Assembly: GCA_015499995.1 (NCBI GenBank) | Contig: JADNRV010000053.1 | Span: 248,001-312,000, forward strand | Direction: 5' to 3' | Length of the DNA stretch: 64,000 nucleotides | DNA from: Flammula alnicola | Lineage: Eukaryota > Basidiomycota > Agaricomycetes > Agaricales > Strophariaceae | Notes under the pieces: generated by a model | Told to the model about the DNA's origin: nothing | Seen by the model: only the letters and a program-made list of their open reading frames with translations | Database searches by the model: none | Program-made: the position numbers and the translations under genes | In this document: piece after piece, positions 1 to 64,000 of the stretch | How the letters are laid out: each line of letters begins with the position of its first letter | How positions within the stretch are numbered: position 1 is the stretch's first letter

Positions 1-262
1 GCATGGAGACCGTCACCTCCGCAACTGTGGCAGGTTTATCCTCTATTCATAGTCTTCCTATCCCTCGCATTTTCATGACCTCTTTAACATTTCCCAATAT
101 GTCATATCCCATCTTCTCACCGCTTAATGATATATTATCCTTCCTGGCGCGGACTTAGAAATTTGGAATCACCCCACCCCTAGACAATACCCTCCTGCAT
201 TATTGATCAATATGCCCCCTTGGACACTGTATTACACCTGTACACCCTCTCTAGAATCCTAG

Positions 263-679
263 TCATGACCTACATACAACACCTATTTTTTTGGAAATAT
301 TTCTAAATTCTCGTCCACTGAGTAGTATACTTTCAGTGTGTCGCGTTTTACATTTGTGTAAACGATGGCAATTTTCTAAACTGCTCTGCAAAATTCTCTC
401 TTGAATGCGCTTGAAGCTTGATCGAGCTTCATCGCCAATGGCAATGGCTACGGCCTGCGGCGCTTGGGCCGGGTCACGAGCATACAATGATTGCCGGATC
501 CCCGGCGGAGTCAGCAGAAATTCAAGCTGCGATTTCGGATTCCAAGCGTGCCATTGTTCCCTCCTGAGTCTTAGAACAAAGCGACCAGCACTCTGGGCAG
601 TGTAATATAAGTAACAATAACGCAGGGCCCCGACTTTTGTGCCGCAAAAGAATGTCACGGTGACCCAGTCGCGAGGCAA
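263..679 (-). CDS. Uncertain open reading frame of 138 codons
   Basis: A single uninterrupted frame of 138 codons runs from an ATG at 679 down to 263, divergent from the BTB gene that starts 136 bp away. I recognise no family. The product would be Arg/Gln-rich and soluble in its middle part, with no obvious signal peptide or membrane segment. Its length is only modestly above what chance allows, and it could be a fragment of an intron-containing gene or a non-coding frame in a shared promoter region. It is listed only because nothing else explains this stretch. Confidence 0.2.
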   Translation of the reverse strand: MPRDWVTVTFFCGTKVGALRYCYLYYTAQSAGRFVLRLRREQWHAWNPKSQLEFLLTPPGIRQSLYARDPAQAPQAVAIAIGDEARSSFKRIQERILQSSLENCHRLHKCKTRHTESILLSGREFRNISKKIGVVCRS

Positions 680-814
680 AGTTTCCTTAATCTATCTGAG
701 TGGCACACCATCACCAAACCCACTCCCTTTCATCCATCTATCCACGACGGGTCCCATCGGTCTTCCTTGACAGTTTTACCCTTTCATTTTATCTATACCT
801 GCTTCGTCGTTGAA

Positions 815-2113
815 ATGCCGACTGCCGCACCGTCCCGGCGATTCATTATCGTCGACGACAGCACTATCCGAGAGGCGCGCGATCGTCAGGAGGAGAAGAG
901 ACCAAGAAAACGCGCGAGGGTCGTCGATTCTGATGATGAGGATGCGCCGAAGAAGTACGAGCGCCTGGAATACGAGCAGAAGGGTCCTTATGAGCGCGAT
1001 CCGAAGTTCTTCAAGGAGGACCCATCTGCTACCTGCGTCGTTCGCGTCAGGGACTACATGTTCAAGGTAAGTGATCTTCTACTTCAGCGGCACAGCAACT
1101 GATATATCGTACCCAGATCCACGCGGACTTGCTGTCCTGTTGTCAGATTATGAGCGAATGCTTGCAAGATCACGTCGAACGATATGGGATGCCGACGGAA
1201 GAGAGACCATTCCAATGCCCCTATCCTACTGTGGAAGAATACCGGGCATTTTTGTGGGCGTTATACGCTACGTGCGTCTTGCAATCTCTGCTTTTATGCA
1301 CCCCCTGACGTCCCTGCACCTTTTAACAGCGTCGAACAACTCTCGGAAATAGCCCACGACCATGCCGATCTCGAGCGACTCTCGCAGATCATCAAACTGA
1401 ATAGGAAATACGACATACCAAAGATGCTGGACTGGGTCACTGACACTGTCCATAGAACAGCAACGAATGCTGTGTTCATGGAGTCTTGTTCGTCCGCGAG
1501 CCTCACCTTGCTAGTCGAGATTGCCAAGGAGAATAAATACACGAAGACCCTCGATGCCGTCGTCCGCAAGTGGTGCGATAGGATTCTGAACAAGAGCACG
1601 CCTTCGGTACCTGCCATCCAGATCGCGGACAAGTACGAGCTGCAGGAGCTCGGTGGGGTCGCGTACTACGTGCACGTACAGGATATGCTGGACAGGCAGA
1701 CCGGCTTCACGGAGAAGGGTGCGACACAGCTGCGCGCCGACCCGAAGCTCAACAACGGGCAGGTGATGCGCCTCTTGACCGGGTACTGGTCGCTCGTGAG
1801 CCTGTGGGAGCGTCTGCGGCTCAAGCCTATCGAACTGCCTATGGCTGCCAGCTGCTCGGCGGAGGCTCATGTCAAGTGCGCGGCGACCTGGGAACGGCGT
1901 TGCATCTCGGCTGCGGGGTGGAAGAGGATCTTGGGGATCAACTCGGCGGATATCTTGGCCCTGCTGGCTTGTTTGCGCGATCAGCTCTCCAATGATGATG
2001 ATCTAAAGGCAGCTACAAATCCGGAGTGCCGCCTCGCGGGACTGGAAGCGTTGAAGGCTCTCCGAACAAAGACGCAGGCAGGATTGGCGGACCATTTCTT
2101 TGCGTGTGTCTAA
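815..2113 (+). CDS. BTB/POZ-domain protein, basidiomycete type
   Basis: Three exons (815-1066, 1117-1271, 1330-2113) join to an intact frame of 396 codons. Both introns (50 and 58 bp) have GT/AG ends. The ATG at 815 is preferred to the in-frame ATG at 767 because the intervening residues look like translated leader. Residues 1-75 are charged and probably disordered (runs of Arg/Lys, then Asp/Glu). A BTB-like fold follows: a segment beginning CVVRVRDYMFKIHADLL, then a YPTVEEYRAFLWALYAT block, then a helical repeat region with KYDIPKMLDWV, KYELQEL and a C-terminal Cys/Trp-rich part. This architecture is common in large agaricomycete BTB families, whose members are presumed protein-protein adaptors. 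The exact substrate or partner cannot be told. The gene has no frameshift, unlike many others here. Confidence 0.85.
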
Positions 2114-4571
2114 GGAAGACATCTTTCATGTCGGCTAAATTAAGCATCTGTGTAGGTAGTAAGTATAGTATATCGAACTTATGTGAACGTAATATGGACT
2201 TACGTGGTTGTCTGGAATGACCACGAGATACTGCTGAATGTCACGAATCTGAATCGAAAAACGTTCGATGAGGTCCTTAAGCACGAGCTAGCCAAGATGA
2301 TTGCACCAACGTGCTCCGCGTTCTTCAATCTGACGTGCTTCAACGTGCTGCAAATATTTGAAAGCATTCAATAGAACTACAGCCAATCTCAGGACGTGAG
2401 AAAAGCTGAACCACAGTCATTTTGGGAAGCATTTAGGCTGTTCCCATCTAGCGCTACTTTTGTCTCTCTGTAGATAACGGAACAAGAGGTTCAGTCCGCC
2501 GTACTGACATCCCAAAATATCATCATCTGTCACCAGAGCTGAGGTTTTCAAGTTTGGGAGTGACCTCCTCAGATCTGGGACATTGTCAGCCTAAATAGTA
2601 AAAACATGTAACTTCCTAATTCTTGCAGTCTTCTATGCCAGTGTTTCGAATGATGGTGTGATGTGATAGTGAAAAATGGAAAATATTTCTTGCGAGCCTG
2701 CCTCTCACACCACGAGTAATTCTGAGACTCTGGGATTGAGTCTGCTGATAAAATCCGGCGCGATGGTCCGACCTGTCGCGTTATTAGCTGAGAACTTCCG
2801 CCAACTTCACGACATGCAACAAGTTTCCGTTCAAAATATTCTACTCGGACATTCCAATGCCCGAGAAAATTGACAAAAGTTGTCAGGTGTCTTCTAGTGA
2901 AATGCGTGGGTTATGAGTCACTTTCCCAGTGAGTACTTCCGCGAAGAGGTTGGCCTTGAAGCTTAAAGGATCTAGACTGGTAGAATGCGCCAGTAATCTA
3001 TAAATAGATAATTGGCTATTATTAGACTCTCCCATTATTTTGCCGTCTTACCGCTTCGCATCTCCAACTCACCTAAAAGCGACTGGGCATTCCTCGCTTC
3101 TAACCGATTATTCTCCAAGTATAGGAAATTTGAAACCGACGGTTTGGACCAATGTACGTAGGAAGACAATACATGCTGGCATAACAGGGCCTTCTGAAGG
3201 ATGGTCATTGGTTTTCAAGTTCTGTTTACTGGTCCTCCCGAGCTTGAAGTAAACTTCCGACAACACTGGACATACAATCATATAAATTACGGTATGCAAA
3301 ATTTAAATGAACCTGAATGTGGAAGTGTAATCTGAATCTGAGGTAGTGGCTCAGTAGATAACATCCAGAGAGCACATGCCCAAAGCCAATTCCCTCTTAA
3401 GTATTCCCTCCTCTCACAGGTTAATCTGGACTGTACTTACAAGGTCTTATATTCTTACATGTAAATAAACCCAGTGAGTCTCGGTTGCGTGTGGCCGACT
3501 TACCGAATTAACCTGCGTCGATTAACCTGCGTCGTCGTCGAGTAGCCAAGACTGATCATGATTGTCCACAAGTACTCTAAGCATATGCATAAGGTATGCA
3601 AACCCCAGGCGATCTACTAATTTGATTTGACTTCACTTAAAGGCAAGACAGCCTAAGCCACTCGAATATCATACTGCATTGGGAGAGGCTTAATTTCCGA
3701 ACATCGTGCAGGACACCAATATATACTGCCAGAAACTGCCTGTTACTACCCTGTAATTACGGAAGTGATTTCGTGAGAGGCCTACTATATGACAGGGATC
3801 GTGTAAGTACGGTAAGTATGGACTTTCTAACACCGGTTGTTGGGTGTCTAGTGACACTGACCCTCTGCGTGCCTCGGGTTGGAGAGGCGGTCAGGGGACC
3901 CAGCCCGAGCCTTCTGGATTCACAGAGTCAGCATTACCAGGAACGATGAGATAAATGGTGAATGTGAATGAAATATTGTGCGCCACACGGTTTAATACCG
4001 AGTCCGTCTGCAGTGATTACATCTTATCTCCCCATAGTATCTGGTTCCTGAAACTGTTTGAATCGCTTATGTTTGACCTCTGTCAAAAGAAACAGGCGGA
4101 GCACACTAGATTGACGATTGGATTTCAGACGCGAGGGACGGCCATCTCACAGGACGTCAAATGAACGAACAGCTGATCTAAAGCTTGATTATCCTTTAAA
4201 AATAGCTAGAAAAAATCCAAATCATGACATGACGGTGTATGGAGCTCCACAGAGATATTATATAGTATAGATGACACAGAACTCGAATCTTGGCGCAGCA
4301 CTAGCAATTCTACAATACAAATTTAATATCTCCTATTGTACTTGTTCAAAGAGTCTGGGGTAACCGAGCTTCGGTCTTGGTCACGTAACGGTACGGGCAG
4401 GGGATCGAAATTCTCCTTCGGTATCAAGCGCTGAAACTGCTGTGAGTGGGTAGTGCTAATGGGTCGGAGGTTGGATAGAAAAGGTAAACATGTGGCCGAA
4501 GCCGAGAACACGTAGTGTCCCATCGCCGATTGAGATGGGAAATGAATTTGTGGGGAACATGGCATTTGTGC
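2114..4571. other. Gene-free stretch between BTB gene and SnoaL-like gene
   Basis: About 2.5 kb of AT-rich DNA with only short frames below 90 codons and no recognisable protein. A small direct repeat of the 14-mer ATTAACCTGCGTCG occurs twice around 3508-3535, followed by a short GTC run. The proximal part must contain the 3' ends of both flanking genes, which converge on it. I see nothing else here. Confidence 0.5.
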
Positions 4572-5122
4572 TCACAGCTGGAAACATGTGGAGAAGCCGC
4601 GTGTCAACAAAAGATATATTTCGGGCGGTCGAGAACTTACAGAGGCCTGTGCAAATGTCTTCTCCTGGCAGTGGATAACCGGCGAGTCTGCATCAACTGC
4701 GCGCATCACGCAGGTTGCCGGGCCAGAATCGGTCCGAATGACGAAGGTGACAATTTTGAGGTCTCGTCAAAATCAAGCAGCCAAGTGAAGTCTTCCGTCC
4801 ACCGCCTCCCACTCTTCCTCCACATCCAGTTGACGCTGGCGATGACAGTCACCCGACGGCTCTCGGCATTGACTTGCACTGCACTGCGAATCCGTGCATC
4901 GGAACGCGTGAAATGTGTAGCCAAGAGATCGAAATATGACCGTATGGCATTCGAGCCATCCAATCTCGAGGTCAGGGGATGGGGACATTCCGCTGGTGTA
5001 TGTTGGATGGTGACCGGTAAAGTTGTAGAGAAATAGGAAAGCATCTTAATAGGAGCGATGCTTGAGGAAAACGCGTCAAAGAATGTTTGGCTAGACGCCC
5101 GGAGCTGCTGTTCAGTGACCAT
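4572..5122 (-). pseudogene. SnoaL/NTF2-like domain protein with one apparent frameshift
   Basis: The ATG at 5122 opens a frame that reads as a small NTF2-like (SnoaL-type) alpha+beta domain: an N-terminal helix with FFDAFSSS, a loop with LDGSNAIRSYFDLLATHF, and beta strands with RVTVIASVNWMW and the conserved W..FTW. Near 4757-4762 the frame must change by one missing base to continue as KIVTFVIRTDSGPATCVMRAVD, which is the expected last strand. A 60-70 bp GT/AG intron then joins to a two-codon last exon ending in a TGA at 4574-4572. The complete product would be about 165 residues. Such domains serve as cyclases, isomerases or ligand binders, and the substrate is unknown. Apart from the frameshift the whole domain is present, so this is either a recent pseudogene or a sequence error. 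It stands alone, with no biosynthetic core gene next to it. Confidence 0.65.
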
Positions 5123-8109
5123 GACGGGATGGTTTCGGAAAATGGGTTGGCGAATATTGTGTAGATTCCCAGAATTAGCGTGCCTTTATAGCGTACAAGC
5201 CTAGAGGCTCGGACCTCGGGCAGAAGGGACCTGGAGTTATGGCCGGACTGTCAGGTCATTGCGATTCATCATATCTCCCAAGGGTTTCTTGGGCTTTAAT
5301 CAGGTGGCTCGAGACGTCCATACGTATACTTGGAAGACAGTATTGTCCAGCCGTTTGGGAGGAAGTTTCCTCAAGAACGAGAGAACGAAGGGGTCATCGG
5401 GGAGTACTTTTTTAGACCAGCTGCTTCTCGTATCGCGATGTATTTGATTTCGGACGAGATAAGGGGACGCGGTCACAGAGGCGGTTCGTTGATTGAAACG
5501 ACCTGGACATTGCAGCCGCCATCGATTCAACTTCGCGCCGATGAAATGCTGGGTTCAAAATCATTTGTGGGCAGATCTCAGCGCTAATCTGAGTTTCAAC
5601 TTTCGTAAGTTGCACGGGGAAGATGTCAATGATTGGAGAAGGCAACGTAAATTATGCTCATTGGGTCATATAAACAAGCTACATCGAGTTGGCCGACGCT
5701 ATTCTAATTGCAGAGCAGCATTTCGAAATTCCAACCTGGGACCTGGGGATGCCTAGCATCCCTGGACTCGGATTCGGACTTCCTTTGAACTCCAGGGTGG
5801 ACATCAAACGTAACTTGCTTTAAAACGAATAAAACTTACGCAACAAAGCGGAGAAAATTCAATAGGCGGAAGGTATGGCAGGGAGAAGACAAAAGAGCGT
5901 TAAGGTAGATCGCCGTGCCCGCTGTTGAGAGCTCCGTATAAATAGTGCCTTCCACTCATGGCCTCGGAGATTCAGAATAAGGATCTTATGTACAAGTTGT
6001 CAAGCTGGGCCGCAGTGATTTTGAGAGAACATCCCCATGGCGGTGCGCCTAAATCTGCATTCGGAGAGTCTGTATCGTCGCTTGGGCAGAGAGGAGGAAC
6101 AGATGAGGCAATTTGGGGAAGTAAGACTCGCTTAGCTGCATAAATTAACTTAACTGACAGGGCCATGGCTTGCTTGATTCCTTGAGGCGTAGCATAAGGC
6201 AGAGTAACTGGTAATTCTTACCGAGGAGTAAATTTCGGGAAAATAACAACTGAAACAGAACTTACAGTCCCTGCATTCAATCGCGGAGTGAACCAAGAGC
6301 TTTTCGAACTTGCTATCGTCGATAGACTAGATATGGTTAAATAACCGCGCAAATCGAGAAGGCATGGAATCGGGGACGGTGACCGTAACCGCAAGGCCTA
6401 GGATCGACGGGATTGTTCATAACCGTAGAATTCTTTAGTAGAGCATTAACTTACCTCCGAGACAAAGTCGGTCACTGGAGGGTTCTCTTAATCTTTTGTG
6501 GGTGCTGTTAAAGTTCATCGTTGCTAGTCCGAATTACCGCGCGCTTGTGTCAGGCCGCGTGTCATTCGGCGTCGGTAAGGTTGCTCCAGAGTACCCGAAA
6601 AGCACAGCATCCGGTAAGGAGTGCCGAAAACGATATCACGACGATTCATGCGATAATTATAACCCACAGAGAGAAGCCGAAGTGAGGTTGTCCATGCATG
6701 ACTAAATTATACGTCTCTCTATTAGCCACTTGTATGAAAGGAGACATTAATTAGAAATATAATACTTTATCGACATCAAGACATGTTGCGTTGAGGGCCA
6801 CAGCGACTGTAACATCGGCAATCTCCCAACGTTTGGAGGGTCTTCGGGATCATAATCTTCGTCGAGGTATGAGTTCTCAACATGAATTTATATCGACCAA
6901 CTTTAGCTTCCGCGTGAACGCTTTGCAACATTTGTGTTCATGACATATGGATGCTGTCCATGAAAGATGAGGCCCTGATTCTCGTCTGCACGGAGGACGT
7001 TTATCCCCCGAATGTGGCTCGAGAAAAGAAAGGATATGGCAACCCACGAGGGCGAGCCTATCCTTGGGTGCTTGATGTTCTACTTGACGTTGAAGCAGCC
7101 CCGCGTAGAAGGAGTTCTAGAAGAGAAATAATGGGCAGCGCAAACAGCGCTATTCAGCTTTATACCGGCGCCACAGTATAAGTAAGCATAAGCCCGTTCG
7201 AACAAGTGAAGGCTGGATATATAACGCTTACGTCTCAAACTACAGCGAGGTTCATTGACATGAGAACCGTATACTGTTTGACGACGACTGGAGCTAGATC
7301 TCAATGGATGAGGTCCTGGATGACCGCATGGCTGCAAGGCCATCATAGCTTTTTTTCTGGCGGAATATCAGCCAAACCCTGGGTTGGCAATCAATGCGCG
7401 GACAACGCGGCATGCCAGAAAAAAGGGCATACCTCTGGTTTCATCCCCGCGAGCTCACCAATTGAAGCGGCAAATTTGTAGTCGATACCACATAATCACC
7501 GTTGATGCCTGGCCAATGCCAATGCGTTATCTTGTCTTGACTGGGATTAATATTAAATGTAAATTTGGATTATCTGTTATTCATATCATTATGCTGACAC
7601 GGATTTGAAGGGTAAACTCACCAAAAAGTTGGCCTCTTGAGTTGTGGTACTTGAGTATTGAGCAAGTTTAATCTGCAATCCGACCAGATCCGACCAAATC
7701 CAACGCTATATTGCGGTACCGTTTCTAGTTCTGACCTTCATCAAGCAGGAGTCAAAGCAACAACTGAGCAATCCGTGGGCATTTCAGGTATAAAATGAAT
7801 CTTTTCGGTCAGACCTAACGTTGGAAGTTGAGTGCCATCCATTTCGAAGGTGCATGGGATGCGAGAGCGTGTTGTGCCAGTATACTCCAGGGATTTGGTT
7901 GGATAAGGCACCACCGACGCCGCGGCGCGGCAGACACATTCCACGGACTTCGTTCCGATTGGAAGCCAGCCGAGGCCCACTTCTTCCGAAAAGTATTATT
8001 GCCAACTATGTACATGAAAGAGTCCAGACTGGACAATGGATGCCCCCTGAATGAATTTTATTCTGGCAGGAGAACGTTACTTATTGACATTGACAATGGT
8101 GCTTGTCCT
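5123..8109. other. Gene-free stretch between SnoaL-like gene and ABC-1
   Basis: About 3 kb with short frames only. A possible coding scrap lies on the minus strand near 5300-5530 (a segment with FLRKLPPKRLDN), but no start, splice pattern or family could be established. A TATAAATAG sequence sits at about 5937. The right end is the 3' flank of ABC-1. No transposon, tRNA or terminal repeats were recognised. Confidence 0.45.
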
Positions 8110-11100
8110 TCAGACTCCTTCTGCAACAGCATAAAGTGCCGCCTTGTCTGCACTATCCTCAACCAAGGCCTTGAAACTGCCGTTTTCTTTGTGAAGAAGC
8201 AAAATGGGACTGTCGAATTCGACCTGTGACCATCTTTCAGTCTTTTGGATGAGGGCGAAAGAAAGAGAAATACTTACAATCCTACCCTTATCTAGGACCA
8301 TCTAGTTTCTCGATGAAAAAAAGTATTGCATAACGACAAATTTCCACTTACATTTTATCAGCATCCATAATCGTTTGGAGGCGATGTGCGACGGTGATCA
8401 CAGTAACGTTGAATCCACTTGTTGCCGTAAAGTTTCTTGTATCAAAGTGTCCGTCTCATAGTCTTGGGCGAAGACAAGTTAGCTGGGAGGAATTATAGGC
8501 ATATTAGGACAGTGGAAATGTACCAATTGCAGAAGTCGCTGCAATAAACCCAGCATCAATCATGGGTACAAGTTGATCTACAAATGTGCGAACCTTCGTC
8601 GAGAATGAGGAGCTTACTACCACGGACAATTGCACGAGCAAGCGCCATGATTTGTCTTTCCCCGACTGAGAAATTACTGCCACCGCCGCAATCTTGGTGT
8701 CAAGCGTTACGCGAGCCTGTCCCGAATCCTGGTGGAGCGAGAACAATCCAGCAGCTCGAAGGGCATGTTCAATGTTGCATCGTCATTCTGCTCGAGGGGA
8801 TCCAAATTCTGACGAAGCGTGCCTAAAATCTCTTAGTACGCATTAACAAAGAGGACAGAAGATGGTCCTTCCACTCAGAAGCTCGGGCTAGCACGGTAAG
8901 ATGGATGAGTTTTATCGCTGATAATTGAAAGAAGAACTTGCCGTTTGAGGTATGATGGTGATACTGGATCTCAGAGAGTCTAGATTAATTGAATCAGTCG
9001 CGATGCCATCATAGTAAACAGTTCCGTCTGTGAGAATGCATCTCAGTAGAGCAAGTGTCAGTGAACTCTGACCTCAGATTAATGTTCAGATCATTAGAAG
9101 AGAAGACTGAGCAAACCTTTCCGCTTCCAGTCCGACCAACTACACAATTCCAATTAGTCGGCCTTTAGGTAGGACGAGAAGAGAATTATTTACCAACACC
9201 AATCCGCTCTCCGGCCTTGATATGGAAGGAGAGGTTGTGCAAAATTGTAGGGCCGGACTGAAGGCCTTGAGCCACAGTCACAAATTGAAAGGAAATGATC
9301 TACTTTACCTGTGAGTACTGTGCAGATAGGTTTTCCACCCTAAGATCTCCGCTTGTGGGCCATGCTGCAGGAGGTTTCCAGATTCGTTGATTTCGGTTCG
9401 TGTTCAACGTCAAGATAGCCCCGAATGCGCTCCAAACTGAAATTTTCAGCTGATTACCAGCTATGTAAAATGAATAACTCGTTACTCACCTATTGGCCGC
9501 CACCTCAAGGTCGTTGAAGTTCCGAATCAGATAGAACAGATACGTGCAGAATCCCAGGGCCTGGATAAGCGAGAATCCCGAGTTGGCTGCACTAAGGGAT
9601 TGAAAATAAACCAGATAAGAGGCAAGCAAGCAGTAATGCTGCTCCCAGAAAGTCAACACGCAGCCCGATCCACCTGTTCAGGTTCCAGGATGTCCGAGCT
9701 GCTCGTGAGAAGTGGTCAATGCGCTTCAAGGATTCATCCTTGAAAGATTCCTGAGCACCATAAGCGCGGATGGAAACTGATGATATCAGCGACGTATGAT
9801 TAAGGTGTGAAAAGGTCACTCACCAAGACCATGAATCGCGGCGCTAAAATGTCCAAGAACAGGTGACCGAGCATTGCTAGAAAGGCAGACTTCATTTGAC
9901 AGATCGATACCAGGTGAGAGAGTAGCTAGATACCTCATTTCTCGTTTAACCGATAGTTGAGACTTTAAATACAAGTTTCCCATAATAACACCCAAGATGG
10001 CGACCGCGATCCCGGGAAGCATGAAAATAGGGGTGAAGAGTACAATTGCACACAGCTTTGTAAAAACAGTCAGTGATTGTTGGACAGTCTCACTGAAGGT
10101 CTGGGGTATCGGACCATCCACGGAGCGTATGTCCTGAGTGCATCGAGCGATAATACGGGCGGTTGGAGTTTCGTCCAGCCATCTGTTGCACGTCATTAAC
10201 ATAATCAGAAGAAGAAGAAGTACTCAAACGCACCGCAATGTGGTACCAAATATGGAATCGATTAACTGTACATGGATAGATCTGGTGGCGCTCAAGACGC
10301 GCAGATTGTAGTAGATGTCCGTTACGGACGATATGAATATGCGAAATATGACGATTGAACAAAGGACAGTAAGGTAGCTACGCAAGGTCGTTAGCCATTT
10401 AGCCGCTAGGACAAGTCTGGGGACGCACAAAGAAAGGCGAACTTCGGATGGTGCGTGCGTCTCGTACTGAGATCCCCAAAAGCCAAGGAACCACGTCTGA
10501 AGAGTAACTACCCATTGCGAAGTGCCGACAATCAGTATCCAAGATGTGAAGAACAGAACTGGGTGGTCCCCTCCCAATGCATCCAGGAACAGCTGCATGG
10601 ATTTCCAAGTAACACGACCTTCAACTATCTCCTCGGCAACGACAAGTTTTCCGGCATCGGCATCGGGTATCTTCTTAAGTGGACGAGGGGTATCTTCTGG
10701 GACCTCAGTGATTTCTTCATCCTGCTCTATTTCCGATGCGAGAACTGGGTCGTGTTCCAGAGCGAGGCGAACATCGGTTCCTTGAGTTTGAACGCTGCCG
10801 TCAAGGCCGATGGAGACTATGAAGTCAGCTATTGGGGCAGCGAGAGCGACATTGTGGGTCTCAAATATACCCCATCAACTCGTATATTAGTATCAAAGAA
10901 AACAAAAAGACTTACCACGAGTAGTATCGTCCTTCCCTTGACGAGATCTCCGCGGAGACATTTGTTGACAATCCAAGTAGAACTTGAACCAAATATTTTC
11001 AGACAAAAGTTTATGCAGAAGAGTATGGTGCTTACGTGTGCACATCCAGGGCGGCAAGGATATCGTCAAGGAGAATTATTTTAGCCTGTGAGTAGATAGC

Positions 11101-14100
11101 CCTCGCAAGCGTGACTCGTGCCTGCGAAAGCTCTGAGATTTATGTCGGACTTGTCGGCATGGTTTAAAGTTTACCTTTTGGCCACCGCTGGGTCGTGTCG
11201 TAAGTACGATTTAACTAAATCAATGGCAAGCTATCCGCACCTAAGGGTCAAGCCACGTTCGCCCACTTCGGTCTTGTCCCCGGCTTCGAATAGCTCAAGG
11301 TCATTCTCCAACGCGCACTGGCGGATCACTTGATATGTAGATTGTCAGTCAGTCTGGATGTCTCTTTAGAATCACTGAATACCGTTTCGATACCGTTCCT
11401 CATCATACGGTGCACCAAACAAAATGTTATCCCTTATGCTAGCGTTTTGTACCCAGGACTCCTGTGTAGCGTAGGCCACACCACCATTGCGTGGAAGGTT
11501 GAACCAAGAATCAGGATGTGAAGGTAGGTAGTGCATCTCGCCTGTATAAAAAATCAGTGAAGATCGTGGATCTGAGGGTTCTCCGGACCCACCAAGTAGG
11601 GCCATCAGCATGGACGTCTTTCCCGACCCACTGCATGCGATTACTAGTAAACATAAAACTTCAGGCCTTCTCTCTCAGAAAAAAGTGCTCACGTAGGCCC
11701 AATAATAAGGTTCACGCAATTACGCCTAAACAACAACTCTCCGTTGATATGAAGCTTGAATTGTCGGCTTGACGGAGCGAGTGAACCCCCTTCATCTTCA
11801 ACAGACCACACAAATGTCGCATCCCTAAATCCGGTCAAATCTGTGTCCATTGGATTACCCTCTTCGATTTGCAGAGAATCCGCGGGCTGTCCATTCACAT
11901 TTGAGAACGAATCGAGAAGTTCCGTACGATACAAGAAGTCATTCCAACGATCAATTGAGACTTTGGCTTTTGCGATTGTCGTCAATTCCCTGTAACGGCA
12001 GTAATGTAGCAACCTCGTACCTTGGATCACCAATGTCAACCGCCAAGAGATCCTCTGAAATTGTGTCCCCAGGATATTGAAAACAGCCATGCTAGAGAAA
12101 ATCTTGGATGCTGCATTGACGGTCAGTCATGGTATGCATAGTAACATATGGGGAAGAGAAACCATACCGTTTAGTTCCTGCTTCATGACCGCCGTATATG
12201 CAATGAAAGTAAACAGCGTAGTCAACGTTGGAATGATAGCCCTAATGGCCTAGATATCAGACATATACTATTGGAACAAGAAGAAAAAGGTTCACCCCAT
12301 TGCATTATTTAGCAGTCTTAGTACCTGTCATAGCAATGAGCTCTTTGCACAACGATATAATAATTTTAGTTGGACATGCCATCATCTTCCAGAGCCATTG
12401 AAGTTCCTCGTCTCGCCGTTCTTGAACGCGCTGGGACATCATCTTCTCCCATCCAAACAGCTTGATCATCCGCAATACATTTACAGCTATGAAAACCGCG
12501 CATTTAATAAAGCTAATCGTTCATATAAATCGAACAACCCATTTACCTTCAGAGATAGTCTGCACTCTCGCGTCCGTCTGACGGAAACATTCAGTACATC
12601 AATGCGTGTGGATTAGCTGTTTATCATACCCGTTTCATCTTGATTGCTTGCACGTCCTTGACCTTCTTTCCAATATACCCCGGGACTGGAATGAATACTA
12701 TCGTTGTAACAAGACCAACGATTGCACTGAGATTGAAATTCCAGATGTCAGAGAGTTCGAGCCTAAGAGACATAGTCGGAGACATGAGACCTACCTCCAG
12801 CCAAGGACTTGGTACAGGAAAATCATACTAAGCGCTATCTGCAAAGGAATCTGGATGACTAGCCGAGACACCGACATGTCAGCTTAATTCACGATATTTA
12901 GAATGAAAGGTTATACTGACCAAAGTTGAGGAAATCAATACCGCCGACGAGATTGGCAAGGTCGGTAGTGACAAAATTGTTGAGCTTCCCAATCTGGTTT
13001 TTCGAATCTGTAGAGTGTTTCTTGTCCAGAGGTGTAGTATCAGCCCTCATCTTTCCTTTCAAAGAGCGGCCTTCCGAGGCCCTGCCTTGTGTGGAGGTGC
13101 TTGAAATTAATGCTGCCGTACGAGCTGACGCATCGTCGTCACGCCCATTGCCTTGAGCAGTACTTTCGCTGGACGTCTCGGCTTTCAGTCGGATGCGCAG
13201 GCTGTGCTCGAAAGCAAGTTGAGTAAGTAATCCCTCAACAACCACCATAGTCCTATGCGCAATAAATATGAACCAGTGCACAAAGATCGACTCTAGGAAA
13301 GGTCCTATTAGGAGCAATGAAATCCAGAACCAGGGCCGGATGGTCGCGTTCGCGCCGCCCGTTTCTAGATAGCTATATTATGATAAGCCAATATCGTAGA
13401 CGAACAATGAAATGCGGCACCTGAGTATTTTGTTTATCGCAGTTGGAGCAGCGAAGCTACAAAGAGAGCTGACGGGAATCGTGAGAGCCATAACCACGTA
13501 ATCACGACCTAGGCAGCGAGAGGATATCAATATTAACGACGCAGAGAATAAGAACACAGTGAAATCGCCGCACGGAAGTAGGTCATCAGGCCGAAGAAGA
13601 TGTTTTGGCGCTTATCATTGCACAGAGGGTCTATATACTACACGAAACGTGAGCAAGGTAAACAGTAGTACCCGCATTGAGAGCTGGGTTGAGCAACAAC
13701 GAACCTGAAATGCTCTACTGGTTCGATATCGAGAGTAGTCATCGTCCGAAAGAGGTGGAAGTTGGTCATGACGCAAATGTGGCATTTATAGCCCAACAGG
13801 ATGATAGCATCGATGTACGTGTAAGTAGCTCTCGCGAACAACGCGGCCGTTTGCTCGGGATTGGGGACAGGCATGGGATTCTTGACAGATTTTTGGTCAG
13901 TATTATGACGTGACAAATCGAGACTTCTAGCATTGCAAAAAGTACCTTTGGGTCGATAGGAACATAACGCCGTGGTATGAATAAAGGTATCACAATCGCT
14001 GTTATGGTGAGAATGATAATCTTGGCCCACAATATGCCGCCTTCTGCGATATCCACCGCATTCTGTGTGTACGTAGCCAGAGGCCACAGATCACGGTATG

Positions 14101-14695
14101 CGTAAACTCCGAAGGCAGAAAGCAAGGCGACGTTGATATGCCTGGAGGCCGAATGGCTCCAAGCCGTTGAGGTGAGTGAAATAACGGCCAGCACCGTCGT
14201 ATATACCTTTTTTATCGGTTCGTCAGTCCCGTTATCTACTTAAAGTTCTGCTTGAATAGGACTCACGAAGACGATGGTCATGTAAATTTCATGGCAATTT
14301 AAGATGAATCTCCAATTCAACTGGCCAGAGTGCACTTTACACTGCAATAGCGTGACTGCTGATAGGGTGAATAGCGCGAAAGTGCAGGCTAAACGCGCCG
14401 CCATGAACCCAAAGATAGTACATCCACCAAGACAGCGAATGTGATCGTCCAATCTTGTCTTGAATTCTAGGTTGTTGGTGGGACTTAATGCCAGCTCATC
14501 TTCGGGGTTCTTAGCCTTGCGTTTCCAGCGAGAACCAATTGACCATAATGCATGTAATACGATGGAGAAACTCGCGACTCCGAATGGAATCAAACGCTCG
14601 GAATCCCTAGTACTACAAAGGAATCAGGTCAGGAATCGAGCACAGATATCACATAGTCCTTACAAATAGTCTGGCAAGTCTCCAATGGCTTCCAT
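8110..14695 (-). CDS. ABC-1: full-length ABCC (MRP-type) transporter, intron-rich, three frameshifts in NBD2
   Basis: A full-size ABC exporter read from 14695 down to 8110. Exon 1 ([10 protein letters not shown]...) splices to a TMD0-like segment. TMD1 follows, with a low-complexity insert at about 12960-13200. NBD1 comes next: Walker A split by an intron after the GPT, the [22 protein letters not shown] block at about 11410-11550, and a 13-nt micro-exon at 11175-11187 encoding the SGGQK core. TMD2 spans about 10600-9550, and NBD2 includes the [13 protein letters not shown]-loop at about 8350-8400. The NBD2 D-loop is on a 15-nt micro-exon (8524-8538, ATSAI). The stop is at 8112-8110, after ...LYAVAEGV. 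Three positions in NBD2 (about 8410, 8687 and 8766) each need one extra base to keep the family reading frame. ABCC proteins export conjugates and drugs at the plasma or vacuolar membrane; this one's substrate is unknown. It is the most divergent of the array. Confidence 0.85.
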
Positions 14696-15451
14696 TGCCT
14701 TGTGTTGAAACTTCTGACGCTCTGAAATATACTCTTGTCGAGAGCGTTACTTGGTTGGTATATAGCGAAAGGTTCCTAAATTGTGGGCTGACTCTCCACT
14801 TCGACATTGCGTATTGTTGTTGGCGGCGTGCTCAACCCGGCTGGGAAACATGATACAAGCCATTTCCATGAGTGCGAATGCGGTCAGAAGAAGCCGGCTT
14901 GCGTCAATATTCACACGCTCCTTATTCCACTCGCTAACTGTAAGCGTTCTTCCCGTCTGCCACTGCCAGTCTAGCCAGTATCTGCCCTTTCTTAGACCAG
15001 GTCCACTGGTTGTGTACAAATTTTCTATTGCATTCTCAAGCTTCGAACTTGATACCCGGCTGACTATTATGATATCTGCAGCCCGTACAACTCACCTTCC
15101 GTTGTGGTGCTTGGGTACCCACTCCCTTCAGGAAGGATACAACTAAGTACAATCTCAATCTAACGCGACCTCGATCTCAGTCCATTGCACGCTGATAGTA
15201 AGCTCTTCTAGCTTCTTCCCGGGCCTGCACGAATCGGACAACAAACACATTTTATAGGCCAAGCAGTGCACGACTACAACAAGCCACGGCCTGCCACGCT
15301 CAGAGGAATGCCTCCTGTTTTTGCCTCCTGCGACCGGTGTTCTCGTCATTTTCACTTGGAACCATAATATATGTTTTTCACTAGACCTTGTCTGTTACTG
15401 CTTCCTTATGAAGTGTTCCGTGGCCAGTATATTGCCCATCAGTCGGGCAAG
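14696..15451. other. 5' region of ABC-1
   Basis: Gene-free spacer between ABC-1 (start 14695, minus) and the TPR remnant. An open frame on the minus strand (15019-14747) contains a hydrophobic stretch (SRLLLTAFALMEMACIMFP) and could be an upstream exon or leader. The downstream ATG at 14695 already gives an N-terminus equivalent to the other ABC copies, so I do not include it in the gene. Confidence 0.4.
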
Positions 15452-15800
15452 ATGGAGAATCTGAAAGAGACAGTCACATCCCACCTCGAAACGCTAACTC
15501 TCCATCCCATTGGCAACCAAGATCATTCTAAGCCCGTTAACGACCTCGCCAGTGCTGTTCTTACGCGCTATAAGCTATTAGGGATGAATGAGGATCTGGA
15601 AGAAGTGATCGCATACTACCGCGAAGAGCTCGCTCTCCCTCCTCATGGCCACCCGGATCGTTCCATGTCCTTCAACAACCTCGCCGATGCTTTGCTTACA
15701 CAGTTCCAGCAGTCGGTCAGGATGGGGGATTTGGAAGAGGCCATCGGACCGAGTTGCGCCTGCATCCTAAAATAAATCTCTCATGCCCATGGCTCAAACT
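15452..15800 (+). pseudogene. Fragment of a TPR-repeat protein
   Basis: From the ATG at 15452 the frame reads as tandem TPR-like units of the kind expanded in agaricomycetes: LEEVIAYYREELALPPHGHPDRS, then NNLADALLTQFQQSVRMGDLEEAI. Such proteins normally carry many repeats, often followed by a CHAT protease-like domain. Here only about two units remain. After LEEAI the frame breaks, and the expected continuation (RTELRLHP) appears in another frame at about 15747-15770, followed by no further repeat. The right end abuts the 3' end of ABC-2. It is a decayed fragment rather than a gene, and could be a scar of a rearrangement between the two ABC genes. Family assignment is confident, but coding potential is doubtful. 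Confidence 0.6.
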
Positions 15801-15906
15801 CGTCCACACACTAGCTTTTCTAGAACTAAAGTTACGATTATTTCAAACCATGAGAAATTTTCCTGACTGCACGCTACGACCCCTAATTACACCCATATTT
15901 TCCTCC

Positions 15907-18900
15907 TCATGCCGATGGCGCCTCTTCATGTCGAGAAGAAGACACTTTCCCTTCCACCATCTCGTACAGCGCAGCTTTGTCCCCACTGCCATCGACCAGC
16001 GCCTTGAACATGCTGTCGTCTCTTTGTAGTAGAGACTTGGGAGTGTCGAATTCAGCCTGTGCCCATGTATCAGTGATAGTAAGAACCTAAGATCCAATGA
16101 AAACACTTACAATGCGACCTTCATCAAGGACCATCTGTGTTTTTTTGTTCTGGGTTGAGCGAAGATAAAAGGCAACAAAAACGTGAACGCACAATTCTAT
16201 CAGCATCCATGATCGTTTGCAGTCGATGAGCAATAGTGATGACAGTGACATCAACGTCCAGTTTATGGCGGAGAGTTGTTTGTATCACAGCGTCAGTCTT
16301 GTAGTCTTGAGTGAGAACGCGTGCTATCAGGAACAGACGAATTCGACACAGGAAAAAGCCATACCGATCGCAGACGTTGCTATAGAGTGAAATCAAATTT
16401 CAATAGGTTATTGCGTAAAATGACAATGTACCTTCATCGAGAATAAGGAGTTTGCTACCACGAACCATAGCGCGAGCAAGTGCAAGAATTTGCTTTTCAC
16501 CGACAGACAAGTTGCCTCCGCCCATGGTGATGTTGCTGTCGAGAGTAATACGCGCCTCGCCGAGTTCGTCCTGAAGTGAAAACAAACCTGCCGCACGAAG
16601 TGCATCGTTCAGTGTTGCATCGTCATGCTCCTCGAATGGATCCAAGTTTCGGCGAAGGGTTCCTGGAGTAAAATGTTGTCAGAATGACCATTAACGTGTA
16701 TGCAAGGTTTTCAATGTGATTACCACTTAGAAGTTCGGGCTGAAAGGAAAGATCAGAAAAGCATCTGTTGTATTGGATACTCCGCTTACCGTTTGAGGAA
16801 TGATGGTGATATTCGACCTCAACGAGTCGAGGTTGATCTTGCTTGTAGGAATGCCGTCGTAGTAGACAGTCCCCTCCGTGACTATACAACGAAGGAGTGA
16901 TAGAGTCAAAGAGCTCTACAAAGCGCGTAAAATCTCGTAATTCCTGCGATTGACGAAATACCGACCTTGCCGCTTCCTGTTCTGCCAACTGTTAGACATA
17001 GTCAGCGCGAATGCATATGGGAGGTCAAGGCCGCAATACTTGCCTACACCAACACGCTGTCCAGACTCGATATGGAAAGAGAGGTCGTGCAAGACTGTTG
17101 GGCCTGTCTGCAAGATGTCGAAAGTCAAACGGAGTCAAATACATGCGCATGCCAAAGACCATACCTGCGAATAGCGAGCTGATAGATTTTCGACGACTAA
17201 ATCGCCACTCGTGGGCCATGCTGCTGGAGGTTCACCAGATTTCGTGGGTTTGGGCTCGTGGTCGATATCAATGTACCCTTGAATACGTTCCAGGCTATTA
17301 TCTAAATTTTAGCACCAACTTCAAATTACAATTAGACAAGTAATCAAAGATGCTTACCTATTCGCCTGAACTTCAAAATCGTTGAAAACCATTACCCACC
17401 ACAGGATCATCATGCAGAAATTTGCGGCCATGCTCAATGAAAACCCGGTGTTGGACGCGCCAATAGAAGGACCATAGACAAGATACGATGCCAAGGCAAT
17501 GTTGAACAAGGCACTCAATATGTTCATGCGCAGTGAAATCCATCGATATAAGTTATCAGAGACCCGAGCAATCCGCACATAGTTGTCGATGCGCTTGAGC
17601 GACTCGACCTTGAAAGCTGCTTGTGCGCCATATGCACGGATTGAGACTGCTGCTATTTAGGTCTTGCTGATGACATCGAACATACTGACTCAACACACCT
17701 ATACCAGCAATGGCAGCACTAAAATGAGCTAACACAGGCGAGCGCGCATTGCTAATGAGATACCGTATACATCACGTCAGCTTTGAACGAAGAAATGAAT
17801 GAAGTTATATACCTCATCTCGCGTTGAGCAGACAGCTGCGCTTTCAAATAGATGTTTCCAAGATAGAGCCCAAGAGCCGCCACAGCCAATCCAGGGAACA
17901 AAAAAATCGGCGTGAAAATTAAGATGACACCGATATTGGTGATCACGGTCATCCCGATAGTGCTCAAGGAGAGAAATCCTTCTGCAATCGGTCCATCGAC
18001 CTTGCCTACATCTTGTGTAAACCTGGAGATGATTCTTGCCGTCGGAGTCTCATCTAACCACCTACAGCATTCATGTCAATACGAGGGGCAGATGAATGAT
18101 ATGTAACTCACCGGAGGGTACTGCCGAGGACCGACTCTACCAGCAAAGTGTTAATGGTCCTAGAAGCTTTCATACTCCCAGAGACATAGAGGAAAAATGA
18201 TGCGTTAGAAATGACTATGGCTCCAATGACAATAAGCGAATATAAAGAGAGGTAACTGCATATTGTGAGTCAAGTGTAATATAGTCAGGAACATGACAAA
18301 AGAATAAATGCTTACTGGAAGACTCGAACTTCTGAAGGGTGGTGGGTTTCATATTGAGATCCCCAATACCCAAGAAACCATACTTGAAAGGCTCTGACCA
18401 AATTGGCTATCAAGTATCCTGAGATCCAAAATGAAAGGAAGATAAGGGGGTGATCTCCTCCTAGTCCAGAAAGGAATAATTTCAAGGATTTCCAAGTTAC
18501 GTGCCCCTTAGCGATCTCCTCGGCAAGGACAAGTTTACCATCCGCAGGAGCTTCCTTCTTCGCGAGGGATGGTACTCTTGATTTGCTATTTCCATTTCTT
18601 CCTGTTCGAGCTGGACTTCTGCCGCAAGGGTAGGGTCGCTAGCGAGGGAGGTTTCGATATCCATTCCCTGAGTTTTGATCGCACCGTCTTGGCCAATTGA
18701 GACAATAAATTTGGCGACAGGTGAGACCAAAGCCACGTTATGAGTCTATCAAGACTTATCAGTGGCTCTCACAACGACTACGAGAACAAGAACATGTTAC
18801 CACGAGCAGAACCGTGCGTCCCTTGACTAGATCTCCTCCGAAACATTTATCAACGATCCAGGCAGATCTTGAACAGAGGTTAATGCCGCATCCAAGTGCC

Positions 18901-21900
18901 GTCAGTGAGCTACTCACGTATGCACGTCCAATGCGGCAAGGACGTCATCCAACAGTATAATCTTAGCCTGCGAGTAAATTGCTCGAGCAAGAGTGACTCG
19001 AGCCTGTCGAGTTACACAAGTTCAAATAGCGTGGGTCATCGACAAAAGGAATATTACCTTTTGCCCTCCACTACGACATAAATTAGAACACGGCTTCAAC
19101 ATATCCGGTATAGAACACGAACCTCAGAGTAATTCCCTTTTCACCAACCTCAGTATTGTCTCCAGCTTCAAATAACTCAAGATCTTTGTCTAGGGCACAT
19201 TGGCGGAGCACTGTAGAAAGACAAAGTTGGGTGAGCAAAAATAGAATCTACTAGTTTGTTTACCTTTGCGGTAACGAACGTCGTCGTAGGGAGATCCAAA
19301 GAGGATGTTCGCACGGATTGTTTCATTTTGCACCCAAGACTCCTGAGCCGCATACGCCACACCACCATCCCTCGGAAGATTGAACCATGAGTCAGCTCCA
19401 GATCGGATGAAGTGCATCTCGCCTGCCAAACGTGATAAGTAGGGGCATAAGTATAAGTGGGAGACATATTGTCGAAGGGAAGAGGATACAGACCAAATAA
19501 CGCCATAAGCATCGACGTTTTGCCAGAGCCCCTATGAAAAGCTTTAGCGTTAGTTAATTGAGCAATAAATTTATTCCTCACGTAGGACCGATGATAAGGT
19601 TTATGCAATCAGGCTTGAAGAAGAGCTCATCATTCACCCGAAGTCTGAAAGACCGACGCGATGGAGTAAGGGAACCATCTCCAGCCCCAACCGACCACGA
19701 GAAAGAGGCATTTTTGAAACCAATCGCATTCTTGTCGAAACTGGGAGGATCAGGTATCGACACCTCAACTTCTGTATTTGTGAATGAATCCAATAGCTCC
19801 GTTTCCTTCAAAAAATCGTTAACACGGTCCAGGGAGACTTTGCCTGAGATGTGAAATATTAGGTCAGGCGGACATGAAAAGATTGAGGGACAGACCTTGT
19901 GTACTCGCAGTAATTTGCCGAGAAATTCTGAATAGCTCCAATCGGAGAATATCGAATACCGTCAGGCTGGAGAAGATTACAGAGGCTATAAGGTACAACC
20001 AAATACATTTGAATCTGTCCTCGGATAAGATTCAGTGAACGTACGAATTAATTCTTGCTTCATGATGACCGTGTAAGTGGCATAGGTGACCAGCATGCTG
20101 ACAGTGGGGATAATAGAACTTGAAAGAAAGTTTTGATTAAAGTCGCATATATGCATTGATGCAGAGTCCAACGCACTTAACGACCCCTGTAAGGGACTGC
20201 AGAACCTGATTCGCGATATGGGGTTGTCAATTTCCGACGGAATAAAGAGTCCGCAGGTACCAACCTTGAGCTTCCAGATGGACGAAAGTTCGGCATTTCG
20301 TTTGTCTTGAATTCTTTCAGACATTCTTCCTTCCCACCCGAATAGTTTGACCATTCGTAGCACATTGACGACTAGAGCGATCAACGACTTGTTAACAGTT
20401 TAATATATGCTCATATTCATGATGAGAATTCACCTTCCGTAACAGTTTGAATGCGTGCATCAGTCTAAAAATGTGTTACTTGAGGCATATACTTGGTTGA
20501 CTAACTGGCTTACATACCATTTCCATTCTCTTTCTTTGAACATCCTGGGTTAATTTGGCTGCGTAACCTGGTGCCGGCATAAGGGCGATCATGCATGCGA
20601 GCCCAACAAATGCACTTGTGAAATGCATGAGACACTGCATGATTTAGTGGGTAGGGTTGCCTAAAACACTTACCTCCATCCCAGCATTTGGTACAAGAAG
20701 GCGGTACACAGACAAATTTGAAGCGGAGCGGACAAAACTACAGAAGAAAGTTCAATATAAAATTAAAGGTCGAACGACATCTTTACTTGCTAAGAAGGAG
20801 GAAGTCTCTGGCACTGATGATATTGTCCAAGTCGGTAGTCACGAGATTGTTGATTTTCCCCACAAAATTGGCCTCGTTCTTGGTCTCCTTCTTGACTGGC
20901 GCCGCTGCTACTGTGGCAGGTGCAGGGTTTGGTGCAGGCGAGTCGTCTTTAGCCTTTCCTTTCGTCGAAGCCTTAGTCGTGGTCGATTGAGAGTCACTGG
21001 ATGCTTCAGGAGAATTGTCCACATTGTCAGTGTCTTCGCTGGAGTTCTCGATGGCAGACGAAGTATCAGGGGTTCCGACCACGGTAGTGCCGTCCTGCCC
21101 TTCGTGATCAGTTTTCTCAGTTGGAGTCTCTGTTGCGAAACGGATACGGAGACTGTGCTCGAACACGAGCTCAGTGAGAAGGGCCTCTGTGTGTGCGATC
21201 ATCCTTGTCGCAACAAAGTTATAATACTGCACGAATGAACCATTGACTATAGGGCCCATGAACAGGCAAAGAATCCAGAACCATGGGCGGATGTTGTCAC
21301 CCACACCCCCGTTTTCCAAGTAGCTACAGGCATCAATAAAATAAGCACTGCTGTCTCGGACTGAGAAATATAAACCCGTTAAAGAACTTACTTGAGAATA
21401 TGATAAATGGCAAGTGGAGACAAGAGTCCTATGACGACCTGCCCGACAATGCTCAAGGCCATCAACGAGTAGTCTTTGCCTGAGGGACGAGTATAACCAT
21501 CACATCAACAGAAAAACCCTTCACGCGACTTACGAAAAAGACGCATCAATCCAAAGAATAGATGGCGAGGCCTGGAGCGTTTGAATGGATCCAAGTGCTA
21601 ATTTATGTTAGAGCACAGAAAACGACAGAAAAAGGATGGCCGCTTACTGGAAATGCGCGTTTAATAAGGTGCTTCGAAGAATCCGTATCAGAGAGGGGCG
21701 GTAATTGATCAACTTCCAGATGCTCGACCCGATATCCCAGAAAGATGACAGGGTCTAGATAGCTGTACATTAGAAAAGAAAACAAGGAACATGTTTGTTC
21801 ATCATTGGGTACTGGCATAGGATCCTAAGGAGGGCAACGTTACTAAATCTACTAAACCATTAAATACACATACCTTTGGATCAACTGGAACATAGCGACG

Positions 21901-22679
21901 AGGAACGAAAAGAGGGATGCCCACTGCAGTTATGGACAAGATCGTTATCGTAATCCAAAGTAGATATCCTTGGGCTGCATCTTTCGGCACCTCCGTATAC
22001 GTGGCGACAGGCCAAATATCACGGTATATGTATACCATGAACGCACTGAGCAAGATGAGGACATTGTGCCTAGTTGCAAGCGTGGACCATTTGGTTATGG
22101 CCAACGATGTAATCGCCAAAATGGAAGAATATAACTTTGTCCAAAAATCGTATAAGCACGTAGGAAGCTCAAGGAAAGGAGGACGCAACGTACATATGTT
22201 AGGACCATAAGTGATTCATGGCATGTGAAGAATAGGCGCAGCGGACTCGCGCTGTTTTCGCGCCAATCGCGGCAACGGACTATAGTTGTCGACGAAAGAA
22301 CCAAAAGAGTCAGACATCCGGCAAGACGCGCCACCGCATACATGAATATTGTCCATCCACCGTGATCGTTTGCTCGAGCCTGTATTAACTGCAGAAACGT
22401 AACAGAGCGTGCGGGCGCATCTTCTTCATCGATGGGCGCAGTGTTCAGGCTCGATCCTTTCCGTAGATACCTGAAGCATGCAACCAATGCGTGGAGGGTT
22501 TGGACAGTAACGAGGACGACAGCAATAGCGAATGGAATAAATAGAGAATCGTTTACTATTCTGGATTGTAGAGTTAGATTTCTTACTTGGTATACATTAG
22601 AAACGTAAACATACAAGTTGTCCCATGGCTCTGAAGGCGCCATTGTTAACAACCTAGATCCCCAGCTGGTAACATCCAT
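15907..22679 (-). CDS. ABC-2: full-length ABCC (MRP-type) transporter, one apparent frameshift
   Basis: The ATG at 22679 (MDVTSWGSRLL) begins a TMD0 of about five hydrophobic segments, then a linker with PRRYVPVDPK and PVPNDEQTCSL, and TMD1. Inside TMD1 is an insert of about 110 residues rich in Ser/Thr/Asp/Lys (20830-21170). NBD1 is at about 19830-18750: Walker A GPT/GSGKTS across an intron, SWFNLPRDGGVAYAAQESW, a 13-nt micro-exon (19058-19070) for the SGGQK core, and Walker B LLDDVLAALD with Asp in place of the catalytic Glu, as usual in ABCC NBD1. After NBD1 the frame breaks by one missing base near 18574 (GAG then TACC). TMD2 and NBD2 follow: LSVGEKQILALARAM, a 15-nt ATSAI micro-exon at 16365-16379, and [12 protein letters not shown]. 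The stop TGA is at 15909-15907. About 6.8 kb with more than 20 introns. It is the left-arm partner of ABC-5. Substrate unknown. Confidence 0.88.
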
Positions 22680-23600
22680 GGCAGTCGCGAAACCTGGACG
22701 AGTGGATTGAGAGTCAGGTCGGCTTCTGTGCTTGTACTTGGCGTGTAATTCAAGAAGCTCCGGCGGTGAGAAGATAAGAAGGACAGATGGTCTGAAAAAA
22801 ACTTGTCAGCGAGGGCACATATAAATATATGGATATGTGATTATCAGTCACCATGGGATTTTTCAAGATGCAGCAGGCCTATGCTATTTTTGATTTGACA
22901 GACCCACATGGCTCTCGGGACGTCGTCTCCAACAGGACTATAGAAAACTAAGTTTTCCTTGAGAGGAACTCAGGACGATACAGTTTAGGCAGAAAGGGCG
23001 AAGCATGATGGATTGATGGATCCTTGAAGAGCATGCGCTGGTGCTTGTCACGGTTGCTCAAGGTGACCGAGGTGAACTTGAAGAGTTGATTAACGTTGGT
23101 TGGTACTTTGCCCGATTAATTGCACCGGCCCTAAGGGAATCACGTGGGGATATCTTGACCAATGGGGAAGCGTATCTCGTGTACAGCCTAAGCCTTGTAA
23201 AAGCGGATTCCGACAAAAGATGTGTTCATGGGTAGTGGTCGGCTCGGCCCTAAATTAATCGAGCATTTTTCGTTGGTTTGTCGTTGGTGGCCAGAAATTT
23301 CGAACGGTATACATATCTTCTTGGAACAAGTACTGTGGTCCGCCGCGGGGGTCACAATTTGGATGAACTGAGAGTTTTCCCGCCTCCCCGGATGGAATAA
23401 CGATACTACTGGTAGGTACTGTAAATTAGAATACTCAGTAGAAAACCAGTTTGTGCGCGCAAGCAAATTGAAGTAGCGCCACATACCTGCCAAATACAGT
23501 ATAAGTATCCGTGCCGAATCAACTTTTGGCTCGCCTTGCCTTGTAACTCCTCTGTGAAATTACATACACAGGTTACATATAACTTTCAGTCACTTTCCTA
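22680..23600. promoter_or_regulatory. Divergent promoter region of ABC-2 and coiled-coil copy A
   Basis: 920 bp between two outward-facing genes. An AT-rich TATA-like tract (ATAAATATAT, 22821-22830) lies about 145 bp upstream of the ABC-2 ATG and is conserved in the other arm (about 62397-62410). The other arm copy differs by a few small indels, for example near 23050-23130. No specific regulator site can be named. Confidence 0.5.
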
Positions 23601-24538
23601 ATGGCTAACCGGCGTCCCCAGCAAGAAAAGCAGCGGAAAGTCGAGATCGCAGAGGAGGATCTCGATTTTCCCATGTCACAGCAATCGAATGAAAGCGATG
23701 AGCAACAACGAGCGTGCGTTTCCGTCCATATATCCCTTCCCATGATATGCGTAGGTGCGTGTACCACCACGAAACTGCTGACATAAATACGCCAATAGAC
23801 TCAGAGAATCACTCGAAAAATGTTTGGCTGGTGCGTGCATCTCAGAACTTTCATCAACGTTCGAAAACCACCTACCTTTCCGATTTTGCAGCCGAAGTAG
23901 AAAAGAAAAAGGCACATAAGGAGAAGAAGTTCCTAGAAGTCTCAGAGAAGCATCTCAACCTCGATGTATATGCGCTTCTGCCCACATTTTACTGAACGGC
24001 TTTCACTAACTAATGGCTTCAATTTGTCCAGCTTGAAACGTCAGCGAGAGAGGTTCGCGATGGAATGAAAGCTATGTAAGCGCATGCATGATGTGGATAT
24101 ATGCGCTTAATCTGAGCAGAACTCCCCTTAGCGACGAGGTCTACACTGTTTTTTTGACGGAGTATGCAAGGTGCGAGGACAGAATTCGTAAAAAATGGGT
24201 GCAGCTTCAGGAAGCCCAAGATAATCTCGTGGTGCGTTTTCTCTGGAGCCAGGAGGCCTTACCAAAGGCACCGAACAAGATAGTCCTAATAATTGTCAAT
24301 TATCTTCAGAAATTAGCGAAAGAACGACAACGAATGGACGAGGAAGCTATCAAATCCTCGGCTTCGATGCATGTCGGCGGGCTATCCAAGACAAGGGCTG
24401 CGTGCACAGGTGTGATCGTCAAAGCTTTCAATCGGAATGAGGAGCTGAATCTTCTTCCTTGCTCTGCCTTTGACAGCGTTCCAGGCGATAATTGATGAAT
24501 TGGCTCCGCCAGAGCAAGATATAGCGAACGACGAGTGA
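23601..24538 (+). CDS. Coiled-coil protein of unknown function, copy A
   Basis: Six exons (23601-23713, 23799-23830, 23892-23965, 24032-24075, 24120-24409, 24477-24538) join to an intact frame of 204 codons. All introns have GT/AG ends. The product is small, soluble and highly charged: a Gln/Glu/Lys-rich start (MANRRPQQEKQRKVEIAEED), a Lys-rich helix (EVEKKKAHKEKKFLEVSEKH), a central helix with EDRIRKKWVQLQEAQDNL, and a helix with YLQKLAKERQRMDEEAIK. This pattern suggests an extended coiled coil, possibly a subunit of a larger complex. I recognise no named family. The 21-base stretch after codon NLV could be mistaken for an intron but reads in frame. Copy C in the other arm has the same length, and the copy at 35303 is broken. 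Its 3' end converges on NOP56 A. Confidence 0.7.
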
Positions 24539-25083
24539 ATCAGCACCCGACCCTGTAGATTACGATGGAACGCGCTAGGAAGTTCGAAGCAAATTTTCTT
24601 TCACCATAATTTAAAGCGATTCAGGCAGCCGTTACGTGTCGAAAACTGCTATGTCAAGCACGGTCAAATTCTGCACAATCAGTTCCCCAATGCAGGCGCA
24701 CGTGGAAGAGCGTACTCGTTATGGGAGAGTCGTAGACTGCATTATGATCGTAGCACCTCCACCGTGGCACCATGGTCCCCCAAAGGAACACAGAAACGTG
24801 GTTAATTTGATACTTCACCCCCTTTGCAGCAGGTAACTTATAGGGTATGCGGACCCTAGAATCCGTTCCGTCCTCAAGCGCAGTGCATGGGATGTCAGCA
24901 TGGGAAAGAAATCGATGCCGGTGTCCATATTCCGAGGCCCTCGGGCCAGAGCCTTCTCCGAACGCGTCCAACGTTTCCCACGAGCAACATGTCGATAGAG
25001 TGCCTGGGTCATAAAAAAGGGATGAAATAAAGTGACAAGATACAGATAGGAAACAAGAAGGAAAAGAGAACGAGAGAAATATA
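24539..25083. other. Convergent 3' region between coiled-coil copy A and NOP56 copy A
   Basis: 545 bp containing the 3' flanks of two converging genes. The left half, beginning ATGGAACGCGC at about 24565, is also present after the other two coiled-coil copies, where it can be read as a short frame (ARKFEANFLSGHNFKRY in the middle copy). In copy A that frame is broken, so it looks like conserved 3' UTR of recent duplicates rather than a gene. Confidence 0.45.
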
Positions 25084-26916
25084 TTACTCTTTGGTCATTT
25101 TCTTTTCCTTCTTTTCCTTTTTTTCCTTTTTCTCCTTCTTCGACGATTTACCCTAAATTTCAAGGCGAACATCAACATCGACATCTTCATGCAAGAAAGT
25201 TGAATGCTCACGTCACCATCAACCGCCACCTCAGCCTTTGCCTTCTCTTTCTTGGCCTTCTTCAAAGCCTTCTTCTCCTCCTTCGAGAGCTTGACCTTCT
25301 TGGATGAGTGCTCGTCCTCGTCTTCATCTACATCCATGGCGTCGCTCTTCCTCTTCTTTTTCTTCTCCTTCCTTGGCTCGGCTTCCAAGGTGGTCAAAGC
25401 AGGCTGGTCCACATCCATGCCAGCGTCGTCGTCGTCGTCGTCCTCCTCCTCCTCATCGAGGGCAAGCTCATCTAGAACTTTCCGAATGGCGTCGGCGTTC
25501 TTTGATGGAGGTGTACCGGTCTCAAAGAAGTTCAGTCGCTCTTCTACTTGAGCGCACAGAGCCTCTCCGAACTTGGCGGTGGGGTTTTCTATGAGATGAT
25601 TAGCACGACGATATGTCCAGCGAAACAATCCAGCTTTACCAGAGTAACAATCGATACGGGATGCTATTGAGCATTTGTTAGCCAAGAAGCGTGAAATGTG
25701 ACCCTTATGTTTGGGGCCTGCACGGCCGATGAAGGTTGAATGGTAAAGAAGACCGTACTAAAGATCAGAACATCAGATGGGTGTTCTATAGCTGGCAATA
25801 CAAAAACACACCTTCGGCGTGTTACCCTTTGTCTTCAAGGCTCGGAAAAGAGCTTTCTCCGCACCAAGAATCTGCACTGTGCTGGCGGGGTACTTGCTTA
25901 GATTCGTCAAGCTACCAGCGTGGCTGATCAATCGTGCACCCACGCGCTCTCCGAGAAGAGCTGTCAGACTGGGCGCTACCGAGTTCATCTTCTCGGAGAG
26001 ATACGATACTAGCGACTTGCGGTAGTCGGCAATGGAAACTACCCGCGTGGCGAAGGAGGAGATGTTCAACATGTCAATTTCAGAGAGACCGGAGCCCATG
26101 GAGCCGCGGGCGGCGTCGAGGATGTTTTGCGCGAGCGTCGAGTCGTCGTCAAGGATTGCAGCGAGGTCTGGGAGTTTTTCTTCATCAAGAGTGTCTTTGT
26201 CACCAATGAATTTGGCGACCTGCGCGTACTTATGGTTGTCGGGCACCAGACGGACGAGCTCTGGGAAATGGTAGCCATACCATTCCCTGATCCGCATCGA
26301 AAACAGGTTGACATCCCTGTCGAGCTGGTCAAGAAGGGCAATAGCCTGTATGATCATGTTATCCACACGGTTGACGTTGAACTTTAGTTTTGCACGAGAG
26401 TAGGAGTGCCCGAGACCGAGCTGGGCCTTCCTCAGGTCATCAGTTTGGAGACCCTTGAGGAGCTTGGAGGCGTGAAGACGAATACCGCGAATGAGGTCTT
26501 GAGATGTTTCTGACACATCAATTTGGAAGCCCAGGGCATCCTTTATGCTCTTTCCAATGAGAGGGTCGGAAACAGCGAGCTTGACTGGTGACTTCTTCGA
26601 TGGCTTCGAGAGGTTCAGTTCAAGGAGATTTTGGAGGAAGTCGTTCAGGACATATACCTAGAATATTGTAAATAGCTCAGTAACCTTGTAGCAACAGAAA
26701 ATTTTCATTTCGAACCTCCTGAAATATCGGTGGCATTCTCCAAAGCCTGAGCAGCACTCTTGAAAGGCGCAAAGCTCATCAGCGAGACCATTTTCCCGAA
26801 CTTGGCCAGGTCCTTGAATGATTCCTGGACTGCCTGGGATTTAGACCCTCTGTGAGTTTTGCCTCGAATATGGCATATCCTGAGGCCGACTCAAAGAGTA
26901 CGTGTGTTACCGACAT
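25084..26916 (-). pseudogene. NOP56: NOP56 copy A (box C/D snoRNP core protein), 5' end broken
   Basis: Nucleolar protein 56, a core subunit of box C/D snoRNPs that guide rRNA 2'-O-methylation. The long second exon reads through and shows the Nop-family core ([39 protein letters not shown], then a NOP-domain stretch with [20 protein letters not shown]). The C-terminus carries the acidic run and the Lys-rich KKE tail of fungal NOP56. The first exon begins at 26916 ([10 protein letters not shown]), but relative to copy B it lacks 7 bases at about 26846-26850, after AKLTE. It also has 4 extra bases at the start of exon 2 (about 26660), and its first donor is GTTCGA instead of GTGCGA. The two changes shift the frame between them, so no complete N-terminal domain can be made. 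Intact copy B lies at 58277. The downstream exons are otherwise almost unchanged at protein level, so the damage is recent. Confidence 0.85.
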
Positions 26917-27049
26917 CTTCGATGGGCCTTGTCGTTGTTCAGGACGATGAGGAGAAACTTTTTTCTCGAAGACCGCTCCAGCCAGGAATGCTGTGACAAA
27001 GTGACGGTAGCGTGACTGAGTGATCCCTTCCACCTCACTCCCGAGTCGG

Positions 27050-27215
27050 GTCCCGTCATCTTCCATCTGCATTCTTATTGGCCTGTGCCCTCGAATTCCA
27101 AAGCTTACGCGTCGACGCGCGTATACTGAAGAAAACGCCAGCCATAAATGCTCCTGGGAAGGCGTGTCATGTCAGTCACCGGGAAATTGCTCCGGATGCG
27201 CGTCTGGAGACAATC
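27050..27215 (+). repeat. Dispersed element, copy 1 (NOP56 A / ABC-3 promoter)
   Basis: A segment of about 165 bp related to 34840-35020. Shared blocks are CGGGTCCCGTC / CGGTCCCGGG, TTCCATCT, CCCTCGAATTCC, the near-palindrome ACGCGTCGACGCGC (27107-27120), GTATACTGAAGAA, and CATGTCAGTCAC.GGGAAATTG. It is in the same orientation as the copy downstream of ABC-3, so ABC-3 lies between direct repeats. The boundaries are approximate because the flanks are diverged. Confidence 0.6.
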
Positions 27216-27497
27216 AAATGGGAGTCACGGTGATTATATGGAGGTATGTGTATGCCAGCGTACCGAATTCCGTACTCTGTCTTTACTATCTCATTGCCTT
27301 GGAGCATTTCTCCCTGCCTGATGCAGAACGGTACACAACGATCTGACTACCACAATCGTTCCATTTCTGCAGTAGAACTTGATGCTAGTACCTGCGATGT
27401 CTACGGACTGACCTGGACATCGAATTGGATGGGCAGTGGTGGGAAGATAACAGCCAATGAGCGCACAATGGACACGAGGCCTCATACATATCCGAGC

Positions 27498-27506
27498 TTT
27501 AAATAG
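27498..27506 (+). promoter_or_regulatory. TATA-like box of ABC-3
   Basis: TTTAAATAG lies 128 bp upstream of the ABC-3 ATG and is conserved at the matching place in front of ABC-4 (57688-57696, minus strand). Position and conservation fit a core promoter. There is no experimental support in the sequence. Confidence 0.4.
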
Positions 27507-27633
27507 TTGGGAGTCAAGTATCCCAGCTGCCAGTGATACTATCTTCGTCTTCCTCCCTTATTCTCACCTTGTAATCGACAAGCTTTGCGACGACCAAGTC
27601 CTTTTCATCTGTTTGCGCGTTCGGCTACTATCA

Positions 27634-30600
27634 ATGGAATCCTCCAGCTGGGAGTGGCAACGGGTACTGGTAGACCCTCAAACGTCTTCTGTGGTGAAGA
27701 TGAAAGGTTGGGCTGGTCCAGGAGAACTGTATGTTATCATTACCGCGCGCAACTACAAGGTCTTACAGCTTTTGAATATAGGCTCCTACACCAATCTCTT
27801 GCCATTCCTTTTGCGATTGCCCTATGCTTGATCAGTTTTCAGACTATCAATGGATTGGTGGCATGCCTTAAAAATCTCCGGAGAGGCTCAGCAAGTTCTG
27901 CGCCTTCGAATGCCGAATCTGGAGATGCGCATTCCAACTGGATTCAGACACAAATCCGAGACCTTGGTGGATTACACATCTTCCTATATGCTGTGGCTCG
28001 TCTTGTCGGATGCTTGGCTCTCCTGGCTCTGTCTTCGAAAACTCTAGCTGCATGTGACAGTTGGGGTAGGCACGATGCCTTTTCGTCTTTTTGGAGTCTT
28101 TTCTCCGAATTTCCTGAGTTGTTCATGACACTCACTTTCGTAAGTCAAGCGTCTGTATCTTCGTCAATAATTCTTGACAGTATAACCATCTCTAGGCCTA
28201 TTCTTCGATTCTGGCAATTACTTCTCTAACTGTCAAGAAATGGAGCGTGCTCGCGACACGATATAACATCGTTCTCCTCCTTGTTATACTTGGAACATAC
28301 ACATGCAGAGATATATGGCCTTTGGCGACATATACCCAGACTCCGAAAGACGCGTCCCAAGGCAATGTGCTTTGGTTCAAGATCGCGATTCTCGTAGTGA
28401 CAGCGGCCCTCATACCGCTATTCGTTCCTCGCCGCTACATACCGGTGGATCCGAAGGTGTGTATAGTTAGTGTCAACATTTTTCTTAAAAAGGCTTACCT
28501 GTTTCAGGATCCTATGCCAGTCACCAACGATGAGCAGACGTGTTCACTTTTCGCCCTCGTCATGTACACCTATCTAGACCCAATCATTTTTCTCGGGTAC
28601 CGAGTTCCACATCTGAAATTCGACCAGTTGCCTCCGCTCTCCGACACCGATTACTCCAAGAACCTGACGAGCAAAGCATTCCCCGTAGGTTGAATTCGTT
28701 GAATTCGAACTGGAAGGTATTGAATATACTATTAGCACCTGGATCCTTTTGGGGGCGCAAAACGGCGCCATTTGTTCTTCGGCTTGATGCGCGTGTTCCG
28801 TGAGTAGTGTTGCATGAATGATTCTTAGTCGACCGTAGTGATCGTGACTTTTACAGGCAAGGAATATACAAACCTGGCTCTCCTCATTATTTGTCAGTCA
28901 ACTTCCGTGTTTGCGTTTCCTATCGCCATCTACCATATTTTAAGGTGAGGGACATTGCTCATTCATGAAGCTTATAAATCAGGAACGTTTGTATGTCGCA
29001 GTTATCTGGAGACTGGTGGAAACGGTGCTGACCCCGACATTCGCCCTTGGTTCTGGATTCTTTGCATGTTTCTCGGGCCGGCCTTTCGTGCTGTTGCTTT
29101 CCAGTGGTATATTTTCATCGCAACGAGAACTCTCGTTCGCACGGAAGCCCTGCTCACTCAGCTCGTGTTCGAGCATAGCCTGCGTATTCGTCTTAAGGCT
29201 GAGAGTTCCAGCGAGAAAGGTGATCGCATACATGATCGAGACACTTCGACTGTGGTTGGGACGCCTGATACGGTGTCCATTTCCGAGAGCTCGGCTGCAG
29301 GATCGAATGCAGATGAAGAGGAGAGCGTGACGGCTACAGCAGCATCTCGGGAATCTTCCGGTGATGCCCAGTCGTCGCAGGCTCCGACTCTGAAAGGGAA
29401 AGCCAAGGATACTGGGTCCAAGTCTCCGAGTGCCAAACCGGAGAAGAAAGGGAGCGCTGAAAGCGACTCCAATCTCATCGGGAAAATCAACAATCTTGTC
29501 ACGACCGACTTGACGAACATTGTTGAAGCTCGAGATTTCATCGTGCTCCGTGAGTAATACATCTTACAAACGATGTGCGTGCCCTGATGAAAGTGCGAAT
29601 GTCTTCAGTTATATTTGTCCCGCTTCATATTGCTCTCTGCACTACCTTCCTGTACCAAGTACTCGGATGGAGGTTCGTTTTTTTCATATCTTTCACTTTG
29701 AAATTCCTATCTAAAGGTTGTTTCTTCGAAGCGCGTTCGTGGGGCTGGCGTCGATGATCTTGCTTTTCCCGCTGCCAGGTTACATCGCTAAACTGGTTCA
29801 GGATGTTCAGAGAACCAGAATGAAGATGGTGCGCCTTAGCCTCGATTGTCGACTGAGCTCTTCTTTACCGTCGGCTCCAACTTTTTAGACTGATGCACGA
29901 GTGCAAGATGTAACTGAAGGTAAGCTCTCCATTGATTCCACATAGGGATCGCAAACACGAATTTATGTTTTCCAGCCGTGAACGTCCTCAGAATGATCAA
30001 GTTATTCGGATGGGAGGAAAGAATGGCTGGACGGATCAAAGACAAGCGGGACGATGAACTTGCGTGGCTTTGGAAATTGAAGGTCCGTTCCATATCTAGA
30101 TACTCCATGGTCTGTTGACTATATTCCTGCATTAGACGCTAGAGGCTCTGAATGGAATTCTCAAGTAGGTGCCAATACTGTACCATCAAGCCACACCTGT
30201 AACAGTATTTCTTATTCAGCTTCTTTATTCCGACTATAAGCATGGTCATCTCATATGCAACATACACTGTAATCATGAAGGAAGAGCTTACCCGTAAGTT
30301 TGGAAATGTCTTTATTGACTCAAGCCATTGAAACCTCGTCATCCTAGCTTCCAAAATATTTTCTAGTATATCAGTGTTTTCTATGCTCAGAGTGCAATTG
30401 CACAGAATATCTTACCAAGTCAGCGCCAGCATCCAGGGTTCGATATTTCTGATACTCGTGGTATGACGTACCCAAAAGCTGACATCGTTTCCAGGGAAAG
30501 TCTCGCTGGACCGTGTGCATGACTTCCTGCAAAATACGGAACTTTTGGATTCGTATACTGAGATGCCGACGACGCTAACTGACATTTCGTTGCCATCGAA

Positions 30601-33600
30601 CAAAGAAGCCATTGGTTTCAACAACGCCACGTTTTCCTGGTCGCTTGAATCTCAGGATGGTTCACTTACACCAACGAGTCGCAATTTTCGGCTCCGTGTA
30701 GACGGAGAGCTCCTCTTTAAGTCCAATTGCATAAATCTCATAGTCGGCCCTACGTGAGTAAATTCCTTCTGAAGCATGTTTTCACTCACTAATCTTCTGT
30801 ATAGTGGATCCGGAAAGACGTCTATGTTGATGGCATTACTCGGTCTGATCATTTTTTATTTCGTTATACGTCCTGGACTCATACCGATTATGATAGGCGA
30901 AATGCACTTCATCCGCTCCACTGCTGACTCCTGGTTCAACCTCCCTCGAGAAGGAGGTGTGGCGTACGCAGCCCAGGAATCCTGGGTTCAAAATGAAACC
31001 ATCCGCAAAAATATCTTGTTCGGATCTCCCTACGACGCAGTGCGCTACCGGAAAGGTAATAGAAACATGTTCTTTGTTGGTTTGAATCTCATTTATACCT
31101 ACATCTTGCAACAGTTATTCGCCAGTGTGCATTGGAGAAGGATCTCGAGCTCTTCGAGGCTGGAGATCAGACCGAAGTTGGTGAAAAGGGCCTTACGCTC
31201 AGGTTTGTACTTCTTTGGAATGCGCAGTCACCCGCGAGGTCTAACACATTTCTTTATGGCAGCGGAGGACAAAAGGCAGGCACCAAATCTTTTGAATGAC
31301 GCCATCTTCTTAGCAGTAAATAGGCACGAGTGACTCTTGCACGAGCAATCTATTCACAGGCGAAAATCATCTTGTTAGATGACGTTCTTGCCGCTCTGGA
31401 TGTACATACGTGCGTTGTTCAATCATTGATTCATTGTGTACTATACTGATATTGTTTAAAGATCTGCATGGATCGTCGACAAGTGTTTCCGAGGAGATCT
31501 GGTCAAAGGACGCACTATTTTGCTAGTGGTGGGTAGTTCTGGCAGTCCTCTCATTTTTGAGTTCAGAGTATTAATATCGGTTTCTAAGACACATAATCTT
31601 GCTCTTGCCACGCCCGTGGCCAAGTTCATAATATCCATTGGACAGGATGGTTCTGTTCAAACCCAGGGAACGGATATCGAAGAGGCTTTGGAGGATGATC
31701 CCAAACTCGCTGCGGAAGCTGAGCATGACCGTGAAGCTTTGGAGATAGGCAATGAAGAAGTTCCATCTCTAGCTCATAAGGAAACCCCTGTGGACGGCAA
31801 ACTGATTGTTGCAGAAGAAATAGCAGAAGGGCATGTCACCTGGAAATCACTGAAGCTATTCCTCATTGCTTTGGGAGGAGATCACCCCCTCGTCTTTTCC
31901 TCCATCTGGATGACCGGGTTTCTGCTGACCGATTGGGGCAACACTTTCCAAGTGTGGTTCCTTGGCTATTGGGGCTCACAATATGAAAGTCACGCACCGT
32001 CCGAAGTAAAGGTCTCCTAGTAAGCACCATTATTTCACCAGACCGCGATGTGCTGACACTCTAATCTCTAGTTATCTGACACAGTACTCGGTCATCCTCT
32101 TTGTAATGATGATCGTATACACGGCCTCATACCTCTTCTTTGTATTTGGAAGTATGAGGGCGTCGAGGACTGTCAATAGTCTCTTGATCGAGTCAGTCCT
32201 TGGAAGTACGCTCAGGTCAGTTGGAGTATTACAAAGTCTACGTGTTTAACTTAACATCATTCTGCAGGTGGTTGGATGAGACCCCGACCGCTAGAATGAT
32301 TACAAGATGTACACAGGATATCCGGGCAGTCGACGGTCCAATTCCACAAGCATTTGCTGACTTGACAGAAGTCTCGATGACCTTAATCACTAAAATTGGG
32401 GTTATTATCATCTTTACTCCTCCATTTTTTGCGCCCGGATTGGCCGTCGCTGGACTTGGTTTCTACCTTGGAAACCTCTATTTAAAGGCCCAATTATCTG
32501 TAAAACGTGAAATGAGGTGGGCCGTACGAATATTTTAGATCGGTACTCGTAGCGTCTAATCACTGTTTTCAGCAATGCGCGTTCACCACTGCTAGCCCAC
32601 TTCAGCGCAGCTATTGCTGGTATAGGTAAGAACTTTAGTATGTGCAAGATGATAGGTAGCTGAAAATGCTCCATTAGTGTCTATTCGTGCATATGGAGCG
32701 GAAATGCCATTCAAGGCCGAGTCACTGAAGCGCATAGATCACTATGTGAGGATTGCCCGGATGACGTACAACTTGAACCGGTGGATTGGAATACGCATGA
32801 CTACTTGGGTGCTATCTTCGCCGCATCTTTGGCATCTTATCTCGTTTACAGCGGTCGCTCTGTTGGTGCAGCGAACACGGGATTCTCGTTAAACATGGCA
32901 ATCGAATTCTGCACCATGATTTTGTGGTGGGTTAGGATCTTCAACGATCTGGAAGTTCAAGCCAACAGGTCTGTGTCTTGGACATTCTGTTTGTTCTGGC
33001 GCGTGGAGTGAATTTCATAAATCCACAGCTTGGAGCGCATTCAAGATTATATTGATATTGAACATGAACCCAAACCAACCGAATTGGGAAAGCCGCGTGC
33101 TGCATGGCCTACAAGTGGCGAGCTGCGAGTTGAGAACTTGTCAGCGCGATACTCACAGGTGCGGCCCTTAGAAGATGGCTGTATGGTTGTGCTCACTTAG
33201 TGTTCTACATCTTTTAGACAGGTCCGACAGTCTTGCATGACTTGTCTTTCCATATCAAATCTGGAGAGCGCGTCGGTATTGGTGAGTTTTCTGTTTCTTG
33301 CCAACTCTATGATGAATGTTGAAATTTGCAAAGTTGGCCGGACGGGTAGCGGCAAGGTCAGCTTAATGCCTGACAGATAATCTGAATCTTAAATAATTGA
33401 CTCTCGTTTTTTAACAGAGCTCGCTTACCCTTGCATTGCTCCGTTGCATTGTGACGGAGGGCACTGTTTACTATGATGGAATACCTACGAATACCATTAA
33501 TCTCGATGCGTTGAGATCCAACATAACTATTATCCCTCAAACGGTGAGTGGAATACCCTCGATGTTTGAGTCTCTGAATTAGGAACGGACCTTCTTCTCT

Positions 33601-34438
33601 CTTCAGCCGGAACTTCTCAGCGGTAAGCATAATAGGATTTACTTTCTGTTTATTCTTGCGCCAATGAGCGTAAAACATAGGTACCCTTAGGCGGAATTTA
33701 GACCCATTTGAACAACACGATGATGCGACATTGAACGATGCGCTTCGCGATGCAGGATTATTCACACTTCAAGAAGAACTTGACGAAGCGCGTCTCACTC
33801 TCGATAGTAACATTGCAACTGGTGGAGCCAATTTATCGGTAGGTCAAAGGCAAATCCTTGCGCTTGCTAGAGCTATGGTTCGCGGCAGTAAGCTCCTCAT
33901 TCTGGATGAAGGTTCGTCGAGACACAATACTCTTTACAACAATTCTGAAGAATCTCACTTCTTTCGTAGCGACTTCTGCGATTGGTATGCACTTTCATGG
34001 TGGGTGCGCTTGAGGTATATCCTTACTAATCCATCTTTGAAGATTACAAGACCGACGCCGTGATACAAGCAACTTTGAGGCATCGGTTGGCTTCTGATGT
34101 GACCATTATCACTGTTGCGCATCGTCTACAAACCATCATGGATGCTGACAAAATTGTAAGCTCAACATTTATAATTACTCTTTCTACAGATCGATATTAA
34201 GTTCGGCGAGCAGATGGTCCTTGATGCTGGTCGGGTTGTAAGTGATGGTTGTATGCGCGTTTTTTTCTTTGCTCATCATACTATTCGCTAGGCTGAATTT
34301 GATACTCCCACAGCCCTCCTTCAAAGGGAGGGAGGCATGCTCAAGGCACTAGTTGATGACAGTGGTGACAGGACTACTCTCTATTCCATGGCGGAAGGAA
34401 ACGCGGCGACGTCTTCTACATATTACTCGCTGCAGTAG
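27634..34438 (+). CDS. ABC-3: full-length ABCC (MRP-type) transporter, one apparent frameshift
   Basis: The ATG at 27634 (MESSSWEWQRVL) splices across an intron ending ATATAG to LLHQSLAIPFAIA, giving the same N-terminus as ABC-2. TMD0 and the linker (PRRYIPVDPK, PVTNDEQTCSL) precede TMD1, which has a Ser/Asp-rich insert of about 110 residues (29200-29500). NBD1 has Walker A split across 30756-30806, SWFNLPREGGVAYAAQESW, a 13-nt micro-exon (31263-31275) for the signature core that uses a GC donor, and LLDDVLAALD. TMD2 starts at about 31840. NBD2 has Walker A GRTGSGKSS split by an intron, a 16-nt exon for PELLS (33607-33622), LSVGQRQILALARAM, a 15-nt ATSAI exon (33970-33984) and [12 protein letters not shown]. 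The stop TAG is at 34436-34438. At about 32798 the sequence reads CGCATGAC where ABC-4 has CGCATCGAC, so one base is missing and the frame is lost in TMD2. It is either a pseudogene or affected by a sequence error. Confidence 0.85.
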
Positions 34439-35302
34439 GACCTTGACACCTGTACGTACTTCTGGAAATCTCATCGGTAGATTCTGCTTTAAAAGTACAG
34501 TAAAGCCGGTAGCTAAATGGACATGGTGTTTGAACGGAAACATTCGTGAAAAAACATACAATCCGAAGTCAAAAATGGTTTTTATCAGAAAACTAAAAAT
34601 GGCCTGGGAGTATTCAACAAGCGAGAGAGAGACATCTATTTAGCTCTCGGAGTGAGGCAATCCGACTCAGAGCGCTGTCGCCGTCATAGGCGTAGTGTGT
34701 TCGAAGCGCTCAGCAGCGCCCAGCAGCGCCCGTGAGTCGTCCGCGTCCCAAGTCAGGCCGCTGTGCACAAACGGTCCCGGGAAAGCCGAACGGAATTGTC
34801 CAATGGTTTGTTCCTTCAAGTGGGTGTCTGTCCTGTTCCATCTAAGTTACATTATGCACACTACTTGCACAGTGCGCCCTCGAATTCCCGATTACGCGTC
34901 GACGCGTGTATGCTGAAGAACACGCGAGCAATGAATACTCCGAAGTTGTATCAACATGTCAGTCACTGGGAAATTGCGCTTCCAACGGTGCGCGTCCAGT
35001 CATCCTCTAGATTCCTTGTTCAAGTTTCCCTCTACACTCTGCTAGAAGCCAGTCGTTAAGATATATAATCTGAGAATCTCTGCTTTGGATTTTCAATGTC
35101 TTACCTACTAGACGATTCCTCGGATGGAATAACGATACTACTGTAGTACTGTAGTGAGTACTTAGTAGAAAACCCGCAGGTAAATAGCGCCACATACCTG
35201 CCAAATACAGTAAGTTATATCAGTGCCGAATCAACTTTTGGCTCGCCTTGCCTTGTAACTCCCCTTCGAAATTACATATACTAGCTATCAACCACTTTTC
35301 TG
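34439..35302. other. 3' flank of ABC-3, end of left arm, start of ψB duplication
   Basis: Homology to the right arm continues through this stretch but is weaker than inside the gene, ending at about 35100. It contains dispersed element copy 2 (34840-35020). Immediately after the arm ends, from about 35116, the sequence switches to a copy of the upstream region of the coiled-coil gene (similar to 23389-23600). Confidence 0.7.
34840..35020 (+). repeat. Dispersed element, copy 2 (downstream of ABC-3)
   Basis: Contains the perfect 14-bp palindrome ACGCGTCGACGCGT at 34894-34907, which is two ACGCGT hexamers around a central TCGA overlap. ACGCGT is the core of the yeast MluI cell-cycle box (known biology; relevance here is inference). 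Flanking blocks (TTCCATCT, CCCTCGAATTCC, GTATGCTGAAGAA, CATGTCAGTCACTGGGAAATTG) match copy 1. Confidence 0.6.
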
Positions 35303-36478
35303 ATGGCTAACCGGCGTCCCCAGCAAGAAAAGTAGCGGAAAGTCGAGATCGCAGAGGAGGATCTCGATTTTCCCATATCACAACAATCTAATGAAAGCGA
35401 CGAGCAACAACGAGCGTGCGTTTCCATCCATATATCCCTTCCCATGATATGCGTAGGGTGCGTGTACCACCACGAAATTGCTGACATAAATACGCCAATA
35501 GACTCAGAGAATCACTCGAAAAATGTTTGGCTGGTGCGTGCATCTCAGAACTTTCATCAACATTCACAAACCACCTACGTTTCCGATTTTGCAGCTGAAG
35601 TAGAAAAGAAAAAGGCACATAAGGAGAAGAGGTTCCTAGAAGTCTCAGAGAAGCATCTCAACCTCGATGTATGCGCTTCCGCCCACATTTTATTGAACGG
35701 CTTTCACTGACCAACGACTTCAATATGTCCAGCTTGAAACGTCAGCGAGAGAGGTTCGCGATGGAATGAAAGCTATGTAAGCGCATGCATACTGTGGATA
35801 TATGCGCTTAATCCAAGCAGAACTCCCCTTAGCGATGAGGTCTACACTGTTTTCTTGATGGAGTATGCTGGGTGCGAGGACAGAATTAATAAAAGATGGG
35901 TGCAGCTTCAGGAAGCCCAAGATAATCTCGTGGTGTGTTTTCTCTGGAGCCAGAGGCCTTACCAAAGGCACCGAACAAGAGAGTCCTAACAATTGTCAAT
36001 TATCTTCAGAAATTAGCGAAAGAACGACAACGAATGGACGAGGAAGCTATCAAAACCTCGGCCTCGATGCATGTCAGCGGGCTATCCAAGACAAGGGTTG
36101 CATGCACAGGTGTGATTGTCAAAGCTTTCAATGGGAATGAGGAGCTGAATCTTCTTCCTGCTCTGCCTTTGACAGCGTTCCGGGCGATAATTGATCGATT
36201 GGCTCCGCCAGAGCAAGATACAGCGAACGACGAGTGAACCAGCACCCCGCCCTGTAGATCACGATGGCACGCGCTAGGAAGTTCGAAGCTAATTTTCTTT
36301 CAGGCCATAATTTCAAGCGGTACATGCAGCTGTTACGCGTCGAAAACTGCTATGTACATGTCAAGCATGGTCAAATTCTTCACAATCAGTTCCCCATGCT
36401 TCGATTGGGGCTAAATGCAAGCGCACGTGGAAAAGCGTACTCATCATGGAGAGTTTTAGACTGCATTATGATCGCAGG
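35116..36478 (+). repeat. Segmental duplication carrying a third coiled-coil gene copy
   Basis: This segment matches 23389-24753 (and its mirror in the right arm) from CGGATGGAATAACGATACTACTG through the gene to GACTGCATTATGATCG, in direct orientation to copy A. It starts within about 20 bp of the end of the left arm, so the two breakpoints nearly coincide. It is more diverged than copies A and C are from each other. Confidence 0.8.
35303..36237 (+). pseudogene. Coiled-coil protein copy B, dead
   Basis: Same exon order as copy A, from the ATG at 35303 to the TGA at 36235-36237. Codon 11 is TAG (35333-35335), where copies A and C have CAG. A second lesion at about 35952 removes one G (CCAGAGGCC versus CCAGGAGGCC) and leads to an early stop. 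The rest of the gene is still recognisable, with scattered amino-acid changes such as YAGCEDRINKRW. One nonsense change plus one frameshift make this a credible pseudogene irrespective of any assembly error. Confidence 0.85.
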
Positions 36479-37180
36479 CAACCTACCCAGGTTCCAGTGG
36501 TACAATCGATGGTTGCTCCGCCACACGATCATATCGGCGACGACGACAACGGATACCCTGAAGAATTTTGAGAGTGAAAGAACGGTGACGCGGGAATGAC
36601 GGGTGTGAACCCTAGAAACACGATGAGTCCCTCCGTGTAGACGGTTGGTTCAAATAGGTGGTGATCCAGAGGCTTCCAGAGGCTACGAGTTTGAGGGAAT
36701 CCAGACCAGTGCCATCAGCGCAGAGTTCAGAATCATCATAACCAGCGGCACACGTTGATCAATTCTGGGCCACAGCATGTCATCAGGTCTGTACGCATAT
36801 TTGGCATGAGAAATTAGGTACTTCGCAGCATGCGTATCACTTGCTGCCTCCAGGGCTTAGTGGGCTGAGCGCTTGCGATCCTTATATTCCAAAGTGGCAG
36901 ATACAGCGATTCCATCCAATTGGCCTCGAGTGACTGAGTTGCACTAATTAGACCGTGGTTTGGGTAGTGCACAGATAGCGCCTTCGTGGCCCTACGTGTA
37001 AAGCATTAACGAGCAAATCCGAGTCAGAAGTAGTGGGCGCTAGAACAATGAAGAAGGAGAGCATGACTTCTAGCATATTCTGGGGCTATGACGGTAAACA
37101 AGGGACAACATGGGTTTGCAGTATCCTAGTACGGCCGAGCCAGCACAGTCAGCTTTCTCTTCCACTTACCACCATCTAGG
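36238..37180. other. Gene-free stretch before the RING gene
   Basis: The left part to about 36478 is the 3' end of the coiled-coil duplication. A short frame (36264 onward, ARKFEANFLSGHNFKRY) is open here but broken in copy A. The rest is unique sequence with no recognisable gene, and it must include the promoter of the RING gene. Confidence 0.5.
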
Positions 37181-40100
37181 ATGGATCCCAACGGTAATTT
37201 TAATCCTATCTACGAATTCCTACGAGCCGCCTTTCCTCTCCAGAACAACGACAACGGCGGGAACGAAGTCGCTCAGGCTGGCGGCGACCATCAGGCGGAC
37301 CCCGCTGAGGGCTCGCAGGCCCCACAGCAGCGGCACACGGACATCCAGATGGACCACGCTGATGACGACGAAATGCCTGACCTCCAGGAGGTTTCCGATT
37401 CGTCTGATTCTGAAGGTGAGTCCGAGTCCGATAGGGATGCCGAGGAGGTCGAAATGCAAGCTGTCGACGACGACGATATGCCACCTCTAATACCACTTGC
37501 ATCTTCCGCCTCGGATCGTCCTCTGCCTCCATCTCCTGGGCGCATAAATAGGAATAGACGGGCACGAGTAGAGGACGACGAGGACGAAGAACGGGATCGC
37601 CGGCATCCTTCACAGCGTATAGGCAATCCCAGCGGGTCTTCTACGCCTCAGACCACCCCGCAAGCCCATGCTTCCTCTCCCACCCCCGCTTCCGATCCAC
37701 GACCGACACCCCACGTTCAACACCACATATTCCATGTGAATATGTCTGCTCGAGGCGGGGCCCCGAATAATGACCCATTGCGTTTCTTCCAGCATATGAT
37801 GCCCACCGGCGGCAACAATGCTCCTCCTGCCAACAACACCAATAACGCGACACCTCCGCCGCAAACGCAACAACCACAGCAGCCTCAGCAGAACAACGGT
37901 CGACCACCACCACCACCACTCTTCGGCGGGGTAGCCGTGTCCTTTGAACTCGGCCCTGGGTTACCACTTCCGCCACTGAATGGCGACCCCAACGCGCAGC
38001 CCCCCAATCAACCGCAACTACCCAACCACCTTGCCGAGCTCTTCACTCGGATTGGCATGCAGGTCGTGGGCGCCGGTGCTGCGAACTTTGGCTTTGGTCT
38101 GGGCATGGATAGCGAGAAGGAGGACCCAGAACGGGCGCGGAAGCTTGTAGACGGGCTGGAGGAGGTGCCTGTGGGTCTGGTGCGGCGGCTGGAGCGGGTC
38201 GGGGGGACGGGCGGGGGGATGGGCGAGGACGAGACGAAGGGCGGGGATGGGGGATGTGCGATTTGTTGGGACCGGTTGGTGGATGCTGATGGGGAAGGGT
38301 TCGGTGTACAGGAGACGGAGAAGGAGGAGGAGGGCTCCGAGTCGAAGCAGCCGAGGATTGTGTCCCTCCCGTGTGCGCACGTCTTCCATGCCGACTGTCT
38401 TGTTCCGTGGTTCTCGCGGCCGAACAGACGACGTGCCCGACGTGCAGGTTCAACATCGATCCCGACAATTTGACCTACGTCTCATGGCGGCGGCGCCAGA
38501 GGGAGAGACAGCAGGCTGAAGCTGCCGCTGCTGGTGCAGCGCAGGGTGCTAACCCTGGTCCTGTGCTGATGGGGAACCCGCTGCTGTCGCCAACCCGAAT
38601 CCGAATTCCGATGCTAATGCAAATGCAACTACACCTGCTCCTAACGTGAACCTCCACCCCGCGCCCGGCACTGCCGATGTCCAGCAGCAAATTATGGACG
38701 GGGAAGTGACGGTAGACCAGCTGATCAACTGGTTCGAAAATAACCACCCGATGAACCCGATTGATGGGATTGTGAATCTGTTGAACAATCCTAATAATGC
38801 TGCCACGCCTCCGCCTGCTGCTGCTGCCACTGGTGGTGGTGGTGCGGGTACACCTCCAAATCACGATCATCCCGCTCCAGCTAATGTTAATGCGAATGCG
38901 AATGCTAATGCAACGGCACCTCTACAACTACCCCGCTATGCTACGGACTTCTCGCGTCTGTTCAGAATCTTATAATTCCTGTGCCCATTGTGGTCCCTGT
39001 GGGCGGACCTAATGCAGGCGCTGGCGGCGCAGCGGCGCCGACGAACGGTAATGGTATGCGACGATCTCCTTTCCCCATCTCACCCGCATGCCTCTCGGCA
39101 CATGATGAATAGACGTGCTGACTACCACCCTCGTTTCTTTGCAGGTCCTGCTACTACTCCTGCTGCCACACCGCAGATGCAAATGCAAATCCCAATGCTC
39201 CTGGTACGCCGGGCATCAACAACCACAGCGCAACAGCACCTCGACCACAAACACTGAACGAGCTATACGCGAGCATGCTGTTCCCTTTGAGGCGACAAGG
39301 TCAAGGTCCTAACGCTCCGCTCCGACGGCTTTGAATGTGCCTTTAAATTTCCCGTTACCGCTCTTCCATGTGGATGGCCGACCTTATCAGCCTCCTCAAG
39401 CTGCTGCGAATGCGGATGCCAATGCCAACGCGAATGTCAATGCGAATAATGCTACGACGACTGCCGCTGGACTGGCACCAGCACCGGCACCAGGTGATTA
39501 CCTTTCAGCTCTCTTTGGTGAAATGAGGATTGCTGACGAACCGCGTTGCCTGTTCGATTACCTCGTGGATTACCTTTTCGTTTCAATGCAGGTCCCGCCA
39601 ACTCCAATGTCGCTCCTGGAACGCCGAATGCTAACCAACAACCCGCTGCTCAAGGCCTGCCACCCTGCCAACCTTCCTGGGTTTACTCTTCCTATGGGCC
39701 TGCTGCCACCTAATGGTCGACACGATGTGGTGCGAGTTACTATGGACATGTTCTTTGATGGGTTAGGCCCGTTCGGTCCTCTTCCTCTTCCTGTCCCTCA
39801 AGCCGCTGGGCCTGCACCTGGTGGTCAACCCCCACGGCAGATGCTGCTCGTCCACAGGGGACGCGCCAGAAATGGCCACGGAGGAGGATATTTTGATGAT
39901 GATGGAGGAGGATGAGGAGGATGAGCAGTTGAGGGCTTTGGAGGATGATGTGTGGGGATGTTGGCGGGGACGCATGCTGCTGCTGTGGCCAATGCGAATA
40001 ACATCAACGACGCGAATGCCATCAACGATGCCATTAACAACACCCTCAACAACGGTAATGGCAATGGCAATGCTCCCAACCACCACCGGCAGGCGCAGCC

Positions 40101-41035
40101 TCAGCAACCTGCTGGCGCGGGACGCATGCTGCTGCTGTGGCTAATGCGAATGCCTCAACGATGCCATCAACAACGCCCTCAACAACGGTAATGGCAATGG
40201 CAATGCCCACCGGCAGCCGCAGCCTCAGCAACCTGCTGGGCACACAACCAGGTGCCGCCAGCTGCTGGACAGCGCGGCCCGCCTTGCCTGGCGGCATGTT
40301 CAATATGGGCAATGGTTCCATATCGCGGCGGGTTCTGGGCGAACTGTCAGCGAGGCGTTCTCGCAGCTGTTCGCTGGTATGCAGGCGCGGCCACAGCAAG
40401 CCCAGCCAGGTCAAGCGGCGAGCAAGACGCGCTCAACCTCAGTCAGGCAGGAGCTGCCCAGCCACAGCAGCAGGAGAGGCGCCAGTACCGGCACCAGGTA
40501 CTCAACCTCAGGCTCAGCCACAAGCCCCGTTTGTTACTGGCGCCCCGGGTATTTTTAACCTCAATATGGCACCCAACCCTATGCGGATGTTCCCGCAATT
40601 CTCAGACATGTTCGGAGGTGGTGCTGCTCGTTACGAACAACCTGAACGCCCCAAGCGAGCGTGGACGCTGCCGCCTGCTCCTGGGCCGACGCTGCGCCAG
40701 CGGATCGAGCGGCGCGAGCGCGAGGCGGGTTGAGGTGCTACGACGTCAGCTGTGGGCTCGGGCCGTCGGACGAGGATCCGTTGGGGACGGAGCTCGGCGA
40801 TGCGGCGGCGGCGAGTGGGTGAAGCAGCTGTCGATTCGGCACCAAGGTGCTAGGAGGGGAATGTGTGTGAGCATACGTTCCATAGTGCGTGCCTTGTGAG
40901 CGCGGAGAGGGTTGCCCTGAAGGGAGCGATGCGATTGTGGAGGATGGGACGGTGGAGGTGTCGTGTCCTGTGTGTAGGAGTGTAGGGTGTGTGACGAAGG
41001 AGGAGTGGGATGAGGGCGTCGTTGCGCTTGAGTAG
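37181..41035 (+). pseudogene. Large double-RING, low-complexity protein gene with many frameshifts
   Basis: The ATG at 37181 opens 415 intact codons: an acidic, Pro/Gln/Asn-rich region, then a RING-H2 domain beginning CAICWDRL and continuing LPCAHVFHADCLVPWFSRP. At 38423 one base is missing, and the last zinc ligands (TTCPTCRFNID) continue in the next frame. Further single-base losses are needed at about 38578, 38945, 39172 and 39323 and beyond to follow a chain of Asn/Ala repeats (NANANANAT, ANADANANANVNAN), a region with DYLSALFGEMRI and GFTLPMGLLPPNGRHD, and a C-terminal part. That part reads TLPPAPGPTLRQRIERRERE, RCYDVSCGLGPSDEDP, CEHTFHSACL and finally SCPVCRSVG, ending at a TAG at 41033-41035. 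The whole resembles a conserved basidiomycete protein with an internal and a C-terminal RING, probably an E3 ubiquitin ligase. The zinc ligands survive in pieces, but no single frame encodes them. Confidence 0.7.
39967..40234 (+). repeat. Imperfect tandem duplication inside the RING gene
   Basis: Two adjacent units, each beginning GGGACGCATGCTGCTGCTGTGG (unit 1 from 39967, unit 2 from 40119) and ending in CAGCCTCAGCAACCTGCTGG. Unit 1 is about 152 bp and unit 2 about 116 bp, the difference being internal deletions in the Asn/Ala-coding part. It shows length instability of the low-complexity region. Confidence 0.75.
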
Positions 41036-42829
41036 AGTGCTGCGAGTGCCTGCTAGTCCTCGCTTCTTCATTTTTCGTCTTTCGTTCGTTGTATTGTTTC
41101 GTGTCTTGGTCTTTTTCTTTTCCATCATCATCCTGATTCAACCATCGTCCTCCTTCCCTCTATGCATTGACATTTCACCACCTCTATAATTGTTTTTTAT
41201 CACTCCATCCATTCCATTCACGTTCATTTCTCTTGCATGCATTCAATGGCCATCCCAATTGTATTTTTCAGTATTTTGTGAGTAGACGTCATCCATCATA
41301 CTTGTGGTTGAACGCGACCCACTGACCGCACTCTTCATTTCTGTTGTTCAGAGACAAACAAATCGCTGCAATTTACATCTGATTCCTCGCGCACGACCAA
41401 CACCATGCATCTATGTAACGTTACATTAATTTATGGTCTTAGATTCTGCACTACCATCGTCGATATCACGCACCCAACTCGATCATGATCGTCCACGCTG
41501 CTTCTTCGACACCATTTCCTTTCCGTTAGTATTACTATGGACGATCCGGACCACAAACCAATGTGTACCAATACCTTGATACCACTCCTCTTCCTCTCCG
41601 TCTCTTGATCTCCGTGGCGCTTGGCCCATTTATGCCTCTCTCTCAGTTTCGCAGCTTACTGTTTCGCCCGATACAAAGCACAAAAGAATGATCATGATTC
41701 AATTTGTACAGTATGTCGTACGGTACCTATACTAATTTACAAATTGGTTACCCAGTCTTGTCTCGTATTTAGTCGCAATTGAAGGTCGATTAAATTATCG
41801 TTTTGTGAGATTCGATGTAAGAAATAAACTAACGCTTTTGCTCGTCAGAATATTTGTAATGGGATGTCATTCCCAGTCAAAAGCCCCCTGTTGAGATCGG
41901 ATGAGAGATGTTCGGGTCGGTTTGCGCAGATGAAATCTGTTGGCATCTGTTGCCTCCGGTTAGAAACTCAAATTTACTCAAATTTGTTGCTCCAAATGCG
42001 CTTGGCATTGTAAATATCTTTTCTCCTCGCTTCTGCCTTGGTCCAACTTTGCAAATTCTTCGAACATTTTTCTGGACTTTGACAGAACTTGAAATCTCGT
42101 GACAGGGAAAAGTTGTGTGATCATAATTCTCAAAGTTGCGACTGGGTTCCGACTCACTCCCCTTGTCTCTTACCACAACCTTCCCTCGCGATCTCTTCTA
42201 AGTTCCCTTCTTTTTCTTACCTCAAAGCCAGCTTCACTTGCCCCAGCTTCCATAATAGGCTTACTCCGTACGTATCCGCTATATGTACTTAATGGCGAAA
42301 CGAAGTTGTACTGACCCGCTCGTACCTCGACAACGCGGTGCCCATCATATGGCATTTTATCTCCACTGTGGCGGGAGCTGCACTATCGGGTCCTACACAG
42401 GTCAGTCTGTTATCTTCCATATAAGCTACCACCCAATTGTCTTCCATGCAGGGTGTTGTTGACGCATCGCGGGTGGAAAACGGAGGTGAAAAGGATTATT
42501 CCATGTTCGTGGTCAATCTCGTATTTTGGTCTTACAACTAACTTGTGTTTATCAGGTCTCTATACTAATGTCTCCTTGCACTGGTTATGCTTGGATCTGA
42601 GGAGGATTGTCTTGTAGTGGGTGGTGGGATTGGACTCGGAGCAGACAGCAATGACAACGGGAGGCATCGGAGGGACTTGTTTTCGTACCATATTGTAAAA
42701 TCGGTTCAGATCTGTTGAAAGCAGTTTATAGAAAGAATTGCATTATAGAAAGAATTGCAATGAACAATTTCCAAATTCAAATGATTTCCAGGTGTCGAGG
42801 GCAACCAGAGTGATTGAGCAGCTGAAAAC

Positions 42830-43000
42830 ACATTCCAGCCGATTTCAACATATCTCAACCTATGATGGCGCAGTTTCAACATCTCTCAACAGTTCTCAAA
42901 CGCTCTGAACCGATTCTCATCTGCTCCAGTCCAGATTTTCGGTTGACATCGGTTGGGGTCGGTAGCGCAGCTCTCAACCACTCTCAACCACTCTCAACTG
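42830..43000. repeat. Degenerate CTCAAC-rich repeat cluster
   Basis: The motif (T)CTCAAC with small changes recurs about nine times, including three close copies of CTCTCAACCA at about 42970-43000 and earlier ones at 42850-42905. It is a simple degenerate repeat; no function is evident. Confidence 0.5.
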
Positions 43001-43426
43001 AGGGGCTTTTGACTGGGGTTTATCGCAATGCGCCATCACGTGACTGGTAAATGCGTCGGGCACTCCCCATTTGGGCTCTTCGCTCCCCAAAACCCTGCAC
43101 AGCACAGGTATTACCTGGAATGAGTCACTTCCCTAACTGCGGTAGTGTGTTTTATTGGGGAAATGCAATGAGGTCTTGTTGCCTCGCCCCACTTGTTCTT
43201 CAACCCCCACCACCACTACCACCTTGCCTCTCTCCGTGCATGATCTCTCCGTCGTTCAGCACGCTCCGAGTCGACCAAGCGAGCAAGCATCCGTATATGG
43301 TCCATTCGTTCTGATCTGCACCCAATCTGGCTGGTTGTGGGCTCGCGCCGCAGCATACGTGTGGCTCATCCGTGAACCGATTCCATGAGGAGACGTGGCC
43401 AGCCAATTTTACTAGGCGCCCTCGTA

Positions 43427-43826
43427 TGTGATATACGCCTATCTTGTTTCTGTCAATGGTATCCGGCTGCACACGAACGAGAATAACGGAGTGTTGCGGG
43501 TTCTCCGCGAGGATCGAGGCGCCGGACAGACTTATGCGATCTCCAAAGATATCATCAGCTCGAGATATCAGGAAGTTCGGTGTTACACGCCTTATTTTCT
43601 GGTAAGTCTATTCGTTCCTCGATTAACATGCTTCCTGGACAAACTCAATAGCCACAATTTCACAGGTTCATCAATGGCCGTTTCGTCCTCTTCCTCATTC
43701 AATGGACCAAAATACTCTCCACAAGCTTTTCTGCTCTGGGAAAATTCCTCTCTCGGACCAGCCATCAAACACGTCTGCAGGGCGTGGTTGAGCCACGCTC
43801 GGAACGCAAGGCGTGATAGGGGCTAA
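43427..43826 (+). CDS. Possible two-exon gene fragment, unrecognised
   Basis: An open frame reads YAYLVSVNGIRLHTNEN...RGAGQTYAISKDIISSRYQEVRCYTPYF, then a well-formed GTAAGT...TTTCACAG intron of about 63 bp (about 43602-43664), then a Ser-rich or Pro-rich frame depending on phase. The codon composition of the first exon looks coding. There is no good start codon, because the nearest upstream ATG is followed by TGA, and no known domain. It may be a broken gene or a chance frame. Confidence 0.25.
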
Positions 43827-44902
43827 TGTCCCGTTTCTCTGAACCTCTTTCGCTGATCAAGGAAATCAGTGGATGCTTCCTCATTGGTTGTTTCGCAGAA
43901 TGTTATACTCTTGATATGGCTGAAGACGTGCTCCAATGTCTGATGCAGAAAGCTCATGTGAATATCGGCGGTACGATGCATATATGCGCTCTACACAAGC
44001 GTCGATACTTCCCGAAGAATTCGCAAATTGCTTCTGTCCTTGCTTTATGTCTTTCGATGTCTTTTGGCGCTTGTTAACGCGGAGGATTAACTAAGCCTTG
44101 GTCATATTAGTCCTCGAGAACTTCCGGTTACAGGACGAATTGCGTCATCTTTTCAAGTTCAAGTCTGTGGACACACAATCTTGCCTCATGGTCGCTTCTC
44201 TGCAATCCTTATGGCCTTTGGCCGGTCCGAAGATCATCCTCTACATGCCCGACAAAGCAAAAGCATGTCAGCTGGTACCTCCAGAACATTCCAGGAGGTT
44301 ATCTTTCAGGGATGCTCGATGATTGCCACGAAGCCTCACGAAGCATCCGTCCTTGTCGCGAACAAACGCTGAGGTTGCCTCGCTTGGATTGTTCCTCTTC
44401 ATTCTATCAGATTCTGCAGTTGAAGGCGGTTAACAATTACCTCGTGAGTCAAATATCCCGATCACACAGATATCTTTCGTCCCCCAGGATAATGGGCAAC
44501 TGATTTATACATTATCATGGGGGTTAAACAAAACGCGACAGCGAGTAAAAAATATACGTGCGGTAAAGAATACAAAGCAGCCGTGGCAAATGATAGGGAG
44601 GCTCGTAAGTAAAAATCAATGGTTATGTTGTAGAAGAAAAACATGGGGTGGAAAATATGGAGAGATGCATATTCGTACAACAATGGTAAAGAACGTGCGG
44701 GTATACAATGAGTCCTTCCTGGGTGAGTGATTTCGTGTTAGCGACTGCTCCGATTATCAAGCAATTACTTACGAAAAAAAAGCAGGTGACGCTCGAAGAA
44801 TGACCAGTCGTGAAATGTCGTCGAAAGGCGTGAAAATGCAAATAACAACGTCATGAAGAGAATACGAAAGAAATAAACCAGGATGCAAAGAACCGAAGAA
44901 CA

Positions 44903-44928
44903 GAATGAATGAATGAATGAATGAATGA
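44903..44928. repeat. GAAT tetranucleotide microsatellite
   Basis: Six to seven perfect tandem copies of GAAT just downstream of the DUF6699-like gene stop. It is a simple sequence repeat and likely polymorphic. Confidence 0.9.
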
Positions 44929-44958
44929 AGGACTAAAACAGCCAAACCAACAGCCAAA

Positions 44959-47508
44959 TCAACGGCCCTCGTCAAAGACCAATTCGTAATGGAACGGCCT
45001 GCCCGACAGCGGGACAATACCTTTGAAATTCGACGTCCTCTCAAAATGTCGATGCGCAGCAACCCTCGCCTCTCTTCGATATGCGTGAATTGAGAGCTGT
45101 CCTCACAGCGCTGCTTGAACGCCCGCTGGCATCTCTCGATGTATTCGTCCCCACATTGCATCAGCTCCTGCGGGGTCAGCGGCACGGCGTACGTGTCGTA
45201 TATCGCCCGAAAATGTCGATCACCCTCAGGAACTGCGAGCCGTGGCCGGTCCTGATATGAATGGGCCACTGTTGCAGCTTCCTGTTGACGATGACGATCT
45301 CGCTGACGTGGATTCCGTAGCACACCGGGAGGTCCATTTCTTCGCGAGTGAGGGGTGAGTAGTGTAATCCCGCTTCGCTTTTACGGGGTACCTCTTATCC
45401 CGGGGGTCGAAACCGGCATCGAAATAGATCAAGGGATAAGGTTCTCGCTTTCGAACGGCGTACTCGACCAAAGGCCACGAGAGGAGTCCATGCGTAGGAG
45501 GGGCTTCACCAGGCCCCGATTGAGATGTGCATAGCTGCCTTTCATAACTTTAGCGACGTCCATAATAAAACAAGGAAAAAATATTCACTTCGCAGAGGTC
45601 CTCTTTGATATATGCCGGCATATAGTTCGAGGAGGACATGACGGGCGGCGGCTCCACGAAACTCGAACGGCGCGACCGAACGCGGGGGTCGTGGGCAGCT
45701 ATATGCGATTACTGTGAGTACCTCGAATGCTGCGGATGTCTGAACTTACCTAACATACTATCAGTTGGCGAGCCAGTCGAACTTGAATTTGTGTGTATGA
45801 ATGCGCTCGGACCTGAATGGTGCCGGTTCATACGCATACCATATGTTTGAGCAAGAACGTACGAATCTCATGCATTGGTCGAGCCTGCGACGGATGGTGA
45901 TGGGAGGACCAGCCTCGACCGTGCATTTCTACGGCTGATAGTAAGTGCGACGTATCTTTGGGGAGGTAAGGTACTACTTACGTTCCAGTTTTTCTTGCTG
46001 TTCTTCCAGGAAAGCCTTCGACGGCGTTTGGATAACTGATGGGAAAGGGTCAGCAGCGAATTGTTGCGAAGGCCTTGCAGTAGCACCTACCTCTTGGTGG
46101 CTTCATCCGGTCTGAAGTATGTCAGTTGGAAAGATTTTTTTAAAAAGCGTGGCCATAGTGCGTACCATCTTTTCGTCGTTGTGATTCTCCTTCTGAATAA
46201 TATGCTGCAGAACAAAGCGAAAAAAGATCAGCATAATTCAGCGGGCCCTCTCAAGATAATTACCGGATTCCTTTTTCAAAGCCGACTTAAGAGCTGGCTT
46301 ATGAGTCGGCTTCAAAGATGATGTTTTCTTGAGAGCCGGTTTCAAAGGCGCTGTTTTAAGGATCGTGGTTAGCCGGGACTCTCAATCAAAGAGGGATTCA
46401 ATACCTTTCGGGTCAATTTCTGTTGTTGTTGACTTGGCTGGCATCACTGACGACGGTCTATCAGGATCTGTGTGCACGTCGATTGGAAAATCGGAGACAT
46501 ACTATCAATAGGAACCGCTTTCCAATCTTCGAAATCAACCAGACTTTTCTCATCCAGATCTCCTACCCATGACTTCGAGTGTCCTGGCAGAAGATTACCA
46601 TATCGTCAGTGGCGTTATTTCTTAACGTTTGCGACTCACTCTTCTTCGTTTGCGACGTCGATAAAGCTCTCAAGGATTCAGCCTGCTTTTGCTGTTCGAG
46701 TTGTTCATCCAGGTAAGCTTTGGAGATTTCTGATGAAAGGGATGCGCTCAGTATCGAACAAAGGGTTTCAGTCAATCAATCAACTCACGCCTTGAGACCT
46801 TGGCTCCTGTACGTTTGGCGACCTCGCGTATCCGTTTCTCCTCGGGATATTCGTAGTCTGGGTGCGTCACTGCAATACATCCAGGAGGTTTCGCTGTTAA
46901 AAAGAAATGACAAGTGGCGGAGCTTACACATATCGATGGGAAGCCGAGGAGGTTGAGCTGTCTGCAATTCGGCCGACTTCGTCGTATTTGATCTTCCAGA
47001 AACGCTGCAGAGGGAACTGGCCAAGGATCGTAACTCGATAAATGGGGTGGGGGTGAAAGAAGAAAGGTCTCACCTCCAACTGGTACAATGGGCCCCGGGA
47101 AAGATCGCTTCTTATCCTGTCGGTATGTTCCATAACCGGTATAAATCCACCTTGGGAAGGGTGAGGACGAATCGGTCTGGGTGCTGCAATTATAGCTCAG
47201 CTAGGATCGATGTGATAAGTGGCGTACGACATACCTTCAACGTCGCGCACTGGTGTAGAAACCGTTCGAACCCTCGATCTCGCTGACGAAATGTCTTGAT
47301 GTGGCTTCCATGCATCCAGCATTGGAGTCATCGCTCGATTGTCCTGCGTGAACCGCCTTAAGAACGAGTTGCGGCGCGGTTTTTCCGTGTATGAGCTATG
47401 GATGGCTATCGGTGTGTATCGCTCGTCCGGGAGCGAGACGCTCGCCAGCTTGGGGGTCTTGGGTTCATACGACGACGTCTTGTTGCTCGTTCTCCCCCAC
47501 TTGAACAT
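44959..47508 (-). CDS. DUF6699-like protein, multi-exon, two apparent frameshifts
   Basis: Read from the ATG at 47508 (MFKWGRTSNKTSSYE) through at least ten exons with short GT/AG introns. The N-terminal half is Arg/Ser/Pro-rich and disordered. A Lys-rich repeat (LKPALKKTSSLKPTHKPALKSALKK) is at about 46275-46345, and short helices include YLDEQLEQQKQAESLRAL and KAFLEEQQEKLE. The C-terminal domain starts EPYPLIYFDAGFDP, continues EMDLPVCYGIHVSEIVIVNRKLQQWPIHI, YAVPLTPQELMQCGDEYIERC and RRGLLRIDILRGRR, and ends GRPFHYELVFDEGR at a TGA (44961-44959). This pattern matches the basidiomycete DUF6699 domain as I know it; its function is unknown. Two places in the last domain (about 45209 and 45028) each need one more base to keep frame. 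The exon structure of the middle part is my own splice reading and may be off by small amounts. Confidence 0.65.
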
Positions 47509-50139
47509 AGTGAAGAAGGAGATGATGGTTGATAAACAAGTAGCCAGGATGCGGGGTTGGAAAGGAAGTTCGTAAATGAATGGCGTTAAAAGACCTCAGC
47601 GTGGCCACGAGGTTGGAGGGATGACCGCTGTTATAGTGTGATTCCAAGATGAGTGTCCACTGTTCAGTGTAATAGGCGTCAAGAGACTGATACCTGGTTG
47701 TAGGCAGAGACCAACAACTTCTGAACGGCTCGGTCTTGGTGAACACCCTCCAGGTCCCCGCAGTCAAGCACTAAGAGGCTTTAAGTGCACAGGAAAAGGG
47801 CCACCACCTGCTCGCCACGAGGCGATAGGGAGTGCTCACCAGAAATACGAATAGGGACGCCTCCTGAAATTCCTAGATCAAAGGCACTTGGATCACGTGA
47901 TGAAAATGGCCCAAGTTATGGCTTACAGTTACTTGACAAGTGCCACAGCTCACTCGGGCATGGACTTGGTGCACCTTCTGGCTCTGAGACGTCGTACCAA
48001 TGTAGCGTCTTGCTTGACTACGAATAACCGACGGCTTTTCATGGGAAGTTATCCGTTAGGGTGAATGCCGTAAGTGAATACTCTACTCTTTCGTCCTAAC
48101 TCCGCGTTTTAGAAGGTGGATCCTGCATCATCGCGTTTTCATTGCATCTGAAAATGATTTACAAGCGGTGCACCACGCTCCCCTATTCCTCCTGAAGGGC
48201 ATGCAAGGCCGGGGTAATTACATACTCTGGCCTTAACGAGCGCCTTTGCCCATCAACTTCAAGGATCCGACATTTTTCAGCCACCCATAGCGCTTTTCTT
48301 CCAGTGAGAGATGTGTATTTCCACGCCTCAACAAATTGCTTCTTTCTGGAGGATGGTTTACACGTGTTCTCCTTGTCTTTCGCACAAGAGGCCTCGATTC
48401 CATTCTTGTTGTACAATGGTTTACCGTTTCCTACCTATCGAAATGGGTGCTAAATAACATAAAGCACTAGTATTGGTGCCTCAAGTAGACCCAATGTAAT
48501 AAATTATTTTTGAAGAAGATCGCCAGCTCCGAATCGCTGGTTTCAAGTGCGACGCAATGCTTTGATGCATCGGGTGTTAAATCTGACAAACATGCCAGAG
48601 AAGACGCACACAACGCAGAATTAAAGCCGCATGCACCGCAATGATCGGTAGATATTTAGTGAGGCCAGGAGACCGTATAAAATTGGCCTCCTAGGAAGTG
48701 TATTGGGATCATGTATGTATCGCCACGCCCACCACATCTGTATGAGTATTCGAGCCTTTGTCCTGGAGTTTTCTAGAGGCGCCGAAAGACCGCAGCATCT
48801 CCGATGCTAATCTTGCCGCAGATGGCTAGCACCCCAAGTAGATCTATTATTTATAATAGTGAGACTATAAAAGAGGCAGGCGGGGGTCAGTAACGCAATC
48901 TGTATTGGTTTTTCGTCGACCCAGCGGGTTCCAGTCAACATCCGAATATTTGAGGCTTCGCTATCCGTGAACGAATATTCTGAGAGCAAAACCGCATGGT
49001 ATCAGTACCGTGGATCTATCTACCGAGCCAAAAATGGGCCCAATAGCATGTATCAAAAGGACAAGGCACGGTCAACGTGGATGTGGTAGCAAAAAACGCC
49101 GGACTCGAGGACCCTCCAGACCCACATATAATATACACCAATTTCCAATAACCCAGGTACATCGTTGTGGGACCCCATACGGAGATAGTTCTAGAAATAT
49201 ACCTTTTGTCACTGCTGGAAGGTGAAGAACAGCACAATCGCTACACGAGGCAACTTTTTTGAGGGAAAACTCGTCCATACGCACCTAGCGGGGACACATG
49301 ACTGCTAAATTAACCGTTCGGGTGAGAATGATATCATCAATTTTTGTTATCTACAGGATGCATCCAGTACACCAGTGAGTTTCAATAATGTTGTCTGCAT
49401 GTTGACCGCTTCCGGGCTCAGAAGTTGGCCATAAAACAACACATTGAAGGTAATCAATGATACAATCCAAGGTAAGACTGGTAAGACTACGATGTCCCAA
49501 TCATCAATATAACAAGAGGCAGAAAGTTATGTTTGAAGCCCGCATATTTCGAGATCCGCAACGATGTAGTACGCAAGTCAAAGATGGGCCCAAGAATAGC
49601 AAATGATGACGCAAAGTAGATAACGGCTGATTTTCTGCAACACAGAGGTATAGCGTCAGAAGGGATACACACAAACAGACATCTAGTGCGTAAGTTTAGA
49701 TCTCCCGCGTCCGGCAGAATATCCGCCAATATTGCCGAAAATTGTATCCGTTTCAATTTCATAAACCATTAAAAGAAAGAGATCCGGCAATCTAATCAGT
49801 GTTCTGGAGTTGAGTGATAACTATCACTTGTCTCAGAACAGGATGCCAAAGGATGCCGAGAGCAAAATCGGATGAAAATGCAAGCTAGCTCTCCGAGTAG
49901 ACGGAAATGCATGCCATTGGACCGGCTTGGACGTCTGCGAAAGGCCGAGGCATCCAATAAGTACCAGAAGGGCATTAAGTAAAAAGGAGGATCCCATCAC
50001 AGTTTTTTAGGAGTCATTGAGAGGGTCGAACGTCCAATATGAAGCATTGAAATTATGGCAGGGAACCGCCAGGGCCCAGTGCAGAGTCGGAAAGTGCGAA
50101 AACAAGGTGTCAAGCTTCAAGTCTTATACTAGGATATGA
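47509..50139. other. Gene-free spacer between DUF6699-like gene and right arm
   Basis: About 2.6 kb with the promoter side of the DUF6699-like gene at its left. Short frames occur at 48183-48416 and 49487-49762 on the minus strand, neither with a recognisable domain. The sequence is not shared with the left side of the spacer. No terminal repeats or target-site duplication were seen next to the arm boundary at about 50140. Confidence 0.5.
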
Positions 50140-50229
50140 AGCCATTGAAAACCAAAGCAGAGATTCTCAGATTATATATTTCAACGATTAGGCTTCTGAC
50201 AGAATGTGGAGGTAAAACTTGAACAAGGA

Positions 50230-50410
50230 ATCAAGAGGGTGACTGACGCGCACCCGTCGCCTGTTGATACGATTTGGAGCATTCGTTGCTCGCGTTTTTT
50301 CAGCATACGCGTGTCGATGCGTGAGCTTCGGGAATTCGAGGGAGTAGTATGCAAGTAGTGTGCATAATATAACTTAGATGGAACAGGACAAACACTGGTT
50401 GAAGGAACAA
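50230..50410 (-). repeat. Dispersed element, copy 3 (downstream of ABC-4)
   Basis: Mirror of copy 2. The palindrome is decayed to ACGCGTGTCGATGCGT at 50307-50322, and GGAATTCGAGGG and the AGATGGAACAGGACA block are retained. Read on the minus strand it has the same order as copy 2. Confidence 0.55.
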
Positions 50411-50779
50411 GCCATTGGCAATCCCCTCGGCTTTTCCCGGGACCGTTTGTGACAGCAGCCTGACTTGGCATGACTCACGAGCGCTACTGGGCGCTTGGTA
50501 GCGCCTAAAACACTACGCCTATGACCGCGACAGCGCCTGAGTCAGATCGCCCCACTCCGAGTGCCAAATAGATGTCTCTCTCTTGTTGCATACTCACAGG
50601 TCATTTTACTAGTATTCTGATAAAACAACGCATGTTTGACCTCGAGTTGTATGTTTTTTCATCAACGTTTGCGTTTCCGACATACTTAACACCATGTCCA
50701 TTGAGCTGCCGGCTTCACTGTACTTTTACAGCAGAATCTACTCATGAGATTTCCAGAAGTACGTACAGGTGTCAAGGTC

Positions 50780-53700
50780 CTACTGCAGCGAGTAGTATGT
50801 AGAAGACGTCGCGGCATTTCCTTCCGCCATGGAATAGAGGGTAGTCCTGTCACCCTGTCATCAACCAGTGCCTTGAGCATGCCTCCCTCCCTTTGAAGGA
50901 GGGTGTGGGAGTATCAAATTCAGCCTAGCGAATAGTATGATGAGCAAAGAAAAAAAAAGCACATACAACCATCACTTACAACCCGACCAGCATCAAGGAC
51001 CATCTGTTCGCCTAACTCAGTCTCGACTTGTAATTATAAATGTGAACTTACAATTTTGTCAGCATCCATGATGGTTTGTAGACGATGCGCAACAGTGATA
51101 ATGGTTACATCAGAAGCCAGCCGTTGCCTCAAGGTCGCTTGTATCACGCTTCGGTCTTGTAATCTTCAAAGGCGGGTTAGTGAGAATATACCTCACGCGC
51201 ACCCACCATGGAAGTGCATACCAATCGCAGAAGTCGCTACGAATGAAGTGAGATTCTTCAGAATTGTTTAAAGAGTATTTTGTCTCGACGAACCTTCATC
51301 CAGAATGAGGAGCTTACTGCCACGAACCATGGCTCTAGCAAGCGCAAGGATCTGCCTTTGACCTACCGATAAATTGGCACCACCAGTGGCAATGTTACTA
51401 TCAAGAGTGAGACGCGCTTCGTCAAGTTCTTCTTGAAGTGTGAATAATCCTGCATCACGAAGCGCATCGTTCAATGTCGCATCATCGTGTTGTTCAAAGG
51501 GTCTAAATTCCGCCTAAGGGTACCTATGTTTTACGCTCGTTGGCGCAAGAAATAAACAGGAAGTAAATCCTATCGTGCTTACCGCTGAGAAGTTCCGGCT
51601 GAAGAAGGTCCGTTACTAATTCAGAGACTCAAACATCGAGGTTATTCCACTCACCGTTTGAGGGATAATAGTTATGTTGGATCTCAATGCATCGAGATTA
51701 ATGGTATTCGTAGGTATTCCATCATAGTAAACAGTGCCCTCCGTCACAATGCAACGGAGCAATGCGAGGGTAAGCGAGCTCTGTTAAAAAAACGAGAGTC
51801 AATTATTTAAGATTCAGATTATCTGTCAGGCATCAAGCTGACCTTGCCGCTACCCGTCCGGCCAACTTCGCAAATTTCAACATTCATCATAGAGTTGGCA
51901 AGAGACAGAAACCTCACCAATACCGACACGCTCTCCAGATTTAATATGGAAAGACAAGTCATGCAAGACCGTCGGACCAGTCTACAAGATGTAGAACACT
52001 AAGTGAACACAATCATACAGCCATCTTCTAAGAGCCGCACCTGTGAGTATCGCGCTGACAAGTTCTCAACTCGCAGCTCGCCACTTGTAGGCCATGCAGC
52101 AGGCGGCTTTCCCGATTCTGTTGGTTTGGGTTCATGTTCAATATCAATATAATCTTGAATGCGCTCCAGGCTGTGGATTTATGAAATTCACTCCACGTGC
52201 CAGAATAAACAGAATGTCCAAGACACAGACCTGTTGGCTTGAACTTCCAGATCGTTGAAGATCCTAACCCACCACAAAATCATGGTGCAGAATTCGATTG
52301 CCATGTTTAACGAGAAGCCCGTATTCGCTGCACCAACAGAGCGACCGCTGTAAACGAGATAAGATGCCAAAGATGCGGTGAAGATAGCACCCAAGTAGTC
52401 GATGCGTATTCCAATCCACCGTTCAAGTTGTATGTCATCCGGCAATCCTTACATAGTGATCTATGCGCGTCACGGATCGGCTTGAATGGCATTTCCACTC
52501 CATATGCACGAATAGACACTAATGGAGCATTTTGAGCTTGTTATCTTGCGCATACTAAATCTCTTACTTATACCAGCAATAGCTGCACTGAAGTGGGATA
52601 CAGTGGGAACGCGCGTTGCTGAAAACAGTGATTAGAGTCTATGAGCACCGATCCAAAATATTCATACGGCCCACCTCAGTTCGCGTTTCACAGATAATCG
52701 GGCCTTCAAATAGAGGTTTCCAAGGTAGAAACCAAGTCCAGCGACGGCCAATCCGGGCGCAAAAAATGGAGGAGTAAAGATGATAATAACCCCAATTTTA
52801 GTGATTAAGGTCATCGAGGTTTCTGTCAAGGCAGCAAATGCTTGTGGAATTGGACCGTCGACTGCCCGGATATCCTGTGTACATCTTGTAATCATTCTGG
52901 CGGTCGGGGTCTCATCCAACCACCTACAGAATGATGTTAATTTAAACACATAGACTTTGTAGTACTCCAACTGACCTGAGCGTACTTCCAAGGACTGACT
53001 CGATCAAGAGACTATTGACCATCATCGATGCCCTCATACTTCCAAATATGAAGAAGAGGTATGAGACCGTGTATACGATCATCATTACAAAGAGAATGAC
53101 CGAGTACTGTGTTAGATAACTAGAGATTAGAGTGTCAGCACATTGCGGTCTGGTGAAATAATGGTTCTTACTAGGAGACCTTTACTTCGGACGGTGGGTG
53201 ACTTTCATATTGTGAGCCCCAATAGCCAAGGAACCATACTTGGAAGGTGTTGACCCAATCGGTCAGCAGAAACCCGGTCATCCATACGGAGAAAAAGATA
53301 AGGGGATAGTCTCCTCCCAAAGCAGTGAGGAATAGCTTCAGTGATTTCCAGGTGACGTGCCCTTCTGCTATTTCTTCTGCAACAATCAGTTTGCCGTCCA
53401 CAGGGGTTTCCTTATGGGCTAGAGATGGAACTTCTTCATTGCCTATCTCCAAAGCTTCACGGTCATGCTCAGCTTCCGCAGCGAGTTTGGGATCATCCTC
53501 CACAGCCTCTTCGATAGCTGTTCCTTCAGTTTGAACAGAACCATCCTGTCCAATGGATATTATGAACTTGGCCACGGGCGTGGCAAGAGCAAGATTATGT
53601 GTCTTGGAAACTGATCTTAATACTCTGAACTCAAAATGAGAGAACTGTCAGAAATACCCACCACGAGCAAAATAGTGCGTCCTTTGACCAGATCTCCTCG

Positions 53701-56700
53701 GAAACACTTGTCGACGATCCATGCAGATCTTTAAACAATATCACTATAGTATATAATGAATCAATGATTGAACAACGCACGTATGTACATCCAGAGCGGC
53801 AAGAACATCGTCTAACAAGATGATTTTCGCCTGTGAATAGATTGCTCGTGCAAGAGTCACTCGTGCCTATTTACTGCTAAGAAGATGGCGTCATTCGAAA
53901 AGATTTGGTGCCTGCCTTTTGTCCTCCGCTGTCGTAAAGTGATATGTTAGACCTCGCGGGTGACTGCGCATTCCAAAGAATTACAAACCTGAGCGTAAGG
54001 CCCTTTTCACCAACTTCGGTCTGATCTCCAGCCTCGAAGAGCTCGAGATCCTTCTCCAACGCACACTGGCGAATAACTGTTGCAAGATGTAGGTATAAAT
54101 GAGATTTCAACCAACAAAGAACATGTTTCTATTACCTTTCCGGTAGCGCACTGCGTCGTAGGGAGATCCGAACAAGATATTTTTGCGGATGGTTTCATTT
54201 TGAACCCAGGATTCCTGGGCTGCGTACGCCACACCTCGTTCTCGAGGGAGGTTGAACCAGGAGTCAGCAGTGGAGCGGATGAAGTGCATTTCGCCTATCA
54301 TAATCAATATGAGTCCAGGACATATAACGAAATACAAAAATGATCAGACCGAGTAATGCCATTAACATAGACGTCTTTCCGGATCCACTATACAGAAGAT
54401 TAGTGAGTGAAAACATGCTTCAGAAGGAATTTACTCACGTAGGGCCGACTATGAGATTTATGCAATTGGACTTAAAGAGGAGCTCTCCGTCTATGCGGAG
54501 CCTAAAATTGCGACTCATTGGCGTAAGTGAACCATCCTGAGATTCGAGCGACCAGGAAAACGTGGCGTTGTTGAAACCGATGACTTCTTTGTTCGATGGC
54601 AACGAGATGTCAGTTAGCGTCGTCGGCATCTCAGTATACGAATCCAAAAGTTCTGTATTTTGCAGGAAGTCGTGCACACGGTCCAGCGAGACTTTCCCTG
54701 GAAACGATGTCAGCTTTTGGGTATATCATACCAAGTATCAGAAATATCAAACCTTGGATGATCATGCTGGTTTGGTAAGATATTCTGTGCAATTGCACTC
54801 TGAGCATAGAAAACACTGATATGCTAGAAAATATTTTGGAAGCTAGGATGACGAGGTTTCAATGGCTTGAGTCAATAAAGACATTTCCAAACTTACGGGA
54901 AAGCTCTTCCTTCATGATTACAGTGTATGTTGCATATGAGATGACCATGCTTATAGTCGGAATAAAGAAGCTGAATAAGAAATACCGTTACAGGTGTGAC
55001 TTGATGTTAAAGTATTGGCACCTACTTGAGAATTCCATTCAGAGCCTCTAGCGTCTAATGCAGGAATAAAATCAACAGACAATGAAGTATTTAGATATGG
55101 AACGGACCTTCAATTTCCAAAGCCACGCAAGTTCATCGTCCCGCTTGTCTTTGATCCGCCCAGCCATTCTTCCCTCCCATCCGAATAACTTGATCATTCT
55201 GAGGACGTTCACGGCTGGAAAACATAAATTCGTGTCTGCGATCCCTACGTGGAATCAATGGCGAGCTTACCTTCAGTTACATCTTGCACTCGTGCATCAG
55301 TCTAAAAAGTTGGAGTCGAAGATAAAGAAGAGCTCAGTCGACAATCGAGACTCAGGCGCACCATCTTTATTCTGGTTCTCTGAACATCTTGAACCAGTTT
55401 AGCGATGTAACCTGGCAGCGGGAAAAGCAAGATCATCGACGCCAGCCCCACGAACGCACTTCGAAGATACAACCTTTAGATACGAGTTTCGAAGCGAAAG
55501 ATGAGAGAAAAACCCACCTCCATCCGAGCACTTGGTAAAGGAAGGTAGTGCAGAGAGCAATATGAAGTGGGACAAATATAACTGAAGATATTCGCACTGT
55601 CGTCAGGGCACGCACGTCATTTGGAATGGGTATTACTCACGGAGCAGGAGGAAATCTCGAGCTTCAACAATATTTGACCAGTCGGTCGTGACGAGATTGT
55701 TGATTTTCCCGATGAGATTGGAGTCGCTTTCAGCGCTCCCTTTCTTCTCCGGTTTGGCACTCGGGGACTTGGACTCTGTATCCTTGGCTTTTCCTTTCAG
55801 AGTCGAAAACTGAGATGATTGGGCATCACCAGAAGCTTCCCGAGATGCTGCTGCGGCCGTCACGCTTTCCTCTTCATCTGCATTCGATCCTGCAGCCGAG
55901 CTCTCGGAAATGGACACTGTATCAGGCGTCCCAACCATAGTCGAAGTATCTCGATCATGTATGCGATCACCTTTCTCGCTGGAACTCTCAGCCTTAAGAC
56001 GAATACGCAGGCTATGCTCGAACACGAGCTGAGTGAGCAGGGCTTCCGTGCGAACGAGAGTTCTCGTTAAGATGAAAATGTACCACTGGAGAGCAACAGC
56101 ATTGACGGCCGGCCCGAGGAACATGCAAAGAATCCAGAACCAAGGGCGAATGTCGCTCTGAGTACCGTTTCCACCAGTCTCCAGATAACTGCGACATACA
56201 AACGTTCCTTATTTATAAGCTTCATGAATGAGCAATGTCCCTCACCTTAAAATGTGGTAGATGGCGATAGGAAACGCAAACAGGCAAGTTGACCGACAAA
56301 TAATGAGGAGAGCCAGGTTTGTAAATTCTTTGCCTGTAAAAATGCTCGATCACTACGGTAGACTAAGAATCGCTTATGCAACACTACTCACGGAACACGC
56401 GCATCAAGCCGAAGAACAAATGGCGCCGTTTTGCGCCCCTAAAAGGATCAAGGTGCTAACAATATATTCAATACCTTCCAGTTCAAATAGCAACGGATGC
56501 AACCTACGGGGAATGCCTTGCTCGTTAGGTTCTTGGAGTAATCGGTGTCGGAGAGCGGAGGCAACTGGTCGAATTTCAGATGTGGAACTCGGTACCCGAG
56601 AAAAATGATTGGGTCTAGATAGGTGTACATGATGAGGGCGAAAATTGAACACGTCTGCTCATCGTTGGTGACTGGCATAGGATCCTGAAACAGGTAAGCC

Positions 56701-57565
56701 TTTTGAAGAAAAATGTTGACACTAACTATACACACTACACACCTTCGGATCCACCGGTATGTAGCGGCGAGGAACGAATAGCGGTATGAGGGCCGCTGTC
56801 ACTACGAGAATCGCGATCTTGAACCAGAGTACATTGCCTTGGGAGGCGTCTTTCGGAGTCTGGGTATATGTTGCCAAAGGCCATATATCTCTGCATGTGT
56901 ATGTTCCAAGTATGACAAGGAGGAGAACGATGTTATATCGTGTCGCGATCACGCTCCATTTCTTGACAGTTAGAGAAGTAATTGCCAGAATCGAAGAATA
57001 GGCCTAGAGATAGTTGTACTGTCAAGAATTATTGACGAAGATACAGACGCTTGACTTACGAAAGTGAGTGTCATGAACAACTCAGGACACTCGGAGAAAA
57101 GACGCCAAAAAGACGAAAAGGCATCGTGTTTACCCCAACTATCACATGCAACTAGAGTTTTTGAAGACAGAGCCAGGAGAGCCAAGCATCCGACGAGACG
57201 AGCCACAGCATATAGGAAGATGTGTAATCCACCAAGATTTTGGATTCGTGTCTGAATCCAGTCGTGATGCGCATCCTCAGGTTGTGCATTCGAAGGCGCT
57301 GAACTTGCTGAGCCTCTCCAGAGATTTTTAAGGCATGCCACCAATCCATCGATAATCTGAAGACAGATCAAGCATAGTGCAATCGCAAAAGGGAGGGCAA
57401 GAGATTGGTGTAGGAGCCTGTATGCAAAAGCTGTAAGGCCTTGTAGTTGCTCGCGGTAATGATAACGTACGGTTCTCCTGGACCAGCCCAACCTTTCATC
57501 TTCACCACAGAAGACGTTTGACGGTCAACCAGTACCCGTTGCCACTCCCGGCTAGAGTGTTCCAT
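50780..57565 (-). pseudogene. ABC-4: ABCC transporter copy with many frameshifts
   Basis: Inverted partner of ABC-3, from the ATG at 57565 (MEHSSREWQRVL) to the position equivalent to the ABC-3 stop at 50782-50780. TMD0, TMD1 with its Ser-rich insert (55690-56010), NBD1 (including SWFNLPRERGVAYAAQESW and the 13-nt GC-donor micro-exon at 53916-53928), TMD2 and NBD2 are all present. Relative to ABC-3 it has lost single bases at about 50853, 50903, 51149, 51500, 52419 and 52441, and has further small losses at about 52480 and 52600. The end of NBD2 and part of TMD2 therefore cannot be read in one frame. On the other hand, it keeps the C that ABC-3 lacks in TMD2 (WIGIRIDYLGAIF). Eight lesions make pseudogene status likely if the bases are right. 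Confidence 0.8.
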
Positions 57566-58276
57566 TGATAGTAGCCAAACGCGCAAACAGGCGAGAAGGA
57601 CTTGGTCGTCGCAAAGCCTGTCGATTACAAGATGAGAACAAGGGATGAAGGCGAGAAGACGAAGATACTGGGACACTTGATTCTGAACTATTTAAAGCTC
57701 GGATATGTATGAGGCCGCGTGTCCATTGTGCGCTCATTGACTGTCATCTTCCCATCACTGCCCATCCAATTCGATGTCCAGGTCAGTCCGTAGACATCGC
57801 AGGTACTAGCATCAAGTTCCACGGTAGAACTGGAACGATATCGTTGTGTACCGTTGTGTTCTACTGCATGAGGCAGGGAGGAATGCTCCAAGACAATGAG
57901 ATAGCAAAGACAGAGTATAAAATTCGGTAGTATCTCTGATCTAAAACGGTCAGCTGGCGTACGTACACGCATCTGGAGCAATTTCCTGGTGACTCTGACA
58001 TGACACGACTTCCGAGGAGCATTTATTTGGCATTTTCTTCAGTATACGCGCGTTGACGCGTAAGCTTTGAAAATTCGAGAGCACAGGCCAATAAGGATGT
58101 AGATGGAAGAGGATGGGACCCGACTTATGCGCCGATGGGAGCAAACCCGTCACCCTAAAAGGTCCAAGCGATCACTCGGTCACACTAGTGTCACCTTGTC
58201 ACAGCATTCCTGGAGCGGTCTTCGAAAAAAAAAGTTTCCTCCTCATCGTCCTGAACAACGACAAGGCCCATCAAAG
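57566..58276. promoter_or_regulatory. Divergent promoter region of ABC-4 and NOP56 copy B
   Basis: 711 bp, mirror of 26917-27633, with a TATA-like CTATTTAAA at 57688-57696 (minus strand) and dispersed element copy 4 at about 57965-58110, whose palindrome is ACGCGCGTTGACGCGT (about 58046-58061). Because NOP56 B is the only intact NOP56 visible, this is probably the active promoter of an essential gene. Confidence 0.55.
57965..58110 (-). repeat. Dispersed element, copy 4 (ABC-4 / NOP56 B promoter)
   Basis: Mirror of copy 1: GAGCAATTTCC.GGTGACTCTGACATG, then CTTCAGTATACGCGCGTTGACGCG, then AAATTCGAGAGCACAGGCCAATAAG. It stands on the opposite strand from copy 1, as expected from the inverted duplication. 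Confidence 0.55.
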
Positions 58277-60113
58277 ATGTCGGTCACACACGTACTCTTT
58301 GAGTCGGCCTCAGGATATGCCATATTCGAGGCAAAACTCACAGAGGACATTGGGTCCAAATCCCAGGCGGTCCAGGAATCGTTCAAGGACCTGGCCAAGT
58401 TCGGGAAAATGGTCTCGCTGATGAGCTTTGCGCCTTTCAAGAGTGCTGCTCAGGCTTTGGAGAATGCCAACGATATTTCAGAAGGTGCGAGAAAGAAAAA
58501 AATCTGTTGCTACAAGGTTACTGAGCTATTTCCAATATTCTAGGTATCCTGAACGACTTCCTCCAAAATCTCCTTGAACTGAACCTCTCGAAGACATCGA
58601 AGAAGTCGCCAGTCAAGCTCGCTGTTTCCGACCCTCTCATTGGAAAGAGCATAAAGGATGTCCTGGGATTCCAAATTGATGTGTCAGAGACATCTCAAGA
58701 CCTCATTCGCGGTATTCGTCTTCACGCCTCCAAGCTCCTCAAGGGTCTCCAAACTGATGACCTGAGGAAGGCCCAGCTCGGTCTCGGACACTCCTACTCC
58801 CGTGCAAAACTAAAGTTCAACGTCAACCGTGTCGATAACATGATCATACAGGCTATTGCCCTTCTTGACCAGCTCGACAAGGACGTCAACCTGTTTTCGA
58901 TGCGGATCAGGGAATGGTATGGCTATCATTTCCCAGAGCTCGTCCGTCTCGTGCCCGACAACCATAAGTACGCGCAGGTCGCCAAATTCATTGGTGACAA
59001 AGATACTCTTGATGAAGAAAAACTGCCAGACCTCGCTGCAATCCTTGACGACGACTCGACGCTCGCGCAAAACATCCTCGACGCCGCCCGCGGCTCCATG
59101 GGCTCCGGTCTCTCTGAAATTGACATGTTGAACATCTCCTCCTTCGCCACGCGGGTAGTTTCCATTGCCGACTACCGCAAGTCGCTAGTATCGTATCTCT
59201 CCGAGAAGATGAACTCGGTAGCGCCCAGTCTGACAGCTCTTCTCGGAGAGCGCGTGGGTGCACGATTGATCAGCCACGCTGGTAGCTTGACAAATCTAAG
59301 CAAGTACCCCGCCAGCACAGTGCAGATTCTCGGTGCGGAGAAAGCTCTTTTCCGAGCCTTGAAGACAAAGGGTAACACGCCGAAGGTGTGTTTTTGTATT
59401 GCGAGCTACAGAAAACCCATCTGATGTTCTGATCTTTAGTACGGTCTTCTTTACCATTCAACCTTCATCGGCCGTGCAGGCCCCAAACATAAGGGTCGCA
59501 TTTCGCGCTTCTTGGCTAACAAATGCTCAATCGCATCCCGTATCGATTGTTACTCTGGTAAAGCTGGATTATTTCGCTAGACATACCGTCGTGCTAATCA
59601 ACTCATAGAAAACCCTACCGCCAAGTTCGGAGAGGCTCTGCGCGCTCAAGTAGAAGAGCGACTGAACTTCTTTGAGACCGGTGCACCTCCATCAAAGAAC
59701 GCTGACGCCATTCGCAAAGTTCTAGATGAGCTTGCCCTCGATGAGGAGGAGGACGACGACGACGACGACGACGCTGGCATGGATGTGGATCAGCCTGCTT
59801 TCACCACCTTGGAAGCCGAGCCAAGGAAGGAGAAGAAAAAGAAGAGGAAGAGCGACGCCATGGATGTAGATGAAGACGAGGACGAGCACTCATCCAAGAA
59901 GGTCAAGCTCTCGAAGGAGGAGAAGAAGGCTTTGAAGAAGGCCAAGAAAGAGAAGGCAAAGGCTGACGTGGCGGTTGATGGTGACGTGAGCATTCAACTT
60001 TCTCGCATGAAGATGTCGATGTTGATCTTCACCTTGAAATTTAGGGTAAATCGTCGAAGAAGGAGAAAAAGGATAAAAAAGAAAAGAAGGAAAAGAAAAA
60101 GACCAAAGAGTAA
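58277..60113 (+). CDS. NOP56: NOP56 copy B, intact box C/D snoRNP core protein
   Basis: Five exons (58277-58484, 58544-59385, 59440-59557, 59609-59985, 60045-60113) join to 537 codons with no break. All introns are 44-59 bp with GT/AG ends. The protein starts [20 protein letters not shown] (NOP5NT domain). The Nop core follows with [20 protein letters not shown] and [18 protein letters not shown], then the snoRNA-binding Nop domain with [36 protein letters not shown] and [14 protein letters not shown]. Last come a Glu/Asp run, a predicted bipartite-type basic stretch ([10 protein letters not shown]) and a Lys/Glu tail ending KKTKE. NOP56 works with fibrillarin, NOP58 and SNU13 in nucleolar rRNA methylation and is essential in yeast (established knowledge). 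Length fits the fungal family. It is divergent with ABC-4 and convergent with coiled-coil copy C. Confidence 0.96.
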
Positions 60114-60692
60114 TATATTTCTCTCGTTCTCTTTTCCTTCTTGTTTCCTATCTGTATCTTGTCACTTTATTCCATCCCTTTTTTATAACCCAGGTACACT
60201 CTATGTATTGTGATCGACATGTTGTTAGTGGGAAAGGGCTCTGGAAGACGTTGGAACTTGGACGCGTTCAAAGAAGGCTCTGGCCCGAGGATCTCGGAAT
60301 ACGGACACCAGCATCGATTTCCTTCCCATGCTGACATCCCATGCACTGCGCATGAGGACGGAACGGATTCTAGGGTGCGCAGACCCTATAAGTTACCTGC
60401 TGCAAACGGGGTGGAGCATCAAATTGACCACGTTTCTGTGTTCCTTTGGGGGACCATGGTGGCACGGTGGAGGTGCTGCAATCATAATGCAGTCTACAAC
60501 TCTCCCATAACGAGTACGCTCTTCCACGTGCGCTTGCATTGGGGAACTGATTGTGAAGAATTTGACCTTGCTTGACATAGGAGTTTTCGACACGTAACAG
60601 CTGCCTGTACCGCTTGAAATTATGGCCTGAAAGAAAATTTGCTTCGACCTTCCTAGTGCGTTCCATCGCGATCCCCAGGGCCGAGTGCTGGT
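60114..60692. other. Convergent 3' region between NOP56 copy B and coiled-coil copy C
   Basis: 579 bp, mirror of 24539-25083. It contains the 3' flanks of two converging genes and the same short frame (RKVEANFLSGHNFKRY, minus strand) seen after the other coiled-coil copies. Confidence 0.45.
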
Positions 60693-61633
60693 TCACTCCT
60701 CGTTCGCTATATCTTGCTCTGGCGGAGCCAGTCGATCAATTAACGCCTGGAACGCTGTCAAAGGCAGAGCCAGGAAGAAGAAGCTTCAGCTCCTCATTCC
60801 CATTGAAAGCTTTGACGATCACACCTGTGCACGCAGCCCTTGTCTTGGATAGCCCGCTGACATGCATCTCGGCCGAGGATTTGATAGCTTCCTCGTCCAT
60901 TCGTTGTCGTTCTTTCGCTAATTTCTGAAGATAATTGACAATTATTAGGACTATCTTGTTCGGTGCCTTTGGTAAGGCCTCCTGGCTCCAGAGAAAACGC
61001 ACCACGAGATTATCTTGGGCTTCCTGAAGCTGCACCCATTTTTTACGAATTCTGTCCTCGCACCTTGCATACTCCGTCAAAAAAACAGTGTAGACCTCGT
61101 CGCTAAGGGGAGTTCTGCTCAGATTAAGCGCATATATCCACATCATGCATGCGCTTACATAGCTTTCATTCCATCGCGAACCTCTCTCGCTGACGTTTCA
61201 AGCTGGACAAATTGAAGCCATTAGTTAGTGAAAGCCGTTCAGTAAAATGTGGGCAGAAGCGCATATACATCGAGGTTGAGATGCTTCTCTGAGACTTCTA
61301 GGAACTTCTTCTCCTTATGTGCCTTTTTCTTTTCTACTTCGGCTGCAAAATCGGACAGGTAGGTGGTTTTCGAACGTTGATGAAAGTTCTGAGATGCACG
61401 CACCAGCCAAACATTTTTCGAGTGATTCTCTGAGTCTATTGGCGTATTTATGTCAGCAGTTTCGTGGTGGTACACGCACCTACGCATATCATGGGAAGGG
61501 ATATATGGACGGAAACGCACGCTCGTTGTTGCTCATCGCTTTCATTCGATTGCTGTGACATGGGAAAATCGAGATCCTCCTCTGCGATCTCGACTTTCCG
61601 CTGCTTTTCTTGCTGGGGACGCCGGTTAGCCAT
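60693..61633 (-). CDS. Coiled-coil protein of unknown function, copy C
   Basis: Mirror of copy A with the same six-exon structure, from the ATG at 61633 to the TGA at 60695-60693, and an intact frame of 204 codons. The first five exons are nearly identical to copy A up to EEAIKSSA. From there the copies separate: AEMHVSG versus ASMHVGG, a last intron longer by several bases, and an ending FQALIDRLAPPEQDIANEE versus FQAIIDELAPPEQDIANDE. This change of divergence inside the gene marks a conversion or duplication boundary. Function unknown, as for copy A. Confidence 0.7.
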
Positions 61634-62550
61634 TAGGAAAGTGACTGAAAGTTATATGTAACCTGTGTATGTAATTTCACAGAGGAGTTACAAGGCAAGG
61701 CGAGCCAAACGTTGATTCGGCACGGATACTTATACTGTATTTGGCAGGTATGTATGTGGCGCTACTTCAATTTGCTTGCGCGCACAAACTGGTTTTCTAC
61801 TGAGTATTCTAATTTACAGTACCTACCAGTAGTATCGTTATTCCATCCGGGGAGGCGGGAAAACTCTCAGTTCATCCAAATTGTGACCCCCCGCGGCGGA
61901 CCACAGTACTTGTTCCAAGAAGATATGTATACCGTTCGAAATATCTGGCTACCAACGACAAACCAACGAAAAATGCTCGATTAATTTAGGGCCGAGCCGA
62001 CCACTACAAGCACCCCATGAACACATCTTCTGTCGGAATCCGCTTTTACAAGGCTGTACACGCTTCCCCATTGGTCAAGATATCCCCACGTGATTCCCTT
62101 AGGGCCGGTGCAACCAAAGTACCAACCAACGTTAATCAATAATTTAATCAACTCTTCAAGTTCACCTCGGTCACCTTGAGCAACAAGCACCAGCGCATGC
62201 TCTTCAAGGATCCATCAATCCATCATGCTTCGCCCTTTCTGCCTAAACTGTATCGTCCTGAGTTCCTCTCAAGGAAAACTTAGTTTTCTATAGTCCTGTT
62301 GGAGACGACTTCCCGAGAGCCATGTGGGTCTGTCAAATCAAAAATAGCATAGGCCTGCTGCATCTTGAAAATCCCATGGTGACTGATAATCACATATCCA
62401 TATATTTATATGTGCCCTCGCTGACAAGTTTTTTTCAGACCATCTGTCCTTCTTATCTTCTCACCGCCGGAGCTTCTTGATTTACACGCCAAGTACAAGC
62501 ACAGAAGCCGACCTGACTCTCAATCCACTCGTCCAGGTTTCGCGACTGCC
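61634..62550. promoter_or_regulatory. Divergent promoter region of coiled-coil copy C and ABC-5
   Basis: 917 bp, mirror of 22680-23600, with only small differences (a GTAT insertion near 61747-61755, small indels near 62100-62180). The TATA-like tract TATATTTATATG at about 62401-62412 lies about 140 bp before the ABC-5 ATG. Confidence 0.5.
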
Positions 62551-64000
62551 ATGGATGTTACCAGCTGGGGATCTAGGTTGTTAACAATGGCGCCTTCAGA
62601 GCCATGGGACAACTTGTATGTTTCCGTTTCTAATGTATACCAAGTAAGGAATCTAACTCTACAATCCAGAATAGTAAACGATTCTCTATTTATTCCATTC
62701 GCTATTGCTGTCGTCCTCGTTACTGTCCAAACCCTCCACGCATTGGTTGCATGCTTCAGGTATCTACGGAAAGGATCGAGCCTGAACACTGCGCCCATCG
62801 ATGAAGAAGATGCGCCCGCACGCTCTGTTACGTTTCTGCAGTTAATACAGGCTCGAGCAAACGATCACGGTGGATGGACAATATTCATGTATGCGGTGGC
62901 GCGTCTTGCCGGATGTCTGACTCTTTTGGTTCTTTCGTCGACAACTATAGTCCGTTGCCGTGATTGGCGCGAAAACAGCGCGAGTCCGCTGCGCCTATTC
63001 TTCACATGCCATGAATCACTTATGGTCCTAACATATGTACGTTGCGTCCTCCTTTCCTTGAGCTTCCTACGTGCTTATACGATTTTTGGACAAAGTTATA
63101 TTCTTCCATTTTGGCGATTACATCGTTGGCCATAACGAAATGGTCCACGCTTGCAACTAGGCACAATGTCCTCATCTTGCTCAGTGCGTTCATGGTATAC
63201 ATATACCGTGATATTTGGCCTGTCGCCACGTATACGGAGGTGCCGAAAGATGCAGCCCAAGGATATCTACTTTGGATTACGATAACGATCTTGTCCATAA
63301 CTGCAGTGGGCATCCCTCTTTTCGTTCCTCGTCGCTATGTTCCAGTTGATCCAAAGGTATGTGTATTTAATGGTTTAGTAGATTTAGTAACGTTGCCCTC
63401 CTTAGGATCCTATGCCAGTACCCAATGATGAACAAACATGTTCCTTGTTTTCTTTTCTAATGTACAGCTATCTAGACCCTGTCATCTTTCTGGGATATCG
63501 GGTCGAGCATCTGGAAGTTGATCAATTACCGCCCCTCTCTGATACGGATTCTTCGAAGCACCTTATTAAACGCGCATTTCCAGTAAGCGGCCATCCTTTT
63601 TCTGTCGTTTTCTGTGCTCTAACATAAATTAGCACTTGGATCCATTCAAACGCTCCAGGCCTCGCCATCTATTCTTTGGATTGATGCGTCTTTTTCGTAA
63701 GTCGCGTGAAGGGTTTTTCTGTTGATGTGATGGTTATACTCGTCCCTCAGGCAAAGACTACTCGTTGATGGCCTTGAGCATTGTCGGGCAGGTCGTCATA
63801 GGACTCTTGTCTCCACTTGCCATTTATCATATTCTCAAGTAAGTTCTTTAACGGGTTTATATTTCTCAGTCCGAGACAGCAGTGCTTAATTTATTGATGC
63901 CTGTAGCTACTTGGAAAACGGGGGTGTGGGTGACAACATCCGCCCATGGTTCTGGATTCTTTGCCTGTTCATGGGCCCTATAGTCAATGGTTCATTCGTG
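62551..64000 (+). CDS. ABC-5: N-terminal part of an ABCC transporter, cut by window end
   Basis: Near-identical inverted partner of ABC-2. The first 194 translated positions (including a likely short intron at about 62617-62670) differ at a single residue, Ser instead of Tyr in NLYVSVSN. Visible are TMD0, the linker with PRRYVPVDPK and PVPNDEQTCSLF, the exons with HLDPFKRSRPRHLFFGLMRLF and the start of TMD1 (NGGVGDNIRPWFWILCLF). The frame is intact as far as it can be followed. The NBDs lie beyond the window, so whether the gene is functional cannot be judged. Confidence 0.9.

Follow-up and report, generated by a model that had tools for sequence, protein, structure and literature searches.

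The palindromes of mammalian sex chromosomes, as generally described, consist of gene-bearing inverted arms of many kilobases that surround a spacer. Palindrome P6 of the human Y chromosome is one example (PMC3723533). Fold-back priming or breakage may also give rise to inverted duplications (PMC3907307, PMC10622511), and dikaryon assemblies are known to contain chimeric contigs and phase switches (PMC8957140). The 64,000-nucleotide stretch of Flammula alnicola DNA analyzed here (the window) combines inverted arms with mosaic divergence, tracts homogenized between arms and between loci, and reciprocal gene decay. It resembles the mammalian palindromes in its many-kilobase arms with genes, its homogenized multi-kilobase tracts and possible spacer inversion, but differs in that identity falls short of 99%, at 95.3% overall, homogenization is confined to the outer half, a sex chromosome is not known here and the arms are linked by contig continuity alone. 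As in duplications by fold-back priming or breakage, a chromosome segment is copied head to head; unlike those cases, the event appears old, a copy of a small gene (R) lies at one junction and the signature of a fresh junction was not recognized. If the arms are joined alleles, the locus would resemble the dikaryon contigs that mix two haplotypes in an assembly keeping both, although the phase switches and mis-joins in the relevant part of that source (PMC8957140) do not include two haplotypes joined head to head in inverted orientation around a single-copy spacer. Searches of titles and the beginnings of abstracts found no paper on this locus; the genome is reported in PMC8480192.

Self-BLAST of the window aligned 21,230-35,102 with 64,000-50,139 on opposite strands over 14,013 columns at 93.6% identity (607 mismatches, 85 gap openings, E printed as 0.0). 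Contig C479, which carries the window, runs 7,292 bases further, its last base being 71,292 in the window numbering used throughout. When the comparison was continued past 64 kb, the match in the assembly grew to 13,937-35,102 against 71,292-50,139, with 95.3% identity over 21,322 columns (21.3 kb) and 113 gap openings. This bore out an earlier note, made from the window alone, which had proposed a giant inverted duplication of a transporter/NOP56 block with a 15-kb spacer and arms longer than the window displays. That note had expected the continuation to bring the rest of ABC-2 and perhaps ABC-1; all of ABC-2 was found, together with a 949-base edge (13,937-14,885) of the ABC-1 block. Paired coordinates, predicted to sum to 85,218-85,230, gave 85,229, 85,230 and 85,241 at three points, close to the prediction. 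Two long inverted arms, A on the left and B on the right, flank a unique spacer (Table 1), and homology between them reaches the last base of C479, which stops inside the right arm.

Table 1. Positions of the arms, spacer, genes and repeats in the window.
Feature	Position	Strand	Remarks
ABC-1 block	7836..14885	-	outside arm except for 949-base edge; copies on C37 and C220
Left arm (A)	13937..35102	+	BLAST, 95.3% to 71292-50139; identity profile
ABC-2, left-arm copy	15764..22800	-	about 1% from right-arm copy; ends approximate
R, small coiled-coil protein gene, left-arm copy	23385..24753	+	sequence comparison
NOP56, left-arm copy	25084..26916	-	Nop domain (Pfam); four-way alignment
Short direct repeat D1	27084..27190	+	left edge of ABC-3 block; 80% to 34873-34977
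ABC-3, left-arm copy	27750..34414	+	exon stretches from its open frames; ends approximate
Short direct repeat D2	34873..34977	+	right edge of ABC-3 block
Spacer	35103..50138	.	second copy not found in assembly, except transposon and R copy at left end
R, extra (third) copy beside left inner junction	35117..36477	+	about 89% to arm copies
Spacer ORF, weak RING-type matches	37130..38473	+	26.0 versus 27.3-bit Pfam cut-off
Transposon-like element, 1,146 bp	41872..43017	.	perfect 16-bp terminal inverted repeats
Spacer ORF, DUF6699	44769..45380	-	Pfam, 33.5 versus 24.1 bits
Right arm (B), in-window portion	50139..64000	-	self-BLAST; extends 7,292 bases more to contig end (71,292)
ABC-3, right-arm copy	50822..57486	-	ends mapped from left copy, approximate
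NOP56, right-arm copy	58277..60113	+	complete 537-aa reading frame
R, right-arm copy	60476..61853	-	self-BLAST
ABC-2, right-arm copy	62430..64000	+	continues past window; start approximate

Pfam searches of unspliced open reading frames gave a family for 4 of 30, a low yield because the ABC genes have many introns; ABC exons were revealed by pairing the open reading frames of two paralogs. The Nop domain confirmed the name of NOP56. Naming of the ABC genes was upheld on one exon by ABC_tran, whereas ABC_membrane on another scored 24.2 bits against a cut-off of 28. Likewise, of the spacer segment described earlier as RING/DUF6699, the DUF6699 part stood and the RING matches fell below the cut-off. 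R has no Pfam family, and "coiled-coil" is a reading from its sequence. A tRNA search with ARAGORN and an Rfam gathering search of the window gave zero matches.

Divergence between A and B was strongly uneven, at 5.63% in the inner half (600/10,658 sites) and 0.82% in the outer half (85/10,319 sites), equivalent by mismatches to identities of 94.4% and 99.2%. The arms differed by 0.00-0.40% across long outer tracts, with 0 of 1,498 sites different at 14.0-15.5 kb; identity above about 99% did not extend along the whole arm, as it would in a palindrome. The near identity between the last stretch of the contig and the other arm might suggest a simple assembler error, either duplicate placement of one arm or a fold-back read, the first of which the earlier note had named as grounds for refutation. 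The contrast between the two halves rejects a doubled read set, however, and the 5.6% separation of the inner halves is accompanied by different broken genes and by arm-specific indels that are shared, or not, with other contigs. Nor does a hairpin read or adapter fold-back explain the repeat, because the spacer would then be mirrored, yet the assembly search found no second copy of it; the arms, moreover, are not identical. Such an error is scarcely credible.

The repeat belongs to a modular family, with locus 1 on C479, locus 2 on C37 and C220, and an ABC-3 block on C224. Across ABC-2 (15.76-23.49 kb), 374 sites paired A with B against locus 2, and 17 (12 and 5) paired one of the arms with a single contig of locus 2. 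Within R, at 23.39-24.30 kb, A and B were 0.22% apart and each was 9.4-10.0% from locus 2. A sharp boundary followed near 24.3 kb, with A and B close on the R side and all copies nearly equidistant on the NOP56 side. Arms closer to each other than to the related locus, within sharply bordered tracts, were thus found in ABC-2 but not in NOP56. Of the four places in the assembly where NOP56 occurs, C479 has two and C37 and C220 have one apiece; the six pairwise distances spanned 2.64-3.73%. A and B were the most distant pair (3.73%), and therefore no arm-to-arm homogenization was seen there. In the NOP56 5' region, A grouped with C220 and B with C37, by 14 sites to 0. Finally, over one kilobase (16-17 kb) B was only 0.60% from C220, as against 7.08% for the block as a whole and 10.07% at 19.5-22.0 kb, which indicates interlocus exchange. 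On these alignments, the mosaic divergence suggests gene conversion both between the arms and between the loci.

Gene decay was reciprocal. The NOP56 frame of A is broken by a 7-bp deletion common to C220, with more indels around the first intron, whereas ABC-3 of B is frameshifted, carrying four 1-bp deletions in 3' exon stretches that are absent from A and C224. The locus keeps one complete NOP56 and, apparently, one complete ABC-3. Comparison of 1,257 ABC-3 codons between the arms (20 of 25 exon stretches, the gapped ones left out) yielded 79 non-synonymous and 72 synonymous codon differences, pointing to relaxed constraint. Near-identical outer arms and a NOP56 complete in one arm only are what might be expected of a palindrome maintained for a selected function, either ABC transporter dosage or a protected conversion reservoir for NOP56. 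With genes decaying in both arms and ABC-3 codons changing as they do, this is very improbable, and the inverted duplication is probably without a dedicated function.

NOP56, as a snoRNP protein, is presumably essential. Through recurrent conversion, broken and complete alleles might conceivably segregate at both C479 and C37/C220; a nucleus combining the broken A and C220 copies would then leave some spores without NOP56, a reciprocal-silencing incompatibility within a single mushroom. Although we consider this improbable, the two loci, with their broken and complete copies, offer a direct test of duplicate loss as a cause of spore death.

The observations are best explained, in our judgment, by an old inverted segmental duplication in an F. 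alnicola nucleus that has been partly homogenized by conversion, and we regard this as the probable history. A block comprising an ABCC-type transporter, the coiled-coil gene and NOP56, with arms of 21.2 kb or more flanking the 15-kb spacer, would have been duplicated through a repair or replication event. Both arms would lie on one chromosome, and non-crossover conversion between them would keep the outer half nearly identical. The locus may thereby illustrate how a multigene inverted duplication ages in a mushroom, with outer arms homogenized, inner arms diverging and each arm losing a different gene.

The reading in the earlier note left out the alternative that A and B are the alleles of one locus in two nuclei, joined head to head via a shared spacer by misassembly or by inter-nuclear spacer inversion, such that no nucleus contains an inverted duplication. 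The assembly holds many genes twice, presumably one copy per nucleus: one gene search gave five clear pairs of contigs (10 of the 19 contigs hit), and two more gave two pairs (4 of 6 contigs) and two pairs among seven contigs. Window positions 1-2726 were present exactly twice in the assembly search, on C479 and on its apparent allelic partner C251 (97.3% identity). C251 ends at 2,726 and the right end of C479 corresponds to 13,937, so that contig ends lie on both sides of the stretch 2.7-13.9 kb, which is what a continuation of B into C251 would predict. Falcon, finisherSC and Quiver are named among the assembly steps of this genome (PMC8480192), and the chimeric contigs and phase switches of dikaryon assemblies (PMC8957140) lend the join further plausibility. 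Against it, the search of the assembly with the spacer turned up no repeat at its 50,139 end that could drive a misjoin, the spacer would have to be collapsed or present in one nucleus only, and the outer arms are closer than the measured allelic pairs. Under such a join, A and B should also group together against the second locus in each module, but in the NOP56 5' region the pairing is A with C220 and B with C37. We therefore consider an allelic join possible but unlikely, and retain the old duplication as the preferred reading. In assemblies that keep both nuclei, inverted duplications need checking against haplotype joins.

Several observations sit uneasily with a duplication: A and B are no further apart than allelic pairs of this assembly can be (C251/C479 and C37/C220), four NOP56 places are what two loci with a pair of alleles each would give, A and B are the most distant pair in NOP56, many loci are present twice, and the far flank of the right arm lies beyond this assembly piece, the contig ending within that arm.

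Such arms could in principle let the spacer flip, and the earlier note had suggested that both orientations may exist. A flipped spacer was not found: a search across the assembly (22 candidates, of which 21 were scored, the unscored one presumably being the window's own copy, which was not listed) detected no second copy beyond the 1.15-kb transposon, and gave no support for spacer inversion between assembled haplotypes. The transposon-like element has seven more near-full-length copies (97-100%) among the matches listed. A two-unit TTAGGG telomere repeat was absent from the examined pieces of C479, C37 and C220.

C37 and C220 differed by 1.8-8.2% according to stretch and by an inversion of about 66.7 kb. 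Given a matching flank and a split R gene, the idea that together they form one haplotype repeating the inverted layout was dropped, and their alignment favors treating them as alleles of a single second locus. The one comparable breakpoint of their inversion sits at R and does not involve the A and B arms. At locus 1, the left inner junction adjoins the third R copy and the right inner junction is without one. Across the family (C479, C37/C220 and C224), module edges often lie at R or near the short repeat D.

Self-BLAST comparison of the window recovered the inverted match, and the junctions with the spacer that the earlier note had placed at about 35,100 and 50,140 proved correct. The expectation that the arms run on past the window was also borne out: the contig ends 7,292 bases beyond it, with homology continuing to the last base, and alignment of the full arms, these bases included, spans 21,322 columns at 95.3% identity. 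The inverted repeat is a real feature of the assembly (74.4 Mb, 861 contigs), in which the window occupies C479:248001-312000, and of a known kind; its interest, which is moderate, lies in its mosaic and reciprocal decay. The arms have diverged, and a search of the assembly in which 21 of 22 candidates were scored gave no mirrored spacer; together these results rule out a simple fold-back.

Coordinates of features in the window, its contig and related contigs
Feature	Contig	Position	Remarks
Inverted match within window	window	21,230-35,102 and 64,000-50,139	93.6% identity
Full arms, left (A) and right (B)	window and beyond	13,937-35,102 and 71,292-50,139	
ORF between ABC-1 and ABC-2	window	15368-15775	no Pfam match
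Direct repeat D	window	27,084 and 34,873	~105 bp
Transposon-like element in spacer	window	41872-43017	perfect 16-bp terminal inverted repeats
Common flank, second locus	C220; C37	43,312-50,000; 71,374-78,090	96% identity
Inversion	C37	57779-124486	~66.7 kb
Direct repeat pair	C37	137663-148961	482 bp, 98% identical, ~11 kb apart
Tandem unit	C220	30868-42443	5.79 kb, two copies, 99.97% identity
ABC-3 block copy	C224	373727-380832	92%; another Nop-domain gene lies ~22 kb away

The left arm carries, in order, the edge of the transporter gene ABC-1, ABC-2, R (encoding a small coiled-coil protein), NOP56 and ABC-3, and a third copy of R is present at the left inner junction only. Pfam searches revealed a Nop domain in NOP56 and, in the spacer, a DUF6699 match plus a weak RING match. 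In ABC-3, one exon matched ABC_tran and another matched ABC_membrane under the cut-off. Exon-by-exon pairing indicated that ABC-3 and ABC-2 are related transporters over most of their length; both are putatively of the ABCC type, going by their P-loop and signature strings. Of 122 database candidates, two are related to the R protein at E <= 0.001; they come from Flammula and Galerina, the best being BDZ97DRAFT_632636 of Flammula alnicola. The ORF between ABC-1 and ABC-2 resembles a fragment of a TPR-repeat protein, judging from a motif.

The outer part of the arms (the ABC-2 side, 13.9-24.3 kb) contains 85 differences in 10,319 sites, and the inner part, next to the spacer, 600 in 10,658. The outer differences are concentrated at 15.5-17.5 and 18.5-19.5 kb, mostly in the 3' part of ABC-2; there are 19 in 4,772 sites at 19.5-24.3 kb and none in 1,498 at 14.0-15.5 kb. 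That differences occur inside the 3' part of ABC-2 and none at ~14.9-15.5 kb, in the stretch separating the ABC-1 block from that of ABC-2, implies that coding constraint alone is no explanation.

A second locus is represented by contigs C37 and C220, which contain ABC-2, R, ABC-1, R and NOP56. The R gene of C37 lies in two ends, at 57,779 and 124,487, with ~5 bp of overlap, and undoing the inversion restores the order of C220. The comparison, made at one breakpoint and on C37 outside 66,000-95,001, places that breakpoint inside the upstream part of R. The joined halves match C220 at 78% over 474 columns and 89% over 950 columns, and the C220 gene contains ~1.9 kb of extra sequence. Divergence between the contigs is 1.8-8.2%, varying by stretch, and they are best read as the two alleles of this locus. 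The direct repeat pair of C37 has the look of an LTR retrotransposon and sits exactly at the end of window homology (27,021).

Across ABC-2 (15.76-23.49 kb), 374 sites group the two arms against C37 and C220, the other groupings having 12 and 5. At 23.39-24.30 kb the arms are 0.22% apart and each is 9.4-10.0% from the second locus. In NOP56 (24.76-27.02 kb), by contrast, all six pairs are 2.64-3.73% apart, the arms forming the widest. Informative sites at 24.25-27.25 kb comprise 18 for A+C220/B+C37, 11 for A+C37 and 10 for A+B; 14 of the 18 lie at 26.5-27.25 kb, where other groupings have none. At 16.0-17.0 kb, C220 is 0.60% from the right arm and 3.60% from the left. This four-way pattern shows that sequence has passed from arm to arm and also from locus to locus, most simply by gene conversion, though crossing-over with drift may have acted instead.

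In both the left arm and C220, NOP56 has lost 7 bp at an early point and shows additional indels around its first intron, changes that are absent from the right arm and C37. Right-arm NOP56 encodes a complete 537-aa protein, open throughout, whose best listed relatives are NOP56 proteins of Agaricales, e.g. Crepidotus. For ABC-3, exon stretches were taken from the left arm's open frames, which makes that arm open by construction and comparison with C224 the fairer test; for gaps, this comparison covers the 3' part (32.8-34.7 kb). Eight gap events there are specific to the right arm, with the left arm and C224 in agreement; five are single bases, four of these within exon stretches (33,706; 34,058; 34,313; 34,363). 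None of the five left-only events falls within the compared exon stretches. Some right-arm gaps may be residual PacBio indel errors; its single-base gaps lie outside runs of >=3 in 17 of 19 cases in the inner half and 6 of 14 in the outer.

The structure is probably an inverted segmental duplication in cis. The serious alternative, that the two nuclei's alleles were joined head to head, is less likely, both weightings being judgement rather than computation. Both nuclei are apparently kept at many loci, with clear pairs for 10 of 19 chaperonin contigs, 4 of 6 RPB2-like contigs and both other Nop genes, which speaks for a join; yet the outer arms are closer than the allelic pairs measured, the arms are not sisters in NOP56, and the assembly search (21 of 22 candidates scored, the window's own copy missing from the list) found neither a second spacer nor a repeat in the spacer next to 50,139. 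The left flank has one allele, on C251, ending at 2,726 with no long identical stretch before it. We take Pholiota alnicola and Flammula alnicola to be one species. The genome paper (PMC8480192) names Pholiota alnicola AH 47727 and describes a genome set from Illumina and PacBio reads, with Velvet, AllPathsLG or Falcon as assembler and finisherSC and Quiver applied afterwards; the present genome would be a Falcon assembly.

Under duplication in cis, an old repair or replication event may have made the inverted copy, and R and D, which lie at or near module edges, could have helped later shuffling. Conversion would maintain the outer arm while the inner arm drifts, its genes being lost singly in turn. 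Inversion of the spacer is possible in principle, with no sign of one in this analysis; the title of a study on a human palindrome mentions rare inversions (PMC3723533). For the transposon-like element in the spacer, the matches listed include 7 more near-full-length copies with 97-100% identity, two of them on contig C378 in opposite orientations.
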